A stretch of DNA of 64,000 nt from assembly GCA_021030905.1 (NCBI GenBank), contig JAGFMI010000004.1:1364001-1428000 (forward strand). The letters are read 5' to 3'. Below, one piece after another: positions 1-64,000 of this stretch. This stretch comes from Pyrenula massariospora (lineage: Eukaryota > Ascomycota > Eurotiomycetes > Pyrenulales > Pyrenulaceae). A model generated the notes under the pieces. The model was not told the DNA's origin. It searched no databases and saw only the letters and a program-made list of their open reading frames with translations. Every line of letters starts with the position of its first letter. The first letter of the stretch is position 1. Both the position numbers and the translations under genes were made by a program.

Positions 1-902
1 CTGCCCGTGGGGAAGGATCGGATGCTGACAAGGTCGTTGATACTTGGCTGAAGCTGAGGAGTGGAGTGGTAGAGACGGTTGAAGGCGAAGAGGAGCTGAC
101 ACGATCGATGGAGAATTTTCAGGACAAACGTGCAGCAAGGAATCCTCCTCTAGGCGATGAATGAAATGGTGAGGAGAACGGTCATCTATTGAACTGTCTT
201 GGTGAACTCCAGATATCTAGACTGAGCTGGCTAAGTGATTCTGGGCTGAGCATGGCTCTCTGCCATTTCTTTTCGTATTGAGCAGGCTTTAAGTTGGGCT
301 TCAGCGAGGCAAACGTTTTATACTACTCGAGATAGGTTAGGCAGACATTGCGATATCCCTTCATCTAGTATTATCACGTAAATAACGCACCTTGCTTCCT
401 GCAACACTTCCCTAGCTAGTGTCGAACTAGTAGATGCATGAGTGAGTGAGGGAAGTGCTGTGAGCATGGCCTGCTTTACCCCTTTTAGGGATAGGATCAC
501 GTGGCTGGGAGTGGTTCTGGTGATCCCGACGGAGGTTATTGAACCAGACGCGACGAAGAAAGGGAAAGAGAGATATACTGAGAATGTTATATCATCGCAC
601 CGAAAGCTCGGATGCTAGGCTGGCCTGCTGTTGTCGTTGGGGGACGAGATTCTGATAGCCCGCTGTTCTGTAATATATAACTGAGTTCGGGTGAGAGCCT
701 GGTATGAAGAGAGGTAGGGAGAAAGGCTGACAGATAGATGGAATTCTAATGGTGTTGATGTCTTCTCAAAGACATAATATAGCTTTCATACTTTCCCTAT
801 ACATGAGAACAGCAAAGATTTTGATATCCTTTTCCCACTCCTCAGTCCCGATCAAGCATCTCGTCTTTTGCAGCTCTCTCCTTCTACGTCCTCCCCAATT
901 CA
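1..902. other. No gene recognised (left edge)
   Basis: No reading frame here has recognisable protein character, and the longest open frames are short and lack splice continuity. The stretch is moderately AT-rich around 560-740. It may be the 3' flank of the small minus-strand gene at 903-1441 together with the flank of a gene lying left of the window. Confidence 0.4.
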
Positions 903-1441
903 TCAAATCACCTTCCTCTCCACATCATCCGTCACCCTCCCCGGATCCTCGCCCTCCCTCCCCGGCACCTCCCCCACATACGGCCCCTCGCTTGCGCCAA
1001 ACTCCTGATCCGCCCCCTCCTGCCGAACATGCTTCTCGTACCTCGTGCTCCCCTTTGCACTCGGATCATGCACCACCCCTCCAGGCACATTGTGCAGCCG
1101 CTTACTATCCACCGTGCTCGGCAGACTATCCCCCGTCCCCGTCAGAACCTCGTTCACAGCATTGTCCCGCGTGCTCTATATCGCACAGTCAGTCTGCTTG
1201 ATCATCGCCGCGCACACGGGGAATAACAACGCACCCTTGGAATATCCCCCGCGTTATCCGCAGCGTCCTCTAGGGTGCTGCCGCCGAGGTAGTTCGGATC
1301 GTCGCTGGAAGCGACCTGGTCGGGGCGCGGCTTGGAGGGGATGGTTCGCATGTTGCCCGCGTCGCCGGGGATGGTGGTGCCTTCGGCGGCCATGTCCATC
1401 AGGTCGCCGCCGGTGTGGGGGTCTGAGCGGTCGTTGGACAT
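903..1441 (-). CDS. Small hydrophilic protein, two exons
   Basis: I do not recognise the family. Exon 1 runs 1441-1235 and exon 2 runs 1175-903. The 59-nt intron has a GTGCGT donor and a TAG acceptor and keeps phase 0, giving about 160 residues. The protein is very hydrophilic, rich in Gly, Asp, Ser and Pro, with no signal peptide or membrane segment, and resembles hydrophilin-like fungal proteins in composition only. Two AGGGG (STRE-type) elements lie about 570 bp upstream at 2007-2020, which would fit stress induction; that is inference. The gene carries a C-rich to G-rich composition switch, and a Pro/Ser-rich antisense frame over it is a by-product of this. The exon join is convincing; the function is open. 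Confidence 0.6.
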
Positions 1442-2280
1442 CTTTGAGTAAGGGAGGTGGTGATGGGGGTTTCGCGTGAGGTGTTGGTATCTTTTTGCGG
1501 TTTTCTTGGATGCTGAGGTAGTGTTCCTATAGAAGAGTCTACGACAGCTCGGAAAGGCGAGGTAGAGCTTCTATGAGCTTTCAGTATTTAGCGCAAAACT
1601 TAGGAGAATGAGGTCTTGAATTCCGAAATGAGAATGTTTTTAGAAACTTATTTCAATTGGCTTCTAGAATGGTAGGTAGCAGTCAGGAGCTAGTGATGTC
1701 ATCATTTCATCACAGGGCAGGTCCAATCGATGGGAAATTTTGCCATCTTAGACTCACCAGAGTGCTTTGGACACTCGAAAAAAGCTCCAGTTTCTTGCTC
1801 TTGCCTACTGCTTAGAATTAAAGGTCACGGCCGGAGGAAGATGTTGCTGCGGAAGGCGGAGGCAAAGACAGCGCCGTTACAAAAGAGACAAATATAGCCT
1901 GATAGCCTAGTCTTTTTCGCCGTCAGGGCTTTGGAAATCGTTGATTTCTAATGAATTCTGATCATCTGCTGTGTGGGGAGATTGGGACCCTGTGATACAT
2001 AGGGTCAGGGGGGAAAGGGGGGTTTCAAGGCCGTCATTTAGGTCACGTCCGCCGTTAGATCGCACGTGGTTTCGCAGGGGATGAAATAATCCCTTATCAC
2101 CGGGTTCAAAAGAAAATGACTAGCTTCTCGTGCCTTTGAAACAGTACTTTGATATTGAATTCGGGGTATCAAGATGGTTGCGTAATCCCTATGTTAGGGC
2201 GGCTGTAAGTTTTAGCAGCCTCGCGTCAAAAAACACCATAAAGCTTCCGCGCCCATCCGAATACGTGCTGATTCACCTTA
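1442..2280. other. Intergenic, promoter side of the small hydrophilic gene
   Basis: Non-coding as far as I can see. It separates the start of the 903-1441 gene from the stop of homogentisate dioxygenase. The only notable motif is the pair of AGGGG elements at 2007-2011 and 2016-2020 inside a purine-rich run. Confidence 0.5.
2007..2020 (-). promoter_or_regulatory. Paired STRE-like elements
   Basis: Two AGGGG pentamers (CCCCT on the minus strand) lie 4 bp apart. In fungi this core is bound by Msn2/4- and SebA-type stress factors. They sit upstream of the small hydrophilic-protein gene. The core is short and common, so function is only suggested. Confidence 0.25.
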
Positions 2281-3790
2281 TTAGAGATCGTGCACACTGC
2301 TCATATCCTTACCATTGCCAATCCCGTTGTTTGCCTCTTTCGTCGTCACTTTGTAATCATTCTCCACCTTGCCTTCCGGTCGTCTGAAATGTACCTTCAA
2401 CGGGCCCCAACTTTCTTCATTGTAACTTGGCTGTATTTTTTGGCAGGTCTTGAGGCCCCAATACGTCACACCGACCATCAAACAGCTCTCGAACATAAAC
2501 GCCATGCTTCCTTCTCCAACTTTCGCTGGTGCAAGATCAACGGTCGACGCCTTCTCAAAGGTCTGCATGTCCGGCCCATGACCACTCATGGTGTTATGTA
2601 ACGAGGCGCCAGCAGGTTGGAACCCTCCCTTGCCACCACCTTTGGCGTCATACGTACCATGTATAAGACCCATGAACTCGGACATCGTGTTTCGATGGTA
2701 CCACGGTGGACGGAAGGTATTCTCAGCTACCAGCCACCGCGGAGGGAAGATAACGAAATCCGCAACGGCAGTTCCAGGCCCGTGGGCCGGTGAAGGTGCG
2801 CTCAAAACGGTGAAAATCGACGGATCCGGATGGTCGTAAGAAATACTGCCAATGGTGTTGAAACGTCCGAGATCATACTTGTAAGGATAGTATAAACCGT
2901 GCCAAGCAACAACATCGAATGGAGTATGTGACTGCGTAGCTTGAAATAGATTGCCACCGAATTTTCCATACAGCTTCCATTCAGAGCTCGTGTCCTCGGT
3001 GTAGGCGGCAACAGGTGCCTGAAAATCCCGCGCATTGGCAAGACAGTTGGATCCAATAGGTCCTAGCTCAGGCAACTGGAAATGGCCTTGGTAGAGTTCG
3101 CAAATGTAACCCCTGATTGGGTTGTTGTCAGAGATATTGACACGGTATCGAACTCCACGAGGAATTAGACAAATCTCACTAGGTCGGACAAGCAAGTGAC
3201 CAAGTTCCGTCTGAATGTCAAGCACGCCGTGCTGAGGCACGATCAGGAAGTCCCCATCCGCGCTATAGAAAGCTGTTCGTTCAGGCATTGAAGTGCCTGC
3301 AGAATATATGTAAATGCCGATGCCTGCCTTCATCGTGGGGTCTCCGGCCCCAGCGACGAGGTGCAAGCCATGAACCCATGAGACTTTTGGGTCTAGATCG
3401 AACGGATCCCAGCGTAGTTGATTGGGAATGGTGTTGAAGTGTGACGCGTAGGAGGGGGAAGGTGTACTCAATGCATTCGGCGAGGATGGAGACACAGGCT
3501 CAAAGGATTGGTGAGAGGAGCAAGGGAGGATTCGATAGACCCAGGTCTGCTGATTCAGGTCACGCGGCGCAGTGAAAGCCGTGCCGGAGAGCTTTTCGGT
3601 ATAGAGACCATAAGGGACCTGTTGAGGAGAATTTTGTCCTTCTGGCAGGGCGCCTTCTATGGCCTCAGTCCTGCGCAATGTGGTTAGGTGGGGTCTATGG
3701 ATATGCCCTGTTCGACACTTACTGATGGTAAGAGTTGAAGCCATTTTGATATCGATACTTCTCGGGAACCTTGAAGTGGGTCACAGGCAT
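2281..3790 (-). CDS. hmgA: Homogentisate 1,2-dioxygenase
   Basis: Non-haem Fe(II) dioxygenase that opens the ring of homogentisate to maleylacetoacetate in tyrosine and phenylacetate breakdown. The start is the ATG at 3790 (reading [15 protein letters not shown]). Exon 1 is 3790-3723, a 52-nt GTAAGT...CAG intron follows, and exon 2 is 3670-2281. This yields 485 residues and restores the family block [11 protein letters not shown] right after the junction; an internal ATG at 3744 is out of frame with this start. The iron-site residues of the family are visible as His348 and Glu354 in [18 protein letters not shown], and His381 and His387 in [12 protein letters not shown]. Length and motifs are normal, so the gene looks intact. 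CYP504 and fumarylacetoacetase lie 15-18 kb to the right. The start codon is overlapped by the 3' end of an upstream same-strand ORF. Confidence 0.96.
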
Positions 3791-4529
3791 CTCGTAGGTC
3801 TTGTTCGTCGACAAAGGTTTCAATATTTCGTTCGGTCAAGGGTATTTTGTGCCTCAGAGCGTCCCTCTTTTTTGCCTTGTGCTGCGAGTAGGACTTCTTC
3901 AATTGACTGAAACTAAAAACGTTGGTCGGATTGAAGTTTGTGTCGTCGTTGCGGGTGGAAAGTCTTGCAAAAATCGAGCGGTATGTCTTGGTTCTGTGCT
4001 CCTCGACAGAATTGGAGTGGATGGAGTGGATGGAGGGGTGTTGCATCGACTTCTTACGGGTGAGGTGCTCAGGATCGCGAACATCATAGTCTAGTGAGTG
4101 CTTCTCTTGCATAAGAAGATGAAGGTCATGGTTTCCTTTTGGTTTGAACGGCTTTGGTCCGGTTGCTAGTGAGGTTGCGATGGAATGGTTGCCGCTCAAG
4201 ACATCAGACTGCCCCGCCTCGGACTCTGCATCAGATCGGCTATCGGCCGCACCGGTCTCTGGATCGTGGAACCCATTCCGCCGCGTCGTGGGCTTTTTCA
4301 CGATCTCAAATGTCTTGGAGGTTGTGCGCGGAACTAATGGCGGTTTCGAGGGTTCACTCTCGTCCGTCTTTTCCGCCATGATAGAACTTCGAGGGGATTG
4401 TGTGGAGGGGGTTGACGCAGATGCGGTCGCATACCCGGAGTCGAGGCCTGGGAGCGCCTTTCGTGGGGTGTCGGCGTGTTCGTCGGGCTCGCAGCAGTCG
4501 TGATCGTTCTCATCCGGACTTTCCATCAT
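3684..4529 (-). CDS. Disordered Ser/Thr/Pro-rich protein overlapping hmgA 5' end
   Basis: An open frame of 281 residues, not recognised. It begins [20 protein letters not shown] and is rich in Ser, Thr, Pro and charged residues, with a [10 protein letters not shown] segment of the sort common in fungal regulatory proteins and a basic stretch near the end ([18 protein letters not shown]). No domain, signal peptide or membrane helix is seen. Its last ~35 codons run in another frame through the first exon of hmgA, and its stop lies inside hmgA intron 1. Either the true 3' end is spliced earlier, or the two transcripts overlap, or it is a long leader ORF on an hmgA transcript. Composition favours real coding up to about 3800. 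Confidence 0.5.
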
Positions 4530-7500
4530 GTCAGACGTGTCGCACAGTGTACGTGGTGTTGTCGGTGGGAAAGAGAAGGGAAAGGCATTTTGACGGGATT
4601 CAGGTCAGAGAAATCACAGCAATATGAGCGTACCAGTATCAGCCAACCGACTTAACCGCGTATTCTAAAAGTGACGTTAGCCGGACACGGCAGAGTGCGT
4701 GTGGGCCTTGTAGGGATGCGCAGGCGGCTGGCTGGGCGGTGTATCGTTAGAGTTACAGCAGGGAGCAGCCGTGATTTCCAGGCATAGCACTGCGCCGAGG
4801 AGAGTAGTTAGTGGGACAGTGGCACGGTAGTCGTAGTGGCCTCGATCTCGCCCTGGCCTTTGTGTGCCTGTCACCTGCCGCCCGTCCTGCCGTTTGCTTT
4901 GTTGTGTGCGATGGACAAAACCCCCAGCGGAGGGAATGTGCGAAATCGTCCGCACACCAAAAGTCGGTCGGCTCACGGAGAGGCCGCCCCGAGGCTAACG
5001 GACAGGCGTGCCGAGATGAATAATTCAATTAATTGCCTCGGAGAGCCTTCTCGACGCTCGACTTTCAACTCTACAGGCTGCTCGATCCCGGCGCTGGTTG
5101 CTGATAGGTGTGACCGTAAGAAACACGCGCAGTATCCTTCGCCTAGCCGGTCGCCCACCTCCTCCCTCCGCGAGTTGCTCCACGCTAATGCCCACTTGTA
5201 TGCTTCTTTCCCATAAAAGCCATGGTACATCCCGCACTTAAATGTGGTGTTTCCTGAAAATCCACGCACACTTTTGTACCCCAGTCTTGGTGGTAGGGAG
5301 CAGCTTCACAGCTCGAAGACCCTCGTTGTCTGTCTACGTCTCACCAGCGCCATCTGTTCAATCCCAAAGCAAGATCTTCGGGATCCGACCATAGGCCACG
5401 CCTCAACCTGCCGGTCAATTTGGAACGCCGAGAAGTCAGAGTTTGCCATATTGCGACAGTGGGTTGCAGGCCAAGAGGCTTGGAAAATTGCGGATCATCT
5501 CCAGTGGAACGTGCGATGGCTGGGCGTTTCTGTTTCGAGAAGGATCCGAACAAATGGTGGGTACGACCTCTGAGATTCTTTCGCTGTGAACATCAATGTC
5601 GATCACGAGTATCTTGCGTAGGGAGTGTTTTGAAGCCGAGGCAGCATCCTCCTCTAACAGAGAATTCCCACGCCTGCTCACGATGCGTTTTCTTCGCCTT
5701 CCATTAGAACAAGCAGCCCTACCTATCTAGGCTCTACTTGCCAACTTCTCATGTTGAGCTTCCTTGTACCATTTCCTGATCTGACCTTTATTGACAAGGT
5801 TCAAATTCCCCTGTCTTTTTCTCGACTGCAGAGTTTGACCTGCGCTATTTCTGCAACAATTGTTGAAGGGTTCGGCTTACGAGTACAGACCCTTGATGGG
5901 ATTCTCACCATTTACGACTCATCTTTCAGGTACTCCAATATGTGTGGTGCTTAGCTTGCATGCCAATGCTGGGCAGTTTCATCAGTCATACGTTCCTGGC
6001 AACGTACTACCCGATCATGCAGTACTAAGCCCGTCAAAAACGAAGAGAGGCACGTCATTTTCTGGTCTGCACTTTCTTGCGGTCAGCTCAAAACCAAAGT
6101 TGGCTCATTCAGCTTTCAAAGATTTTTGCCTCGGTAAGCCAGTGTCATCGCCATCGCGCTGTTTTGCCTCTTGCGAGGGTTGCTGACAGCAGTGTAGCCG
6201 ATTAGACAGAGCGTCTCACTGAGCACTATTGTCAATAGGAGATGGAATAGCAACGAGGTAGGTCCGAGGGCGATAAAATGCACGTTCGTAACGCTGTAGA
6301 ATTTCTTTATACCGTGCTCGTTCATTTCATTCTGTGGAATTTGTTTCGTCCTCAGGTCACGCTGAATCCTCGCACTCAAGCAACTGGCTAGGTGCAAGCG
6401 GCGACCTAGGCTACGTTGAAAAAGTTCCAGTTGCCAGACCAGGAGGGACAACTGATGCCGTCGGGTTGAAATGTCCTGCTAAATTGGTCGAAGATCATAC
6501 CGAGGAAGACAGAACAGTAGCCTGGCGGAGCCTGGAATCAAACCTCGTCATAATGATCTCAGCTCCCTGACCTAATGGGGCGGGACTGGGGAGAACAACA
6601 GGAGCAACGGTTCTCTTCCCATTTGGGGACACTCTTTACGACTGGGACGTGCTGCAAAAGTCCTTTTACGACTTGGAATAGCTCGTGTTCCCTCACGCTG
6701 AAGTCATCTGGGAGATCTGCTGGATATACTTCTCCCTAGCCACCTAGCGCCAGATTCGCGTCCCTGTTCCGAGGCTCGGAGCCCGGTGCAGCGAAGTCTT
6801 GAAGCAGCAAAAAGAAGATGATCACAGCTAACGTCCGTACACTGTGCCGAGGGTGATTCGTAAGCATTTCATGATAGAGCCAGTCAATGGTTTTTCCTTA
6901 TGCATACACAGCTAGGATCAGGAGTGCGAATGAAATGGCTGTCATGTCAAGGTGGCAATTGGTGATATCCTCGGAGTGAGGTGTGCCTATCGGTAGAGTT
7001 CAACATTCCACCATGTGAAGGGGTAGGTTCAACGAGTCTGACTGGGGGAGACATTGGATAAGGGGCTCCAAGTTGACGCAACACTAGCCAAACGTAGTAA
7101 CATATATATGGAGCTCTTCATAGTTGTAAGAAGATCAAAGATATTGTTCGGCGATTTTTAAATCCATTCAAAATCGCCAGAGATGCGCATGGCGATGTTT
7201 GGGCTGCGATGAACTGTTGAGGTCAGTCAAGGGGTACTCTAAGAATCGCACGCATGGCGCTAATCGAGGGGGGAAAAGGGGCTTTCGGGCCGAAAAGAAG
7301 AAGGTAACCTAGTAGGCGACGGAACTCCCTCCCGGAGACCAGCTTTGCGGACCACTTCTCAACGAGCTTAGCCATGTCCCAAAGAATCGCACCTCAACAC
7401 TACACCCTTTGCATAAACTATCCCTGCATCGCTGAAAGTCGGATCGTACGTTGTTAGGCGAATAAAATATCTGGGGCTCTTGCGTTGGCCCAAATAATAT

Positions 7501-7879
7501 TTGTGCGATAAACGGCTTTCTCACTTCACCAGGGAAATGCTAACCAGAACTCTTTGATGGCACTTTTCTCTGCAAGACCGCGACTACGGTATATGCAAAA
7601 ATTGATACCCGCTACATTGATTCCTGGAGGAGGGACAGAATGGCTGTGGGAAAGCTGGCTGCTAGAAAGTTCTGGGACCAAACATGCGCAGGTTGCCTTG
7701 CAACTATAGCTACCTTATCTTACGAGTCTAAAAAATCAAAAGTCCCCATTCTTCAATGCCAAATCGTAAATAATATTTCTTGGTGTTAGAGCATGAAGCT
7801 TCTATCTATTGCAAAACCCTTGAGACCAGCAACTTTCCCGCTCTTATGGCGCTTTCAGTTGTAAGAGTATGTACCCAAA
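4530..7879. other. 3.3-kb gene-poor stretch
   Basis: No gene recognised on either strand. Open frames are short, mutually overlapping and show no splice-linked continuity or known motif. GC content varies: richer at 4680-5200, poorer after 5700. A perfect 9-bp hairpin lies at 7150-7178. I saw no terminal repeats or transposase-like reading frame. It may hold a long promoter for the 3684-4529 gene, non-coding RNA, or decayed sequence. Confidence 0.5.
7150..7178. repeat. Short perfect inverted repeat
   Basis: GGCGATTTT at 7150-7158 pairs with AAAATCGCC at 7170-7178 around an 11-nt loop. It lies in the gene-poor region, 3' of the membrane-protein gene ending at 7880. It could be a cruciform, a protein-binding palindrome or chance. 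Confidence 0.5.
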
Positions 7880-9517
7880 TTACCAAGAACCCTTTATATC
7901 AAGTGGGATGAGGTGACTAGCCTCAGTAAATGAGTAAGGTTTCATAAAGTGCTTATCAACTTTGGTTCTGTGATTGAGCTGATGATTCTTAATGCGCCAG
8001 AGCTGCGACTTAAGCACCTTGCAGTGGCCGATGAGTTTTTTGGCGAGGACTTTTAGACTGAACAACGTCTCTGGATGCTGGATTGAAGCCGACAATACCT
8101 TTATGTCTCCTATGATCAATCTATGCTGCTCGTGGACGTCGGACACAAAATCTAACATATGATGAAAATATTGGTCGATACGTTCGAAATCCGGGCCATC
8201 ATGGTCAAATACTCTTCTGATCCGCTCCTTCTTCTTAGAATCCCATGACAAATCTACCTTCTTCTTCTTCATACTGTCCTCGCAAGCCGCATATCTCCAT
8301 CTTATTCTTCGCAAATCTGATCCCAAGTCCTTCAGCTCCTGGATCAAGGTTTTCGTCAAGCGGAAGATCTCTTCGCTTGTTGAACCAAGTTGAGCGAAAC
8401 CTTCCAGACTTGCGCTCACGATATAAGCTTTGTATGATTGATTTTGGATACGCCACTTGTAGTCCTTTTCGACATCCACAAGCCAGCACTGGTAATTTTT
8501 TATGGATAGTTCAGTCCCATGGATCGCGCGGTGGGCGGCCATGTTCAGATTGAACATATGGACCCCGAGAGTATGGAGCTCGCCTTCAATTCCGGACAAG
8601 TCACGATGAATTCTAGTGGAGCACGGTGTTTCGCTACCGAATTGCGTTTTTGCTTCCAGGATGAGGTAGGCAATAATTCGATTAATGATCATTGGCATCG
8701 TGGAACCCTTGGTATAGTTTTGGGTTGTCGAAATTATCAAACTAGTTGTATTATGGAACATCTCAGCGTAATCGTTTTCAAAAACTTCAGACGAGACCAG
8801 TTGATTTTCACGTTGTCGTTCATTCTCGTCCTGGGGTGATCCATTATTGAAGATCACAAGGATGAAAATGACGGAAATAAAAGAAAGGGCAGCTTTACCT
8901 AGAAGGGTGCTCACAGTGTCGACTTCGCTAGTTGATTTTCTAGTTGACTTCCTCACCACAGTAATCGTTTCTTCCGAGCCATCAGAGATGGCGGGGCTTG
9001 GAGATCTGCTGGCAGGCCGTGCGTTTTTGCTGCTCCGGCGTCGAAGAACTGGTGACCCATTGGGGAATGGAGACTCGGTTAGAAGCTCATCATTTTGCTG
9101 ATCCTGCTCTGGGGATTCTGATGCGGGCAGGGACATCGATCTTGCTCCGACATGCTTCGGTGACTTTGTTCTGGACTGCTTAGAAACCACGCCTCCGTTC
9201 ATTCTATTAGGCGTTGATCTCGTGCTATGTAGTTCAGAAGAGCTGTCGAACAGAATAAAGGTCGAAACACGATCGAACTTGGTGCATAGGAATATGGTAA
9301 GTAGCAGAGGCGCTAACCAGGGTAGTAGTACCCTAACAGCAAAAATATCAGGCCAACAGCAGGAACAATTTGTTGCAATTTTGGACAGCAAAGGAATGAA
9401 TAAGGAACTTCCACGTCCAACAACCAAAATTGTAAAAGAACAAAGAGACGGTTGACACGTTAATACACTAGTGGCCAAAGTGTATGCGTCAACAGCAAAT
9501 CCTACGTCCGCATTCAT
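7880..9517 (-). CDS. Unknown membrane protein
   Basis: A single uninterrupted frame of 545 residues with no family I recognise. The N-terminal third has hydrophobic stretches around residues 25-45 and 60-80. A Ser/Arg-rich linker follows, then a clear membrane helix at about 206-224 (ALSFISVIFILVIF). The C-terminal 300 residues are soluble and largely helical, with several N-glycosylation sequons just after the helix (NTTS, QNYTKG), which suggests that side faces the lumen or exterior. The true start may be Met106 (9202), which would leave one membrane helix; the upstream 105 codons could be leader. It is the only gene between two long non-coding stretches. It does not look like DUF6594. Confidence 0.65.
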   Translation of the reverse strand: MNADVGFAVDAYTLATSVLTCQPSLCSFTILVVGRGSSLFIPLLSKIATNCSCCWPDIFAVRVLLPWLAPLLLTIFLCTKFDRVSTFILFDSSSELHSTRSTPNRMNGGVVSKQSRTKSPKHVGARSMSLPASESPEQDQQNDELLTESPFPNGSPVLRRRSSKNARPASRSPSPAISDGSEETITVVRKSTRKSTSEVDTVSTLLGKAALSFISVIFILVIFNNGSPQDENERQRENQLVSSEVFENDYAEMFHNTTSLIISTTQNYTKGSTMPMIINRIIAYLILEAKTQFGSETPCSTRIHRDLSGIEGELHTLGVHMFNLNMAAHRAIHGTELSIKNYQCWLVDVEKDYKWRIQNQSYKAYIVSASLEGFAQLGSTSEEIFRLTKTLIQELKDLGSDLRRIRWRYAACEDSMKKKKVDLSWDSKKKERIRRVFDHDGPDFERIDQYFHHMLDFVSDVHEQHRLIIGDIKVLSASIQHPETLFSLKVLAKKLIGHCKVLKSQLWRIKNHQLNHRTKVDKHFMKPYSFTEASHLIPLDIKGSW

Positions 9518-10457
9518 TGGGTATTTCTTTGTTGAAATGAAACTTGAACGCCTTTCGCTCCTCCCTTATATCTAGGCTTACGATAGCACGATTAACACTT
9601 GGCGAAGCCACAAACAAGAATTGAGAATGCTTTTAGCAATTGTTCGTCTCATTGTGAGGTTGGCTTTGCGCAGCTGTGTATCCAATAGGCCCACGATGTT
9701 TGAACTGTGTGCATACTAACGGGTCTGCAGGGTTCGGCCCCTCGTGGTGCCCTCTAAAATTTGTGAGTATTCCCTTTTGAGTCCATTGAGGCAGATGTAG
9801 AGACCAATGATGTACACGCTCTTCGGGAGAAAAGTTGCTTGCGGAAAAGACGTGTGTTAGAGACAGCTTCTAGAAAGAAAAAGCCAAGTAAAAAGCTTAC
9901 TGATGCTTTCGGGAAAGGAAAGTCAGGCGAGGACGCTCTTCCCCCTTAATGCAGGGACTAACAAACATTTCATGAGCAAATTAATCAACTAAAGGTCGCC
10001 ACAGTTTGAATTAGGGTCTCATATGGTCAATGTAGTGAGTAGAAGGAAGCTACAGGCGACTGATGATACGGCTGAGTTCTGAAAGATAGAGAGGAAACTT
10101 TCTAAGAAAGTGTGAGGAAAGTTTCGCAGTAGGGAAAGTTACTTGGTTCTTGCCCTTGAGAGACGCACTCAATACTGCTTCAGGCATTCAATCAATCCTG
10201 TGCGATGACCAAGGAGAAGAATGAGACAGTATCAGATTGCTGTATAATTGATGCCCTCTCTACTTCGAACTTGACTTATCATGCCTTTTCAGGAACGCAC
10301 CCGCAAAAAAGGTCGATATTAATAAACAACATCCGCTCAAGCAACCCTCCCAACAACAATCATTTCACCAAGCCGCCGCATAGACTCCCAGCAATTCGAG
10401 ACATGAAATGCTGACCGTCCATTTAAGCATGACTCGAATGATTATCCACCTCAACCC
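9518..10457. other. Intergenic, promoter of the membrane-protein gene
   Basis: No coding potential recognised. It lies between the start of the membrane protein and the stop of the bHLH gene, both on the minus strand. It contains a cluster of GAAAGT/ACTTTC motifs forming competing hairpins at 10094-10125. Confidence 0.5.
10094..10125. repeat. Overlapping alternative hairpins
   Basis: GAAACTTTC (10094-10102) can pair with GAAAGTTTC (10117-10125), a 9-bp stem. The left arm can instead pair locally as ACTTTCT-A-AGAAAGT (10097-10111). The two foldings exclude each other. The motif is about 580 bp upstream of the membrane-protein start. Confidence 0.45.
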
Positions 10458-11739
10458 TTACCTACTCAAGAGATCTTCCACAGACATTCTTTTTCTGCCT
10501 TCCACGGGCGTGTAGGGTGATTTATGCAGCCCTTTGTTCTTTTCGCCTCGAGTCGCCTGGAGATCAAGAGCTCTCCTATCACTATTTAGCATCAACAGTG
10601 CCGCAGCAGTTGCCTCGTGCGACGCATTTTCCTCCGAGCCTCCATGCACTGAACTGCCGTTGATGTCCTTCATAGGAATGTCTGGCACATGATGCTGATT
10701 GGCGAGGATGATTGGTGACGGTGTCGTAGAGGTTGTAGAAGTCGGGATACTTGCAGTGAGAGACGGCCGGTGCTGTCGCACAGGCGGGAAAGCCGGACTC
10801 GTTCTTTCGCTCGGGGCGACTGAGGGGCTATTTGGGGCGAATTCAGGAGACGGGTAGGGCGTGTCTCGCTGGAGAGGCACGAAAGCGGACGGCTTGAATG
10901 ATGCAGATACTTCCGAGTCCTCCTTGCCATTTTGGAGATCTTCAATGCATTGGTGTAGGTAGCGTACATATTCGATGGCGGCCTGAAAGGTTGGTGTTAG
11001 AACTTTCATGGTGACGGGTAGCAAGGCTCAACCAACACATCAAAGGTGCCATAGTCTGACTGCAAAATGTGGATCGGCTCACCTGCAAAATGGCCAGCTT
11101 GTGCATCTCAATGCCTTCGCAAGCAGGAACCAGATCTTTCAAAACCCCAAACTCTTCGTTCATCTTAAATCTCCTCCGTCTCTCGATTAGGCTGTGAGCA
11201 GTCTTCCGCGCGATCTTTCGACCGCTTTGTGTAGGCCCAGAAGCGGCTTTCCGTTTAGTGCTGGTCGTGGTGGAGGCTGCGGCTTTTGCTGGTGGTGGTT
11301 TGCTCTTAGGGCTCGTGGTTGCAGGTGTTCTTTCCGCTACTACAGTACCTGACGGAGCCGAGCTGTTGGGTTTCATCTGTATTATCTTCCGTGCTCTTGT
11401 GGGCGGAGGTGGAAGCTCGACTACCTTTCCACCACGCTTCGTAGATTCTTCGGCAGAAGATCTTCTTCGTGCAGTAGTGGGCCCTCGACTTGGCTGCCTC
11501 GGTGGAGAGTTTGGAGACGCCGGGTGATACGATGAGGTTGGTGTTGAGGATCCGCTGCTTGAGTACTCCTGCTCGTCCTGTTCGTCTTCGTCGCCATCGG
11601 CGTGCATGGCAGGAGGCGGAAGCTCGAAGTCTGCCTTGGGGTGATATTTCTCTTGCGCAGCGATTTTCGACGACGGTGCTGGAGTTGGTGGAAACGCAAT
11701 GCCAGATGACTTTCGACTCATGTTGTATGGCAATAGCAA
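10458..11739 (-). CDS. bHLH transcription factor (Esc1-like)
   Basis: Nuclear basic helix-loop-helix regulator. Exon 1 is 11739-11083; a 100-nt GTGAGC...CAG intron falls inside helix 2; exon 2 is 10982-10458. This gives 393 residues. After a disordered Ser/Pro/Ala-rich N-terminus the domain reads AHSLIERRRRFKMNEEF for the basic region and helix 1, then a loop, then KLAILQ|AAIEYVRYLHQCI across the splice. The His-Glu-Arg pattern in the basic region is the group-B type that favours CACGTG E-boxes. The C-terminus is Pro/Ser-rich and ends GRKRMSVEDLLSR. A start six codons downstream (11721, MSRKSSG) is equally possible. The nearest relatives I recall are S. pombe Esc1 and its filamentous homologues; its targets are unknown. 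Confidence 0.9.
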
Positions 11740-12643
11740 TTGCTTCTAGAGCCTATTGTTCCTTGGACATAGAGCCTTCTACGACCGTGCAAGTGAGATG
11801 GCTGTACCCGAGAGTAGATATCAACAGGTACGCTGGGCCAGAGCTGCTGAATCGGGTAATCCGTACGAGGAGGTTCAGCCACAGCAATAGCAACAATTTA
11901 TCGGAGTGTTGACAGATTTTGACGAGATATCTGGCAGCGGAAAAGACCGATTGACGACATGTAGGAAAGGAGCAGCGAAGGACATGGTGAGAGATAGGCA
12001 GCGTGCACCGCACGTGCGCGGGAGGGGGAGATGGAAGGTGAAGGTGGTGGTGAAGAAGGTGCTGGGAGTGTCGCGTGCCCTCGTGGATGCAACCACTGGC
12101 TGAGGCGTGCTGGATAAGAGGCGTTTTCGAGGTCGCCATCAGCGTATTGTGTGATTGACGGTCGTCGCGCTGCACATGCCCGCCTCGCCTACTCTGATTG
12201 GCGCATTCCGGGCAGGAGGACCTGGGGGGGGGACAAGAAGGCTGACCCGACCTCGACAACGTGCGACTCCTACCTTTTCTATTCGCAACATCTCAGAGAC
12301 TTGGCACAACAGCCAAGGGCTGCATCATCAACATACCGCTGCAATTAAATCCAGATACCTTAGTTTCCGAAATGTTCTGCAGCCTGCCCGTCTGGATATC
12401 CATCGCGGTTAGGATGGCACTATTTTCTACGCTCAGCGGACAAAGTCAAAAGCTTCTTCAACGGGGAGGCGCACGAGATCCTACATTTCGCGACAGTCTT
12501 ACGCCTGTTGAACATCCATTATGAATGAGAGACCAGTGTTGCCCGCACAGTCGCAGACTAGAAAGCGTGCTGTAAGGTTCCTACCAATGTCCTCTTAATT
12601 TTCCTTTCTTTACCGGTTATTAGAGCCGGCCTGATTGGATCTG
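11740..12643. other. Intergenic, bHLH promoter and GH43 3' flank
   Basis: Several short open frames exist but none is convincing. The 11950-12100 part is GC-rich with GTG/GGA runs. It lies between the bHLH start and the GH43 stop, both minus strand, so it should contain the bHLH promoter. Confidence 0.45.
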
Positions 12644-13612
12644 CTAGGAGACTGGCTTTATTCTCCCTTCCTCGTCATAAAATATCTCCTTCACCTTGAC
12701 ACACCTCAGATGATTCACCCCTTTCGAGAGCGAGCAGTCATGGTGAAAGAGATACCATCTTCCTTTGAACTCGACAATGGAATGGTGCGTCGTCCATCCA
12801 ACCACCGGCTCCAAGATCCTCCCCTGGTAGGTAAATGGTCCGAGTGGATTATCGCCCGTCGCGTACACCAGGTAATGCGTGTCGCCCGTCGAATACGAAA
12901 AGTAATACTTCCCATCTCTCTTGTGCATCCATGCCGCCTCAAAGAACCTCCTATTGTGATCGTCCGCCACGACTAGCTTCCCTTGGGCGTCCAAGATCTG
13001 CACCTCCTTCACCTCTCCATCAAAAGCCCTCATGTCTTGACTCAACTTCGCAACCCTTGGCATCAAAGACGGAACATTCCCCTTCGGCTCCTGCGGCCCC
13101 GACCACTTGGCATCAAACTTCCCAGGAACCTGCCAACACTGCAATTGCCCGCCCCAGATCCCTCCAAAGTACAAATATGCTTCCCCGTCTTCGTCGACGA
13201 AGCTCGCTGGATCAATACTATAACTCCCCTTGATCGGCTCCGGATCCGGCACAAATGGACCCCCGGGCTTGTCCCCAATGGCAACACCAATCCTGAAAAT
13301 CCCCTCCTTATCTCTCGCAGGGTAATACAAATAATACTTCCCGCCCTTTTCCGCGGCGTCAGGAGCCCAGAGCTGTTTCGAGACCCAAGGGATATCGTCT
13401 TGTTTAAGTGCGACACCATGGTCGGTGACGGGGCCGCCAATCTCAGACAGTGACAACACATGGTAATCGTTCATATCGTACTGGTCGCCATTGTCGTTGT
13501 CTTGGATGTCAGTCTCGCGGTCATGGGATGGATAGACGTAGATTTTGCCTTCGAAAACGTGGGCCGAGGGGTCAGCGGTGTAGATATGTGTTACCAGAGG
13601 TTGGTCGGCCAT
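12644..13612 (-). CDS. GH43 glycoside hydrolase, probably cytosolic
   Basis: Five-bladed beta-propeller hydrolase of family GH43, whose members act mainly on arabinose- or xylose-containing side chains and oligosaccharides. The intronless frame from MADQPLVTHIY gives 322 residues. The three catalytic acids are visible: general base Asp14 in YTADPSAH, pKa-modulating Asp134 in SIDPASF, and general acid Glu225 in FFEAAW. There is no signal peptide, so the enzyme probably acts on imported oligosaccharides. I chose the ATG at 13612 because its context is good (A at -3, G at +4) and family homology starts directly after it; an in-frame ATG at 13687 would add 25 unlikely residues. It is transcribed divergently from the DUF6594 gene. 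The exact substrate cannot be told. Confidence 0.9.
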   Translation of the reverse strand: MADQPLVTHIYTADPSAHVFEGKIYVYPSHDRETDIQDNDNGDQYDMNDYHVLSLSEIGGPVTDHGVALKQDDIPWVSKQLWAPDAAEKGGKYYLYYPARDKEGIFRIGVAIGDKPGGPFVPDPEPIKGSYSIDPASFVDEDGEAYLYFGGIWGGQLQCWQVPGKFDAKWSGPQEPKGNVPSLMPRVAKLSQDMRAFDGEVKEVQILDAQGKLVVADDHNRRFFEAAWMHKRDGKYYFSYSTGDTHYLVYATGDNPLGPFTYQGRILEPVVGWTTHHSIVEFKGRWYLFHHDCSLSKGVNHLRCVKVKEIFYDEEGRIKPVS

Positions 13613-14500
13613 GATATACGGTACCCTAGGTGATTTGAGATTTATGAAAGATGGTTGATCACAGTTCCAGCCGCAAAGTTTTTTCAAGCTCTATGACAGC
13701 AGACAGAATCAGACCCACTACGATATCTCAGCGTAATCCTTATCAGCAGAAACGGTGTAAAAATCACTGTGTTGTGGGAGCGAGCTGAGCAAGAAACAAC
13801 TGATCTCTTCAGGTGGCTCGCTGAAGAGATTTCAATGAATCAGATATAGATGTGAGGAAAGTCTTATCGAAAAGTTTTATGTATGGCCAAGTAAGGTCCC
13901 CAAAAGGGCAGGCTAGTTTTTGAGAACAACCGACACCCGCACCGCCGAAGCCACGGAAAGAATTTATCCATTTTAGCCGCTGCAAAAGCTAAGAGCATAG
14001 GGTCAGGTACGTCAGGCATCGTGATGTCTTACGATTTCAAGAGACTAAAACTCTTGAAGCAATTCAAGTTCTTAGCAGGAGATCTGATGAATAAAGACGT
14101 GCAAAAGCATGACCACTTTGTATTCCTTTGCCGAGACCGTCTTCATATAAGTTAATCAATGCCAAGTCTCGGTGTGCATAGGCCGGACCATCATAGAAAC
14201 CCCAATCGACCCCTTCAATCCTCTCCTTTGTCTAATAATTCCCAAAACTCGAAAAAAGTTTCCGTAAGGCACTTTACAGAAACAATCTTCTTGCCGATTC
14301 ATAATGAATGAATCGCTAGCTAATGACAGCTACCGCTAATCGGTTCCAGCGAGAAGCATGCAGCCACAATCACCACGCGATGTCTTGCTTAGCTCGAGGC
14401 TTCGAGACGCGGCTCCAGATAGCTAAACTAGGCTCAAGTGTTCTCTCTTACAACTGCTGCTTTGAATAATGCGACGCTTTTGTGGTCGTAATGAAATGAT
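13613..14500. promoter_or_regulatory. Divergent promoter region, GH43 / DUF6594
   Basis: This 0.9-kb non-coding stretch lies between the two start codons of divergently transcribed genes, so it should hold both promoters. It is moderately AT-rich. A 12-mer TGTGAGGAAAGT at 13852 recurs at 10111 upstream of the membrane-protein gene. No specific factor site can be assigned with confidence. Confidence 0.5.
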
Positions 14501-16019
14501 ATGGCAAGGCCCGTCGGACCTTCTCGTGCGAATACGATTGCCCTCGAAGCCGGGAGACCAGCTGATGTAAATGACTGGGCACGCTTTCCGTATGGTTTTC
14601 CTCGATTCGCAGCCTTCACTTCTCAAGAAAGCGATTACTCAATATCAATCTATCGCAGATTTGGACGACTTGCAGCGCGGGACCTACTTCATCTCGAGGC
14701 TGAGCTGTGCGAACTGGAATCAAGACAGGATCGTCTCGATGTCCTAGCCAAATCAGAACAGTCTCAATCTTCAGCACTACGGAAATGGCCATTGTCCATG
14801 GTAATTGCGCAAGCATCGACAAATGTCGTAAGCAATCAATCATTGGATGCCTCTGAGCTGGATCACCTGGTCAAGAAGCCCGACGGCACCATCGACTCAG
14901 AGAAGTTAGCCAGAGAAAGAGTTTCGACCGCCGACAAGATTGGAAACATCCTAAGACGATACTGTAAATGCTTCGTCCCTAATTCTGCATCTTTAAATTA
15001 GCGGGAAGGACCAGACTGATGTGTACCCCATCGGCAGACAAAGCATTGGAGCTAAACCAGAAAATCATGAACCTTCCAAGGCCGGATGAGATGTCCTTGG
15101 ATATAGCACGCTATGCGCTTTCAATCGATCCTTCAACGCTGAATCATAGTAACACAATGCTGGAGGGTGCAATATCAAATTTCCTCGACTTCGACCACGA
15201 GAAGGATCTATGTTCGCTAGGCCCATCTAAACAGCAAGATGCATTCACGTCTTTTTTAGACAGTAGCTTCTATACGAACTCTGTGGTAAGTCAACGATCG
15301 TCATGCTCATATGTACGCACTGATGTAAATCACTGACTATATATATATATGTACAGAAGACGAGCCTTGGTAAGGGGCGTCGGCTCCTGCGTCGCACGCA
15401 TATCGCCTCAATCGTACATTTTCTAGGCTTGTTCGCTCTCCTGGGACTATTCGTCGGATCTCTATGGACGCTCTACTTCATGCACAGCGGTGTCATGCGA
15501 CTGGGCCTAATTTGCATCATGACTCTGACGCTAAGTCTTTCCATGATGGCATTTACTCGAGCGAGAATGTTTGATATTTTAGTCGCCATTGTCGGGTATG
15601 TTCTAGGCTGATAAACGTATTCTTGAAATGTTGACCGCTACCACAGATACCTCGTCGTTACCACCATTTTCGTGGGCAACTCCCCCACGCCAGCTAGTTC
15701 AATAAATTATACGCCGCAGATTCCTGTGAACAATGGCCAAGCACTAACGAAAACTGTCTTTGTTACGAGCATTTTGCCCAGCGGAGGGCTTACAGAGCCG
15801 GAACCACCAGTCTCAGGCCCAACCAAGAGCGCCGATTCCAATCCAGATGCTAAGCTCGGCCATTCTGCTGGCATTGCGACCATCGCTGGCGCTGTTATAG
15901 GTGGGCTGTCGTTGTTATTAGCTGCAGTGCTTGGTTATCGGGAGTGGAGAAAGAAATCAACGGTGCGGCAGACAGCTATTAATGCGCCGGTAGCGTTAGG
16001 GATGGTGAGGACTCAATGA
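14501..16019 (+). CDS. DUF6594 membrane protein with extra C-terminal TM tail
   Basis: Fungal DUF6594 family, function unknown. Four exons fit: 14501-14963, 15038-15285, 15357-15595 and 15647-16019, all GT-AG with consistent phase, for 440 residues. Family marks are the N-terminal block around IYRRFGRLAARDLLHLEAEL, the RRYYKALELNQ segment restored by splicing at intron 1, and the C-terminal helices LFALLGLFVGSLWTLYF, RLGLICIMTLTLSLSMM and GYLVVTTIFVGN. After the usual family end at VGN, this protein continues about 100 residues through a Ser/Thr/Pro-rich stretch into a further membrane helix (AGAVIGGLSLLLAAVLGY) and a basic tail (REWRKK). That layout recalls single-pass wall-stress sensors. 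Intron 2 contains a short (TA)n run. Confidence is high on exons, low on role. Confidence 0.85.
15338..15350. repeat. (TA)n microsatellite in intron
   Basis: A run of about six to seven TA dinucleotides sits just before the acceptor of intron 2 of the DUF6594 gene. It is short and probably of no functional weight. Confidence 0.7.
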
Positions 16020-16626
16020 AATTTATGCTGTCGCCGAGGGAAGCGGATTTTATTGCGCATGCTTTCAACAGGGCTTAAGTGCCACCCCGGAGCGTAGAAA
16101 GGCGGCTTACAGAAAAATCAGCGGTAGCTAAACGGTGTGCAATGTGCAGCTCCAAACGCTATGAGCTCTAGCTTTGCGCAAGATGTACCTAATGATCCAA
16201 GTACCTTTGACGGCTCTCCAAGCGTGTAATTTGCGCGGCAGAACCCTTCAGATGCTACACCTGCCTACGCCGAGGCTCTTCCAATTCCCCGTTCATGACC
16301 TACCCTTTCCAAGAACGTGAATATAACCACTTACCCAACTACAACCGCAAGCTTTCCACATTACTTTGCAAGTATCTTTGGTTTAAATTGGAACTTTAAT
16401 AACCCCACGCGAGGTACTCAGACTTTCAAGTTCAATGGTCAAACATTTGGCACTGCAAATCTGCACCTTGTATTGTAATCTTCTCTGCCGGTTTGGAAGC
16501 TGTCGATGTGAAGCTTGACCAATCTTTCTTCATATCACTCATTGGTCCTGCGCTACATTTTCATTACTACTATCCTATTTCCTTCTTACACCCACCGCTC
16601 AATCTCGTTGAAATCTCCACAGTAAG
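16020..16626. other. Intergenic, alpha/beta-hydrolase promoter
   Basis: No gene recognised. This lies between the DUF6594 stop and the hydrolase start, both plus strand. It becomes pyrimidine-rich toward 16560-16626, as is usual just upstream of fungal start codons. Confidence 0.5.
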
Positions 16627-17864
16627 ATGGTTAGTCATCAGCCGACCCGGCTCTCCTTCTGGGAGCAACTCGTCCTCCTCAAGGCCCGTCTGCAACTACG
16701 TACGTCTCTTTCTGTCCCCAAATTGCCATCCAAGAACCTCTTCTCAATAATAACGTCCAACCGCCAGTCCTCAAACTCCTCACCCTCATCATAAAAAAAC
16801 GCCTCACCCACCCCCCACCAAACGAACCCCTCCTCAAAACCACCGCCATCTCCCTCCTCACCGCCCACCGCCTCACCTCCCCCTCCGAACTCTCCACCCG
16901 CGCCCGCCGCCCCCCAACCTCCGCAACCATCGCCTCCTACTGCCGCAAAAACTCCCTCCCCTGGCACTCCGTCCCGCTACTGCCGCTGGACCAGGAACCC
17001 GCCGCCGCCTCGTGCACCCTGCACTTCCTCGGCGCTACCCCCCCCGGCAGACCCCGGACGCTGTACTACCTGCACGGCGGCGGCTACGTGCAGCCCATCA
17101 CGGGCCTGGGGCACGTCTCGTTCGCGCTGTCCTGCGCCGAAGCGCTGGACGCGCAGCTCGTGCTCCTCGAGTATACGCTGGCCCCGGAGCTCCGGTATCC
17201 GGGGCAGCTGGGGCAGGCGGTGCGCGGGCTCAAGCGGCTATTGGAGGAGGAGGGGCGGAGGGCGGAGGAGATTGTGCTTGGCGGGGACAGCGCAGGCGGG
17301 AATTTGGTGGTGGGGGTGTTGGCGCATGTGGGCCGTGCGTGTCCGCGTGTGCCACAAGCAGTGGATTTAAAGGGGGGGAGGTTGGGCGGGGCGTGTTTGA
17401 TTAGTCCGTGGGTGGGGCTGACGTATGCGAGCGGGAGCTATGCAAGAAATAACAGCTATGATTTTATCACGCGGAGCCCGCAGATGGAGGACGTGACGCG
17501 GATGTGGGGACCGGAGAAGGGGGAGGTGTGGTGCGATATGCTTGAGGGCGGGGAGGATGGGTTCTGGAGGGGACTGGTGGGAGAAGACGGAGGGGTGGTG
17601 GAACGGGTGTTGATCACGGCGGGGGAGAGGGAGATTTTTTACGATGATATTGTGGAGTTTGCAAGGAGGGTGGGGGCGGAGGAGACGGAGGGGGCGAGGG
17701 TGAGGCTGGTGAAGTGTCCGGGGGAGGTGCATACCAGTTGTCTTTTGGATAGTGCGGTGGGGATCAAGGGGAATAAGATGGCGAGCTCGATTTTGGAGTG
17801 GATGCAAGAGGTTCGTGACGGATCTGAGCGGAGGGAACCTGATAAGCTCAAGGCCAATTTATAA
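16627..17864 (+). CDS. Alpha/beta hydrolase, HSL / steryl-acetyl-hydrolase type
   Basis: Serine esterase of the hormone-sensitive-lipase group; fungal members remove acetyl or other short acyl groups from sterols and small metabolites. Exon 1 is 16627-16699, the intron is GTACGT...CAG (68 nt) and exon 2 is 16768-17864, giving 389 residues. The oxyanion motif LHGGGY, the nucleophile elbow GGDSAGG (Ser199), a late Asp in the AGEREIFYDD block and His in GEVHTS form the expected triad. No signal peptide is seen, though the N-terminus is hydrophobic enough for membrane association (LLKLLTLIIKK). Composition is extreme: 16770-17000 is very C-rich and 17200-17720 very G-rich. The stop lies 104 bp from that of the convergent CYP504 gene. 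Confidence 0.9.
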
Positions 17865-17968
17865 ACAATAGTTATACAAGAAATATTCAATAATAAATGA
17901 ATTTTCGATATACCATTACCTCTACAATCGTAGACATCGTCAACCTCGTAAAAGGGAACCTTCCCTCC

Positions 17969-19580
17969 TCATAAATCCTCTGTCCTCTCATCACTCTCTG
18001 CCATCCACTTCTCCAACGCCACCTTATCCCTTACTCTAAACCCCACCTTGAAGTACTTCGGCTCCGTCGTCAGGCTCGTCGGAATAGCATTGCACTCCAA
18101 CGCATCCAAAATGGCCTCATCTTCCTTCTTCTTCGGCTGAACGATCTCAAATGCGGTAATCAGCCGTATAAAAGCGGTATACAACTCCCTGTTCGCTAGA
18201 TGTGTCCCCGCGCACATCCGGCTTCCAGCGCCATATCCATAGTGAGGTGTGCCGGCGCCATCGGCCACGTCGAGATAGCGCTCTGGGAGGAAGGAATGGG
18301 GATCTTTAAAGTGCGTGTCGTCGTAGTCGGCTGCCCAGGCATTCATGTAGAAGGTTGTTCCGGCGGGTATAGTGGCGTTATTATACTGGATAGGTTTGAT
18401 GCTTGTCCGCGGGAGGCTGATAGGAATTACAGTCCAGTAGCGGAGAATTTCTTTCACGAGAGCGGTAACATAAGGCACCTTCTCCTCATGGAGGCAGCGT
18501 TCCCAGGCGTCACCGTCGGGGTAGACCTTCATGATCTCGTCGTAGGCACGTTTTTGGATTTCCTGGCCGTGGGGGCAGGCAAGGTAGGCAATGCCCATGA
18601 TGAGATTTCCTGGGATGGTGTCAATGCCAGCAGACACCATTGTTAGGCCAATGGAGCGGATTTCAGCATCGTTGAGCTTCGCTTCGGGATCTTTGAGAAT
18701 ATTGCCTGTTATGCAGGGCTTGTCGGTGCCATTTGCGACGCGGGCTTTGAGCATCCCGAGGAGTTTATTCATGTAGACATCACGGCGTTGGCGATATTCT
18801 GCGGCCTGGCTGTTTGACTTTCTAAAGAACGGCAGTCGAAGCAGGGGAATGTAGTCCTGCCAATTGTTCGATGTACTGCGGAAATTTGAGACAACACGTT
18901 CGACGTGGACAACTTCTTGAAGCATCTCATCATCGATTCCGCCGTCGATTCGAATTCCATAATTGAGGGTTAGGCTCGTGTTTAGCGCAAAACGCTGGAA
19001 GTAGCCGCGCGGGTCAAGGTCGACGGTGCCATCTTTCGAGTCATTGTATAGATCTCGAATGCTATGATTAGACTCTAGATCAATGATAGGCATGTAAGAC
19101 TGAACTGCCGGGCGATTGAGAGCAGTCGCTGCTGCTTTTCGGCGCTGTTTGCAGGATTCATCCCACGGCGATGTCCCAATAGTAAAGCCTTGAGACGAAG
19201 ATACCACACTGTGGAAGGTGTACAATGTTGGGCGAGAGATCAGCGCGGACTGGTTGTTGATCCATAGGTGCTTGACCGAGTCGAACGTGTTCGCAAATAC
19301 TATTCTCTACATCTTATGAGCTCAAATGTTTCATATTGTCAGTTTGAACACTTACCCTGTTGCCTAGCCTCACTTGGAATACTGGACCAAACTTCCTCAC
19401 CCATGAGCCTGCAATACGGGCATGCTGGTCTTTTAACTGTAGCAGATTTCCGAACAACGGGACGCCTGGAATCTCTGGTAGGTTCTTGATCTTTGGTGTA
19501 TCGGTTCTGTTTAAATACTTGAGCAGAAAGAATCCGAGAGCGAGTAGTGTGAATCCGAGTGTCTGCAAGCTGATAGCCAT
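17969..19580 (-). CDS. CYP504 cytochrome P450, (hydroxy)phenylacetate hydroxylase
   Basis: Haem monooxygenase of the CYP504 type, which hydroxylates phenylacetate at C2 (PhacA) or 3-hydroxyphenylacetate at C6 (PhacB), feeding homogentisate. Exon 1 is 19580-19356 and exon 2 is 19306-17969; the 49-nt intron rejoins RLGNR|RIVFANTFDSVKHLW. Length is 520 residues. Visible marks: N-terminal anchor AISLQTLGFTLLALGFFLL, family block GTSPWDESCKQRRKAAATAL, I-helix AGIDT, K-helix E361-xx-R364, and haem ligand Cys440 in YGAGSRMCAGTH. An in-frame ATG at 19676 would add 32 residues, but Met33 (19580) fits the family start better. Fumarylacetoacetase lies just upstream on the same strand and homogentisate dioxygenase 14 kb away, which fits a catabolic role. 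PhacA versus PhacB cannot be decided by eye; context slightly favours PhacB. Confidence 0.92.
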
Positions 19581-20347
19581 CTTGATGACAAGTATCAATG
19601 GGGAGGACAACAATAAAATTTCAAGTAATCCGGAAAGCGTCGAATCGAGACCAGTCACAAACATCGACGTCGTCAAAACCTAGAATTACAACTTGCAGTT
19701 CAATTAGAAGTTACAAAAGCAAGATTAATGATACGTGAAAAGGTCGGATCTGCAGAAAGGCATGAGCAATAAGAAAAGGTAGGATTAAAAGGAATTTGAA
19801 CCGGCGTTGCAGCCCATTAAAATACAACGACGCCCCCTTGAAAATGGGATAACGTCAGGTTGAGCAGAATGTTGAGGCCCTGCTCCTTGAAGATGCTAGG
19901 TGGTTCCGCCTTTTCAGGATGCCATGGCACACATGGTCAGCTGCGTTACGGTTCGCTCCTACGTCTCGCCAACGACCAGTAGTCGGTCAGTCAATTGGAA
20001 GCGGGGGAAACACTTGGTGCAAAAAAGGGATGGAGAAGCGGCAAGGCCAGGAGTCGATACGGAAGTGGTTCCGGCGGAAGCTTCGGTCCTTTAGCATTGC
20101 GTTCTATAGCGGCCGTCAGCGCCTGAAGCATACCAAGGAACCTCCTGCGGGAAGGATGGAAAGTCTTCCGCTCAGCGGCGGAAGGCGCGGGAAGGATGCG
20201 GGGCAGTCGTCGCTTATCGTCGGCCACCCAAGGCTTATCATGCTGCTTGCTACCTTGTTCCATGGACGAACATTAACTTGACACGACCTCTTAGGCAATT
20301 GGAATTCTCATTTTTTATACGTAGATGGATCATACCGTTTCTAATCG
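19581..20347. other. Intergenic, CYP504 promoter
   Basis: Non-coding as read. It separates the CYP504 start from the fumarylacetoacetase stop, both minus strand, and should carry the CYP504 promoter. Short open frames at 19900-20300 show no protein-like features. Confidence 0.5.
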
Positions 20348-21765
20348 TTAGAGCTTAAACTCGAGTGCCGGCAGTATCTTCCCAGAGCACTCTCCAAAGC
20401 CAACAAGCCCGTCTTCCTCCGTACCGCAGACGCCTGTGAACGTGACAGTGTCTCCGTCACATAGGTAGCTTCTTTCTTCTCCGTTCGCGAGCTTCACCGG
20501 TTCCTTTCCACCTTTTGTCATTTCGAGAAGGCAGCCTTCTGAGCCGGATTTCGTCCCACTGATTGTGCCGGATCCGAGCAAGTCCCCAACATGCATCGGA
20601 CACCCACCGACTGTGTGATGGGCTAGCATTTGTTGGAACGAGAACAGAAGATAGCGACTGTTCGATTCCGTGACAGTCGAAGAGGTCCCGCTTTCGGCTG
20701 AAATTCACCGGTTGATTAGAGACGAAGAAAACTCAAAGGAGATCTCGAGCGTTACTCACTCGTTATGTCTACCTTTAGCGAGATATCGAAGCAGTTTTCC
20801 TTCCTCTTCTCTTGAAGATACGGTAGAAGAGGCGTATTATTTGTGATACCCTCGCACCTAAACGGCTCTAGTGCATCCATTAATACTACCCATGGACTAA
20901 CTGTTGTACCGAAATTTTTCGCATTAAATGGCCCTTAACAGTTGTCAGTGTTTTGTAGATGGCTATATCAAAATTTGGAATTCATACCCAAAGGAACGGA
21001 CTCCCACAGCTGGATGTCCCTTGCAGACCAGTCATTCATCAAGACTACGCCGAATAGGTGATCAGCTGCCTCATCCACTGACACCGGCTCGCCCATTGCA
21101 TTATTCTTGCAGATGAAAACCGCCATCTCGAGTTCCATGTCCAACCTCCGACATGCACTGAATATTGGGATCTTGGGGTCAGCCGGCGGATTCTCCATCA
21201 TCTGTCCTCTGGGCCGACGTATTGGTGTGCCAGAAACCACAATAGAGGACGCTCTTGAATGATACGCTACTGGAAGGTGATGATAATTCGGTTGCAAAGC
21301 ATTCTGTGGACTTCGAAACAATGAGCCAGCATTGAAGGCGTGGTTTCTGCCAACATAGAAGTCTGTGTAGTCACCAATCTGCATTGGCAGGTGCAATTTC
21401 ACTTTCTCCAAATGGACTAAGCATTGCTGCTGTAAAGATGCATTGTCTTTTAAAACGCCGGCATAAGGTGTGTTGGACCTGAGGACATCGTAAAGGTAAT
21501 TTCTGACCTCCCTGTGAACGGGGCGCCCAAGTGCCGCAAATGCGTTCAGCGTTGGCTCTGAAAACACAGCAAGGTGAGGGAGCAGCGCTTTAAGAGGACT
21601 AAAGCCATTATTTGACAAGAAGACGAAAAGGTCGAGCGCATAGTCTCCGATAGCGACTGCAACTCGAGGATTTGGGGATGCCGCCGTAGAAATAACCCCG
21701 AACGGTAGATTTGCTAGCGAGAAAGGCGAAGACCGGGGTATCGGCAGCCAGCTTTGGGAAGGCAT
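20348..21765 (-). CDS. fahA: Fumarylacetoacetase
   Basis: Last enzyme of homogentisate breakdown, hydrolysing fumarylacetoacetate to fumarate and acetoacetate. Three exons, 21765-20988, 20933-20760 and 20697-20348, give 433 residues with intact phase. Family blocks are all present: the N-terminal SWLPIPRSSPFSLANLPFGV, the active-site DWSARDIQLWE, GPFNAKNFGTTVSPWVV straight after intron 1, and GGCPMHVGDLLGSGTISG in exon 3. The ATG at 21765 matches the usual family start (MPSQSW); an ATG 39 bp further upstream is unlikely. It shares strand and pathway with the CYP504 gene downstream and is divergent from the alpha-glucosidase. No defect is seen. Confidence 0.95.
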
Positions 21766-24436
<2,671 letters not shown>

Positions 24437-26049
24437 GATGAACACTTTGCCACCTAAGCTCTGGGCAAAAGCAAGACTACAATCAGCCTTGTGGAATACT
24501 CCAATTCTGATAGGTAGGTTGACTTGCTTATGGATAGAAAGCTCTGATTAAGACGGTGAAGGAACGCTCCGGTGTTGCTCGCTCGATAGTTTAGGGAGGA
24601 GCCAAAAGAAATTACAGGTAAAGAATCATCGGAAAGAATTAATCCTCATCCGCTTTTTAAGGAAGTAATGGCTGGGGTGTATGCCATTACCGTGTATCTG
24701 TGAGTGTAATCCTGGGCCGAGGCTCGGCGAATATCACAAACATGGTAGGTAGATCTGAATATGGGCTGCATAACAAAAGAAAGGTCGCGAAAATGCAACC
24801 ATGACGCTGCTCCGAGTCTGGCTCCTGCTTCGCATGCATTTCCTCGAGTCGATTCTGGATAAGTGGGCCCGGGAGTACGCTTTCCAACCCCACAAGTGAG
24901 GCGCTGTTCACCGTGTGCAGTCTTTGTTTTCTGCAGCGGGAGAGTACCGCATGCTCTGTCGGCCGAAATTAAAATTCGTTGCAGTATGTTCGCTGCAGAG
25001 CGCAGCAATCTTCACCATGGTGTAATTGCTGGGCACCGGATCGACCTTTGCGCTGTAGGATATGGTACGACAGTGATCTCAAGTGTGTAGAACAAGATCT
25101 GGATATTGTGCAAGCGTACGGTGTGGGCTTCTTTGAGGTCCTGGCAATGTTGTGGAGTTATGAGCCATCTTGAAACGCCCTCGGGTTGTCACAGAATGAG
25201 ACTGATAAGTAGAAATTAGCGAAGCGTGCTGCAAATGTCAGACGCCAGCTCGGAAAGCTGCGGAGCGCCATCAAACCAGGGCACGAGCTCTTTGGATGCG
25301 ATAATTTATTCCAATTGAAAGCCACCTGCCAACAGAGAATGCAGCGCATATTTATGAGCGTGGCCTATAATCTTTACAGTCGTGAATGGGAGTTTTTGGG
25401 AGTTTTTACGAGTTGGGAGGCGGAGGTTTGGCGCGAAAAGGGAGAAGTTGAGTGAAGGTGACGAGGTGTGAGAGGAAACACGCAGGCTAGGCTGTTCCTG
25501 GTCTCTACGACAAACGCTCCGAAGCGCCCCTTACCTCCATAGCACCTAGTTTTATAGCACCAAACTAGTCAAACGCCACCCCATGGTACTGGCGCGTATG
25601 GACTTGGTCTGCGGGGTGACGATCTCAAGATCAATTCTGCGGGGGTGTTTTCATTTTCCTTGCTCCTATCGAGTGCAGAGTACCGAATCCTTTACCCGGC
25701 CTTTGCAACCAACCCTGTGCTCCCTCCAGGCCTTGGTGAACCACAGCCATGTGCATGATGGAAATAGAAAATCACCAGAGTCCCGTGCTTCACCGACACT
25801 ATCTACTCAGCTACTACAAAAACATTCACGGTAAATCCAGCTGCTTACTCGTCTCCTCTATTTCTTTGCGTATGGTAACCATAGCTACCTTCCGATGACG
25901 ATCAGTTCTTTGTGGTGTTAATGTTCAACTCTCCTGCCCCTGCGCTTCTACAATTGTGTCTATGGTTCCACTTTTTCCTTCTTTGAAACCTCACTTGATA
26001 TCTTGAGGAAATCGAAGACCTTGGCAAATCTTCTACACGTCTGCCTACC
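24437..26049. other. 1.6-kb intergenic stretch
   Basis: No gene recognised. A small palindrome, CTAGTTT (25546-25552) with AAACTAG (25562-25568), and a short direct repeat GGGAGTTTTT at about 25388-25408 are the only structures noticed. The right end should hold the promoter of the transporter gene. Confidence 0.5.
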
Positions 26050-27850
26050 ATGAAGCCTTCTGGTCTTCTCACGGAGAAGGAAGCCCTCGAACAGCCCCAA
26101 TCGCCATCGGACGACTCCGCAACCGAAAAAGGCGCATTTGATCATGTCGACCCCATCGCGGAAAAGAAAGTGATTCGCAAGGTTGACTGGCACCTCATCC
26201 CAATATTGTGGCTTCTCTTTCTCTGCTGCTTCGTTGATAGGGTAATTAAATCCACGCACATATTTTCTTACACAAAGATTGACACCCATTCTAGGTCAAC
26301 ATTGGCAACAGCAGGATCCAAGGACTTGAGAAAGACTTGAAGATGAAGGGGCACGATTACAATATTGCCCTTTTTATCTTCTTTATTCCATACATTCTCC
26401 TCGAGGTTCCAAGCAATATGCTCTTGAAGAAAATCCGCCCATCAGTCTGGATCAGCCTGATCATGTTCTTCTGGGGCGTAATCACAATCTGTCAAGGCGT
26501 CACCGAAAGTTTCGCAGGTCTTGTCGTGTGCAGATTCTTGTTGGGTGTCTTCGAGGCCGGCTTCGTCCCAGGTATCCCTAAGAAACATTTGTCGTAAAGC
26601 ATCATGCGGCACCGGTGCTGACCATTGCAGGTGGAACATATTTGATCTCCATGTACTATAAACGATACGAATTGCAGACCAGATTTAACGTCTTCTTCTC
26701 CGCCAGCATCTTAGCTGGAGCTTTTAGTGGTGTCAGTCCCGCTACTTCTTAAAACTTACAAAGCCACTGACAACAATTTGTAGCTCTTGGCTTATGCTAT
26801 TGCTAACCTAAAGGGCACAGCGGGATATAATGGTTGGAGATGGATCTTTATCATCGAAGGCTAGTTGGTTACGCAAACTGTGAATTTTCAACTGACTGCA
26901 AGCCAGGCCTGATCACGTCCGTTGTTGCAGCTATCTCGTACTTCTTCATCCCTGATTGGCCCGAGACAGCTACATTTCTCAATCCAGAGGAGAGAAAGCT
27001 CCTTCTGAGCCGTCTGCGTGCAGACTCGGGCCATGGCACGATGAGTACCTGGAACAAGAGCGCGGCCAAAAGAACATTCTCTGACATCAAGATCTGGCTC
27101 GGGTAAGCTTTGCGTTCTAAATGGCTACACCTCCTGGCGCTGACTTGCTTTAGAGTGGCAATGTACTTCGGAGTTGTGAATACCGGATATTCGACGTCGT
27201 TCTTCACCCCTACCATTCTCAAACAGTTGGGATGGACGTCGATCCACGCCCAAGTCATGTCGATTCCTATCTACATTGTTGCAACCGTTCTAGCGCTCAG
27301 CGTTGCTGTGCTTACTGATCGTCTCCACCATCGATTCCCCTTTACTATTTTGGGCTGTTGTGTCGCTACTGTTGGCTATGCAATCCTGTTGAACATGAAG
27401 CATGTCCCGGTCGGCGCACGGTATTTTGCTCTGTATGCAATTACGGCAGGCGGCTATATTACGCAACCAGTGACAATTGCATGGCTCAACAACAACATGG
27501 GAGGGTAGGTTTGCTTTCAGTCACGAGTAAACGATGACTAACAGACATATTATAGTCATTACAAGCGTGGAATTGGCGCAGCAATGCAAATCGGTCTGGG
27601 AAATTGTGGTGGGCTAGTCGCATCGAACATCTACCTCGATTCCCAGAAACCGACGTATCCGCTCGGATTCGGCCTTAGTCTGGGCTTAATATGGCTGTGC
27701 GGCCTGGCCTGTACAGCATTCTTCCTTGTCTGTTGGAGGGAGAATAAGAAGAGAGACGCAGGGGAAAAGGACAGAGTGCTACAAGGCCTCTCTGCGGAGG
27801 AAGCAATGAATTTAGGAGATGATCATCCGAGCTTCAGGTTTACTTATTGA
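26050..27850 (+). CDS. MFS transporter, anion:cation symporter (Dal5-like) family
   Basis: Twelve-helix plasma-membrane carrier of the ACS family, whose fungal members import allantoate, nicotinate, vitamins or other small acids. Seven exons fit: 26050-26241, 26295-26571, 26631-26731, 26784-26859, 26907-27102, 27154-27504 and 27556-27850, for 495 residues. Family blocks are DWHLIPILWLLFLCCFVDR|VNIGN, the CRFLLGVFEAGFVPG motif, GWRWIFIIEG|LITSVVAA and GVVNTGYSTSFFTPTIL. Intron 4 (26860-26906) needs a GC donor, since any GT choice leaves a stop in frame; its CTGAC branch and CAG acceptor are normal. The substrate cannot be predicted. Confidence 0.9.
26860..26906 (+). other. GC-AG intron in the ACS transporter
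   Basis: The exon reads ...ATC GAA G, followed by GCTAGTTGG... and ending ...CTGACTGCAAGCCAG. Removing these 47 nt restores IIEG|LITSVV. No GT donor nearby keeps the frame. Confidence 0.75.
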
Positions 27851-28842
27851 AACAGATATGGAAGCAATATGCTAGCACGACTTTGTATTTGACCTTAGGT
27901 TTTCTATAGCGATATCGACAGATCTTAAGGGTGGATCTTTGTTCATGCTGTGATGCTGTGCTCTGCAGCCTGCCTTAATCCTTTCGTGTTCTGTTCTCTC
28001 GTACTTTCAACACAGCTTCGGAGCTTAAAGACAGAAAAGACTTGCGTGAGTCTGGAAGACCTGTAAAGCATCGAAATACTGTCATTTCGCAAATCGAAGG
28101 GTCTCCAATTCATGCCACCTTTGCAATTTTGTCCGTATATGCCACAAGCATAGGAGTGTCCCAGGTCAGTCAAGCGTCAATCGGCAGCTTTCCCCGGGAG
28201 CTTGCAGCTCCGTAGCGGATCCGCAGAACGCACACGCACATCGCCGAAACTGCCGCACCATGTGCCAGCCGAAAGAACTCATGCGCCTCAGAATGGATCG
28301 CACCAGGGTCCCGGCTTCAATGCCATATCCAATCATCCAATGGTGGGCAGACTTTTGACTTGCGAAATCCACGCTGCGCGCAAGTCTTTAGCAATCGGAT
28401 TATCAGCAGGTCGCTGGTGCAGAAGATTTCCTGTAACCATTCGGGACCAAATGTTGGGATGAGATTCTTGCTCAAGCTTGATGACCATGTGGAATTCTCA
28501 TTGTAAGAAGTCTCTTGCAAAATGTTGCATTGCGTCTAATGATGTTCTCCCAAGAAACCGACACTGTGTGATTCTCAGACTCGTTCGAGCATTTTACCCG
28601 CATTACGGTTCAACGTCTGTGACTTCATAGCAAGTTCACGCCCTGGTCCAATTCCCTGTTTGGCACTAGAGCCCATGATGCCTTTGTCTCATATATATTA
28701 CTTGTTGCCTCAAACGTCGCTTGCCAGCCTTCACTGATCTTTCATGTCGCTACCTATTCCGTGAATAAAGCTCATGCCACTCTGCGCTCCAACCTGACGT
28801 GGTCAGAAACATGAGAAATTGCAGAACCTCTAAAGTTTGTTT
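27851..28842. other. Intergenic stretch
   Basis: No gene recognised on either strand. It lies between two plus-strand genes and probably holds the transporter terminator and the promoter of the GPI-type gene. Confidence 0.5.
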
Positions 28843-30305
28843 ATGATGCTCCACCGTTCCGACTTTTGGAGCCTCCATTATCTCATAGGGATCACGATTC
28901 TACTATCCAGATCAAGTTGCACTGAGAAGACGGCACTGTTGACAAGACAAAATGAAGATAATGGGAGGACTTTCACAGAGGTTGGAGGCCAGATCTTTAC
29001 ACCAGGGCTCGCGATCGTGGATTCTCCGCAGCCATTTACTCCCATGGGTGGTGGTACGTTTTACTCTTCATTTTGTTGAATTTACGAAGGAAAAGATCTG
29101 CGCATTGTCCATTCAAAGCAATGTATGGTTAGAAATATTCTTGTTCTACGCTATCTCAAATCGCCTCAAAGCTTATAACAAACCATTGCTGAGGTGGAGT
29201 CTTTCGACCTGCTGCAGCATAAAATGAGCCGCGATGTGTTGTTGCACCCTTTTGATACTCTGACCTCGACGACCTCTTATTTAAACTAGAACAAGTTTTA
29301 CGAAGACCTGCTTATTCTACCCTTGTGTTCATCCCGTCTTTGCCTTTTAATTTACGATTTGATATCAAAATCACTAATACATTATCCACCTAGACTTCTT
29401 GCAGATAGCCCTCGACATTTCTGGTGATGGCGCCCTCCCATTTCCTCCGTCTCAATCTAGCAACCAACCGACCCTCTTCCACAGTGCGCCCTCCCTGGCC
29501 CCTCTTCATGCCAAGTGCGCATATATTGACCTCGGACTTTCTTCCTACAGACATAACCCTCTTCCTAACCTCCTTCACAACCCTCTTCAACCTCACGATC
29601 TCCAACGGCACTACTTCTACCACCACCCCTCCCCTAGCACCAATTCTCTCTCAAGAGCCCTCATCCACAGTGAAACACATCAACTGGCTCTGGCCCGACT
29701 GCCTGGTGGGTGACGGCCCCGCATCCCCATCCTCCCCCTCCACAACAACGACCACCACCCCTCCCAGCTCCACCGCCGCCACCGCACCAGCAAACGCCCG
29801 CGGCTCCTACAACATCAGCATCCACCAATCCTTCCGCCTCAACGGCACAGACTACTACACCGTCTTCGACCTCCCCATCCAAGTCACCAACCGCATCCCC
29901 ACCCAACCCTCGCGGGTGGGAGACCAGCCATCCCCGGGACCCGCAAACCCCGACGGCTCCCGCGTTTCGTGCAACCTCCTCGGGAATGCGGTGGTCTGGC
30001 CGAACCAGACGGCGAATGCGACGAATAACCCGCCGAGTATGCCGTTTGTAGATGGGCCGGTGCAGGTTGGGGGTACTGATGGTGATAAAGGAGGAGGGAC
30101 GAAGGGAGGCGTTTATGGGGCGGTGACGGTGACTGTTACGCAGCCGGCGGGGGCGAAGCAGACGGGAGATGGGAAGGGTGGGATTGATAGTGGAAGTGAT
30201 AAGGGTGGAGGGCTTGGTGGAGCGGAAGCGGCGGGGCCGCCGAGGTTAGGCGTCCTCGTTGGATTGGGACTGGGTGCTGTGGCGCTGGCGGCTGGCATGC
30301 TGTGA
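28843..30305 (+). CDS. Secreted, probably GPI-anchored protein of unknown function
   Basis: Exons are 28843-29053, 29394-29483 and 29551-30305, giving 351 residues. Intron 1 is long for this window (340 nt); its removal joins PQPFTPMGG|DFLQIALDISGDG. Intron 2 (67 nt) joins QPTLFH|NITLFLTSFTT and creates an N-glycosylation site. The N-terminus has a signal-like stretch (LHYLIGITILLS). The middle has several N-glycosylation sequons and SYNISIHQSFRLNGTDYYTV. The C-terminus is Gly-rich and ends in a hydrophobic tail (LGVLVGLGLGAVALAAGML) typical of GPI signals. The layout resembles conserved but uncharacterised fungal surface proteins. Composition flips from C-rich (29690-29930) to G-rich (30040-30300). 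A start one codon later is possible. Confidence 0.75.
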
Positions 30306-31122
30306 GTTTGGAGGATTGGAGCTGGAGGTCCAACTTCATGTTCTTCCCGGGCTCAGAAACGTCTGATTTAGATCGAAGTTGTCCGGTCAAAGTCCTTGTC
30401 CTGAGATACCTGCTGCAGCAAGATAGCTGGTCTTATTATCCTCTCATTGCAAGAAGCGCAGCAATACCGGACACCATTCAGAGCAGAGCCCTTAACTCCC
30501 CCGCTCCATCGGCTAAACGTGTACAAAGAAAGTGGGTCTAAGTGAGTTAGACAACATAAATTTTCCATAGCTTAACGGCCTAGACCATAGCAGCCCCTAG
30601 TAGTACTAGACAGGTTAGAGCCGCTTTAAGTAACCCCGAATGTGTGCGACAACGTCTGGGTCTGAATGTTTACATAGCCACACTATTGATTGCCTCATTA
30701 GGAAAGATATGACCCGCCCATCCTAATACATTTGACCGCGAAGCATCCCGTGGTACCTTGCGCAATATTAAGATATGCAATGGGCAGAAAAAGGGTGAGG
30801 AAGGTATCGTCAATATGACAGTGATACCTATTTATGCTTTACTTGACCGGCACGACTGTCGCGAGTTTTCGCCCGGATCTCTCCGTGTAGCCTGTCTGGC
30901 CTGAAGGTTCTGGGAATGCCGAAACATTCTCCGAACAATCACCACAGATCCTAAATTTTTGGCGGCAATGTTTCTCTAATGTAGTGCTTCAAGGCTCCCT
31001 CCGAAGCCTGCTGTAACAGCAAATGCCGGCAAGTCTGAAAAATTGGCATAGGTATTCTGTAAAGCTAAGACCCAAGAGCCTTATGTAACTCAATGTAATG
31101 CGGTCTATCTGCTGCTGAACTT
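30306..31122. other. Intergenic between convergent genes
   Basis: Lies between the stop of the GPI-type gene (+) and the stop of the MCT-type transporter (-), so it contains two 3' flanks. No coding potential recognised. Confidence 0.5.
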
Positions 31123-32704
31123 TCAGACCCGCTTCGGCACCCAAAGCCTCCTCACCAGATTCCTATCCTTCCAGCTCCTAGCCCTCATTTCCGCAACCTG
31201 ACTTCCATCGACCTCTCCTCGATTCCCCTGTCGCACCACTACTCCCGCTTCAGCATCCTTCTCCATCCTCGCCAACTCCCCCTCATCCGCCCCTTCCGCC
31301 AATTTCACCTTTGCTAGCTCCTCAATCTCGCCCACCTTCCAAGCTCGCACCAGCCACAAGCACACAGTCGCAGCGAGGTACATGAACGCAGTAAAGATTT
31401 GCACATCAATGTAAACGTTTTCCGAGCCTGTTCTACGAAGCTCAAGTGCAATAGCTTCGGCAACGGTCGATGGCGGAACCATTAGAAGCCATGTGATTGA
31501 CAGTCCAGCGGGGAGGTCTTGGAGCCCAATGACTTCGGCGCAGACGGGTGATATAGTTGCCCAGAGAGTTCCCGCCACCGTTCCACCAACGATCGCGAAA
31601 AACGAGAGAAGTCCCATCTCCTTAGCAGGAACCCAGAAAGCGAAGCAGAATATTGCGCAGGCGAACGTAAGAAGAGTTGCTAAATTGAGACGGCCAAAGC
31701 GGTCAGAAAAGATGCCGATGAATGGGCGGCCGGCCTGAACAGTTAGGTTAATGCTGGTACGTCTCTCTAGGCAGAATAGAGCTTACCATCTGACCCACAC
31801 TCAGCAGTGCAGCAATGATGGAGCCTTGCTGAGCGCTCAGCCCAACGCTGACCGCGTAATCGGGCAGCGAAAATATGACAACAACGTAGCCAAGCATTGA
31901 GAAAAAGCACCAGCCTTGAAGTAAGCAGAACTCTGGCCGTTTCAACAGTTGTCTGTCAAACGCATGGTGTCTTGCACCAACCTGCCGATTTCGATCCTTC
32001 AACAGGTTTACACAAATCAAATTAACAGCACACGAGATGATGCCCAGAATTCGGAACGCCCACCCCAACCCTACAGAATCGATCATCGCCTGGCTGCCCA
32101 GAGAGTAGACGAGACCGCCTAGGCCTGATCCAGCTGCACCGATAGCATTCGCAAGGCTTCGTCTCTTGAGAAACCATTGCGCCGAGATCCCGACCGATCC
32201 AACGAATAGAAAGCCCATACCATATCCGAAACAAAGACCCTGTGCCAGGATGAGCGAGTACTTCTGCCGTGCAAAGCTGGCTCCGATCAGAGAGAGCGTT
32301 TGGAAAAATATACCCAGATGCAAGCAGACTTTGGTGCCAAAGCGGTGGACAGTCCAGGTAGCTAGGGGAGCGATCAGCATAGCTTGACTGATGCTCAGCC
32401 CGCCGATGAAGGCGTAGGCCAACGGAGAAGTGTTAGGGATGACATTGTGGGAGAGGTAGTAGGAAAGGAAGACTCCGTAGGAGCTGTTGATTCCCCACGT
32501 ATGCGCATTAATGAGAGCGGTGGCGATTACGCAGATCCAGCCGTATCCACCATCTGGAGGGTCGTCTGCGCTGGGTCTTGACGGAAGTTGGGAAGTTCTT
32601 AGAGCATTACCCGGTGGTATGGCCCTTTCTTCGTCTCGACTTTGAGCAGCGAGACGAGAAGGACTTCGAGGTCTAATCGAGTCGGTTGGGGGATTGTCCG
32701 TCAT
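31123..32704 (-). CDS. MFS monocarboxylate-transporter-like protein
   Basis: Twelve-helix carrier of the fungal MCT group (Mch/Esb4-like), which has members for monocarboxylates, riboflavin and unknown substrates. Exon 1 is 32704-31787, a 52-nt intron follows, and exon 2 is 31734-31123, giving 509 residues. Family signs are the DDPPDGGYGWICVIATALI start of helix 1 after a disordered N-tail, WGINSSYGVFLSYYL, and SVGQM|AGRPFIGIFSDRFGR across the splice. The cytosolic C-tail is charged (KLAEGADEGELARMEKDAE). It is divergent from the paxillin-like gene. The substrate is unknown. Confidence 0.9.
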
Positions 32705-33860
32705 CGGCCTGGCTGGTCCAGAGTACTTTGAATGTCAAGGAGAAATATAGACAAGCAAAGAAAAGAACTGAGAGTGAAGCCAATGAAAGAACAGAAGGGA
32801 GCAAAAAGCTGAGACAATAGTTTAAAGACCAATGCTATACCTCGCGCTGGTCATTTGCGCCATATGAAAAGCGTGCACACCGTCGCCATTTTCGTGCCGT
32901 AATGTCTACGGAGATCAGCGTTGTTGGAGACGTCAATCATGTGGGGGAGGAGCTTAGAGGGAGCCGCTTCTGCCGTTGGCTAGTAGGCCGGTTAAGCGTC
33001 AAAGGTAGGGCGACAGGCACAGCCAACATTGTATGATCGAGTTGCCTTAGTCAGTGCTGGACCATGTGGTGCTTCTTTTAAACCAGTGAGCGACTTTCGC
33101 CTAAGGATGATGTGGATGAAGTCTACGAAAAAGAAGCTCCGTCAGCGGGAGAGGATGAACGTGAGAATCTTGGCGGTGGCGCTACCTTCCCATTTCGCTA
33201 CTACGAGCAAGATTCATTGCGCGTGTTGAGCCCGTGATTCCCATCTCCTCGGGGCGCAATAGACAGACTGTAGTTTGCATCTACCATCTTGAAATACCTC
33301 TGCGAAGCTCATAGATGATAGGCCCTTTCGTGCCCGGGGACCATCCGCATAAACGTCGCCAGGTGGAAGGACGTCGGTTGATGGGGCAACCGTGCACTGT
33401 TTGTGGAGAAACCTTGGTGTCTTTGTGAGACAGGTAAAAGGAGTCATCTGTCTTCGATGCTACCGCCATTTTGTCGGTGTAGATTTATTATCCAAGAGAT
33501 TGTCTTCAAACGCAAAGCGTATTTCTACATATTTCAGAAAATTGAGAGAAATTCGCGCTGCACAGGTATTCTCCAGCTTTGAGCATTCCTGACGGCCGCC
33601 CCGCACCGCGATCCCCCAAAAGTTGCCCGTTGAGAAACGCGCGACGTTGAGGGAAGGCGCGACTTCAGTGTTCCGCCGTGCTTTCCTCACGATGCTGCAC
33701 AAGGCCCGAGGGACCCGAGACGTGCAGAATGGCAGAAAAGTTTCACCGCCACAGATCACATACATGACCGATGAGCAGCAAGGTATGGATTCGACTAACC
33801 CACACTATCCTTATGCATAGAATGCAACACCTTTGGTCAAGCGGAGACAGATACTGAGAT
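32705..33860. promoter_or_regulatory. Divergent promoter region, MCT-like transporter / paxillin-like gene
   Basis: A 1.16-kb stretch between divergent starts with no recognisable gene. A short upstream frame (ATG at 33765, 18 codons) lies in the likely 5' leader of the LIM gene and might act as a uORF. No factor site is assigned. Confidence 0.45.
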
Positions 33861-36405
33861 ATGCCTTGCACAGCGGATTACCTGAGAGATCTCCGAACAA
33901 ATCGTCCTTCCAGGCCAACAGGCTCACGTCCGTTACCATCCAAAGCCTATTCATCCAGCACCTATTCTCCTGGGGCATACCAGCACGAAAATGTCCCCTT
34001 CAACTCTGTGCCGCCAATCGAAGACGCTCAGGAAAGCGCAAATGTCATGTCGCATCGCCGCGTCGACTCCTCAATCTCTACTACACCATCGACAACTTCA
34101 CGAGCAAGCATAGGGCGGCCGTTACTTCAAGGACCATCCACTTCCATGTATGATATCTCCCGAAAGATATTGCCTTCGGCTTCCGTCGTGCCTCGATCAC
34201 AGACTCCCAACGGCCAATACAAAGAATCAGGAGCACGTTGGCTGGAGAGACGTGAATCCATCTCACTGCGCAATGCCCTAGAAGAGCTAGACCTCCAAAA
34301 CGACCCGGAATTATATTCAGCAGCGCAACAAGAGGCAGCGGATTTAGTATGGAAACATCGCAACCCACGAGCTGCCGAAGATGAAGAGACGGCTCCTTAT
34401 GCAAATCCAGACTTAAAGAAGTTAAACGGAGCAAGGCAAGCAGAACTTAGGGGGTTACACAATCGGAGCCAAAGCCTAAGATACAATAATAATCCCGACA
34501 GCTTTTCAAAACGAGCCTCCTATCGTTCAGCTTCCGATAGTTCTTCTGCGTCAACAAGCGCTCAAGATAGTCCAAAGAGACTAGATGCTCAGGTGAGAAG
34601 CAACAGCCCAGCCTTCTCAGCTGCTCTCTCAAGATTCGAGTCTGGGAGTGGAGGAAATCGTGTCAAGAAGCGCAACAGGGTGTCCTTTATAACCCCAGAT
34701 ATTTCTACAAACGAAGACCCGGACAAGAAGAACGGCCAACGGAACGTGAGCAATGGCTCAACGAAAGGCCTGTTCCGCAATCCAGAGGACGAAATATATG
34801 AGGAGCCAGAGGAACTTAGGGTTGACCCTTTGTTCTCGACAGTCGATAGGCCAAAGCCGTTGCAGGTCAAGAGCAAAAATGCTTTGCTCCAGGGAAGTCG
34901 TCCACTTCCAGTGAAATCGTACACGACTCCCGTGGCAGATGTAAAACCTTTCAACAGGTATGAGATTCATAAAAACCCGCCGACTCAATCGAGAGATGCC
35001 GGATATACAATAAATACTCCGACTTCCCCTTGCACAAGAGACGAAAAGGACGAATTGGAACCCCAGGCCGGGGAGCTAGTAGAGAAACGCAGTGATGATA
35101 TTCGTGCTGCTACCAGCATGCGACTCAAAGATCGCAGTCCGAAACTGCCTACTCCTACAGCTGTTAGTGATCGTCCTGGGAGACCAATTGTGAGCTTCGA
35201 AAAAGGCTGGAAACCTAATAACGACTCTCATCTGGGCAGCTTGAAAGATGGGGGAACAAAAGCTTCGCATCGTCCACCGCTGAATGTCCCTGCCATCGCG
35301 TCTGAACCTGTCATTCCCACGATCAACATGCCAGAGCCAGAGAGTCCAGTCATCCCTAAAATAGATGTCTTGAACTCTGCAACGCCAATCGTCCCAACAA
35401 TCAATCTCCCAGAAGATGATAAGTTTGTGCCGGCCATAAACATCCAGGTCGACCCCCAATCTGATGCACCAAGTGTGAATGTTCTCACTCCCATGACAAA
35501 GGAGTCCCCATCTCCTCGGCGTCCTCTTCCAATGCCATCAAAAAGTTCGCCACTCCCAAGGACGAAGCAAAATGGTCTTCCCTGGCTAAATAGAAATATA
35601 CACGTCACACCGACAGCCCGCAGCAACGTTCCGACCGCAACATGTGCCAATTGCGCTCTGCCAATTTCTGGTCGAATTGTTACAGCTTCAGGATCCGGGT
35701 CTGGCTCCCTCAAAGCCCGCTTCCACCCTGAGTGCTTCACATGTTACCATTGTGCCACAGCCCTGGAATGTGTCGCCTTTTACCCTGAGCCGGAGGAGAA
35801 GCGGAAAGCCAGGCTGGAGGAACAAGCACAAGAGCTAGGTTTGGCCAGCGTGGAAGAACTCGGTGAGGCAGTAGAGAAGGAGCTTCGCTTCTTCTGCCAC
35901 CTCGACTTCCATGAATTTTTCAGTCCTAGGTGCAAGAGCTGCAAAACGCCGATCGAAGGCGAAGTCATCGTTGCGGCTGGAGGGGAGTATCACACTGGAC
36001 ATTTCTTCTGCGCAGAGTGCGGCGACGTAAGTAGGCATTCCATCTTTCGGACTATTTACTAAGAACGAGTCACAGCCCTTTGATTCCAATACCCCATTCG
36101 TTGAGCACAACGGCTACGCCTACTGCGTTCGCTGTCACACACGTCGTACCTCTGCTCGATGTCGGGGCTGCAAGAATCAGGTGCTAGATGAAATCACCGT
36201 TTCGGCGCTGGGAGGAAGCTGGCATGAGGATTGCTTCAAGTGCTTTGAATGTGGAAGTGGATTTGGGGAGGACGGCAGGTTCTTTATAAGGGATGTGGAA
36301 AGGGAGGGCACGGAAAAGGAGAAGAGGACAGGAATCTTCAAAGGGGGCAGGCTTGAGGAGAAGCCGGTTTGCGAAGCTTGCGAGGGTAGGAGATTAAAAG
36401 CTTAA
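33861..36405 (+). CDS. pxl1: Paxillin-like LIM-domain protein
   Basis: Cytoskeletal adaptor related to yeast Pxl1, which acts at sites of polarised growth and cytokinesis with Rho GTPases. Exon 1 is 33861-36026, a 49-nt intron follows, and exon 2 is 36076-36405; 831 residues. About 590 disordered Ser/Pro-rich residues precede three C-terminal LIM domains: LIM1 from CANCALPISG, LIM2 from CKSCKTPIEGE with its second finger completed across the splice (FFCAECGD|PFDSNTPF), and LIM3 from CRGCKNQVLDE to the end. LIM1 has a charged helical insertion in its second finger, which I recall as normal for fungal members. LIM3 also has an extra ~20-residue charged insertion (EREGTEKEKRTG) without splice signals. 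The disordered part has repeated VIP-type motifs (VIPTINMPEPESPVIPKID). Confidence 0.92.
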
Positions 36406-36931
36406 TATTATGCTCGCGAGAAGTTCAGCAAGTAAGATATAAGCTTTGCTAACGAAGAGACGTCAGACATCGAAGACGACAGATGCATCAACGGAGTCAA
36501 AACGTTTTTGGATAGCCAACATATACCTGTCGTATCACATATCTTCTCAAGCCTTGAAAGCTCAAGAGCCTTTCCTTACTTTGTACAAGCGTTACGCGCT
36601 CGTAGCACCCCTCGAACCTAAAATTATGATTCAAGGTCAAGATTTTGTCCATAAGTCCCGTCGTTGCTCCGTACTTTGGGCTTTAGTGAGGTAAGGTAGT
36701 TATCTGGTTGTCACCCCTAATGCCCCGTAGCCCCCTTGGTTCGGCAACGGAGATAAGCCCTGAAAGCTTCTTTTCCCCGGCAATTCAACTTCGATATTCA
36801 ACACCACAGAACCTTTGACTTTAGTCTTTCGCAGGAGAAGACCACATGAGCCTACTATTTTCCCACTATGATCTCCCATTCACTGTTGCAATAAGATCTC
36901 GTAGGCCGTTCCGACACAGTATTCTGTCAGA
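36406..36931. other. Intergenic, Dis3 promoter
   Basis: About 0.5 kb between tandem plus-strand genes. No coding signal is recognised; it should include the Dis3 promoter. Confidence 0.5.
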
Positions 36932-39900
36932 ATGAAGAGTCTCAAGCGACAACTACTTCCCACTGATTCCCGCGGACCGCAAGTCGCCAGCAAGACCTTT
37001 ATTCGATCTACTAAGAGCGGGAAGGTCCAGAAAATTGTGCGCGAGATCTACCTTAGACAAGATATTCCTTGCTCGTCCAATCTCTGTGAGCTTTGCAGAG
37101 AGACAGTTCCGAGCGATGCATACGGAAATGGTGAGCTACTGGTCCTGTACCCTGCAACAATTTCCTAGCTCACAGCCGCCATAGTGCCCAAATTCTTGCT
37201 CTCGAGAAAACCAAAAGGAACGAAGAGCGTTCCGTCCGGCCACTATCTCATTCCCGACACCAATGTATTCTTGAATGGAATGGACCTCTTCGACCAGACC
37301 GACGCATTCTACGATGTCATCGTTCTGCAGACTGTACTGGAGGAGCTCAAGAACAGATCATTACCTCTGTACAACCGCTTAGTAGCTCTCACCAAGAGTG
37401 AGGAGAGGCGTTTCTACGTGTTCTTCAACGACTTTCGCCAGGAGACTTACGTTTTGCGAGGGGAGGGCGAGTCGATAAACGACCGAAATGATCGAGCTGT
37501 CAGGCGAGCAGCAAAATGGTATATGGAACACTTGCCGCGGAAGAAGTGTCCGGAAATTGTAATTTTGACGGACGACCGGGAGAACTTGAAGAGGGCGAAG
37601 ACTGAGAAGATTACGGCCCTTACTATGGCAGATTATGTCTCTGGCCTAGACGATGCAGATCGCTTATTAGACATGATGAGTGATTCTCAGCACAATTCTG
37701 CAGACCGAGGCTCGCAAGGGGAGCTGTTCTATCCGGAATACTACTCAGCTTCGAAAGTGATGACAGGGGTCAAAGCTGGTACACTCCATCAGGGCTTGTT
37801 CAGTGTTTCGCCGTACAATTACCTCGAGGGTACTGTTCAGGTCTCAGCTTTTGAAAAGCCATTGCTCATTCTAGGCCGTGAGGCCAGCAACCGATCAGTC
37901 TCAGGAGATTCCGTTGTTGTGGAAGTCTTGCCAAAAGACCAATGGAAAGCCCCATCTACTAAGATAGTTGATGAAGAAACGCTCAACAAGGACGACAACG
38001 CAGAAGTCGAAGACGAAGAAGAAGTAGTTGTTACTGAGCGGGAAAGACGTGCGTTGCAGGACGAAGTACGGAAGGCGCACGGGGGTACCTCAGAGTCAAA
38101 AGCTCAACCAACGGCCAAAGTAGTAGGCATCATCAAGCGTAACTGGCGACAATATGTGGGCACAGTCGACTCTCGAGCAGCTGGTTCGTCATCGATCCAA
38201 GGACGGAGACAACAAACCGTCTTCCTTCTACCTATGAACAAAAAGATACCTAAAATTCGAGTCAGAACGAGGCAAGCTCAAGAACTTGTCGGCAAACGCA
38301 TTCTTGCCACCATTGATGCTTGGGACAGGGACTCTCGATATCCAGTTGGCCACTATGTACGATCTTTGGGTGACCTAGAGACTAAAGGCGCTGAAACTGA
38401 GGCGCTTCTTCTAGAATTTGACGTGCAGTATCGACCGTTCCCTAAGGCGGTGTTGGACTGTTTGCCCAATGAAGGTCATGAATGGAGGACCCCAGTTTCA
38501 CAATCAGACACTGGTTGGAAAGACCGGAAAGATCTCCGAGATCTTCAGATCTGCTCGATTGATCCTCCTGGATGCCAAGATATTGATGATGCTCTCCATG
38601 CACGTCCTCTACCAAATGGCAATTTCGAGGTCGGAGTTCACATCGCTGATGTGTCGCACTTCGTGAAGCCGAATAATGCAATGGATGCTGAAGCGACGAT
38701 GCGTGGGACTACTGTCTACCTCGTCGACAAGCGGATAGACATGCTACCAATGCTACTTGGGACCGATTTGTGCTCCCTCAAACCCTACGTTGAGCGCTAC
38801 GCCTTTTCTACAATCTGGGAAATCACACCAGATGCGGATGTGGTGTCAGCGTCATTCACGAAGTCCGTGATTCTTTCCAAGGAGGCATTCTCGTACGAGC
38901 AAGCTCAGCTAAGAATCGACGACCCCTCTATGAAGGACGAGCTTACCAAAGGCATGCGTACGCTCCTTATCCTGTCTCAGAAACTCCGACAAAAACGCAT
39001 GGACGCGGGAGCTCTCAATCTCGCGAGCCCAGAAGTCCGCATTGAGGCAGACACCGATGAGACATCAGATCCGTTGACAGACGTGAGAACAAAGGCATCC
39101 TTGGCCACAAATTCCCTCGTAGAAGAGTTCATGCTGCTCGCAAATACAACCGTCGCAAAGAAGATCTTCGAATCTTTCCCCCAAACCGCCCTCCTTCGCC
39201 GACACGCCACCCCTCCTGGGACCAATTTCTCCGAGCTCGCTGAGCAACTGAAGACGAAACGCGGCTTTGAGCTTGACACATCGAGTTCAGGTGCCCTAGC
39301 GAGCTCGCTTGACCGTTGCGTTGACCCAGCACACCCGTTCTTCAACACGCTAGTACGGATCCTTGCAACGCGTTGCATGACCTCGGCGGAGTATTTCTGC
39401 AGCGGCTCGCATGCAGAACCTGAGTTCAGACATTACGGTTTGGCAAGCGAGATATACACACATTTTACAAGTCCTATCCGTCGATATGCCGATCTATTAG
39501 TGCATCGGCAGCTTGCTTATGCTATTGGCTACGAAGGTGAGGGAAGTCAGATCTCCGACGAAGGCTTGAGAAACAAAGGCAAGCTTGAAGCTGTTTGTCG
39601 GAATCTAAATTTCAGACATCGAAATGCACAGCTAGCGGGACGAGCGAGTATAGAATACTACGTTGGCCAAGCCCTGAAAGCTCGTGGGGAAAAATCGACC
39701 GATGCCGAGATCCAGGTGGATGGGTATGTCATGCGGGTCTTCGAAAATGGAGCGGTTGTGTTTGTCCCAAGGTTTGGTGTGGAAGGATTGGTAAGGTTGG
39801 ATGATTTTGAACTAAAAGGAGATAAAGGGGGGAGGAGAGAGAGTGACTTTGATGCAGAGGAGTATCGGATTACGGTTTTTGAAAAAGGAACTGAAAAGAT

Positions 39901-40015
39901 GGGTCGATCGGTGGAGCTATTTCAGCAGGTGAATGTGAGAGTGAGCTCGGAGGAGAAGGGGGGATCAAGGGAGCAGGGGAAGCGTAGGGTCAGGATTGTT
40001 ATTCTATCCACATGA
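36932..40015 (+). CDS. dis3: Exosome exoribonuclease Dis3/Rrp44
   Basis: Catalytic subunit of the RNA exosome, a 3'-5' exonuclease with an added endonuclease site, for rRNA maturation and RNA decay. Exon 1 is 36932-37130, a 54-nt intron follows, and exon 2 is 37185-40015; 1009 residues. The N-terminal CR3-type cysteines (CSSNLCELC) are followed by the PIN domain with Asp91 in IPDTNVFL, Glu120 in VLEELKNRS and acids in NDRNDR and ILTDDREN; two cold-shock domains; the RNB core SIDPPGCQDIDDAL; and an S1 domain (QVDGYVMRVFENGAVVFVP). Asp91 and Glu120 fall at the same numbers as I recall for yeast Rrp44. Both nuclease sites look intact. It is followed closely by trm8 on the same strand. Confidence 0.97.
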
Positions 40016-40442
40016 ACAACAGGAGAATGAGAGGACGATTCATGATTATAGCAAGGCGTTCGGTGGGGCATGATACCGACGGGGCAGCGGACGATTAGAT
40101 ACCCAAAGTCTACCTACAGTGAAGGGAAAAAGTCATTTATTTGCCAAATGCATTCCATAGCGCTTATGCGAACGACTATCGGGAATTAGGAATATCAAAG
40201 AATAGATAATCAACGACGTTGGAGCTTTCGGGGCCGTCACTACTAGCCCGAACAATTTCGCCTTCTACAACTTTCACAGAAATATTTCTAACGCACAACA
40301 CTGTACTTGTTGACATCAAAATTTAGACCCGTGCGCCTCAAATTTGCAAAATCATAACTTGACCACTCCGGTGTCTTTTTCACCACTACAGGCTCATTCT
40401 CAATGCAACCCCAAGATCTAGAGCCCTTCGAAGGATAGGGAC
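40016..40442. other. Short spacer between dis3 and trm8
   Basis: A 427-bp non-coding spacer holding the dis3 3' end and the trm8 promoter. No other feature is seen. Confidence 0.55.
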
Positions 40443-41693
<1,251 letters not shown>

Positions 41694-42197
41694 GGGAAAA
41701 CACGTGGTACGTGCAAAATTGGAGCTATGGTATGCTTGAGGTAATGTGTGTTTCTTGAGGTGGAGATCTTGCAAGGGAGTTTGGCAACTTTAGCAGCAAT
41801 ATTCAAAACACCTTGCACCTGACAGTCACCGTGAAGCAGCTTTTTGTCGATAAGTCTACGTATAACCCTGGCTCCAGCGTGATGCTGAGATTCCTGAGAG
41901 AAAGGGCTCGATTTTGACGCAGCAGTAACGTTGAATTTGCCTCACTAAAATTTTGTACAAGCACTGCCTTTTGAAGCAAGAAAATGACAGGCTGAAAAGG
42001 CCAAACCAATCGCCCAAAAAAAGCCAAAAAAGAAAAGTAAATAAACTCCGGATAGAATCAGTAACACTGCATGGATAACGTAGCTCGTGCTGTACAGTGA
42101 ACCAGCACCGTTTTCAAATCTCTTGCTTTTGATGCCTTTCTCACACGTCAGATGCGCCTTCCAACTTACTTTGCCAAATGTACCCGCCGTGCACGCA
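41694..42197. other. Intergenic between convergent genes
   Basis: Lies between the trm8 stop (+) and the Zn2Cys6-factor stop (-). AT-rich, with no coding signal. Confidence 0.5.
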
Positions 42198-45018
42198 CTA
42201 CATCCAAGTCAAAATCCTCGTAGTTGTCAACCATGTCATGTCTCCAATGTCGAAATCAAACCCATCCAAGTCCATTTGCTGTCCTTCTGTCCCGAGCGGC
42301 ACCCCGGGTTCTCCTTCCCTTCCTTGCGCATTCCAAGCACTGCTGTCCTGACGTGAAGGTGGCGGAAACCCTGCTGGGCCAACCTTACCCTGTCCATGTC
42401 CGATGTCTTGCTGGTGTTGTTGGCCTTGCGTCTCCATCAACCCCGGCGCGCTGGCAGGCTCTGCGCGGCTTGGTCCACCACTTCCGCGGCTGCTATCGTA
42501 GACCTTTTCGCTGAGAATTTCCAAAGCCGCGAGGCATCGCTTTGCCATAGTGTTGACTCTGGTCAATCTACTTAGGGCTTCAAGAGCATGGCTCCAGCTC
42601 GTGTCAATGCGGTAGTCACTTACACCCATCTCCACAATAGGCCTGAGACGAGCTGCCTGCAAGACCGTAGCGGCGGAGTACAGGTAGAGAACGCAGAACC
42701 AAGAAGCTGGGAGAGAGCCAAGAGCACGCATTTGCTGGTCAAGGTTGGTATAGATCAGGTCAATGTTTTCGTGAGCAGCGCGGACGCAGAGAGTTGACGC
42801 AGCCAGGGCAAGACGCTGAGGCAGCGATTCATCCATTTTTGGGGCGGCGGAAAAGGTGAGGTCATTTTGGGCGAGGCAGAAACGAGATAGCACAGGGCGG
42901 AATAGGAGAATGCGGCAATGGAGGTAGCTGTACACTGTTAGTTGGTTTCAAGGTGACAATACCGTTGTTCTTATTGGATGAATAATAGAAAAAGGAGGGG
43001 ATGGGGCCACTAAGGATCTTCCGATGTCTCACGGAGTGTATAATTTATGCGTGTGAAGAGACAGAGCTCCGACAAAGAAAAGCACATTACTCACCGAGCT
43101 CTCAAAACATTTGTTTGACGTATAAACAGCTCGCTACTTCGGGACTCTGATGTAAATAGCTGTAGGTGTGGTGGAAGGTTTCTGGAGAATGCCATCAAGA
43201 TCCGATCGTGTTTTAGCACTGACACAACCTCGGAGTTTTCAGGATGGCCGAAGAGAAGCTCGTATTGATCATTTGGTGTTTTGTGGTCACGCTCGACGTA
43301 TCGGTTATCTAGCAGCATTTCGTCCATGATCTTGATTAATTCAAGACTTTTAACGTAATACTCTATGACACTTGGCCGATCTGGAGGTTGCGGTCCAGGA
43401 AGAAATTCCTCGTCGACTGCTGATGGCAGAGGAACCATAGTCATAGCATTGCGCTCCATCATTGGTGGTCGATCGAATGTCATTGAAAATATACTGAAAT
43501 GGTCAGCTGTCTAGGAAGAATGGCCTGTTTCGTGTTCTTCTTACCGATCCATGAAAAGACAGGAATGCCACACTCTCCTATACATCTCCTTTTTCTTTGG
43601 CTCTTGTCGGCCACTGGTCTCGGGTCGATGTAGTCCAATAGCCTGAGCCATCCGCACTGCAATCCCCACAATCATCCAACATCTCGAAAGGTTTTTGGTG
43701 CTCTGTAGGTAGTGGGTCATGAGTAGAAAGCATTGCACCGTCTCTAGTGAGCCAGTATCAATCAGCTCCAGATTCAAAAGGTCGGTTGCCCGGTCAAAGA
43801 ACGTCTTCGCTGTGCTGTCTCTCTGATCCATGTCATATGATTCAGAGTGTTGACATCCCAAGGCAAGTACCAGATTAATGAGGACTATCATCATGGACTC
43901 GTCTAAATCCAGATCCGCAGGTGATGCACCAGCCCATAGGTCCATGTATGCATTGTCAAAGGCAGCTTTATCTAGAACTGGGAACATTGGATGAACCAGG
44001 GTCCAGTAAATGGTGATAAAGTAGTCTGCTTGCTTCCTTGGAGGCAGGACGTAGTCGACTGAGACTGACTTCTTACGGTGGTTGGTAGACATATTAGGCT
44101 TAGGACCTGGCATGGCTGGCTCACTGCGAGTCCCAAGTTTTCTGTCGATGGCGAGTGTTATCTGTCGGGTGAATAACTGGGAGCTTGACGATTGGTACTC
44201 TCCATCTTCGGCGGTCGTATCATGAGATGGCCCATGCTGAGAACCCCAGGAGGCTGACTGGGACACTTGAGGCCGCGGAAGATAATTTTGAGGTGGATTT
44301 GGGCCATTTGGCCCTCTCTGAAGGTCGGCTTGGCCTGTTTGAAGCTGATGAGGCTTCCATGCACTTGGTGGAGCTCCATCGCCTTCAGTGATCTCTGCTA
44401 GGGGAGGTAAAAGCTTAGAACCGTGCCCACCAAGGCTGTTGTGTCGCTGCAACGGCGACGGACCAGCCTGCCTCCATACATCTCCTTGATGAGGTTGAGG
44501 TGGTACATGATTGGGGGTGAAATTGGTGGTTGGAGGAGAGCCTGATCCGGTCTTTTCAGCCTGCAACTCCCGAAGCTTAAGCTCGAGGTGATGCACGTAG
44601 CCTTTTGACGGGGCTCCGGAGGCGGTCTTGGAGTCTAGAGAATACTGGCAGAGGAGTTCTCGGTCTCTCTTCCTACAGGGTGTGCAGATGGGACGCGTGC
44701 CATCACCTAAGCGAGTCAGTGGAACGGCGACAATATTCGGAGTCTATTGTTAGCATACATTTGATCTTTTTGGCGCGACACACATCACAGGCAATGGCAA
44801 TCTAAGATCGAGTCAGTCGGCAGATCTCAGGTTGGACCGGGAGGGGCGTTTGGCGACGAATGAAATACCTTTTGGCGCTTCTGGGATCGGGTCCCGGCGT
44901 CCTGGGGACTGGATGCCTGCCCTTCTGGTGTCACACTCTCATCCATTTTTGGGGACGGCAGTACATTGGAAGACGGTGAAGTCGGAAGGCCAACATCGTC
45001 GTGCCGGATGCTTCGCAT
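42198..45018 (-). CDS. Zn2Cys6 transcription factor with fungal_trans domain
   Basis: Nuclear binuclear-zinc-cluster regulator. Five exons fit in phase: 45018-44869, 44801-44759, 44706-43545, 43493-43095 and 42927-42198, for 827 residues. The zinc cluster spans two splice joins: CDVCRAKKIK|C then DGTRPICTPCRKRDRELLC, with cysteines at 55, 58, 65, 72, 75 and 84. A coiled dimer helix (HHLELKLRELQAE) and a long Pro/Gln/Ser-rich linker come next, followed by the middle homology domain (PMFPVLDKAAFDNAYMD through MDR|IFSMTFDRPPMM). The C-terminus is disordered. A nitrilase-family gene lies 215 bp upstream on the same strand. Targets are unknown; I cannot tie it to a named regulator. Confidence 0.92.
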
Positions 45019-45233
45019 GTCAATGAACAGCTTTGTGGGATTTTTGGGGCTATTCCGACGGACTTAAAACGCCCTCATACCCTCGGCCGTCAGCCGTTCC
45101 CCACCACCAGCCGAGGTGACCGAGGACGACTATCCAGCACTAAGTACGCGCTTGGCTGCGAACAACGCACACTCGCTCTATATTCGTTCTGCCCGTGCAT
45201 CTGAGACCAAGTCGACGCCTACGACCTGCCACG

Positions 45234-46185
45234 CTACAGTTCCGGATACACGTCCGTTCTTCTCAACAGCGGCATCTCCCGCCTCACCTTCTCGACCAGA
45301 CTTGGGTCAATCTCTGCCATGCACATCTGCGGCTCCCCCGTTCCTTCGCCAGCTCCATCCGAGTCTGAGCTTCCGAGCTGGGTAACAATCTCCCCGCGTG
45401 GCGAGACCACCATAGAGTTGCCGTAGCTGACTCGCTTCTCATTGTGTCTTCCACACTGCGCAGCAGCTACAACATATCCTTGGCTCTCAATTGCTCTCGA
45501 CCTGAGTAGAATTTGCCAGTGTGCTTTACCAGTGGGCACTGTGAAGGCACTGGGGTAACAGAATAGCTGTGCGCCGCGTCTCTTCAGACCCAGGCTGATC
45601 TCTGGGAACCTCAAGTCGAAGCAGATCATCAAGCCTATCCGACCAAGCTCCGTTCCAAATGGGTCCGGAATTTCCATCCCCTTCTCAACGCTGTCCGACT
45701 CTTTGATAAGAGGGCCGCCTTGGTCTCGAAGGTCGACATCGAACAGGTGTATCTTCTGGTACCGATGTAACAATCTGCCCTGGCCATCGATCCAGATCAA
45801 GGTGTTTTTGACCTTCTTCCCCCCATCTGCTGGCTCATGAATCCCGACATTGATCGGTAATGACGATTCTCTGGCGCTCTTCTGAAGACCTAAAACAAAA
45901 GGTGAGCTTGTAGCGGGCTGGACCAGCGAGACCGTTTCAGACGCCGAGGATGCAATGTAATCGGAAGCTTCAGGGAGGAATAGGGCCTAGAATGACAGAC
46001 TACTTAGATTAGAACTGGAATCACGCATGTTAAATAGGCGATGGTGAAATAGATTGTGCGTTTTGGTCTACAATCCATACCTTTGCGCCTGCTGCAGCCG
46101 CTTTCTTCACTAATAGCTGGCACTGTCGGAGGTTGTTCGTCATACTAGCAGTCGAGCAAATCTGCCCGACTGCTGCAAGAGGCAT
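45234..46185 (-). CDS. Nitrilase-superfamily amidase (Nit1/Nit2-like)
   Basis: Carbon-nitrogen hydrolase close to the Nit group; eukaryotic Nit1 removes the amide from deaminated glutathione as metabolite repair. Exon 1 is 46185-46081, the intron is GTATGG...TAG (94 nt) and exon 2 is 45986-45234, giving 285 residues. The Glu-Lys-Cys triad is visible as Glu41 (LFLPEAS), Lys113 (RYQKIHLFDVD) and Cys157 (LMICFDLRFPE). The start MPLAAVGQICST fits the family; an upstream in-frame ATG at 46251 does not. It is divergent from the small gene at 46891 across a 0.7-kb gap. The exact substrate is inferred from the family only. Confidence 0.92.
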
Positions 46186-46890
46186 CTTTGCCTGGGAATT
46201 CTTAGTATTAAAGTAGTTGTGGTACAGCAAATGGCGAAAAGGGCTACGCATTGAAGCGTGGTCAATGTGGCCGCCGTTATCTTATCGTGGAACCCCTCCC
46301 TAACTGTGTTAGGAACATGCAAAAGTTGAAAACATCATTTGCTGTTACAATCATGCTCGATTGCTTAGGATTTTGGTCCATTCGTTGCTTGATCACTAGT
46401 TTTATGCCCATCGCGGCTCATAAATCCCGCCTTACGCCACCTTGAAATTGTTTGACCTACTTCATGGTCTCCATTTTACACAGTAATCAGCAAATTGGTG
46501 ATGATAAATATTTCGGCCTATTGCCTGACCTTCTGCAGCATGTTGAGGCACAGCTTTTAGGTCCATTTTCGCGTATACTATCGCGTCAAATAATATCCAG
46601 TGTCATATCTTTAATTGATGGTCTCCGCGGCAACAAGGGTCTGAGCGAGGCCAGCAGGCAGCAGTATTTTCTTGTTTCTTTTAGGTCAACCAGACAAACC
46701 AGGTCAACGTGTTTTCTGACATGTGAAATATCCTCGTGATTCTCAAGAAGGACGGATCCATCATCAGATCAAAATCTCAAGCCTCATAATTACTCTGAGC
46801 CGGATCAAACTACTTAGGCTTCACAACGGCATCTCTGATCAGGTAAATAGCCTCCTCCAATCACACAGTAACCAATTTCTCGCCGCCAAA
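46186..46890. promoter_or_regulatory. Divergent promoter region, nitrilase gene / small unknown gene
   Basis: AT-rich non-coding stretch between two divergent starts. No gene recognised inside; it should carry both promoters. Confidence 0.45.
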
Positions 46891-47217
46891 ATGCCCTGGT
46901 CTGTCCCATCGGCCTTTCTAAACCACACAATCGCCGCCGACATCATCGCCCGCGACAGCGCCCCTGCAGACGTAACCTCTATCGACGAGCAACGCATCCT
47001 CGACGGCAAAGAACTCCGCCTCTTGTCCCGCCTCTGCTTTGCGCCAGAGCAGAAAGATCAAATCCTCCATGAGAATGACATGCTTGACGAACCGGAGCAG
47101 AAAGCAGGGACAAAGGCGGCTGGAAAGGGCAGTTTGGCCGGCTATATGATTGCAACGTACGGGACGGAGGGGGCGGGGTTAAGGGAGGAGGATGTGGTGA
47201 TGTTGAGGAAGTGGTGA
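46891..47217 (+). CDS. Small unknown protein, shortened by a tandem duplication
   Basis: The frame from MPWSVPSAFLNHTIAADIIA gives 108 residues, mostly helical and charged, with no signal peptide, membrane segment or known domain. A perfect 17-bp tandem duplication at 47194-47227 shifts the frame and stops it after LRKW. With a single copy the frame would run on as FETGAANLARMD to a stop at 47270, so the shared ancestor was probably 121 residues. The gene shows the C-rich (46920-46990) to G-rich (47100-47270) switch seen elsewhere in the window. The protein may still be functional, since only the last 13 residues are lost. Confidence 0.6.
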   Translation: MPWSVPSAFLNHTIAADIIARDSAPADVTSIDEQRILDGKELRLLSRLCFAPEQKDQILHENDMLDEPEQKAGTKAAGKGSLAGYMIATYGTEGAGLREEDVVMLRKW

Positions 47218-47227
47218 TGTTGAGGAA
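47194..47227 (+). repeat. Perfect 17-bp tandem duplication
   Basis: GTGGTGATGTTGAGGAA occurs twice head to tail (47194-47210 and 47211-47227), followed by a partial third GTGGT. It lies in coding sequence and changes the frame. Confidence 0.95.
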
Positions 47228-47270
47228 GTGGTTTGAGACTGGGGCTGCGAATTTGGCGAGGATGGATTGA

Positions 47271-48121
47271 GCGGTGGCGGGATTGTTTCGTGGCGTATGG
47301 TGAGAAACCTATGCTTTAGGTTTCGTCATCTGGCTGGTCAGGTTAAGGTAGAGCTCGATTACCTGCACTACTGCTGTAAAGACCTGTGAATAGACTACAA
47401 GTCAACAGGCTTGGACCATGACGGGCGTTGTGATTCGTGGATACTAAAGATGAGAAGGACCGAGGTGAGAAACTTACGAACGGAATGAATCACGATCCAA
47501 TAGATAAGACAACAGACTTTAGCTCGTTGCTCCCCAGCCTCTACTGCGGGCAGGAAAACAAAGCTACCTCTACCCTACGTTTTCCAAACTGTTGTAGCAC
47601 TGGGGTCCATGCAAGCAGTCCCATGTAAATGTGACTGGAAACTCAAATGATAGACGGCTTGAAGAATCGTCTTACGACGGGCAAATGCTGTGTGATCTAT
47701 TTGCACCGCTAAATTGGGACCTACTTCATCAGCCAACAAGATAAGAATAGATTCACGATCGAGAGTAGGAAAGGATGCCTTCTCTCTCAATTCGCACACA
47801 TCTCACAAGAAAGTGGTTGACCAATGCGTTCCCTGGATAGTCACACTTCTAGAGCTTACTTTGATGGTCATTGTGCCTTGATGCGGCTTGAAGGCATGCT
47901 TTTGTAATAGCTATGATCTGCATTCAAAGGTCCTGTGTATCAGAGCAAGCCGTAAACGTTACCAAAAACCGAAACCTGATCGACATCAATTTCGTCTTTT
48001 GTCTTCCCTAGGCTGCCAATTGAGAGGTCAACATTTCCGTGGGTATAGATATCTTAACCGTTGAATCTCGTGCTTGTAACCCCAACCGTCTTCCCTCGTC
48101 TATCTTCCTGGTCGATCTTGC
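47271..48121. other. Intergenic between convergent genes
   Basis: No gene recognised. It contains the 3' flanks of the small unknown gene (+) and the complex I gene (-). Confidence 0.5.
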
Positions 48122-48631
48122 CTACGACTTATTGACATTATCGGGATCCTCCAATATCCCCTCCTTCTCCAATCGTCTCCTGGCCTCCTCGAGGGCCCAC
48201 GTCTGGATACTATAGATTCCGTTAATCTTCTTATCATCTCCTTTGTCTTGCGTCAAAAATACTTACGAAGTGTCCGGCTTAAATGCGTACAAAACACCCG
48301 CCAAAATTATGCTTCCCCAGTATCCATAAAAAAAAAGATACTCCCATCCCTCATTCTCATATTTCTCGCCAGGACGGATACCCCACAGCCAGCCGGTGGG
48401 TGGGTCGTACTGAGATTCGTGACCGTGGTCATGACTGTTGTCGTGTTCGGGATGGGAGCCGTCACGTGGCGAGTCGTCGACATGAGAGGGTGCTGAGTGG
48501 GGTGCCGTTGATGCTAGGCGGAGCAAAGTGTGAGGTCTCGAGTGTCGGAGGACGAGAGGAGAACGACGGAAGGGAGCATGGAGGAGCGAGGGGGGTGGAC
48601 GGAGGGGCATTGTGGGTGGGTGGGTTGGCAC
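48122..48631 (-). CDS. Complex I ESSS subunit (NDUFB11-like)
   Basis: Accessory membrane-arm subunit of mitochondrial NADH:ubiquinone oxidoreductase. Exon 1 is 48631-48267, the intron is GTAAGT...TAG (57 nt) and exon 2 is 48209-48122; 150 residues. The N-terminus is Arg/Ser/Pro-rich without acids, as for mitochondrial import. A His/Asp-rich loop and the conserved block PTGWLWGIRPGEKYENEGWE follow, then one membrane helix (YGYWGSIILAGVLYAF). The splice restores KPDTS|IQTWALEEARRRLEKEG, the family C-terminus. A start at 48610 is also possible. The gene is small and was recognisable only after joining both exons. Confidence 0.9.
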
Positions 48632-49108
48632 GAGGTAGCAAAAGGATGGACAGCCTGTACGGCTGCAGTAGCTGATATGGATTCCAAATTCCCTGATTCA
48701 AGTTGGCAGAGCCATTGCAAGCGTGCTTGTTGAGTTGCAACCGATTGACGTTTGAGGCTTGGAAGGTACCTGAAGCTGTGGTCGTCGGGAAAGTTGACCT
48801 TCTGGGATTGCGAGCGCTTAACCATAAACGGCTGAACAGACCGATAGTCGCGCCAAGCCATCGCACCTTCTCGATGCCCGCAAATCGATGGAGGCGCCGT
48901 TTGGCGTCTCTCCTTACAGCTGTATCTGCATGCACAATGTGCTACAAGAGGTGCATCAATACCTAGCCTCCGAACCAACTATGCACATTATTGCAGTATT
49001 ATTTTCATGGTATAAGAGCGTCAATAACTGCACTGAAGCATGAAAGACACCCTCGCTAACGCGTCAGAACTGCTGTGCTACCACCCGAATCATTATGCTA
49101 ATGCTTGT
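48632..49108. other. Intergenic, complex I subunit promoter
   Basis: Lies between the complex I gene start and the gcn20 stop, both minus strand. No other gene is recognised. Confidence 0.5.
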
Positions 49109-51592
49109 TTATTTCTGCACCTGCACCACTCCCGCTTCGTTTGCCTGGGCCAAGATCTTTTTCTTGTAAGCCTTGATGTCCCCTGGAAACTTCTCTACCG
49201 ATCCTTTGTCACAGACCCATAGGCTGTTACAAACATTCTGCAGCATCGTCACGTCGTGACTGACCATCAGTACCCCACCTTGGAAGTTTTTCAGGGCTGA
49301 GGAAAGAGCATCCATGGCCTCAATGTCTAGGTGATTTGAAGGTTCGTCAAGGACCAGTATATGCGGCATGGTCAGGGAGAGGCATGCAAAGGCAACGCGG
49401 GACTTCTGACCTCCTGATAGTAGCTCTAGTTTCTGCAGGCCTGTCATGCCCGTGATGCCGAAAGCACCGAGATGGCGGCGATACTCCTCGTCAGTCCTAC
49501 CAGGGTAATTCTTGGCCATAAAACCGACAGCGCTGTCATTCATGTCAAGTGCATCGACGTGATGTTGTGCAAAGAAGCCAATGCGGAGACGTGGATGTTG
49601 GGAGATAAGCCCGGAGACAGCCTGCAGTTGGCCAATTAGCAGTTTGAGGACGGTCGTCTTACCAGCTCCGTTGGGACCAACGATTCCGATTCTGGAGTCG
49701 AGTTGTACATCTAGATCGACTTTAGAAATCAGTGGCTTGTCTTTTGTGTAGCCGAAGGAAACGTTGCTCATTTGAATGATGGGAGGCGAAAGCTTCTCGA
49801 CGTCCGGGAATTTGAAGTGGACCGTGTATTCGGCTTCAGGAGGCTGGAGGACTGGCATTCTCTCAAGCTTCTTGATTCTTGATTGTGCTTCGGAGGATTT
49901 TGCAGCATTGTAACGAAACTTGTCAATGAAAGTCTGTAGGTGCGCTCTCTGCGCCATTTGATTCTCATACTCTCGTTTGGCATTCTTCCTCCTCTCCTCT
50001 TTGGTAGCATAAAATGAGTCAAAGTTACCACCCTTGTAGTAGTCCAATCGTTCTGAATGCTGGTGTATGATATCCGTAGCGACTTCGTTGAGGAAAGCCC
50101 GGTCGTGAGATACCACCAAGACTGTGCTGGGATAACTTTGAAGATAATTGGACAAGAATGTGATCGAAGGCACGTCCAACATGTTGGACGGTTCGTCAAG
50201 CAGCAACAGGTCAGGCTCACAAAACAGTGCTCTTGCAAGCGCCAACCTCATCCTCCATCCACCAGAGAATGTTTTCGTAGCGAATTGTTGTCTTTCTGGC
50301 GAGAATCCTAGCCCCGCAAGGATGCTCGCTGCTCTAGGTTCTGCCTTCTCGGACTCCATCTCAGTAAGTTTCGCATGAATATCACTGAGGGTAGTGTCGA
50401 GTCCTTCCCGCTCTTTGTCTAGGACAATGGCCTCTTTGGAAGTATCAGCCATGGTGGAGCGAGTGAGCTCAATTTCTGCCAGCTGCTTGCTAATTTTCTG
50501 TAATAATCAGCACGCCGCATCTGGAGAGGTCAGATCATGACTTACCTCCTGATCAGCGAGTAACTTCTTCCGCCACACGTCTGCATCAAGTACAGCTTGT
50601 AGAGCTGGTGTGTCGTCCCCTGTGATCTCCTGCTCAACGTGAAGGATGGAGATATGAGTAGGAATGGCGACTTCTCGGCGACTCAAGGCTCGAAGAAGTG
50701 TCGATTTACCAATACCATTTTGTCCTACAAGACCATACCGTCTCCCATATGCTAAGGTGAGCGAAGTGTCCGTCAAGATGCGCTTACCAGCGATGGACAC
50801 GTCAATACCATCCACCTTGACATCTTTGCTCTTAGACTGAGCGTCCGATCCGAGCTGCAGCGGATTCACTGCCATAAAAAATTCTTCGTACGACTGAGCG
50901 TCACTTGGCTGATCTAGCAGTCTAGAAGCCTCATATTCGACATTCTTCATGACCTTCTTGTCCTGCTTAGCTCGAATCTTTCTTTCAGCTTTTTCGAGCT
51001 TTTTCTTATCGACCTTCGATTCAACCTTTCGTGCATTTGTTGCCTCGAGATCAACATTGCCACCTGTCAACCCGAGAGTAGAGGATATATTACGCTGAGA
51101 GCTAACTTGTATGGTCTGCTCGAGTTTCTTGGCCGTAAATGGTATTTGCCTACGCTCGTTGTCCACATTGTCAGAGTCACTTAACTTGGAAATAAGCCTT
51201 TCAACCAGATTTTTGACATTTGTTTCATTCTGCTCGGAGAAGTCTCCAGAGGCTGAGACTAACAGCGCTGTAATTGTTTCCAGAGCTTCTTGCAATGGTG
51301 GTTTCCCTCCAGCGTCCTCCTCAACATACAAGTGAGACGCATGATTTAAATAGCCCTTGGAAGATTGTTGTTAGTCGTTCTTCTGCAGTGGGTAACCTCC
51401 AGGTGATCTCCACAAGCTGGGAAACTTGCACTCAACAAAAGAAAAGCGTGTCGTGTCCTGAGATTCAGGTGTGTTGGCCTTCAGAAAGCATTGAATGAAG
51501 GAAATGAAAAGATCCCTTACCGCCGAGTATTCTGATATTACATGATCAATATTGGGAATGGCGGTTTTGATCTCAGCTTCCATGGACGCCAT
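49109..51592 (-). CDS. gcn20: ABC-F protein Gcn20
   Basis: Soluble ABC-F ATPase that works with Gcn1 on ribosomes to activate the eIF2-alpha kinase Gcn2 on amino-acid shortage. Exons are 51592-51521, 51355-50546 and 50497-49109, giving 756 residues, close to the yeast length. The N-terminal Gcn1-binding region is followed by two ATPase cassettes: Walker A GQNGIGKST and GPNGAGKTT, signatures FSGGWRMRLALARAL and LSGGQKSRVAFA, Walker B LLLLDEPSNMLD and ILVLDEPSNHLD. The linker between cassettes has the usual long charged helices. All ATP-site motifs look intact. A second ATG three codons in is possible. Confidence 0.97.
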
Positions 51593-53949
51593 GCCGATCC
51601 AGAAGGCTGGCTGAGATTTGCAGAGCTGAAAGTTAGAGTGCTCGCATGTGGCGCGAAGCTAATCGCGGTAGATCTTTAGCGCGACGAAATCTTGAATCCG
51701 TGAAAATTAGGTCTCCTGAAAAAGAGTATTGTGCGTGCCGAATCAGGTTCTCGTCCGAAGGGCAAGCGAGAACCCCTTTCAGGGAAAATCGGAACGTGTA
51801 ATCTCTCGCTTGCGGCACACGAAGGAATCTTCCTTTTAGCGATTCAACGAACCTTTCGAGCTTCTAGGAGATTGGTAACGGCGTAACTTCAAAGAACAGG
51901 GTATGAGCCTGAAATTACTGAGATGATTAAGGTCTCTAAAAATCTTCCAATTGGCCGTACTGCGTGCCGTCACTGGTGGACCGCATGGTCGCAAGGCTTG
52001 GCTGTGTGGTATGCACTGAGTCAATAATGGCTCAGCACATACGGCCTACAGAGTACTTCACGAGGCTACTCAAGATTTTCTGTTATCATACCATGAGAAC
52101 TACTACTTGGGCTAGAATACTGGCGGATTCCTTTCAACTCTTAGTCTTGGAAACAGTCTTGCGTTGCAAGCTGGTCATTACAGAACCTGTGAGAGCGTGC
52201 AGACTGTCGTTGCTGCCTCAGTTCGTCAACTTGCTGATTACGAGGTGCTGCTTCAATCTGGAAATCCCGACCCCTCATTCAACTGGCTCTTGCTGGGTAT
52301 TGCTGTAGCCACTCTGCTGTGATAAGAGAGATCAGGGTTCCTTTGGCTGCAAAGTGTAAAGGGTGTGACCGTCTTTATTCACGGGTTGGATGAGCATCGC
52401 CAGGCCACGAATCCCGCCCCAACCGGCCGCGGGCAAGTACAGGGGCACATATTTAACGACTTCGACGTCCGGGCGTCGAGCGTTAAATAACACCTGGATG
52501 AGGCTTTAACAACCGCCTTCTCTTGGACTGGCCATATATCATATCCCTGCTCTTAGCCAGCAGTGATCTGCTTGCAAAGCTGGAACGGTATTTTGGACCA
52601 TTTCTAGTGTAGTATTCTGGCTCCAGAGCCGCAGGAGGTCATGATACGCGCCACAGAAACAACGAATCGTTCAGCTTCCTCCTGATTGCCGTTTCCCGCC
52701 TTTCGCGGCAAAAGAAAAACACAATGAGACTTAGGGCACAAGCTTGGGGATAAGTGCAGCGTGAGGCAAGGTATCCTTGGCTTCTAAAAATTGTGGACCA
52801 TCGGATGGAATAGGAAACTCAAACCCCTTCAGAACACACGACACTCCTCATCCAAATGAGACAGCTAAAACTGTAATTCCTGACCATTATTAGTGGTAGC
52901 AAGTGAATTGGAGGCAATTCTCCCACCACCATAGCATCCTTGAAAGGCTTATTCACATCTCTTGGAAGTGGCAGAGGAAGATAAAAGCTGTTACGGTGGG
53001 CTCCCGAGGAAGTAAGAAGGCGGTTTCTAAGACCCTGAATCCTGGTCCGGCAAGTGGTCAAACTTTGAATCCGCCAAACACGACGCGCTCTTTCGGTACA
53101 CGAGGGCGTCACTACCAGAGAACGCTGATGTGTATTATACCTTACAGCATTGATAATTCGGCACGCTGATGGGTATTAGGAACAATGAACGAATGCGTAG
53201 CGGACAGCGCTGGAGACTTAAAACTTTTACGGAAACTCTGCCCATTTTCCGTCAAGCATCGTAGCGTTTAGGAGGTAATATGTCCATGCCATGAGATAAA
53301 TTAGACGTGAGATCTGAAAATCCAAGAGACGCGAGTTTCTTGATGGCTGAGCCATGGGCTGAATACGTGTTACGGAAATAAAAGTGGCTGCCGGTTCCGG
53401 TCACGCTGGGCAGGGCATCGTGCTTAATTCACAGAAGCGATCCTCTCTGGGCAGCTAATAACAGAGGCGTGCATCGATCATGTTTGACAAGCCTTGCAGA
53501 AGGAAGGGAGGCAGCGTTGGGACTTTGGCCCCAGCCCTAGCTGATCAAACTAGCCGTCGCTTGATGATAGACGAGACCCTGGATCTCGAGCAGTATCATC
53601 TACATGAGACTGGTGTCGGAGTGATGGACCATGGAGGGAAGCGATCAGTGTTGCAGAGCTCCGTGAGGATTCTGTCAATCGGCCAGCCTTTCGCCAGCAT
53701 CTCGCACGTCGGCAGAGGGGGATCAAATTTGTGATATGAGCAGTCCGTGTTAGGCGGGCGAGGGGGAGCGATCCTGAAACACAAATCGTGGTGGTGGGCA
53801 TGATTTGTTGCTTTCGTCATTCGCGCTGGCCACGAATCATGAGGCTCCCATGGCTCGGGAAAGCCAGGTCAGCACTTGTCCCGCAGTGCCGTGCAGAATA
53901 ACAAAGGATTTGCGGAACCTGCAATTATAGGCAGGCATTGACAGATGGG
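51593..53949. other. 2.4-kb gene-poor stretch with strong hairpin
   Basis: No gene recognised on either strand; frames are short and lack protein character. The left end should hold the gcn20 promoter. A long imperfect palindrome lies at 52450-52489. I saw no transposon ends. Confidence 0.5.
52450..52489. repeat. Long imperfect palindrome
   Basis: The outer arms TATTTAACG (52450-52458) and CGTTAAATA (52481-52489) pair over 9 bp. After a small asymmetric bulge, TCGACG (52462-52467) pairs with CGTCGA (52474-52479) around the loop TCCGGG. Together 15 pairs fall in 40 nt, far more than neighbouring sequence offers. Confidence 0.8.
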
Positions 53950-54510
53950 TTACAAGACCCGACCGGAGAACTGCACCCGTCGACTCCAGTCTAGACCATA
54001 CCAGCACAGTCTTTCAAGACATCTGGCGACGGCAGCGTTTGCCATGAGTATGACGATGATGAAGATGATGGGCAGCATTTCTGAAGGCACAAAAGCAATT
54101 GCGAATTCCGGCACGACGTCAACAGCCGGATCTTTTAGTGCCCATGGCGATCGACCAGAAAGCCGCAGTCCCAGGACGGAGTTTAGCACCAGCTTAGTGG
54201 GATCTTCAGCGCGTCTCTCGCGGGGCCCAGAGGTCGGGGGGGTGGGAGAGCTAGGCCTCCTTACAGCGTTAGAGTTGCCCTTAGACGGAGAAGAAGAACT
54301 CTGGCAGCCGGAGATCGCCCTGTGCGCGTGCAGCCCACAGGTCACGATGGCTGTCGGCAGGAGGGCGCTTGTGTGAAGGCGACTGGCCAGCCAAAAGAGG
54401 GTTGAAGGCTCTGGCGAGGCGGTAAACAGCGTCGTGTTTTCAGCGTTGTTTAGATAGGAGGTCAGCCTTTCCGGCCGTGTTGTGTAGATGGCCGCCTCGT
54501 GGGCGGCCAA
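53950..54510 (-). CDS. Doubtful small membrane protein
   Basis: An open frame of 186 residues starting MAAHEAAIYTTRPERLT. It is not recognised. It has a Ser/Pro-rich middle, one hydrophobic segment near residue 150 (MLPIIFIIVILMANAAVA), and GC-richer DNA than its flanks. No intron or family evidence supports it. It would share a divergent promoter with the large gene to its right. Confidence 0.3.
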   Translation of the reverse strand: MAAHEAAIYTTRPERLTSYLNNAENTTLFTASPEPSTLFWLASRLHTSALLPTAIVTCGLHAHRAISGCQSSSSPSKGNSNAVRRPSSPTPPTSGPRERRAEDPTKLVLNSVLGLRLSGRSPWALKDPAVDVVPEFAIAFVPSEMLPIIFIIVILMANAAVARCLERLCWYGLDWSRRVQFSGRVL

Positions 54511-55131
54511 TGGGGGGGCTGATTGGGCGTCTGTTATAGGCCTTGGGGCCTCCAGTCTCCGGCCTGCTGCACCACCCTGCAGTTGGCGTGTCGGGCGGAT
54601 CGTTGGTGGAGAAGCCTGTACGCGCAGGGGTCGCCTTGGTTAAAACTTACGAGACCACTCCGCGCCTGTAACCACCACGCTCCTCTCCCCCCCGGCTTTA
54701 CCCCAATTAGCGGCCCTCGCGTCTTTTCCAGGAATTCTTACCAAAACTTCCGCTTCGCTTTTCCACCGTGCCTCTCTCCATGTCGTGTGTCTTTTGACTT
54801 TGCCTTGAGCTCCGTCGGTCTGAAACTCTTTTCACCTTTCCCCTCCTCTGGACCACTTACGCCGTCCAAACGAGCCGTCGTTCCAGCAATTGTTCTCCTC
54901 CTGTCGATTCTACCACTCGGGGGCTGCCTAGCGATTCACAAGTTAGCACTAACCTCTGGGACGCGGTCTTTTTCCGAGACACGCTCCCGACGTGCGTCTG
55001 GCCATGGGATTCAAGTGAAGAAGTAACAGAACCATGTGGAAAGAGGCGGGGATCTTGTCGAGAAAGCTATGGTGAACACGAGGGTTACTGCCCGTCAATC
55101 GTCAGCGTGACTTTCGACAGGTCTATCAAGA
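54511..55131. promoter_or_regulatory. Upstream region / leader of the large disordered-protein gene
   Basis: Pyrimidine-rich, with no convincing gene. A 167-codon open frame (54523-55026) has erratic composition and no in-frame link to the next exon, so it is better read as promoter and 5' leader. Confidence 0.45.
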
Positions 55132-58100
55132 ATGGACCATGTGCCCACAGTAAGGCATCCCCTCCATAAATGTACCCTTTTCTACCATTCAAAGTGACTC
55201 TTGAATTTCGCGTGCTTTTGATAGTGTCACCGTCTCCTCTCCGGTCGTTGCTGACATTGTGACCACAGCTTTGTGCAATTGGCACTGTGGGAATAGCGGC
55301 TACAGGCTTTGCTCTAGGTCGTCAAGAGCAAACAATTATTTCTCGACCCACCTCAAATAAAAGAAGAGCACCTGGCCCGGAAGATGCTCATAATACTCAG
55401 TCCTCGCCGATTCTGGGCAGCAGAACAAGTCACGCTAGACCTGTCTCTGCCAGCCTACACCAATCTTCGCCAGGTCCTCAAGCCTCCAAACAGGCAGATG
55501 GAGCCTATATTCAAAGGTTAGGAGAAGAAACGTTGTTCGAGTCATCTATGGAAGACATCCAGACACCGCTGTCAACTCGACCACGTTCGACCACTTTTGA
55601 TGGCTTGTCAAATAGACTTGAAGGCGACCTTCCGCATGCTGAGCTTAGACCCTCTTATTCTGGAAGACCCTCGTCCTCGTGGCTTCACAGAATGTCAACT
55701 ATCTCTTCGCTCAATGATAGTCCAATATCCTCATCCCGGCCAGGTACTCCCTCCATCTCGTTTTCAAATCACTCTAATACACCTATCCTTCCGACAATCA
55801 GTGGTAGCGTACCCTCAGTGCCCCCGAACAAGCTCGTAAAAAGGACGCTTTCACATCGGGCGTTGTCATCCACTTATGCCCACCAAAACACCAGCTCTCG
55901 CCCAACCTTCAGGCGGCCTGCCACTAGCCATCAGCGGTCGGCCACTCTACGACAATTAGCATTAGATGAAGACCAGGAATTGTCCCTGCCACACCAGCCG
56001 AATGAGCTGTCTTTGCTGCACTCAGAACCAAAGACGACTGCTCAGATATGGCGCCCTTATTTTGGTAGTGGATACCCAAGGAACGCTGGTGCTCAAACCA
56101 GGAAGCGGTATAGCTCAGGATTCACGAAGAGAGATTCAATAAAGACAGTGGTCCCGAGTTCAAATGAGTATCCGACTCTAGTAACAGGAACGGCTGTAAC
56201 ACGCAGAGTGTCAGAGGATGAGCTTGAGGTGTTAAATGACCGCCCTCTTACTCGTGGCTCGATACATTTAAACGACGTTAAAGATGAAGCCAAGTCTTCC
56301 AGCAACTTTACGAGGACATCTGTGGAGGGGGCTGACGCATCCCGGAAAGGTCGTATTTCGTTCTCCTTCGGCGATAATCTTTTCTCAAGCTCCCCAGCCT
56401 CCTGGAAGATATCGCGCACGGGGAGTCTTAGGAAAAGGAACCCCCATGGAAGTGTTCCGCATGACCGTGTCGTTTCGTCACCTCTCCCTCCAGCATCAAC
56501 GTCTTCCGCACATGAAAATATGACATCGAGACTGCAACGCCGAAGAAATGTTACTGATCCGGCCTTTTTCCGACCGCCCAAGGCAAGGCCGCAACTGGAT
56601 TTGACTGTTGCGAAGAAAAACCACAGCCTTGACCACTCGTCTGAGCTGTCCTCACCTCTCCCACCTCTCGGTCGCCTCTCGGCCTTCGACATTGAACTAC
56701 CATATGGTTCTCCGACTTATGGTTCTTCAACGTACCATCCCCCCCGATCGCCAGAGAACATGTCCGCATCGAATACTGCATTTTTACCCTCGAGTCAGAA
56801 AACGCAGCCACAGCGCAGATCTGTTGCTCACTCAGACCCGTCCTCGATCTTAATGAGCTCTGACGGTGATACCCGTGTATTCACGTCGGGTGATGAAGAC
56901 TCCATGGAGTTCCAAAGCGACACAGCCTACGACTCATTAGCCACCCGGGCAACCGCCAGCAGCAACTCTGGTATACGTGGAGACCCTATTGAAACAGTCT
57001 TCGACAGACCGGCAACTGGTGATGTTGTACGCGACAAACTTCTCCCTCTTGAGACTCTAATCCAAGGCGGGTCCTTCTCTGAGGCGATGTCAAACAAGTC
57101 TTCCAAATCCTCCATGATGGACATATATGAAGACGTATCAACTCCTGTTAGGCCCTCGATGGCTGAGGCATTTGACGAAGTCTCTACCCCAATCCGGGGG
57201 AACATGACAGCAGCATCATTCGACCTCCCATCATCGCCCCCTTCCATGGCCGAGACCCAGATCCGTGTCGCGCATACTTTGAACGCTGCTGGAGATAATG
57301 AATCCCAGACCTGGTCGGTGGGAAATGAAACCTGGGAGGATTCATCCGGCATCCATGAAAAACCCGAATCCGACGTGCCTTCACCGCAACTACCGAAACA
57401 TTTTGCCAATGAGCTACCTTTACACTCAGTACATGTCATGTCCATGAATCAGCCAGGAAACGACGAGGCCAGTCTAGACAAAGTCAAACGGCTCTCAATA
57501 TTCGAATTTTCGGAAACTCAAAAGTCAGAGAAGGATGCCAACTACGCTTCGAAGCAGCGGCCCAAGACAGTACATGGTAAGAATGGGTCGGAAGGAAGAG
57601 GAAGTAGACCGTCTGGCCGACGTGGACCGAGCGCATTACACCTACGCAGTCAGAGCGTGCCCGTCAATAAAGAATCTAATGCTGAAAATGAGCTACCACA
57701 TCAGCCATCTAAATATGGCACGTGGGGTCTTGGAAATAAGGGTGCTAGCGAAGAATGGGGTGACGACTTTGAATTCGACGAAGCTGATGACCCTAAGATG
57801 CAAATGAGTGGTGGCTTACCGAACTCATCCGGTTCAGGACCAGGGCTCGAAGTTCCCCAATCGATCATCGATCGTCAAGCGAGTGTCCACGGCCAATTCG
57901 GACAAATACAAGAGCTCACTCTCCTCGTTGAAGAACTCAGAAGGATGCGTCATGCCGCAGGTACAATGGGAATCATCACAGGCCAATCCAAGTCTTTGTG
58001 GGACGAAGCTGAAGGAATAATAAATCTGGCTACCATTGACGAAGATAAAGACAATGTTCTTCCGCCCCGTTCTCCATCCTCGCCAGGCTTTGGTCATGAT

Positions 58101-58640
58101 CCCTTTGAAGATGATCCACCACCTAAAGTTCACGACCGGAAACCAAAACCTCTCGAAAATCCTACACGTCACCGCACTTCTGTGTCTCGCCGGTCTATAT
58201 CCAACCCGGTGACACCACCGATAGGCCGTTCACGTGGCGAAAGCTCTGCTCAAGCAAAAACAGTTCTACAAACGCTTTACCAGAACCGGAGCCTCGTTGA
58301 GAGTGAGCGAGACAAATCACCAGAAGAGCCCAAGAAACTACCCTTCGATACCCAAGATCTCCGTGATTTGGTAATTCGAGCCGGCGTTGTTACGCGTGCT
58401 TTGAAGGAGATTGTTCGAAAAGCCGAAGGAATCTCACAAAGTCCTGGTAAGCCGTCCAGAATTGGCAAAGATGATGACGATGATGATTCTCCCTTACGAA
58501 AAATGTTCCAACCTCATTCTTCTCCAAAAAAGCCGGGGTTTCCAAAGAGCAAAAGTGCCAACAGCTACCTTGGTAGTCCGCGTTCTGGCAATGCTGACGC
58601 AGACATAACCAGTCATATGCAGATGATGACGGTGGTTTAG
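55132..58640 (+). CDS. Large disordered protein with WGDDFEF motif, unknown
   Basis: About 1,129 residues, not securely recognised. The frame is open from 55269 to 58640. A short first exon (55132-55149, MDHVPT) with a GTAAGG donor and a GCTGACA...CAG acceptor would supply the start in phase; this first exon is inferred. The protein is almost wholly Ser/Pro/Thr-rich and disordered, with two similar VSTP(V/I)R segments near residues 620-650. Ordered parts are near the end: EEWGDDFEFDEADD, a helix around QIQELTLLVEELRRMRHA with SLWDEAEGIINLA, and LRDLVIRAGVVTRALKEIV, then an acidic DDDDDD run. It could be a septation or cell-polarity regulator (for example Byr4/Bfa1-like), but the diagnostic segments of that family are not evident to me. 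Confidence 0.8.
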
Positions 58641-59780
58641 TGCTGCGCATTCTACTTCGCTTAGAAACATTTTGCCCAATTGCAGGGCATCGATCCATGT
58701 ACTTTAAAAGTTTGCTGCATTTAGCGACGGCTGGTTTTCGATTTAAGGTTCGCAAAAAGCACACATTCGGGATTTCTGTTGGGCTGCATTAAAGCCGTTG
58801 ATCACGGTCGGTTCACACCGTAAGAGATAGTACTAGGGTGTCTTTGGCCATGCATCCAGGACATGCTTTCAACGACTTTACCAAGCTTCATTTGCATTGC
58901 TGCGTTGCCGACATACAAATCAATGATTGCGGCAGTTCACATTTTGAAGGAGCTTGAACATGCTGCTCTGACTGTCTCGAAATTACGTCTTTTTTCTCGC
59001 AAAGTGGACGGAACTTGTCTGGAAAACATGCATAACTTAATGAGCTGCGCGTGGTGCATATGATTATTTCCAGGGTATTAGGGAAAGAGAGGAAATGTAA
59101 TGATTGAATAGACAAAAGCAGTGACGGTTGAATACAGATACGGTTACGCATTGATCGAGAGGCGCATTGTTTTCGGTGTATATATTCAGTAGTCTGCATG
59201 AGTCCTTTTTATCGATCCACTAGAAACTTTCTAAACGATTTAGGAGCTGACTTGAATACTTGACCACGAAAACCTTGGTTTGGTACCTCAGTCTTTGCAT
59301 AGCGTGACCCATTTGTAAGATTCAAGGGGACGCCATTGAACATGGGACCCCCTCAAACATATTTAGGATGCAGCCTACTTGTTATACAGCTTTGATTATA
59401 GTACAAAGAGAGACCGGCGGGTGCTAGAAGTGAAGAGCAACCAGAAACCCCAAGCATCTATGAAATAACCGCATGATGGCACCTCAGGAGGCTGAGCCGC
59501 CAAGATGCATGAGCAAGACCGGCTTTCGTTTCAGCCTCGCGCAGATCGTTTGCAAGCATTCTCCAGATCCTTTACGACATCGATGCTTGCTTTGCCCTCC
59601 CTTGGCCACCATGCGTACACTGGGCAAAACAAGGTGCCGTCACTGCCGTCTTCCCCGAGCAATGTGTTTCGCCATTGAATAGTGAGGCAGCGCTCTCATT
59701 TTCCTTCGTACTTCCTACGTCTACCCTGTTTCCGTTCTGTTCAACTTATCAAACTGGGTTTTCCGGTGGCTTCTCTCGCG
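58641..59780. other. Intergenic, AA12 promoter
   Basis: No gene recognised between two plus-strand genes. Short frames are unconvincing. A pyrimidine-rich stretch just before 59780 is typical of fungal start regions. Confidence 0.5.
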
Positions 59781-61459
59781 ATGGAAGACCTCCTCGCCAG
59801 AGCTGGTGCATTGCTACTCTTCGTCGCATCATACGCCAATTTTGGAGCCGCTCAATCCGCTTGCTCGTCAACATTAATCCCAACTAATTCAGTCAAGCCT
59901 TCGGTGGCCTCTGGCTACAGAGCACAATTGATTGCTACCGGTCTATCGAAACCTCGATCCCTTGAGTTTGACAGCGCCGGTAACCTTCTGGTTGTGGAAG
60001 CCGGCAGCGGTAGCCTCACAGCGCTTACTTTACGAGATGGAGGAGGGACTTGTCTACATGTAGATAGCTCGAGGGCTATCCTAAAGAACAGCAACGTGCG
60101 TCGTTGGATGTAAAGAGAAGGTGGATTGTGGGGAGCTAACATGCCCTTACAGCTGAATCATGGACTGGCATTATCCCGAGATGGAGCAACCCTCCTTGCT
60201 TCCTCCTCAGACACGGCTTGGGTCAGTCACCTCATTTACCAAATTCAGTGTCAATTTACTCATAATATCAAAGTCGTGGACTTACGATCCCCTCAATGGA
60301 TTTACGTCCGACAAGAAGACTGTCGTATCAGGTATGAACACTGATGATCATACAACTCGCACCCTGCTTTTGCCCCGTAAGGTCAACAACACTCTCCTAG
60401 TAAGCCGAGGTTCGACCTCCAATATCGATCTCCTGGCCGCCAACATCTCAAGTGGACATAGCCAAATCAAAGCCTTCGATCTAAATAACGCGCCACCCAA
60501 TGGCCGGGATTTTGATGCAGAAGGAATTCGCCTGGGTTGGGGACTAAGAAATTCTGTGGGTGTTGCAGAGCATCCAGACACTGGGGGAATCTACAGTGTG
60601 GAAAATTCTGCGGACCAGATTACAAGAAACGGCCAAGATGTCCATGAGAATAATCCTGCTGAAGAGATGAATTTCAATGGTTATCTCAACGGCACACAGA
60701 GCTCTGATCAGGGCAAGAGTATGCACTGGCACATCGCTGCAAATGTCTCTGGACTGATCGTTTGAATCACTAGACTATGGCTACCCATTTTGTTTCTCGG
60801 CGTGGAGTCCCCAGCAGCTCCCCGACAACGGGGCTCTGAAAATTGGAACTCAATTCGCCATCGACACTGGCAACGGTAATGGAAAGAATGATTCATTCTG
60901 TTCCGAGCAGATATCCCCAAGGCTATCCTTTCAGGCTCACATGGCACCGCTTGACATCAAGTTTAACAACAGCGGCAGTGAAGCATGGATCTCATTCCAC
61001 GGAAGCTGGTGAGGAAAGCCGCATTATCCTTAGGTATCAATATTGATATTTTCTAGGGACCGATCAGATCCTGTGGGTTACAAGCTTAGTGTAGTCCAAT
61101 TTGCCAATGGAGAGCCTGTCGCAGCTGCGGACAGTAATTCTGCCGCCAAGGATATACTCACAAATCAAGACAACTCGGCGTGTCCAGATCATTGTTTCAG
61201 ACCAGTTGGGATCACTTTCGACAAATTTGGAAGACTTTTCATGACCTCGGACGCTACTGGAGAGATATACGTCGTCCAAAGAGACGAGTCTGCATCCGGG
61301 ACATCTCAATCCACGGGTACAAGCAGCTCAGGCACAGCCTCCCCAACCAGCTCCTCAACATCCCATTCCGCTGCTGGGTCTGTGATGTATAGCAGTACTT
61401 TACTCGGCGCTGATAAAATCGTGGCTGTTCTCTTTTTTGCGTCGATTTTGGTCTTTTAA
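59781..61459 (+). CDS. AA12-type sorbosone/pyranose dehydrogenase, GPI-anchored
   Basis: Secreted beta-propeller dehydrogenase of the glucose/sorbosone-dehydrogenase fold; characterised fungal AA12 members use pyrroloquinoline quinone to oxidise sugars. Five exons fit in phase: 59781-60095, 60153-60221, 60274-60718, 60774-61008 and 61057-61459, for 488 residues. The signal peptide is residues 1-24 (ALLLFVASYANFGAAQ). Blocks include GLSKPRSLEFDSAGNLLVVE, LNHGLALS after intron 1, GLRNSVGVAEHP, NYGYPFCFSAW after intron 3, and FRPVGITFDKFGRLFMTSD. A Ser/Thr-rich stalk and a terminal hydrophobic segment (KIVAVLFFASILVF) indicate a GPI anchor. No cytochrome (AA8) domain or CBM1 is attached, unlike the basidiomycete reference enzyme I know. 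Confidence 0.9.
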
Positions 61460-61948
61460 CATGGTCGTCACAACATCCTCTGTACAATGAATAGGGCACA
61501 TAGATTTTGACATGTACAGCCTAGCAGTTGAATTGTGCTGCTTCAAAAGTTCAAGGATCGTGCATGAGAACATCAACTTGCCTATAGTAAATCTGAGGCA
61601 TTCTTATTGTACATAAGGGGGAGTTAAGATTGCAAATTTCATGAGTTTGGGCATTACCAGAGCTGCGCGCTCCAGACTGTCGAGCTTTCCTACCTCCAGA
61701 ATTACCATTGCTTCACATCTTGTCGCACTTGAAATAAAATCAATATCTTTTATCTTACGTTTTCTTTCACCTACCATCTTATTAGTACATCCCATAATGT
61801 TCTGTTTACCACAATCCTCCATTTCAGTTCATTTCAGATCACTTCACGCAAAGTTCACCAATCACTCCGCTCTCCGGTATTGACTGCCTCCAAGTCTAGC
61901 TTTCGACAAACTCTACGGCCGATCTCGTCTCTCACCGGTCGTGCAAGC
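61460..61948. other. Intergenic, F-box gene promoter
   Basis: About 0.5 kb of AT-rich sequence between tandem plus-strand genes. No coding signal is recognised. Confidence 0.5.
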
Positions 61949-64000
61949 ATGCGGATCGAGATTTTAGACGATCAGAGGGAGGCCTCTCCACCTCAGGCTC
62001 AAACAGACTCTGACGTTGAAATGCCCGATGACACCGTCTCCCTACTGACTTCAGCTCCATCTTGGATTGATAATGACGATCGACCACAACCGGAAAGACA
62101 GGTCGCCGAATTCGAATCTGAGAGTCTTGGGTTCATCTTTAATTGGACGCGGTCGTACCAGTGCGGTCTTGAGAGTCTTCCTTTCGAGGTGAGCGTGCAT
62201 ATTTTCAAGGGCCGAGTAGCATCACTAATCGTAATGTTGACAGCTCATTGAGGCAATCGCGCTTCGACTTAAAACTGACCCTGACGTGATCAGCCTGGCG
62301 CTTGTCAGCAAGTATACCGCTACTACCATTTTGCCGAGCTGGTCTGGAGTGTGGAGAGATAGGTTCCTAGCCCGATATGACTACCCTATCATTGCCGATA
62401 GCCTTGAATTCCGGCCAGCTTATCAGATCCGCCAGCTCATCTTGAAAGCGTTTGTCAGCTTTGACAGAGGTGGAGGGCTCCAGGGACTTGAGTGCCTAGA
62501 TACGATAAGAGAGATGATTATGGGTATGTAATCACCCAATTTTGGATGGTTTCCTAGACCTCCTACGTACTAAACGTCTCCCAATGCCCGTTAATACTTC
62601 TGCTGAAAGCCTTGCTAGAAGCCTACACGACCCCGATGCCAGGCAACAGACCTCCTCATCTCAGCCAGAATCTTCAATGCCTCGAGCTCAGTGAGCGCTT
62701 TGTCAAGAACTTCCTCTGCCAGCCGCTGTATAATTATCGACCCGATGACCAGTCCTCCGCTGGTCACGGAGATCCGAACGACTACTTCGATGCCATACAG
62801 TTGTGTCTCACGCACATCGTACTTTCCACGGAATCTTTCGCGTCTCTAAGCATGAGTGGACGATCTACTTACGATCCATTAAACGTCTATGGGTGGCGGT
62901 CTGACGAATCTTTTCGGACGCTCTACCACATGGCTCTTGTGCCTAGTGAGGTGTGTGGCTTTAATTGGACACTTCCAGTTATGTACTTGGATTTGCACAA
63001 CCTACTGCACATTCGCAACTTTTGGAATCGGCATTTTACATCTGCTGATGAGAATACTTACCGCGAGATGGCACGGGAGTTAGAAAGGCTGGGGCGAGGA
63101 CCTAAAAGTTGGACTGAAACCCTGAACCCAGACGATGAAAAGATCTTTATATCGGACAGATGGATTGGGCACTATAGCTGCATGCACGATTCTAGGGAGG
63201 TCAAGAACCTCGCAGAAAACATGCAGAGTTGTGCCGAGGACTGGCATCCCGTAGCGCCCACGGTAAGTTCTACATATTCCTACGAGCTAGCTTCAATGAG
63301 TTGCCATTTTGTTGCTTCATGGCAAGCCCCACTGACTTTTCTCCTATACTCTTAATCTCACCACCTCAACCTCCTCAAGACATGCAACACGGTTCCACGA
63401 AATCTTCACCCAAATCCCTGCACTCCGCCCTACAATCCCCGACCTCTTTCATTCCAAGATCCCTATGGCATTCTTTCGCGGCATCGCGCCTTTCATCCTC
63501 CCCTCCAAATTTGACTCCTCTGCCCCATGCAACAACCAAATGAAACCCGGCGACATCGATCGAATTTCGTCCATGGGGTACAGTTTCCCGATGTTGACCG
63601 CGCATGATTTTGCAAATCTGGAGGCGAACTTTTATTCAGGGTTGAGGGTCAGGGGTTTTGCACATAAGATTGACATCGGGGATAAGGAGCGGAGGGAGGG
63701 AGAAGGGCAGTTACTGGGATTGTTTCGGAGAGTCGTGATGGTGATGTATAAGCCGACGGAATTGTTTTTGCTGGCAGAGATGGATTACTGGAGATTTGAG
63801 GTGAAGGTGAAGCGGAATATGAGGACTGGAATGGGGTCATCCGACGCGGACCCAATGGAGGGACTTTGGCAACGCACGGATCCGATGGCGCCTGATCAAA
63901 GGCCGCTACCAAACCGGGATTATGTAATTGAGATCGAAGACGCTTATCTCAAGGACCGGGGTCGGCCGCTCAGGTGGAGGGATATTGAATATGCCTATGT
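61949..64000 (+). CDS. F-box-like protein, 3' end beyond window
   Basis: Likely substrate adaptor for an SCF ubiquitin ligase. Exons 61949-62188, 62244-62523 and 62610-63262 are clear and in phase. The F-box lies at the first junction (LESLPFE|LIEAIALRL...VISLALVSKYTA). Exon 3 encodes a large fungal-type C-terminal region (YMALVPSEVCGF-like segments, HNLLHIRNFWNRHF). A further exon ends beyond the window and reads IPMAFFRGIAPFILPSKFD and then ISSMGYSFPMLTAHDFANLE. Its 5' edge is uncertain: the acceptor that keeps phase is at 63458, while protein-like sequence (FHEIFTQIPALRP) extends about 75 nt upstream, out of phase with the nearest AG. The end of the protein is not seen. Confidence 0.75.

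Follow-up and report, generated by a model that had tools for sequence, protein, structure and literature searches.

The window, a single 64-kb stretch of one genome from which all results come, contains seven genes within which a C-rich and A-rich sequence switches to a G-rich and T-rich one, silent codon positions included. ATGs, introns and gene ends were assigned by eye from ORFs and homology. The strongest inversion (locus 4, plus strand, 41038-41784) has its C arm at 41038-41358, its G arm at 41394-41784 and its crossing near 41370; it lies in the final exon of a gene for a tRNA (guanine-N7) methyltransferase of the TRM8/METTL1 type (ATG around 40443, stop codon ending at 41693). The left arm extends into an inferred intron, where 30 of 62 bases are C and 5 are G, and the right arm continues beyond the stop codon, where 94 bases include 34 G and 9 C. 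This footprint occupies the 3' half of TRM8; the C arm starts about 595 bp downstream of the ATG, and the skew over the first 300 bases from the ATG is +0.13. In the three alignments listed, out of nine solved relatives, the C arm contains an extra segment rich in P and S, and the G arm contains extra segments rich in G, E and V. On the same strand, an alpha/beta-hydrolase gene (Abhydrolase_3; ATG about 16627, ORF end 17864) carries locus 2 (16666-17835; C 16666-17045, G 17201-17835, crossing about 17140), whose G arm is strongest 380 to 560 bp from the crossing. Locus 6 lies on the minus strand (48148-48649; C 48148-48190, G 48395-48649, crossing about 48320-48340) at a complex I ESSS-subunit gene (Pfam E value 9.2e-06), and its C tract falls outside the ORF, which runs from the ATG at 48610 to 48266.

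The remaining four loci lie in spans with no Pfam match. Locus 1 (minus strand, 828-1487; C 828-1140, G 1412-1487, crossing about 1235) belongs to a gene formed by 1441-1205 and 1175-906, with inferred frames and junction. Locus 3 (plus strand, 29433-30328; C 29433-29911, G 30044-30328, crossing about 29980) is located in the plus-strand ORF 29427-30305, whose product has by eye the look of a GPI-type surface protein. Locus 5 (plus strand, 46851-47304; C 46851-46964, G 47161-47304, crossing about 47095) lies in a plus-strand ORF with its ATG at 46891 and contains a tandem duplication of 17 bp (2.6 copies) at 47188-47232. Locus 7 (plus strand, 63327-63836; C 63327-63537, G 63639-63836, crossing about 63587) is in the plus-strand ORF 63336-63998, a gene that may extend past the window. 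Nine noncoding stretches flanking the tracts were examined, and some of them lack the bias of the arm: C exceeds G (19:11) past the stop codon of locus 2, while the counts are 32 G to 26 C past locus 3 and 37 C to 32 G left of locus 7.

To every position of the window we assigned a left-C/right-G contrast, using arms of 200 bases with a 50-base gap on each side. This unbiased scan gave 18 C-to-G peaks of at least 0.10, and the top seven, at 41357 (0.495), 29983 (0.365), 63587 (0.320), 17132 (0.305), 1235 (0.240), 47095 (0.230) and 48316 (0.190), are the seven loci that the first-pass annotation had picked out; its counts per 60-base line were exact on recount (6/6), and the skew sign was right in all 14 tract intervals. 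After shuffling of 60-base blocks, C-to-G peaks of at least 0.185 numbered 0.4 on average and four at most, and seven were reached in 0 of 200 shuffles. The C-to-G pattern is a continuum with seven extremes.

The annotation had also stated that the reverse order never occurs. Across the whole window this goes too far, since three comparable G-to-C peaks reach 0.185 (17884, 54598 and 804), all of them outside assigned genes. The strongest (17884, score 0.265) corresponds to an inversion at 17835-17959, with no strand assigned, between the 3' ends of the convergent hydrolase and P450 genes, and the peak at 54598 sits in an unassigned 229-codon ORF without Pfam match. By count alone, seven versus three is not significant under block reversal (P 0.11-0.13). 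Weighted by amplitude, the C-to-G excess is significant, being reached by 6 of 2000 block reversals at lags of 150-600, by 38 of 2000 at 150-400 and by 24 of 2000 at 150-1000; at lags of 1-8 kb it is not significant. Neighbouring tracts no more than 300 bases apart numbered 4 C-to-G and 0 G-to-C at a score of at least 30, 7 versus 2 at 12 or above, and 12 versus 13 at 8 or above.

Left of the crossings, fourfold C:G was 233:33, and on the right it was 33:200 (left/right P 1.4e-66, treating sites as independent, as do the P values that follow), compared with 1488:1464 in a background of sites lying over 700 bp away from any crossing, drawn from 56 stop-to-stop ORFs, some of which are not genes (eight were hand-placed at the loci; the others, of at least 100 aa, were taken greedily by length). 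Twofold pyrimidine C:T was 99:24 left, 23:58 right and 1157:1050 in the background (P 1.5e-13), and twofold purine A:G was 53:24, 24:101 and 1047:1159, respectively (P 1.9e-12). The twofold A:G and C:T ratios shift too, so that the enrichment on the left is in A as well as C, and that on the right in T as well as G.

Such a step might be expected from selection acting on the protein, on codon usage or on the folding of mRNA, and background codons placed on the same proteins do yield 20-51% of it. However, when background codons were redrawn on the same proteins, the observed step was reached in 0 of 500 redraws at each of the seven loci, so the skew is not fully due to protein composition, an explanation that the first-pass annotation had raised against its own claim. 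The twofold preferences of A versus G and T versus C flip between the sides, which no single codon preference does, and the TRM8 arms reach inferred intron and untranslated sequence. As for folding, arm complementarity equal to or above that observed arose in 62, 5, 5, 24, 8, 10 and 38 of 100 local shuffles across the seven loci, with only two of them at 5 or below. Altogether, selection appears unlikely as the source of the pattern, and the amino-acid share of the step was probably pushed by the same process as the silent sites. A palindrome or hairpin was also considered and set aside, the arms being not clearly complementary beyond their composition.

The mean profile reaches a skew of -0.60 at -240 to -160 bp and +0.59 at +80 to +160 bp, heights that are selected upwards because crossings were placed at maximal contrast; the mean extremes thus lie 80-240 bp from the crossing, and the arms are about 300-400 bp long on average. 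The raised local GC that had been proposed is borne out, with a mean G+C of 0.56-0.62 from -320 to +320 bp versus 0.43-0.52 beyond 400 bp. Fourfold GC is 0.48-0.89 in six locus ORFs versus 0.39-0.70 in 18 others, and it correlates with the half-to-half skew difference across the 24 ORFs (rho 0.70; 0.42 with P 0.08 in the 18 outside the loci). Tandem arrays are also in excess: of 11 such arrays, 5 are found no farther than 400 bp from one of the seven crossings, a zone that makes up 8.8% of the window (binomial P 0.0015), although local shuffles already placed 2.45 there on average and reached 5 in 1 of 60. No common motif was found at the crossings, since 8-mers were shared by at most four of seven and all were C-rich or G-rich arm words. 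Two further candidates were dismissed, a simple CpG effect (CpG observed/expected 0.54-0.93 within 400 bp versus 0.86 for the window) and tRNA genes as anchors, of which ARAGORN finds none in the window.

Mirror antisymmetry with a G/T-rich right strand is the classical polarity of bacterial origins, and the first-pass annotation had noted that the polarity here equals that around a bidirectional replication origin. The match is superficial. An upward jump in total skew is indeed described at human origins (PMC3459929). But the skew is near zero beyond 700 bp (mean 0.00 left and -0.07 right at 700-1500 bp, six loci each), whereas S. cerevisiae origins, according to the same source, show an average skew jump of 9%, far smaller than the step here, that decays over about 20 kb, a replicon scale not approached here. 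Two of the crossings (47095 and 48316) are just 1.2 kb apart. Moreover, in S. cerevisiae, K. lactis and C. albicans it is A and C that are reported to be enriched on the leading strand, and not G (PMC3459929), so that A/C on the left and G/T on the right is opposite to the sign of these yeasts, though they are not this fungus. We consider origins at the crossings highly improbable.

The inversion sign is linked to genes. Judged by a set of 23 assigned spans (17 with a Pfam match) that covers 47% of the window, 9 of 10 C-to-G peaks of at least 0.15 were genic but 0 of 5 G-to-C ones; for peaks of at least 0.10 the numbers were 13/18 and 4/17. This contrast is partly circular in that four spans lacking a Pfam match entered the set as the ORFs of loci 1, 3, 5 and 7. 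When only the 17 Pfam spans were used, the genic counts at 0.10 were 9/18 versus 2/17 (P 0.027), and with all ORFs counted, 16/18 versus 8/17 (P 0.012). The genic/intergenic contrast was weaker once the seven loci were removed: 6/11 versus 4/17 with 23 spans (P 0.125), 6/11 versus 2/17 with Pfam spans (P 0.030) and 9/11 versus 8/17 with all ORFs (P 0.115). The C-then-G sign is the same in plus- and minus-strand genes, as had been claimed, and since reverse complementing leaves this order as it is, the statement can just as well be anchored to genes: inversions tend to follow genes, with the coding strand C-rich towards the 5' end and G-rich towards the 3' end. In five of six loci the coding-C arm starts no more than about 50 bp from the assigned ATG, and in all five loci with an assigned end the coding-G arm stops no more than about 120 bp from the end of the ORF.

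A transcription-anchored gradient could account for this link. In such a gradient the coding strand would become C/A-rich near the transcript start and antisense transcription from the other end would mirror this on the other strand, giving every gene a tendency to a C-to-G run, strongest in short or bidirectionally transcribed ones. The genic counts at 0.10 agree with it, both with all spans and with Pfam spans alone, as do arms that often end near ATG and stop. Outside the loci, fourfold C/G by thirds of 14 ORFs was 316/242, 322/249 and 268/296, and the half difference was positive in 13 of 18 ORFs and fell with length (rho -0.47, P 0.046); a C excess of 0.13-0.22 at transcript 5' ends is tabulated for five of seven fungi (PMC555766). 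Nevertheless, this general trend is small next to the 43-fold odds ratio at the loci. No C-to-G step exists at 12 assigned ATGs (six in locus genes), where the mean skew is -0.19 over 300 bases upstream and -0.21 downstream, and the crossings lie 204-927 bp downstream of the ATG at the six loci where one was assigned. The late start of the TRM8 C arm and average extremes so close to the crossing also speak against it, although the G arm of locus 2 peaks much farther away, and the G+C peak is left unexplained. Transcription is a possible cause, one that we doubt more than we believe.

Breaks at gene ends offer a different route to the same sign. Meiotic breaks in the promoter and terminator regions of short genes, whose resected strands lose C and A, would turn the gene between them C-rich on the left and G-rich on the right and put the reverse step in the intergenic break zone. 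Short genes are indeed favoured, and the strong G-to-C steps fall between genes (genic in 0 of 5 by assigned spans and 1 of 5 by all ORFs). Yet skew and G+C should then peak at gene ends, and on average they peak around the crossing; TRM8 is without signal over its first 600 bp, and loss of C alone lowers G+C. Even though the sign agrees with that read for human hotspots (PMC7615360), we find this explanation quite unlikely, somewhat more so than selection.

The interpretation that we place first is strand-asymmetric repair or gene conversion at foci within gene bodies, with the transcription-anchored gradient as the main rival. Tentatively, and with rather less than even confidence, we regard the seven loci as footprints of a strand-asymmetric process running outward both ways from a focus in the gene body, for which recombination seems the most likely candidate. 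A break or nick near the crossing would start repair synthesis in both directions, errors or mismatch correction would leave the newly made strand G/T-rich, GC-biased conversion would lift G+C, and silent sites together with loosely constrained protein segments would absorb the bias over evolutionary time. The basis for this repair reading is the mirror-antisymmetric silent sites, the G+C raised on both sides and the excess of short tandem duplications at the loci. Hotspots of GC-biased gene conversion at the crossings are possible, judging from the raised G+C at the loci, but GC-biased conversion alone does not give the excess of T over C (58:23) at twofold pyrimidine sites right of the crossing. 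Known systems supply several of the ingredients: strand-asymmetric mutation flanks break sites at human hotspots (PMC7615360), 1435 of 2578 Z. tritici hotspots are given as lying within exons (PMC5844332), break processing sets strand-biased mismatch resolution in mouse cells (PMC9001825), and poly-purine/poly-pyrimidine tracts are associated with yeast and human hot spots (PMC1543642).

Several observations weigh against repair from a focus. As read from PMC7615360, the human asymmetry has the reverse sign if the break lies at the crossing; C>N and A>N mutation on the strand exposed left of the break would deplete left C, here enriched, and the model therefore needs nascent-strand errors or mismatch correction rather than plain damage to the resected end. 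A gene-blind process need not match crossing signs or arm ends to genes, some noncoding flanks are off-pattern, a weak 5'C-to-3'G trend exists in the 14 ORFs outside the loci, and the crossings share no motif. More speculatively, and with lower confidence than the footprint reading itself, the crossings may be long-lived intragenic recombination starts whose repair leaves nascent strands G/T-rich and so records break positions at about 100-bp resolution. If so, one genome's silent sites would suffice for reading a fossil recombination map, and neither crosses nor population data would be required.

Among known systems, the centromeres of the fungus C. albicans likewise carry a local antisymmetric jump in GC skew that is very large (74%), is back to average at about 3 kb and has been argued to be non-replicative; those jumps are centromeric and extend about 3 kb per side, whereas here several occur in 64 kb, within coding genes, at about 0.4 kb per side and with a G+C peak (PMC3459929). 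Human hotspot flanks share the mirror asymmetry about a focus and the C + A versus G + T classes, and their insertions include side-by-side duplications, reminiscent of the tandem duplications here, but they concern rare variants over 2-kb flanks with the opposite sign as read, while ours is fixed composition (PMC7615360). In plants and several fungi, transcripts have an excess of C at their 5' ends, which resembles the 5' C-richness of our coding strands (skew about -0.2 around assigned ATGs), although that excess is single-signed and near the start, and the relevant part of that source reports no G-rich arm after it (PMC555766). Plant low-GC3 genes prefer C early and G later at third positions, with gene-averaged skews of about 0.05-0.1, compared with focal extremes of -0.88 and +0.74 in the two halves of a single exon here (PMC2895627). 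At human transcription starts, a mutation excess within a few hundred bp on both sides is tied to divergent transcription, R-loops and G/C skew (PMC12658150); our loci are inside ORFs, and the assigned ATGs are without a step. Among the matches listed in literature searches (titles and abstract openings, subscription literature being mostly outside coverage), we recognised no description of such intragenic inversions. Searches of viral contigs with dis3, the second gcn20 ORF, TRM8 or amylase and of genome contigs with dis3 or TRM8 returned no relative.

Origin skew jumps of about 9% (PMC3459929) need genome averages to be seen, whereas single loci here nearly swap C for G at silent positions over a few hundred bp, with protein segments following suit; a conserved gene for a tRNA methyltransferase is among them. 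Should recombination be responsible, each locus would document where repair begins and what strand bias its synthesis has; should transcription be responsible, the loci would amount to an unusually strong mutational record of sense and antisense. In both cases, analyses of codon usage, selection and phylogeny that include the affected genes would be biased. Two of the conserved genes said to be free of the pattern do not wholly lack it: the fourfold skew of hmgA is -0.34 over the first half and +0.09 over the second, and the 3' end of dis3 (plus strand, 39174-39998) bears a weak C-then-G form, with C at 39174-39216 and a terminal G tract at 39715-39998.

Seven genes of the window carry on the plus strand a C-rich tract (left arm) followed by a G-rich tract (right arm), with the skew changing sign at crossings near 1235, 17140, 29980, 41370, 47095, 48320-48340 and 63587 (loci 1 to 7; loci 1 and 6 on the minus strand, the rest on the plus strand). 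The six base counts by which the first-pass annotation had illustrated this pattern were all exact on recount, and its seven loci turned out to be the seven strongest C-to-G inversions in an unbiased scan. Shuffling 60-base blocks produced seven such inversions in 0 of 200 trials. Averaged over the loci, skew reaches -0.60 some 200 bp to the left, passes through zero at the crossing and climbs to +0.59 about 120 bp to the right, with -0.07 and +0.09 at 400-700 bp and near-zero values beyond 700 bp. G+C is 0.56-0.62 between -320 and +320 bp and 0.43-0.52 beyond 400 bp; the crossings were picked for contrast, so the heights of these profiles are selected upwards. As an average, both the skew extremes and the G+C plateau centre on the crossing, except that the right arm of locus 2 peaks 380-560 bp away from it. 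In TRM8, the tRNA (guanine-N7) methyltransferase gene of locus 4 and the strongest case, the footprint occupies the 3' half of the gene, and the first 600 bp are neutral. No C-to-G step is seen at the 12 assigned ATGs. The 300 bp on each side of the 12 assigned start codons (1441-48610) are C-rich on the coding strand, with a mean of about -0.2, and a C excess of like sign in several fungi is described in a section of PMC555766.

The footprint arises at the DNA level. Fourfold sites have C:G of 233:33 left and 33:200 right of the crossings, against a background of 1488:1464 (56 ORFs, sites more than 700 bp from crossings); TRM8 alone has C at 40 of 46 such sites on the left and, on the right, G at 31 of 39. 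In the background, twofold sites are close to even; the left arm has C:T of 99:24 and A:G of 53:24, and the right arm has T:C of 58:23 and G:A of 101:24. Both transition types take part and oppose each other at these sites, so that A and C are enriched in the left arm, G and T in the right arm. As the cause of this, plain GC-biased conversion is rejected, because it would favour C over T on the right, where T prevails. Protein composition is rejected as well: at none of the seven loci did any of 500 redraws, with proteins fixed and codons drawn according to 16 other ORFs, attain the step, although they gave 20-51% of it. In alignments of TRM8 with three (8h0n, 3ckk, 8d58) of nine solved relatives, conserved blocks are kept, the left arm holds a proline/serine-rich extra segment and the right arm glycine/glutamate/valine-rich ones; the amino acids appear to be dragged along by the DNA-level process. 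The plus-strand sign is the same at minus-strand and plus-strand loci.

The TRM8 arms reach into an inferred intron and beyond the stop codon. Noncoding sequence beside loci 1, 5 and 6 matches the arm (C:G 33:7, 11:44 and 52:24), that beside locus 2 (19:11) runs against the expected G excess, and that beside loci 3 and 7 (26:32 and 37:32) matches barely or not at all; a short noncoding piece that separates the two locus 1 ORFs, close to the crossing, gives 8:5. Directly downstream of the TRM8 gene, 41980-42039 is A-rich, with 33 A and 4 T in 60 bases.

Because the reverse complement of C-then-G is again C-then-G, one order in both gene orientations means a coding strand that is C-rich 5' and G-rich 3'. 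Using 200-base arms and 23 gene spans that we assigned (17 with a Pfam match), 13 of 18 C-to-G peaks of at least 0.10 lie inside genes, versus 4 of 17 G-to-C peaks (P 0.007), and at 0.15 or more 9 of 10 versus 0 of 5, a contrast that is partly circular because ORFs at four loci entered the span list on account of the loci. Restricting the spans to those with a Pfam match gives 9/18 versus 2/17 (P 0.027), and taking all ORFs gives 16/18 versus 8/17 (P 0.012); when the seven loci are dropped, P becomes 0.125 (assigned), 0.030 (Pfam-only) and 0.115 (all-ORF). Across the window the C-to-G excess is not significant by bare count (7 versus 3, P 0.11-0.13), and it is significant when weighted by amplitude (6/2000 at lags 150-600). 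Fourteen other ORFs show a weak gradient, with fourfold C/G by thirds of 316/242, 322/249 and 268/296. The half-to-half skew difference is bigger in short ORFs and in GC-rich ones (24 ORFs, six at loci); for the 18 away from the loci, P is 0.046 against length and 0.08 against GC. Two neighbouring minus-strand ORFs at 31126-32704, which probably belong as exons to a single MFS transporter gene, each have their own weaker C-to-G order, with fourfold half-to-half differences of 0.96 and 0.54 in the coding direction. Arm ends frequently lie close to an ATG or stop codon; this and the genic sign speak most strongly for a cause anchored to genes or transcription and against a gene-blind process. 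Transcription from both gene ends would account for this linkage, but it leaves the G+C peak and TRM8 unexplained, and we consider it rather unlikely.

Our leading reading, held tentatively and at somewhat less than even chances, is focal repair at recombination foci inside genes. The symmetry, width and variable position of the footprints, their G+C peak and the duplications all fit such foci. Zones reaching 400 bp to either side of the crossings make up 8.8% of the window and hold five of the 11 tandem arrays (P 0.0015); low complexity explains part of this excess, as local shuffles already give a mean of 2.45 and reached 5 in 1 of 60. The inferred end of the locus 5 ORF falls within 47188-47232, where 2.6 copies of a 17-bp unit, matching at 96%, look like a recent tandem duplication in the right arm. 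Fungal hotspots can sit in exons, as do 1435 of 2578 in Z. tritici according to a portion of PMC5844332. Human break sites are flanked by strand-asymmetric mutation in an excerpt of PMC7615360, whose sign, as read there, is opposite to that of our loci if the break is at the crossing. The focal model thus needs a newly made strand that becomes G/T-rich, which might arise, for example, if G-T wobble pairs are made in error or are corrected with a bias. Break processing can give mismatch resolution a strand bias, as PMC9001825 states. Breaks at both gene ends would have the human sign, yet the extremes should then lie at the ends of the gene, where on average they do not, and this explanation is less probable still.

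Replication origins at the crossings, whose polarity the first-pass annotation had found to be equal, are disfavoured by the range, the size and the yeast sign published in part of PMC3459929. The same part describes the nearest published fungal case that we found: at C. albicans centromeres the skew jumps by 74%, and the author argues that replication is not the cause. The footprint is a strand-asymmetric composition footprint, which is a known kind; our literature search recognised no match to intragenic mirror footprints, and we did not find a description of this form, intragenic, focal and near saturation at the strongest locus. No relative was found in the two contig collections scanned, so all results rest on 64 kb. 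The fungal nuclear genes of the window, presumably those of a filamentous ascomycete, include, by Pfam, a fungal-specific transcription factor domain, Dis3 domains, homogentisate dioxygenase and fumarylacetoacetase, with further matches to P450, GH43, alpha-amylase, Etd1, an ABC protein (called gcn20 in the first-pass annotation) and others.
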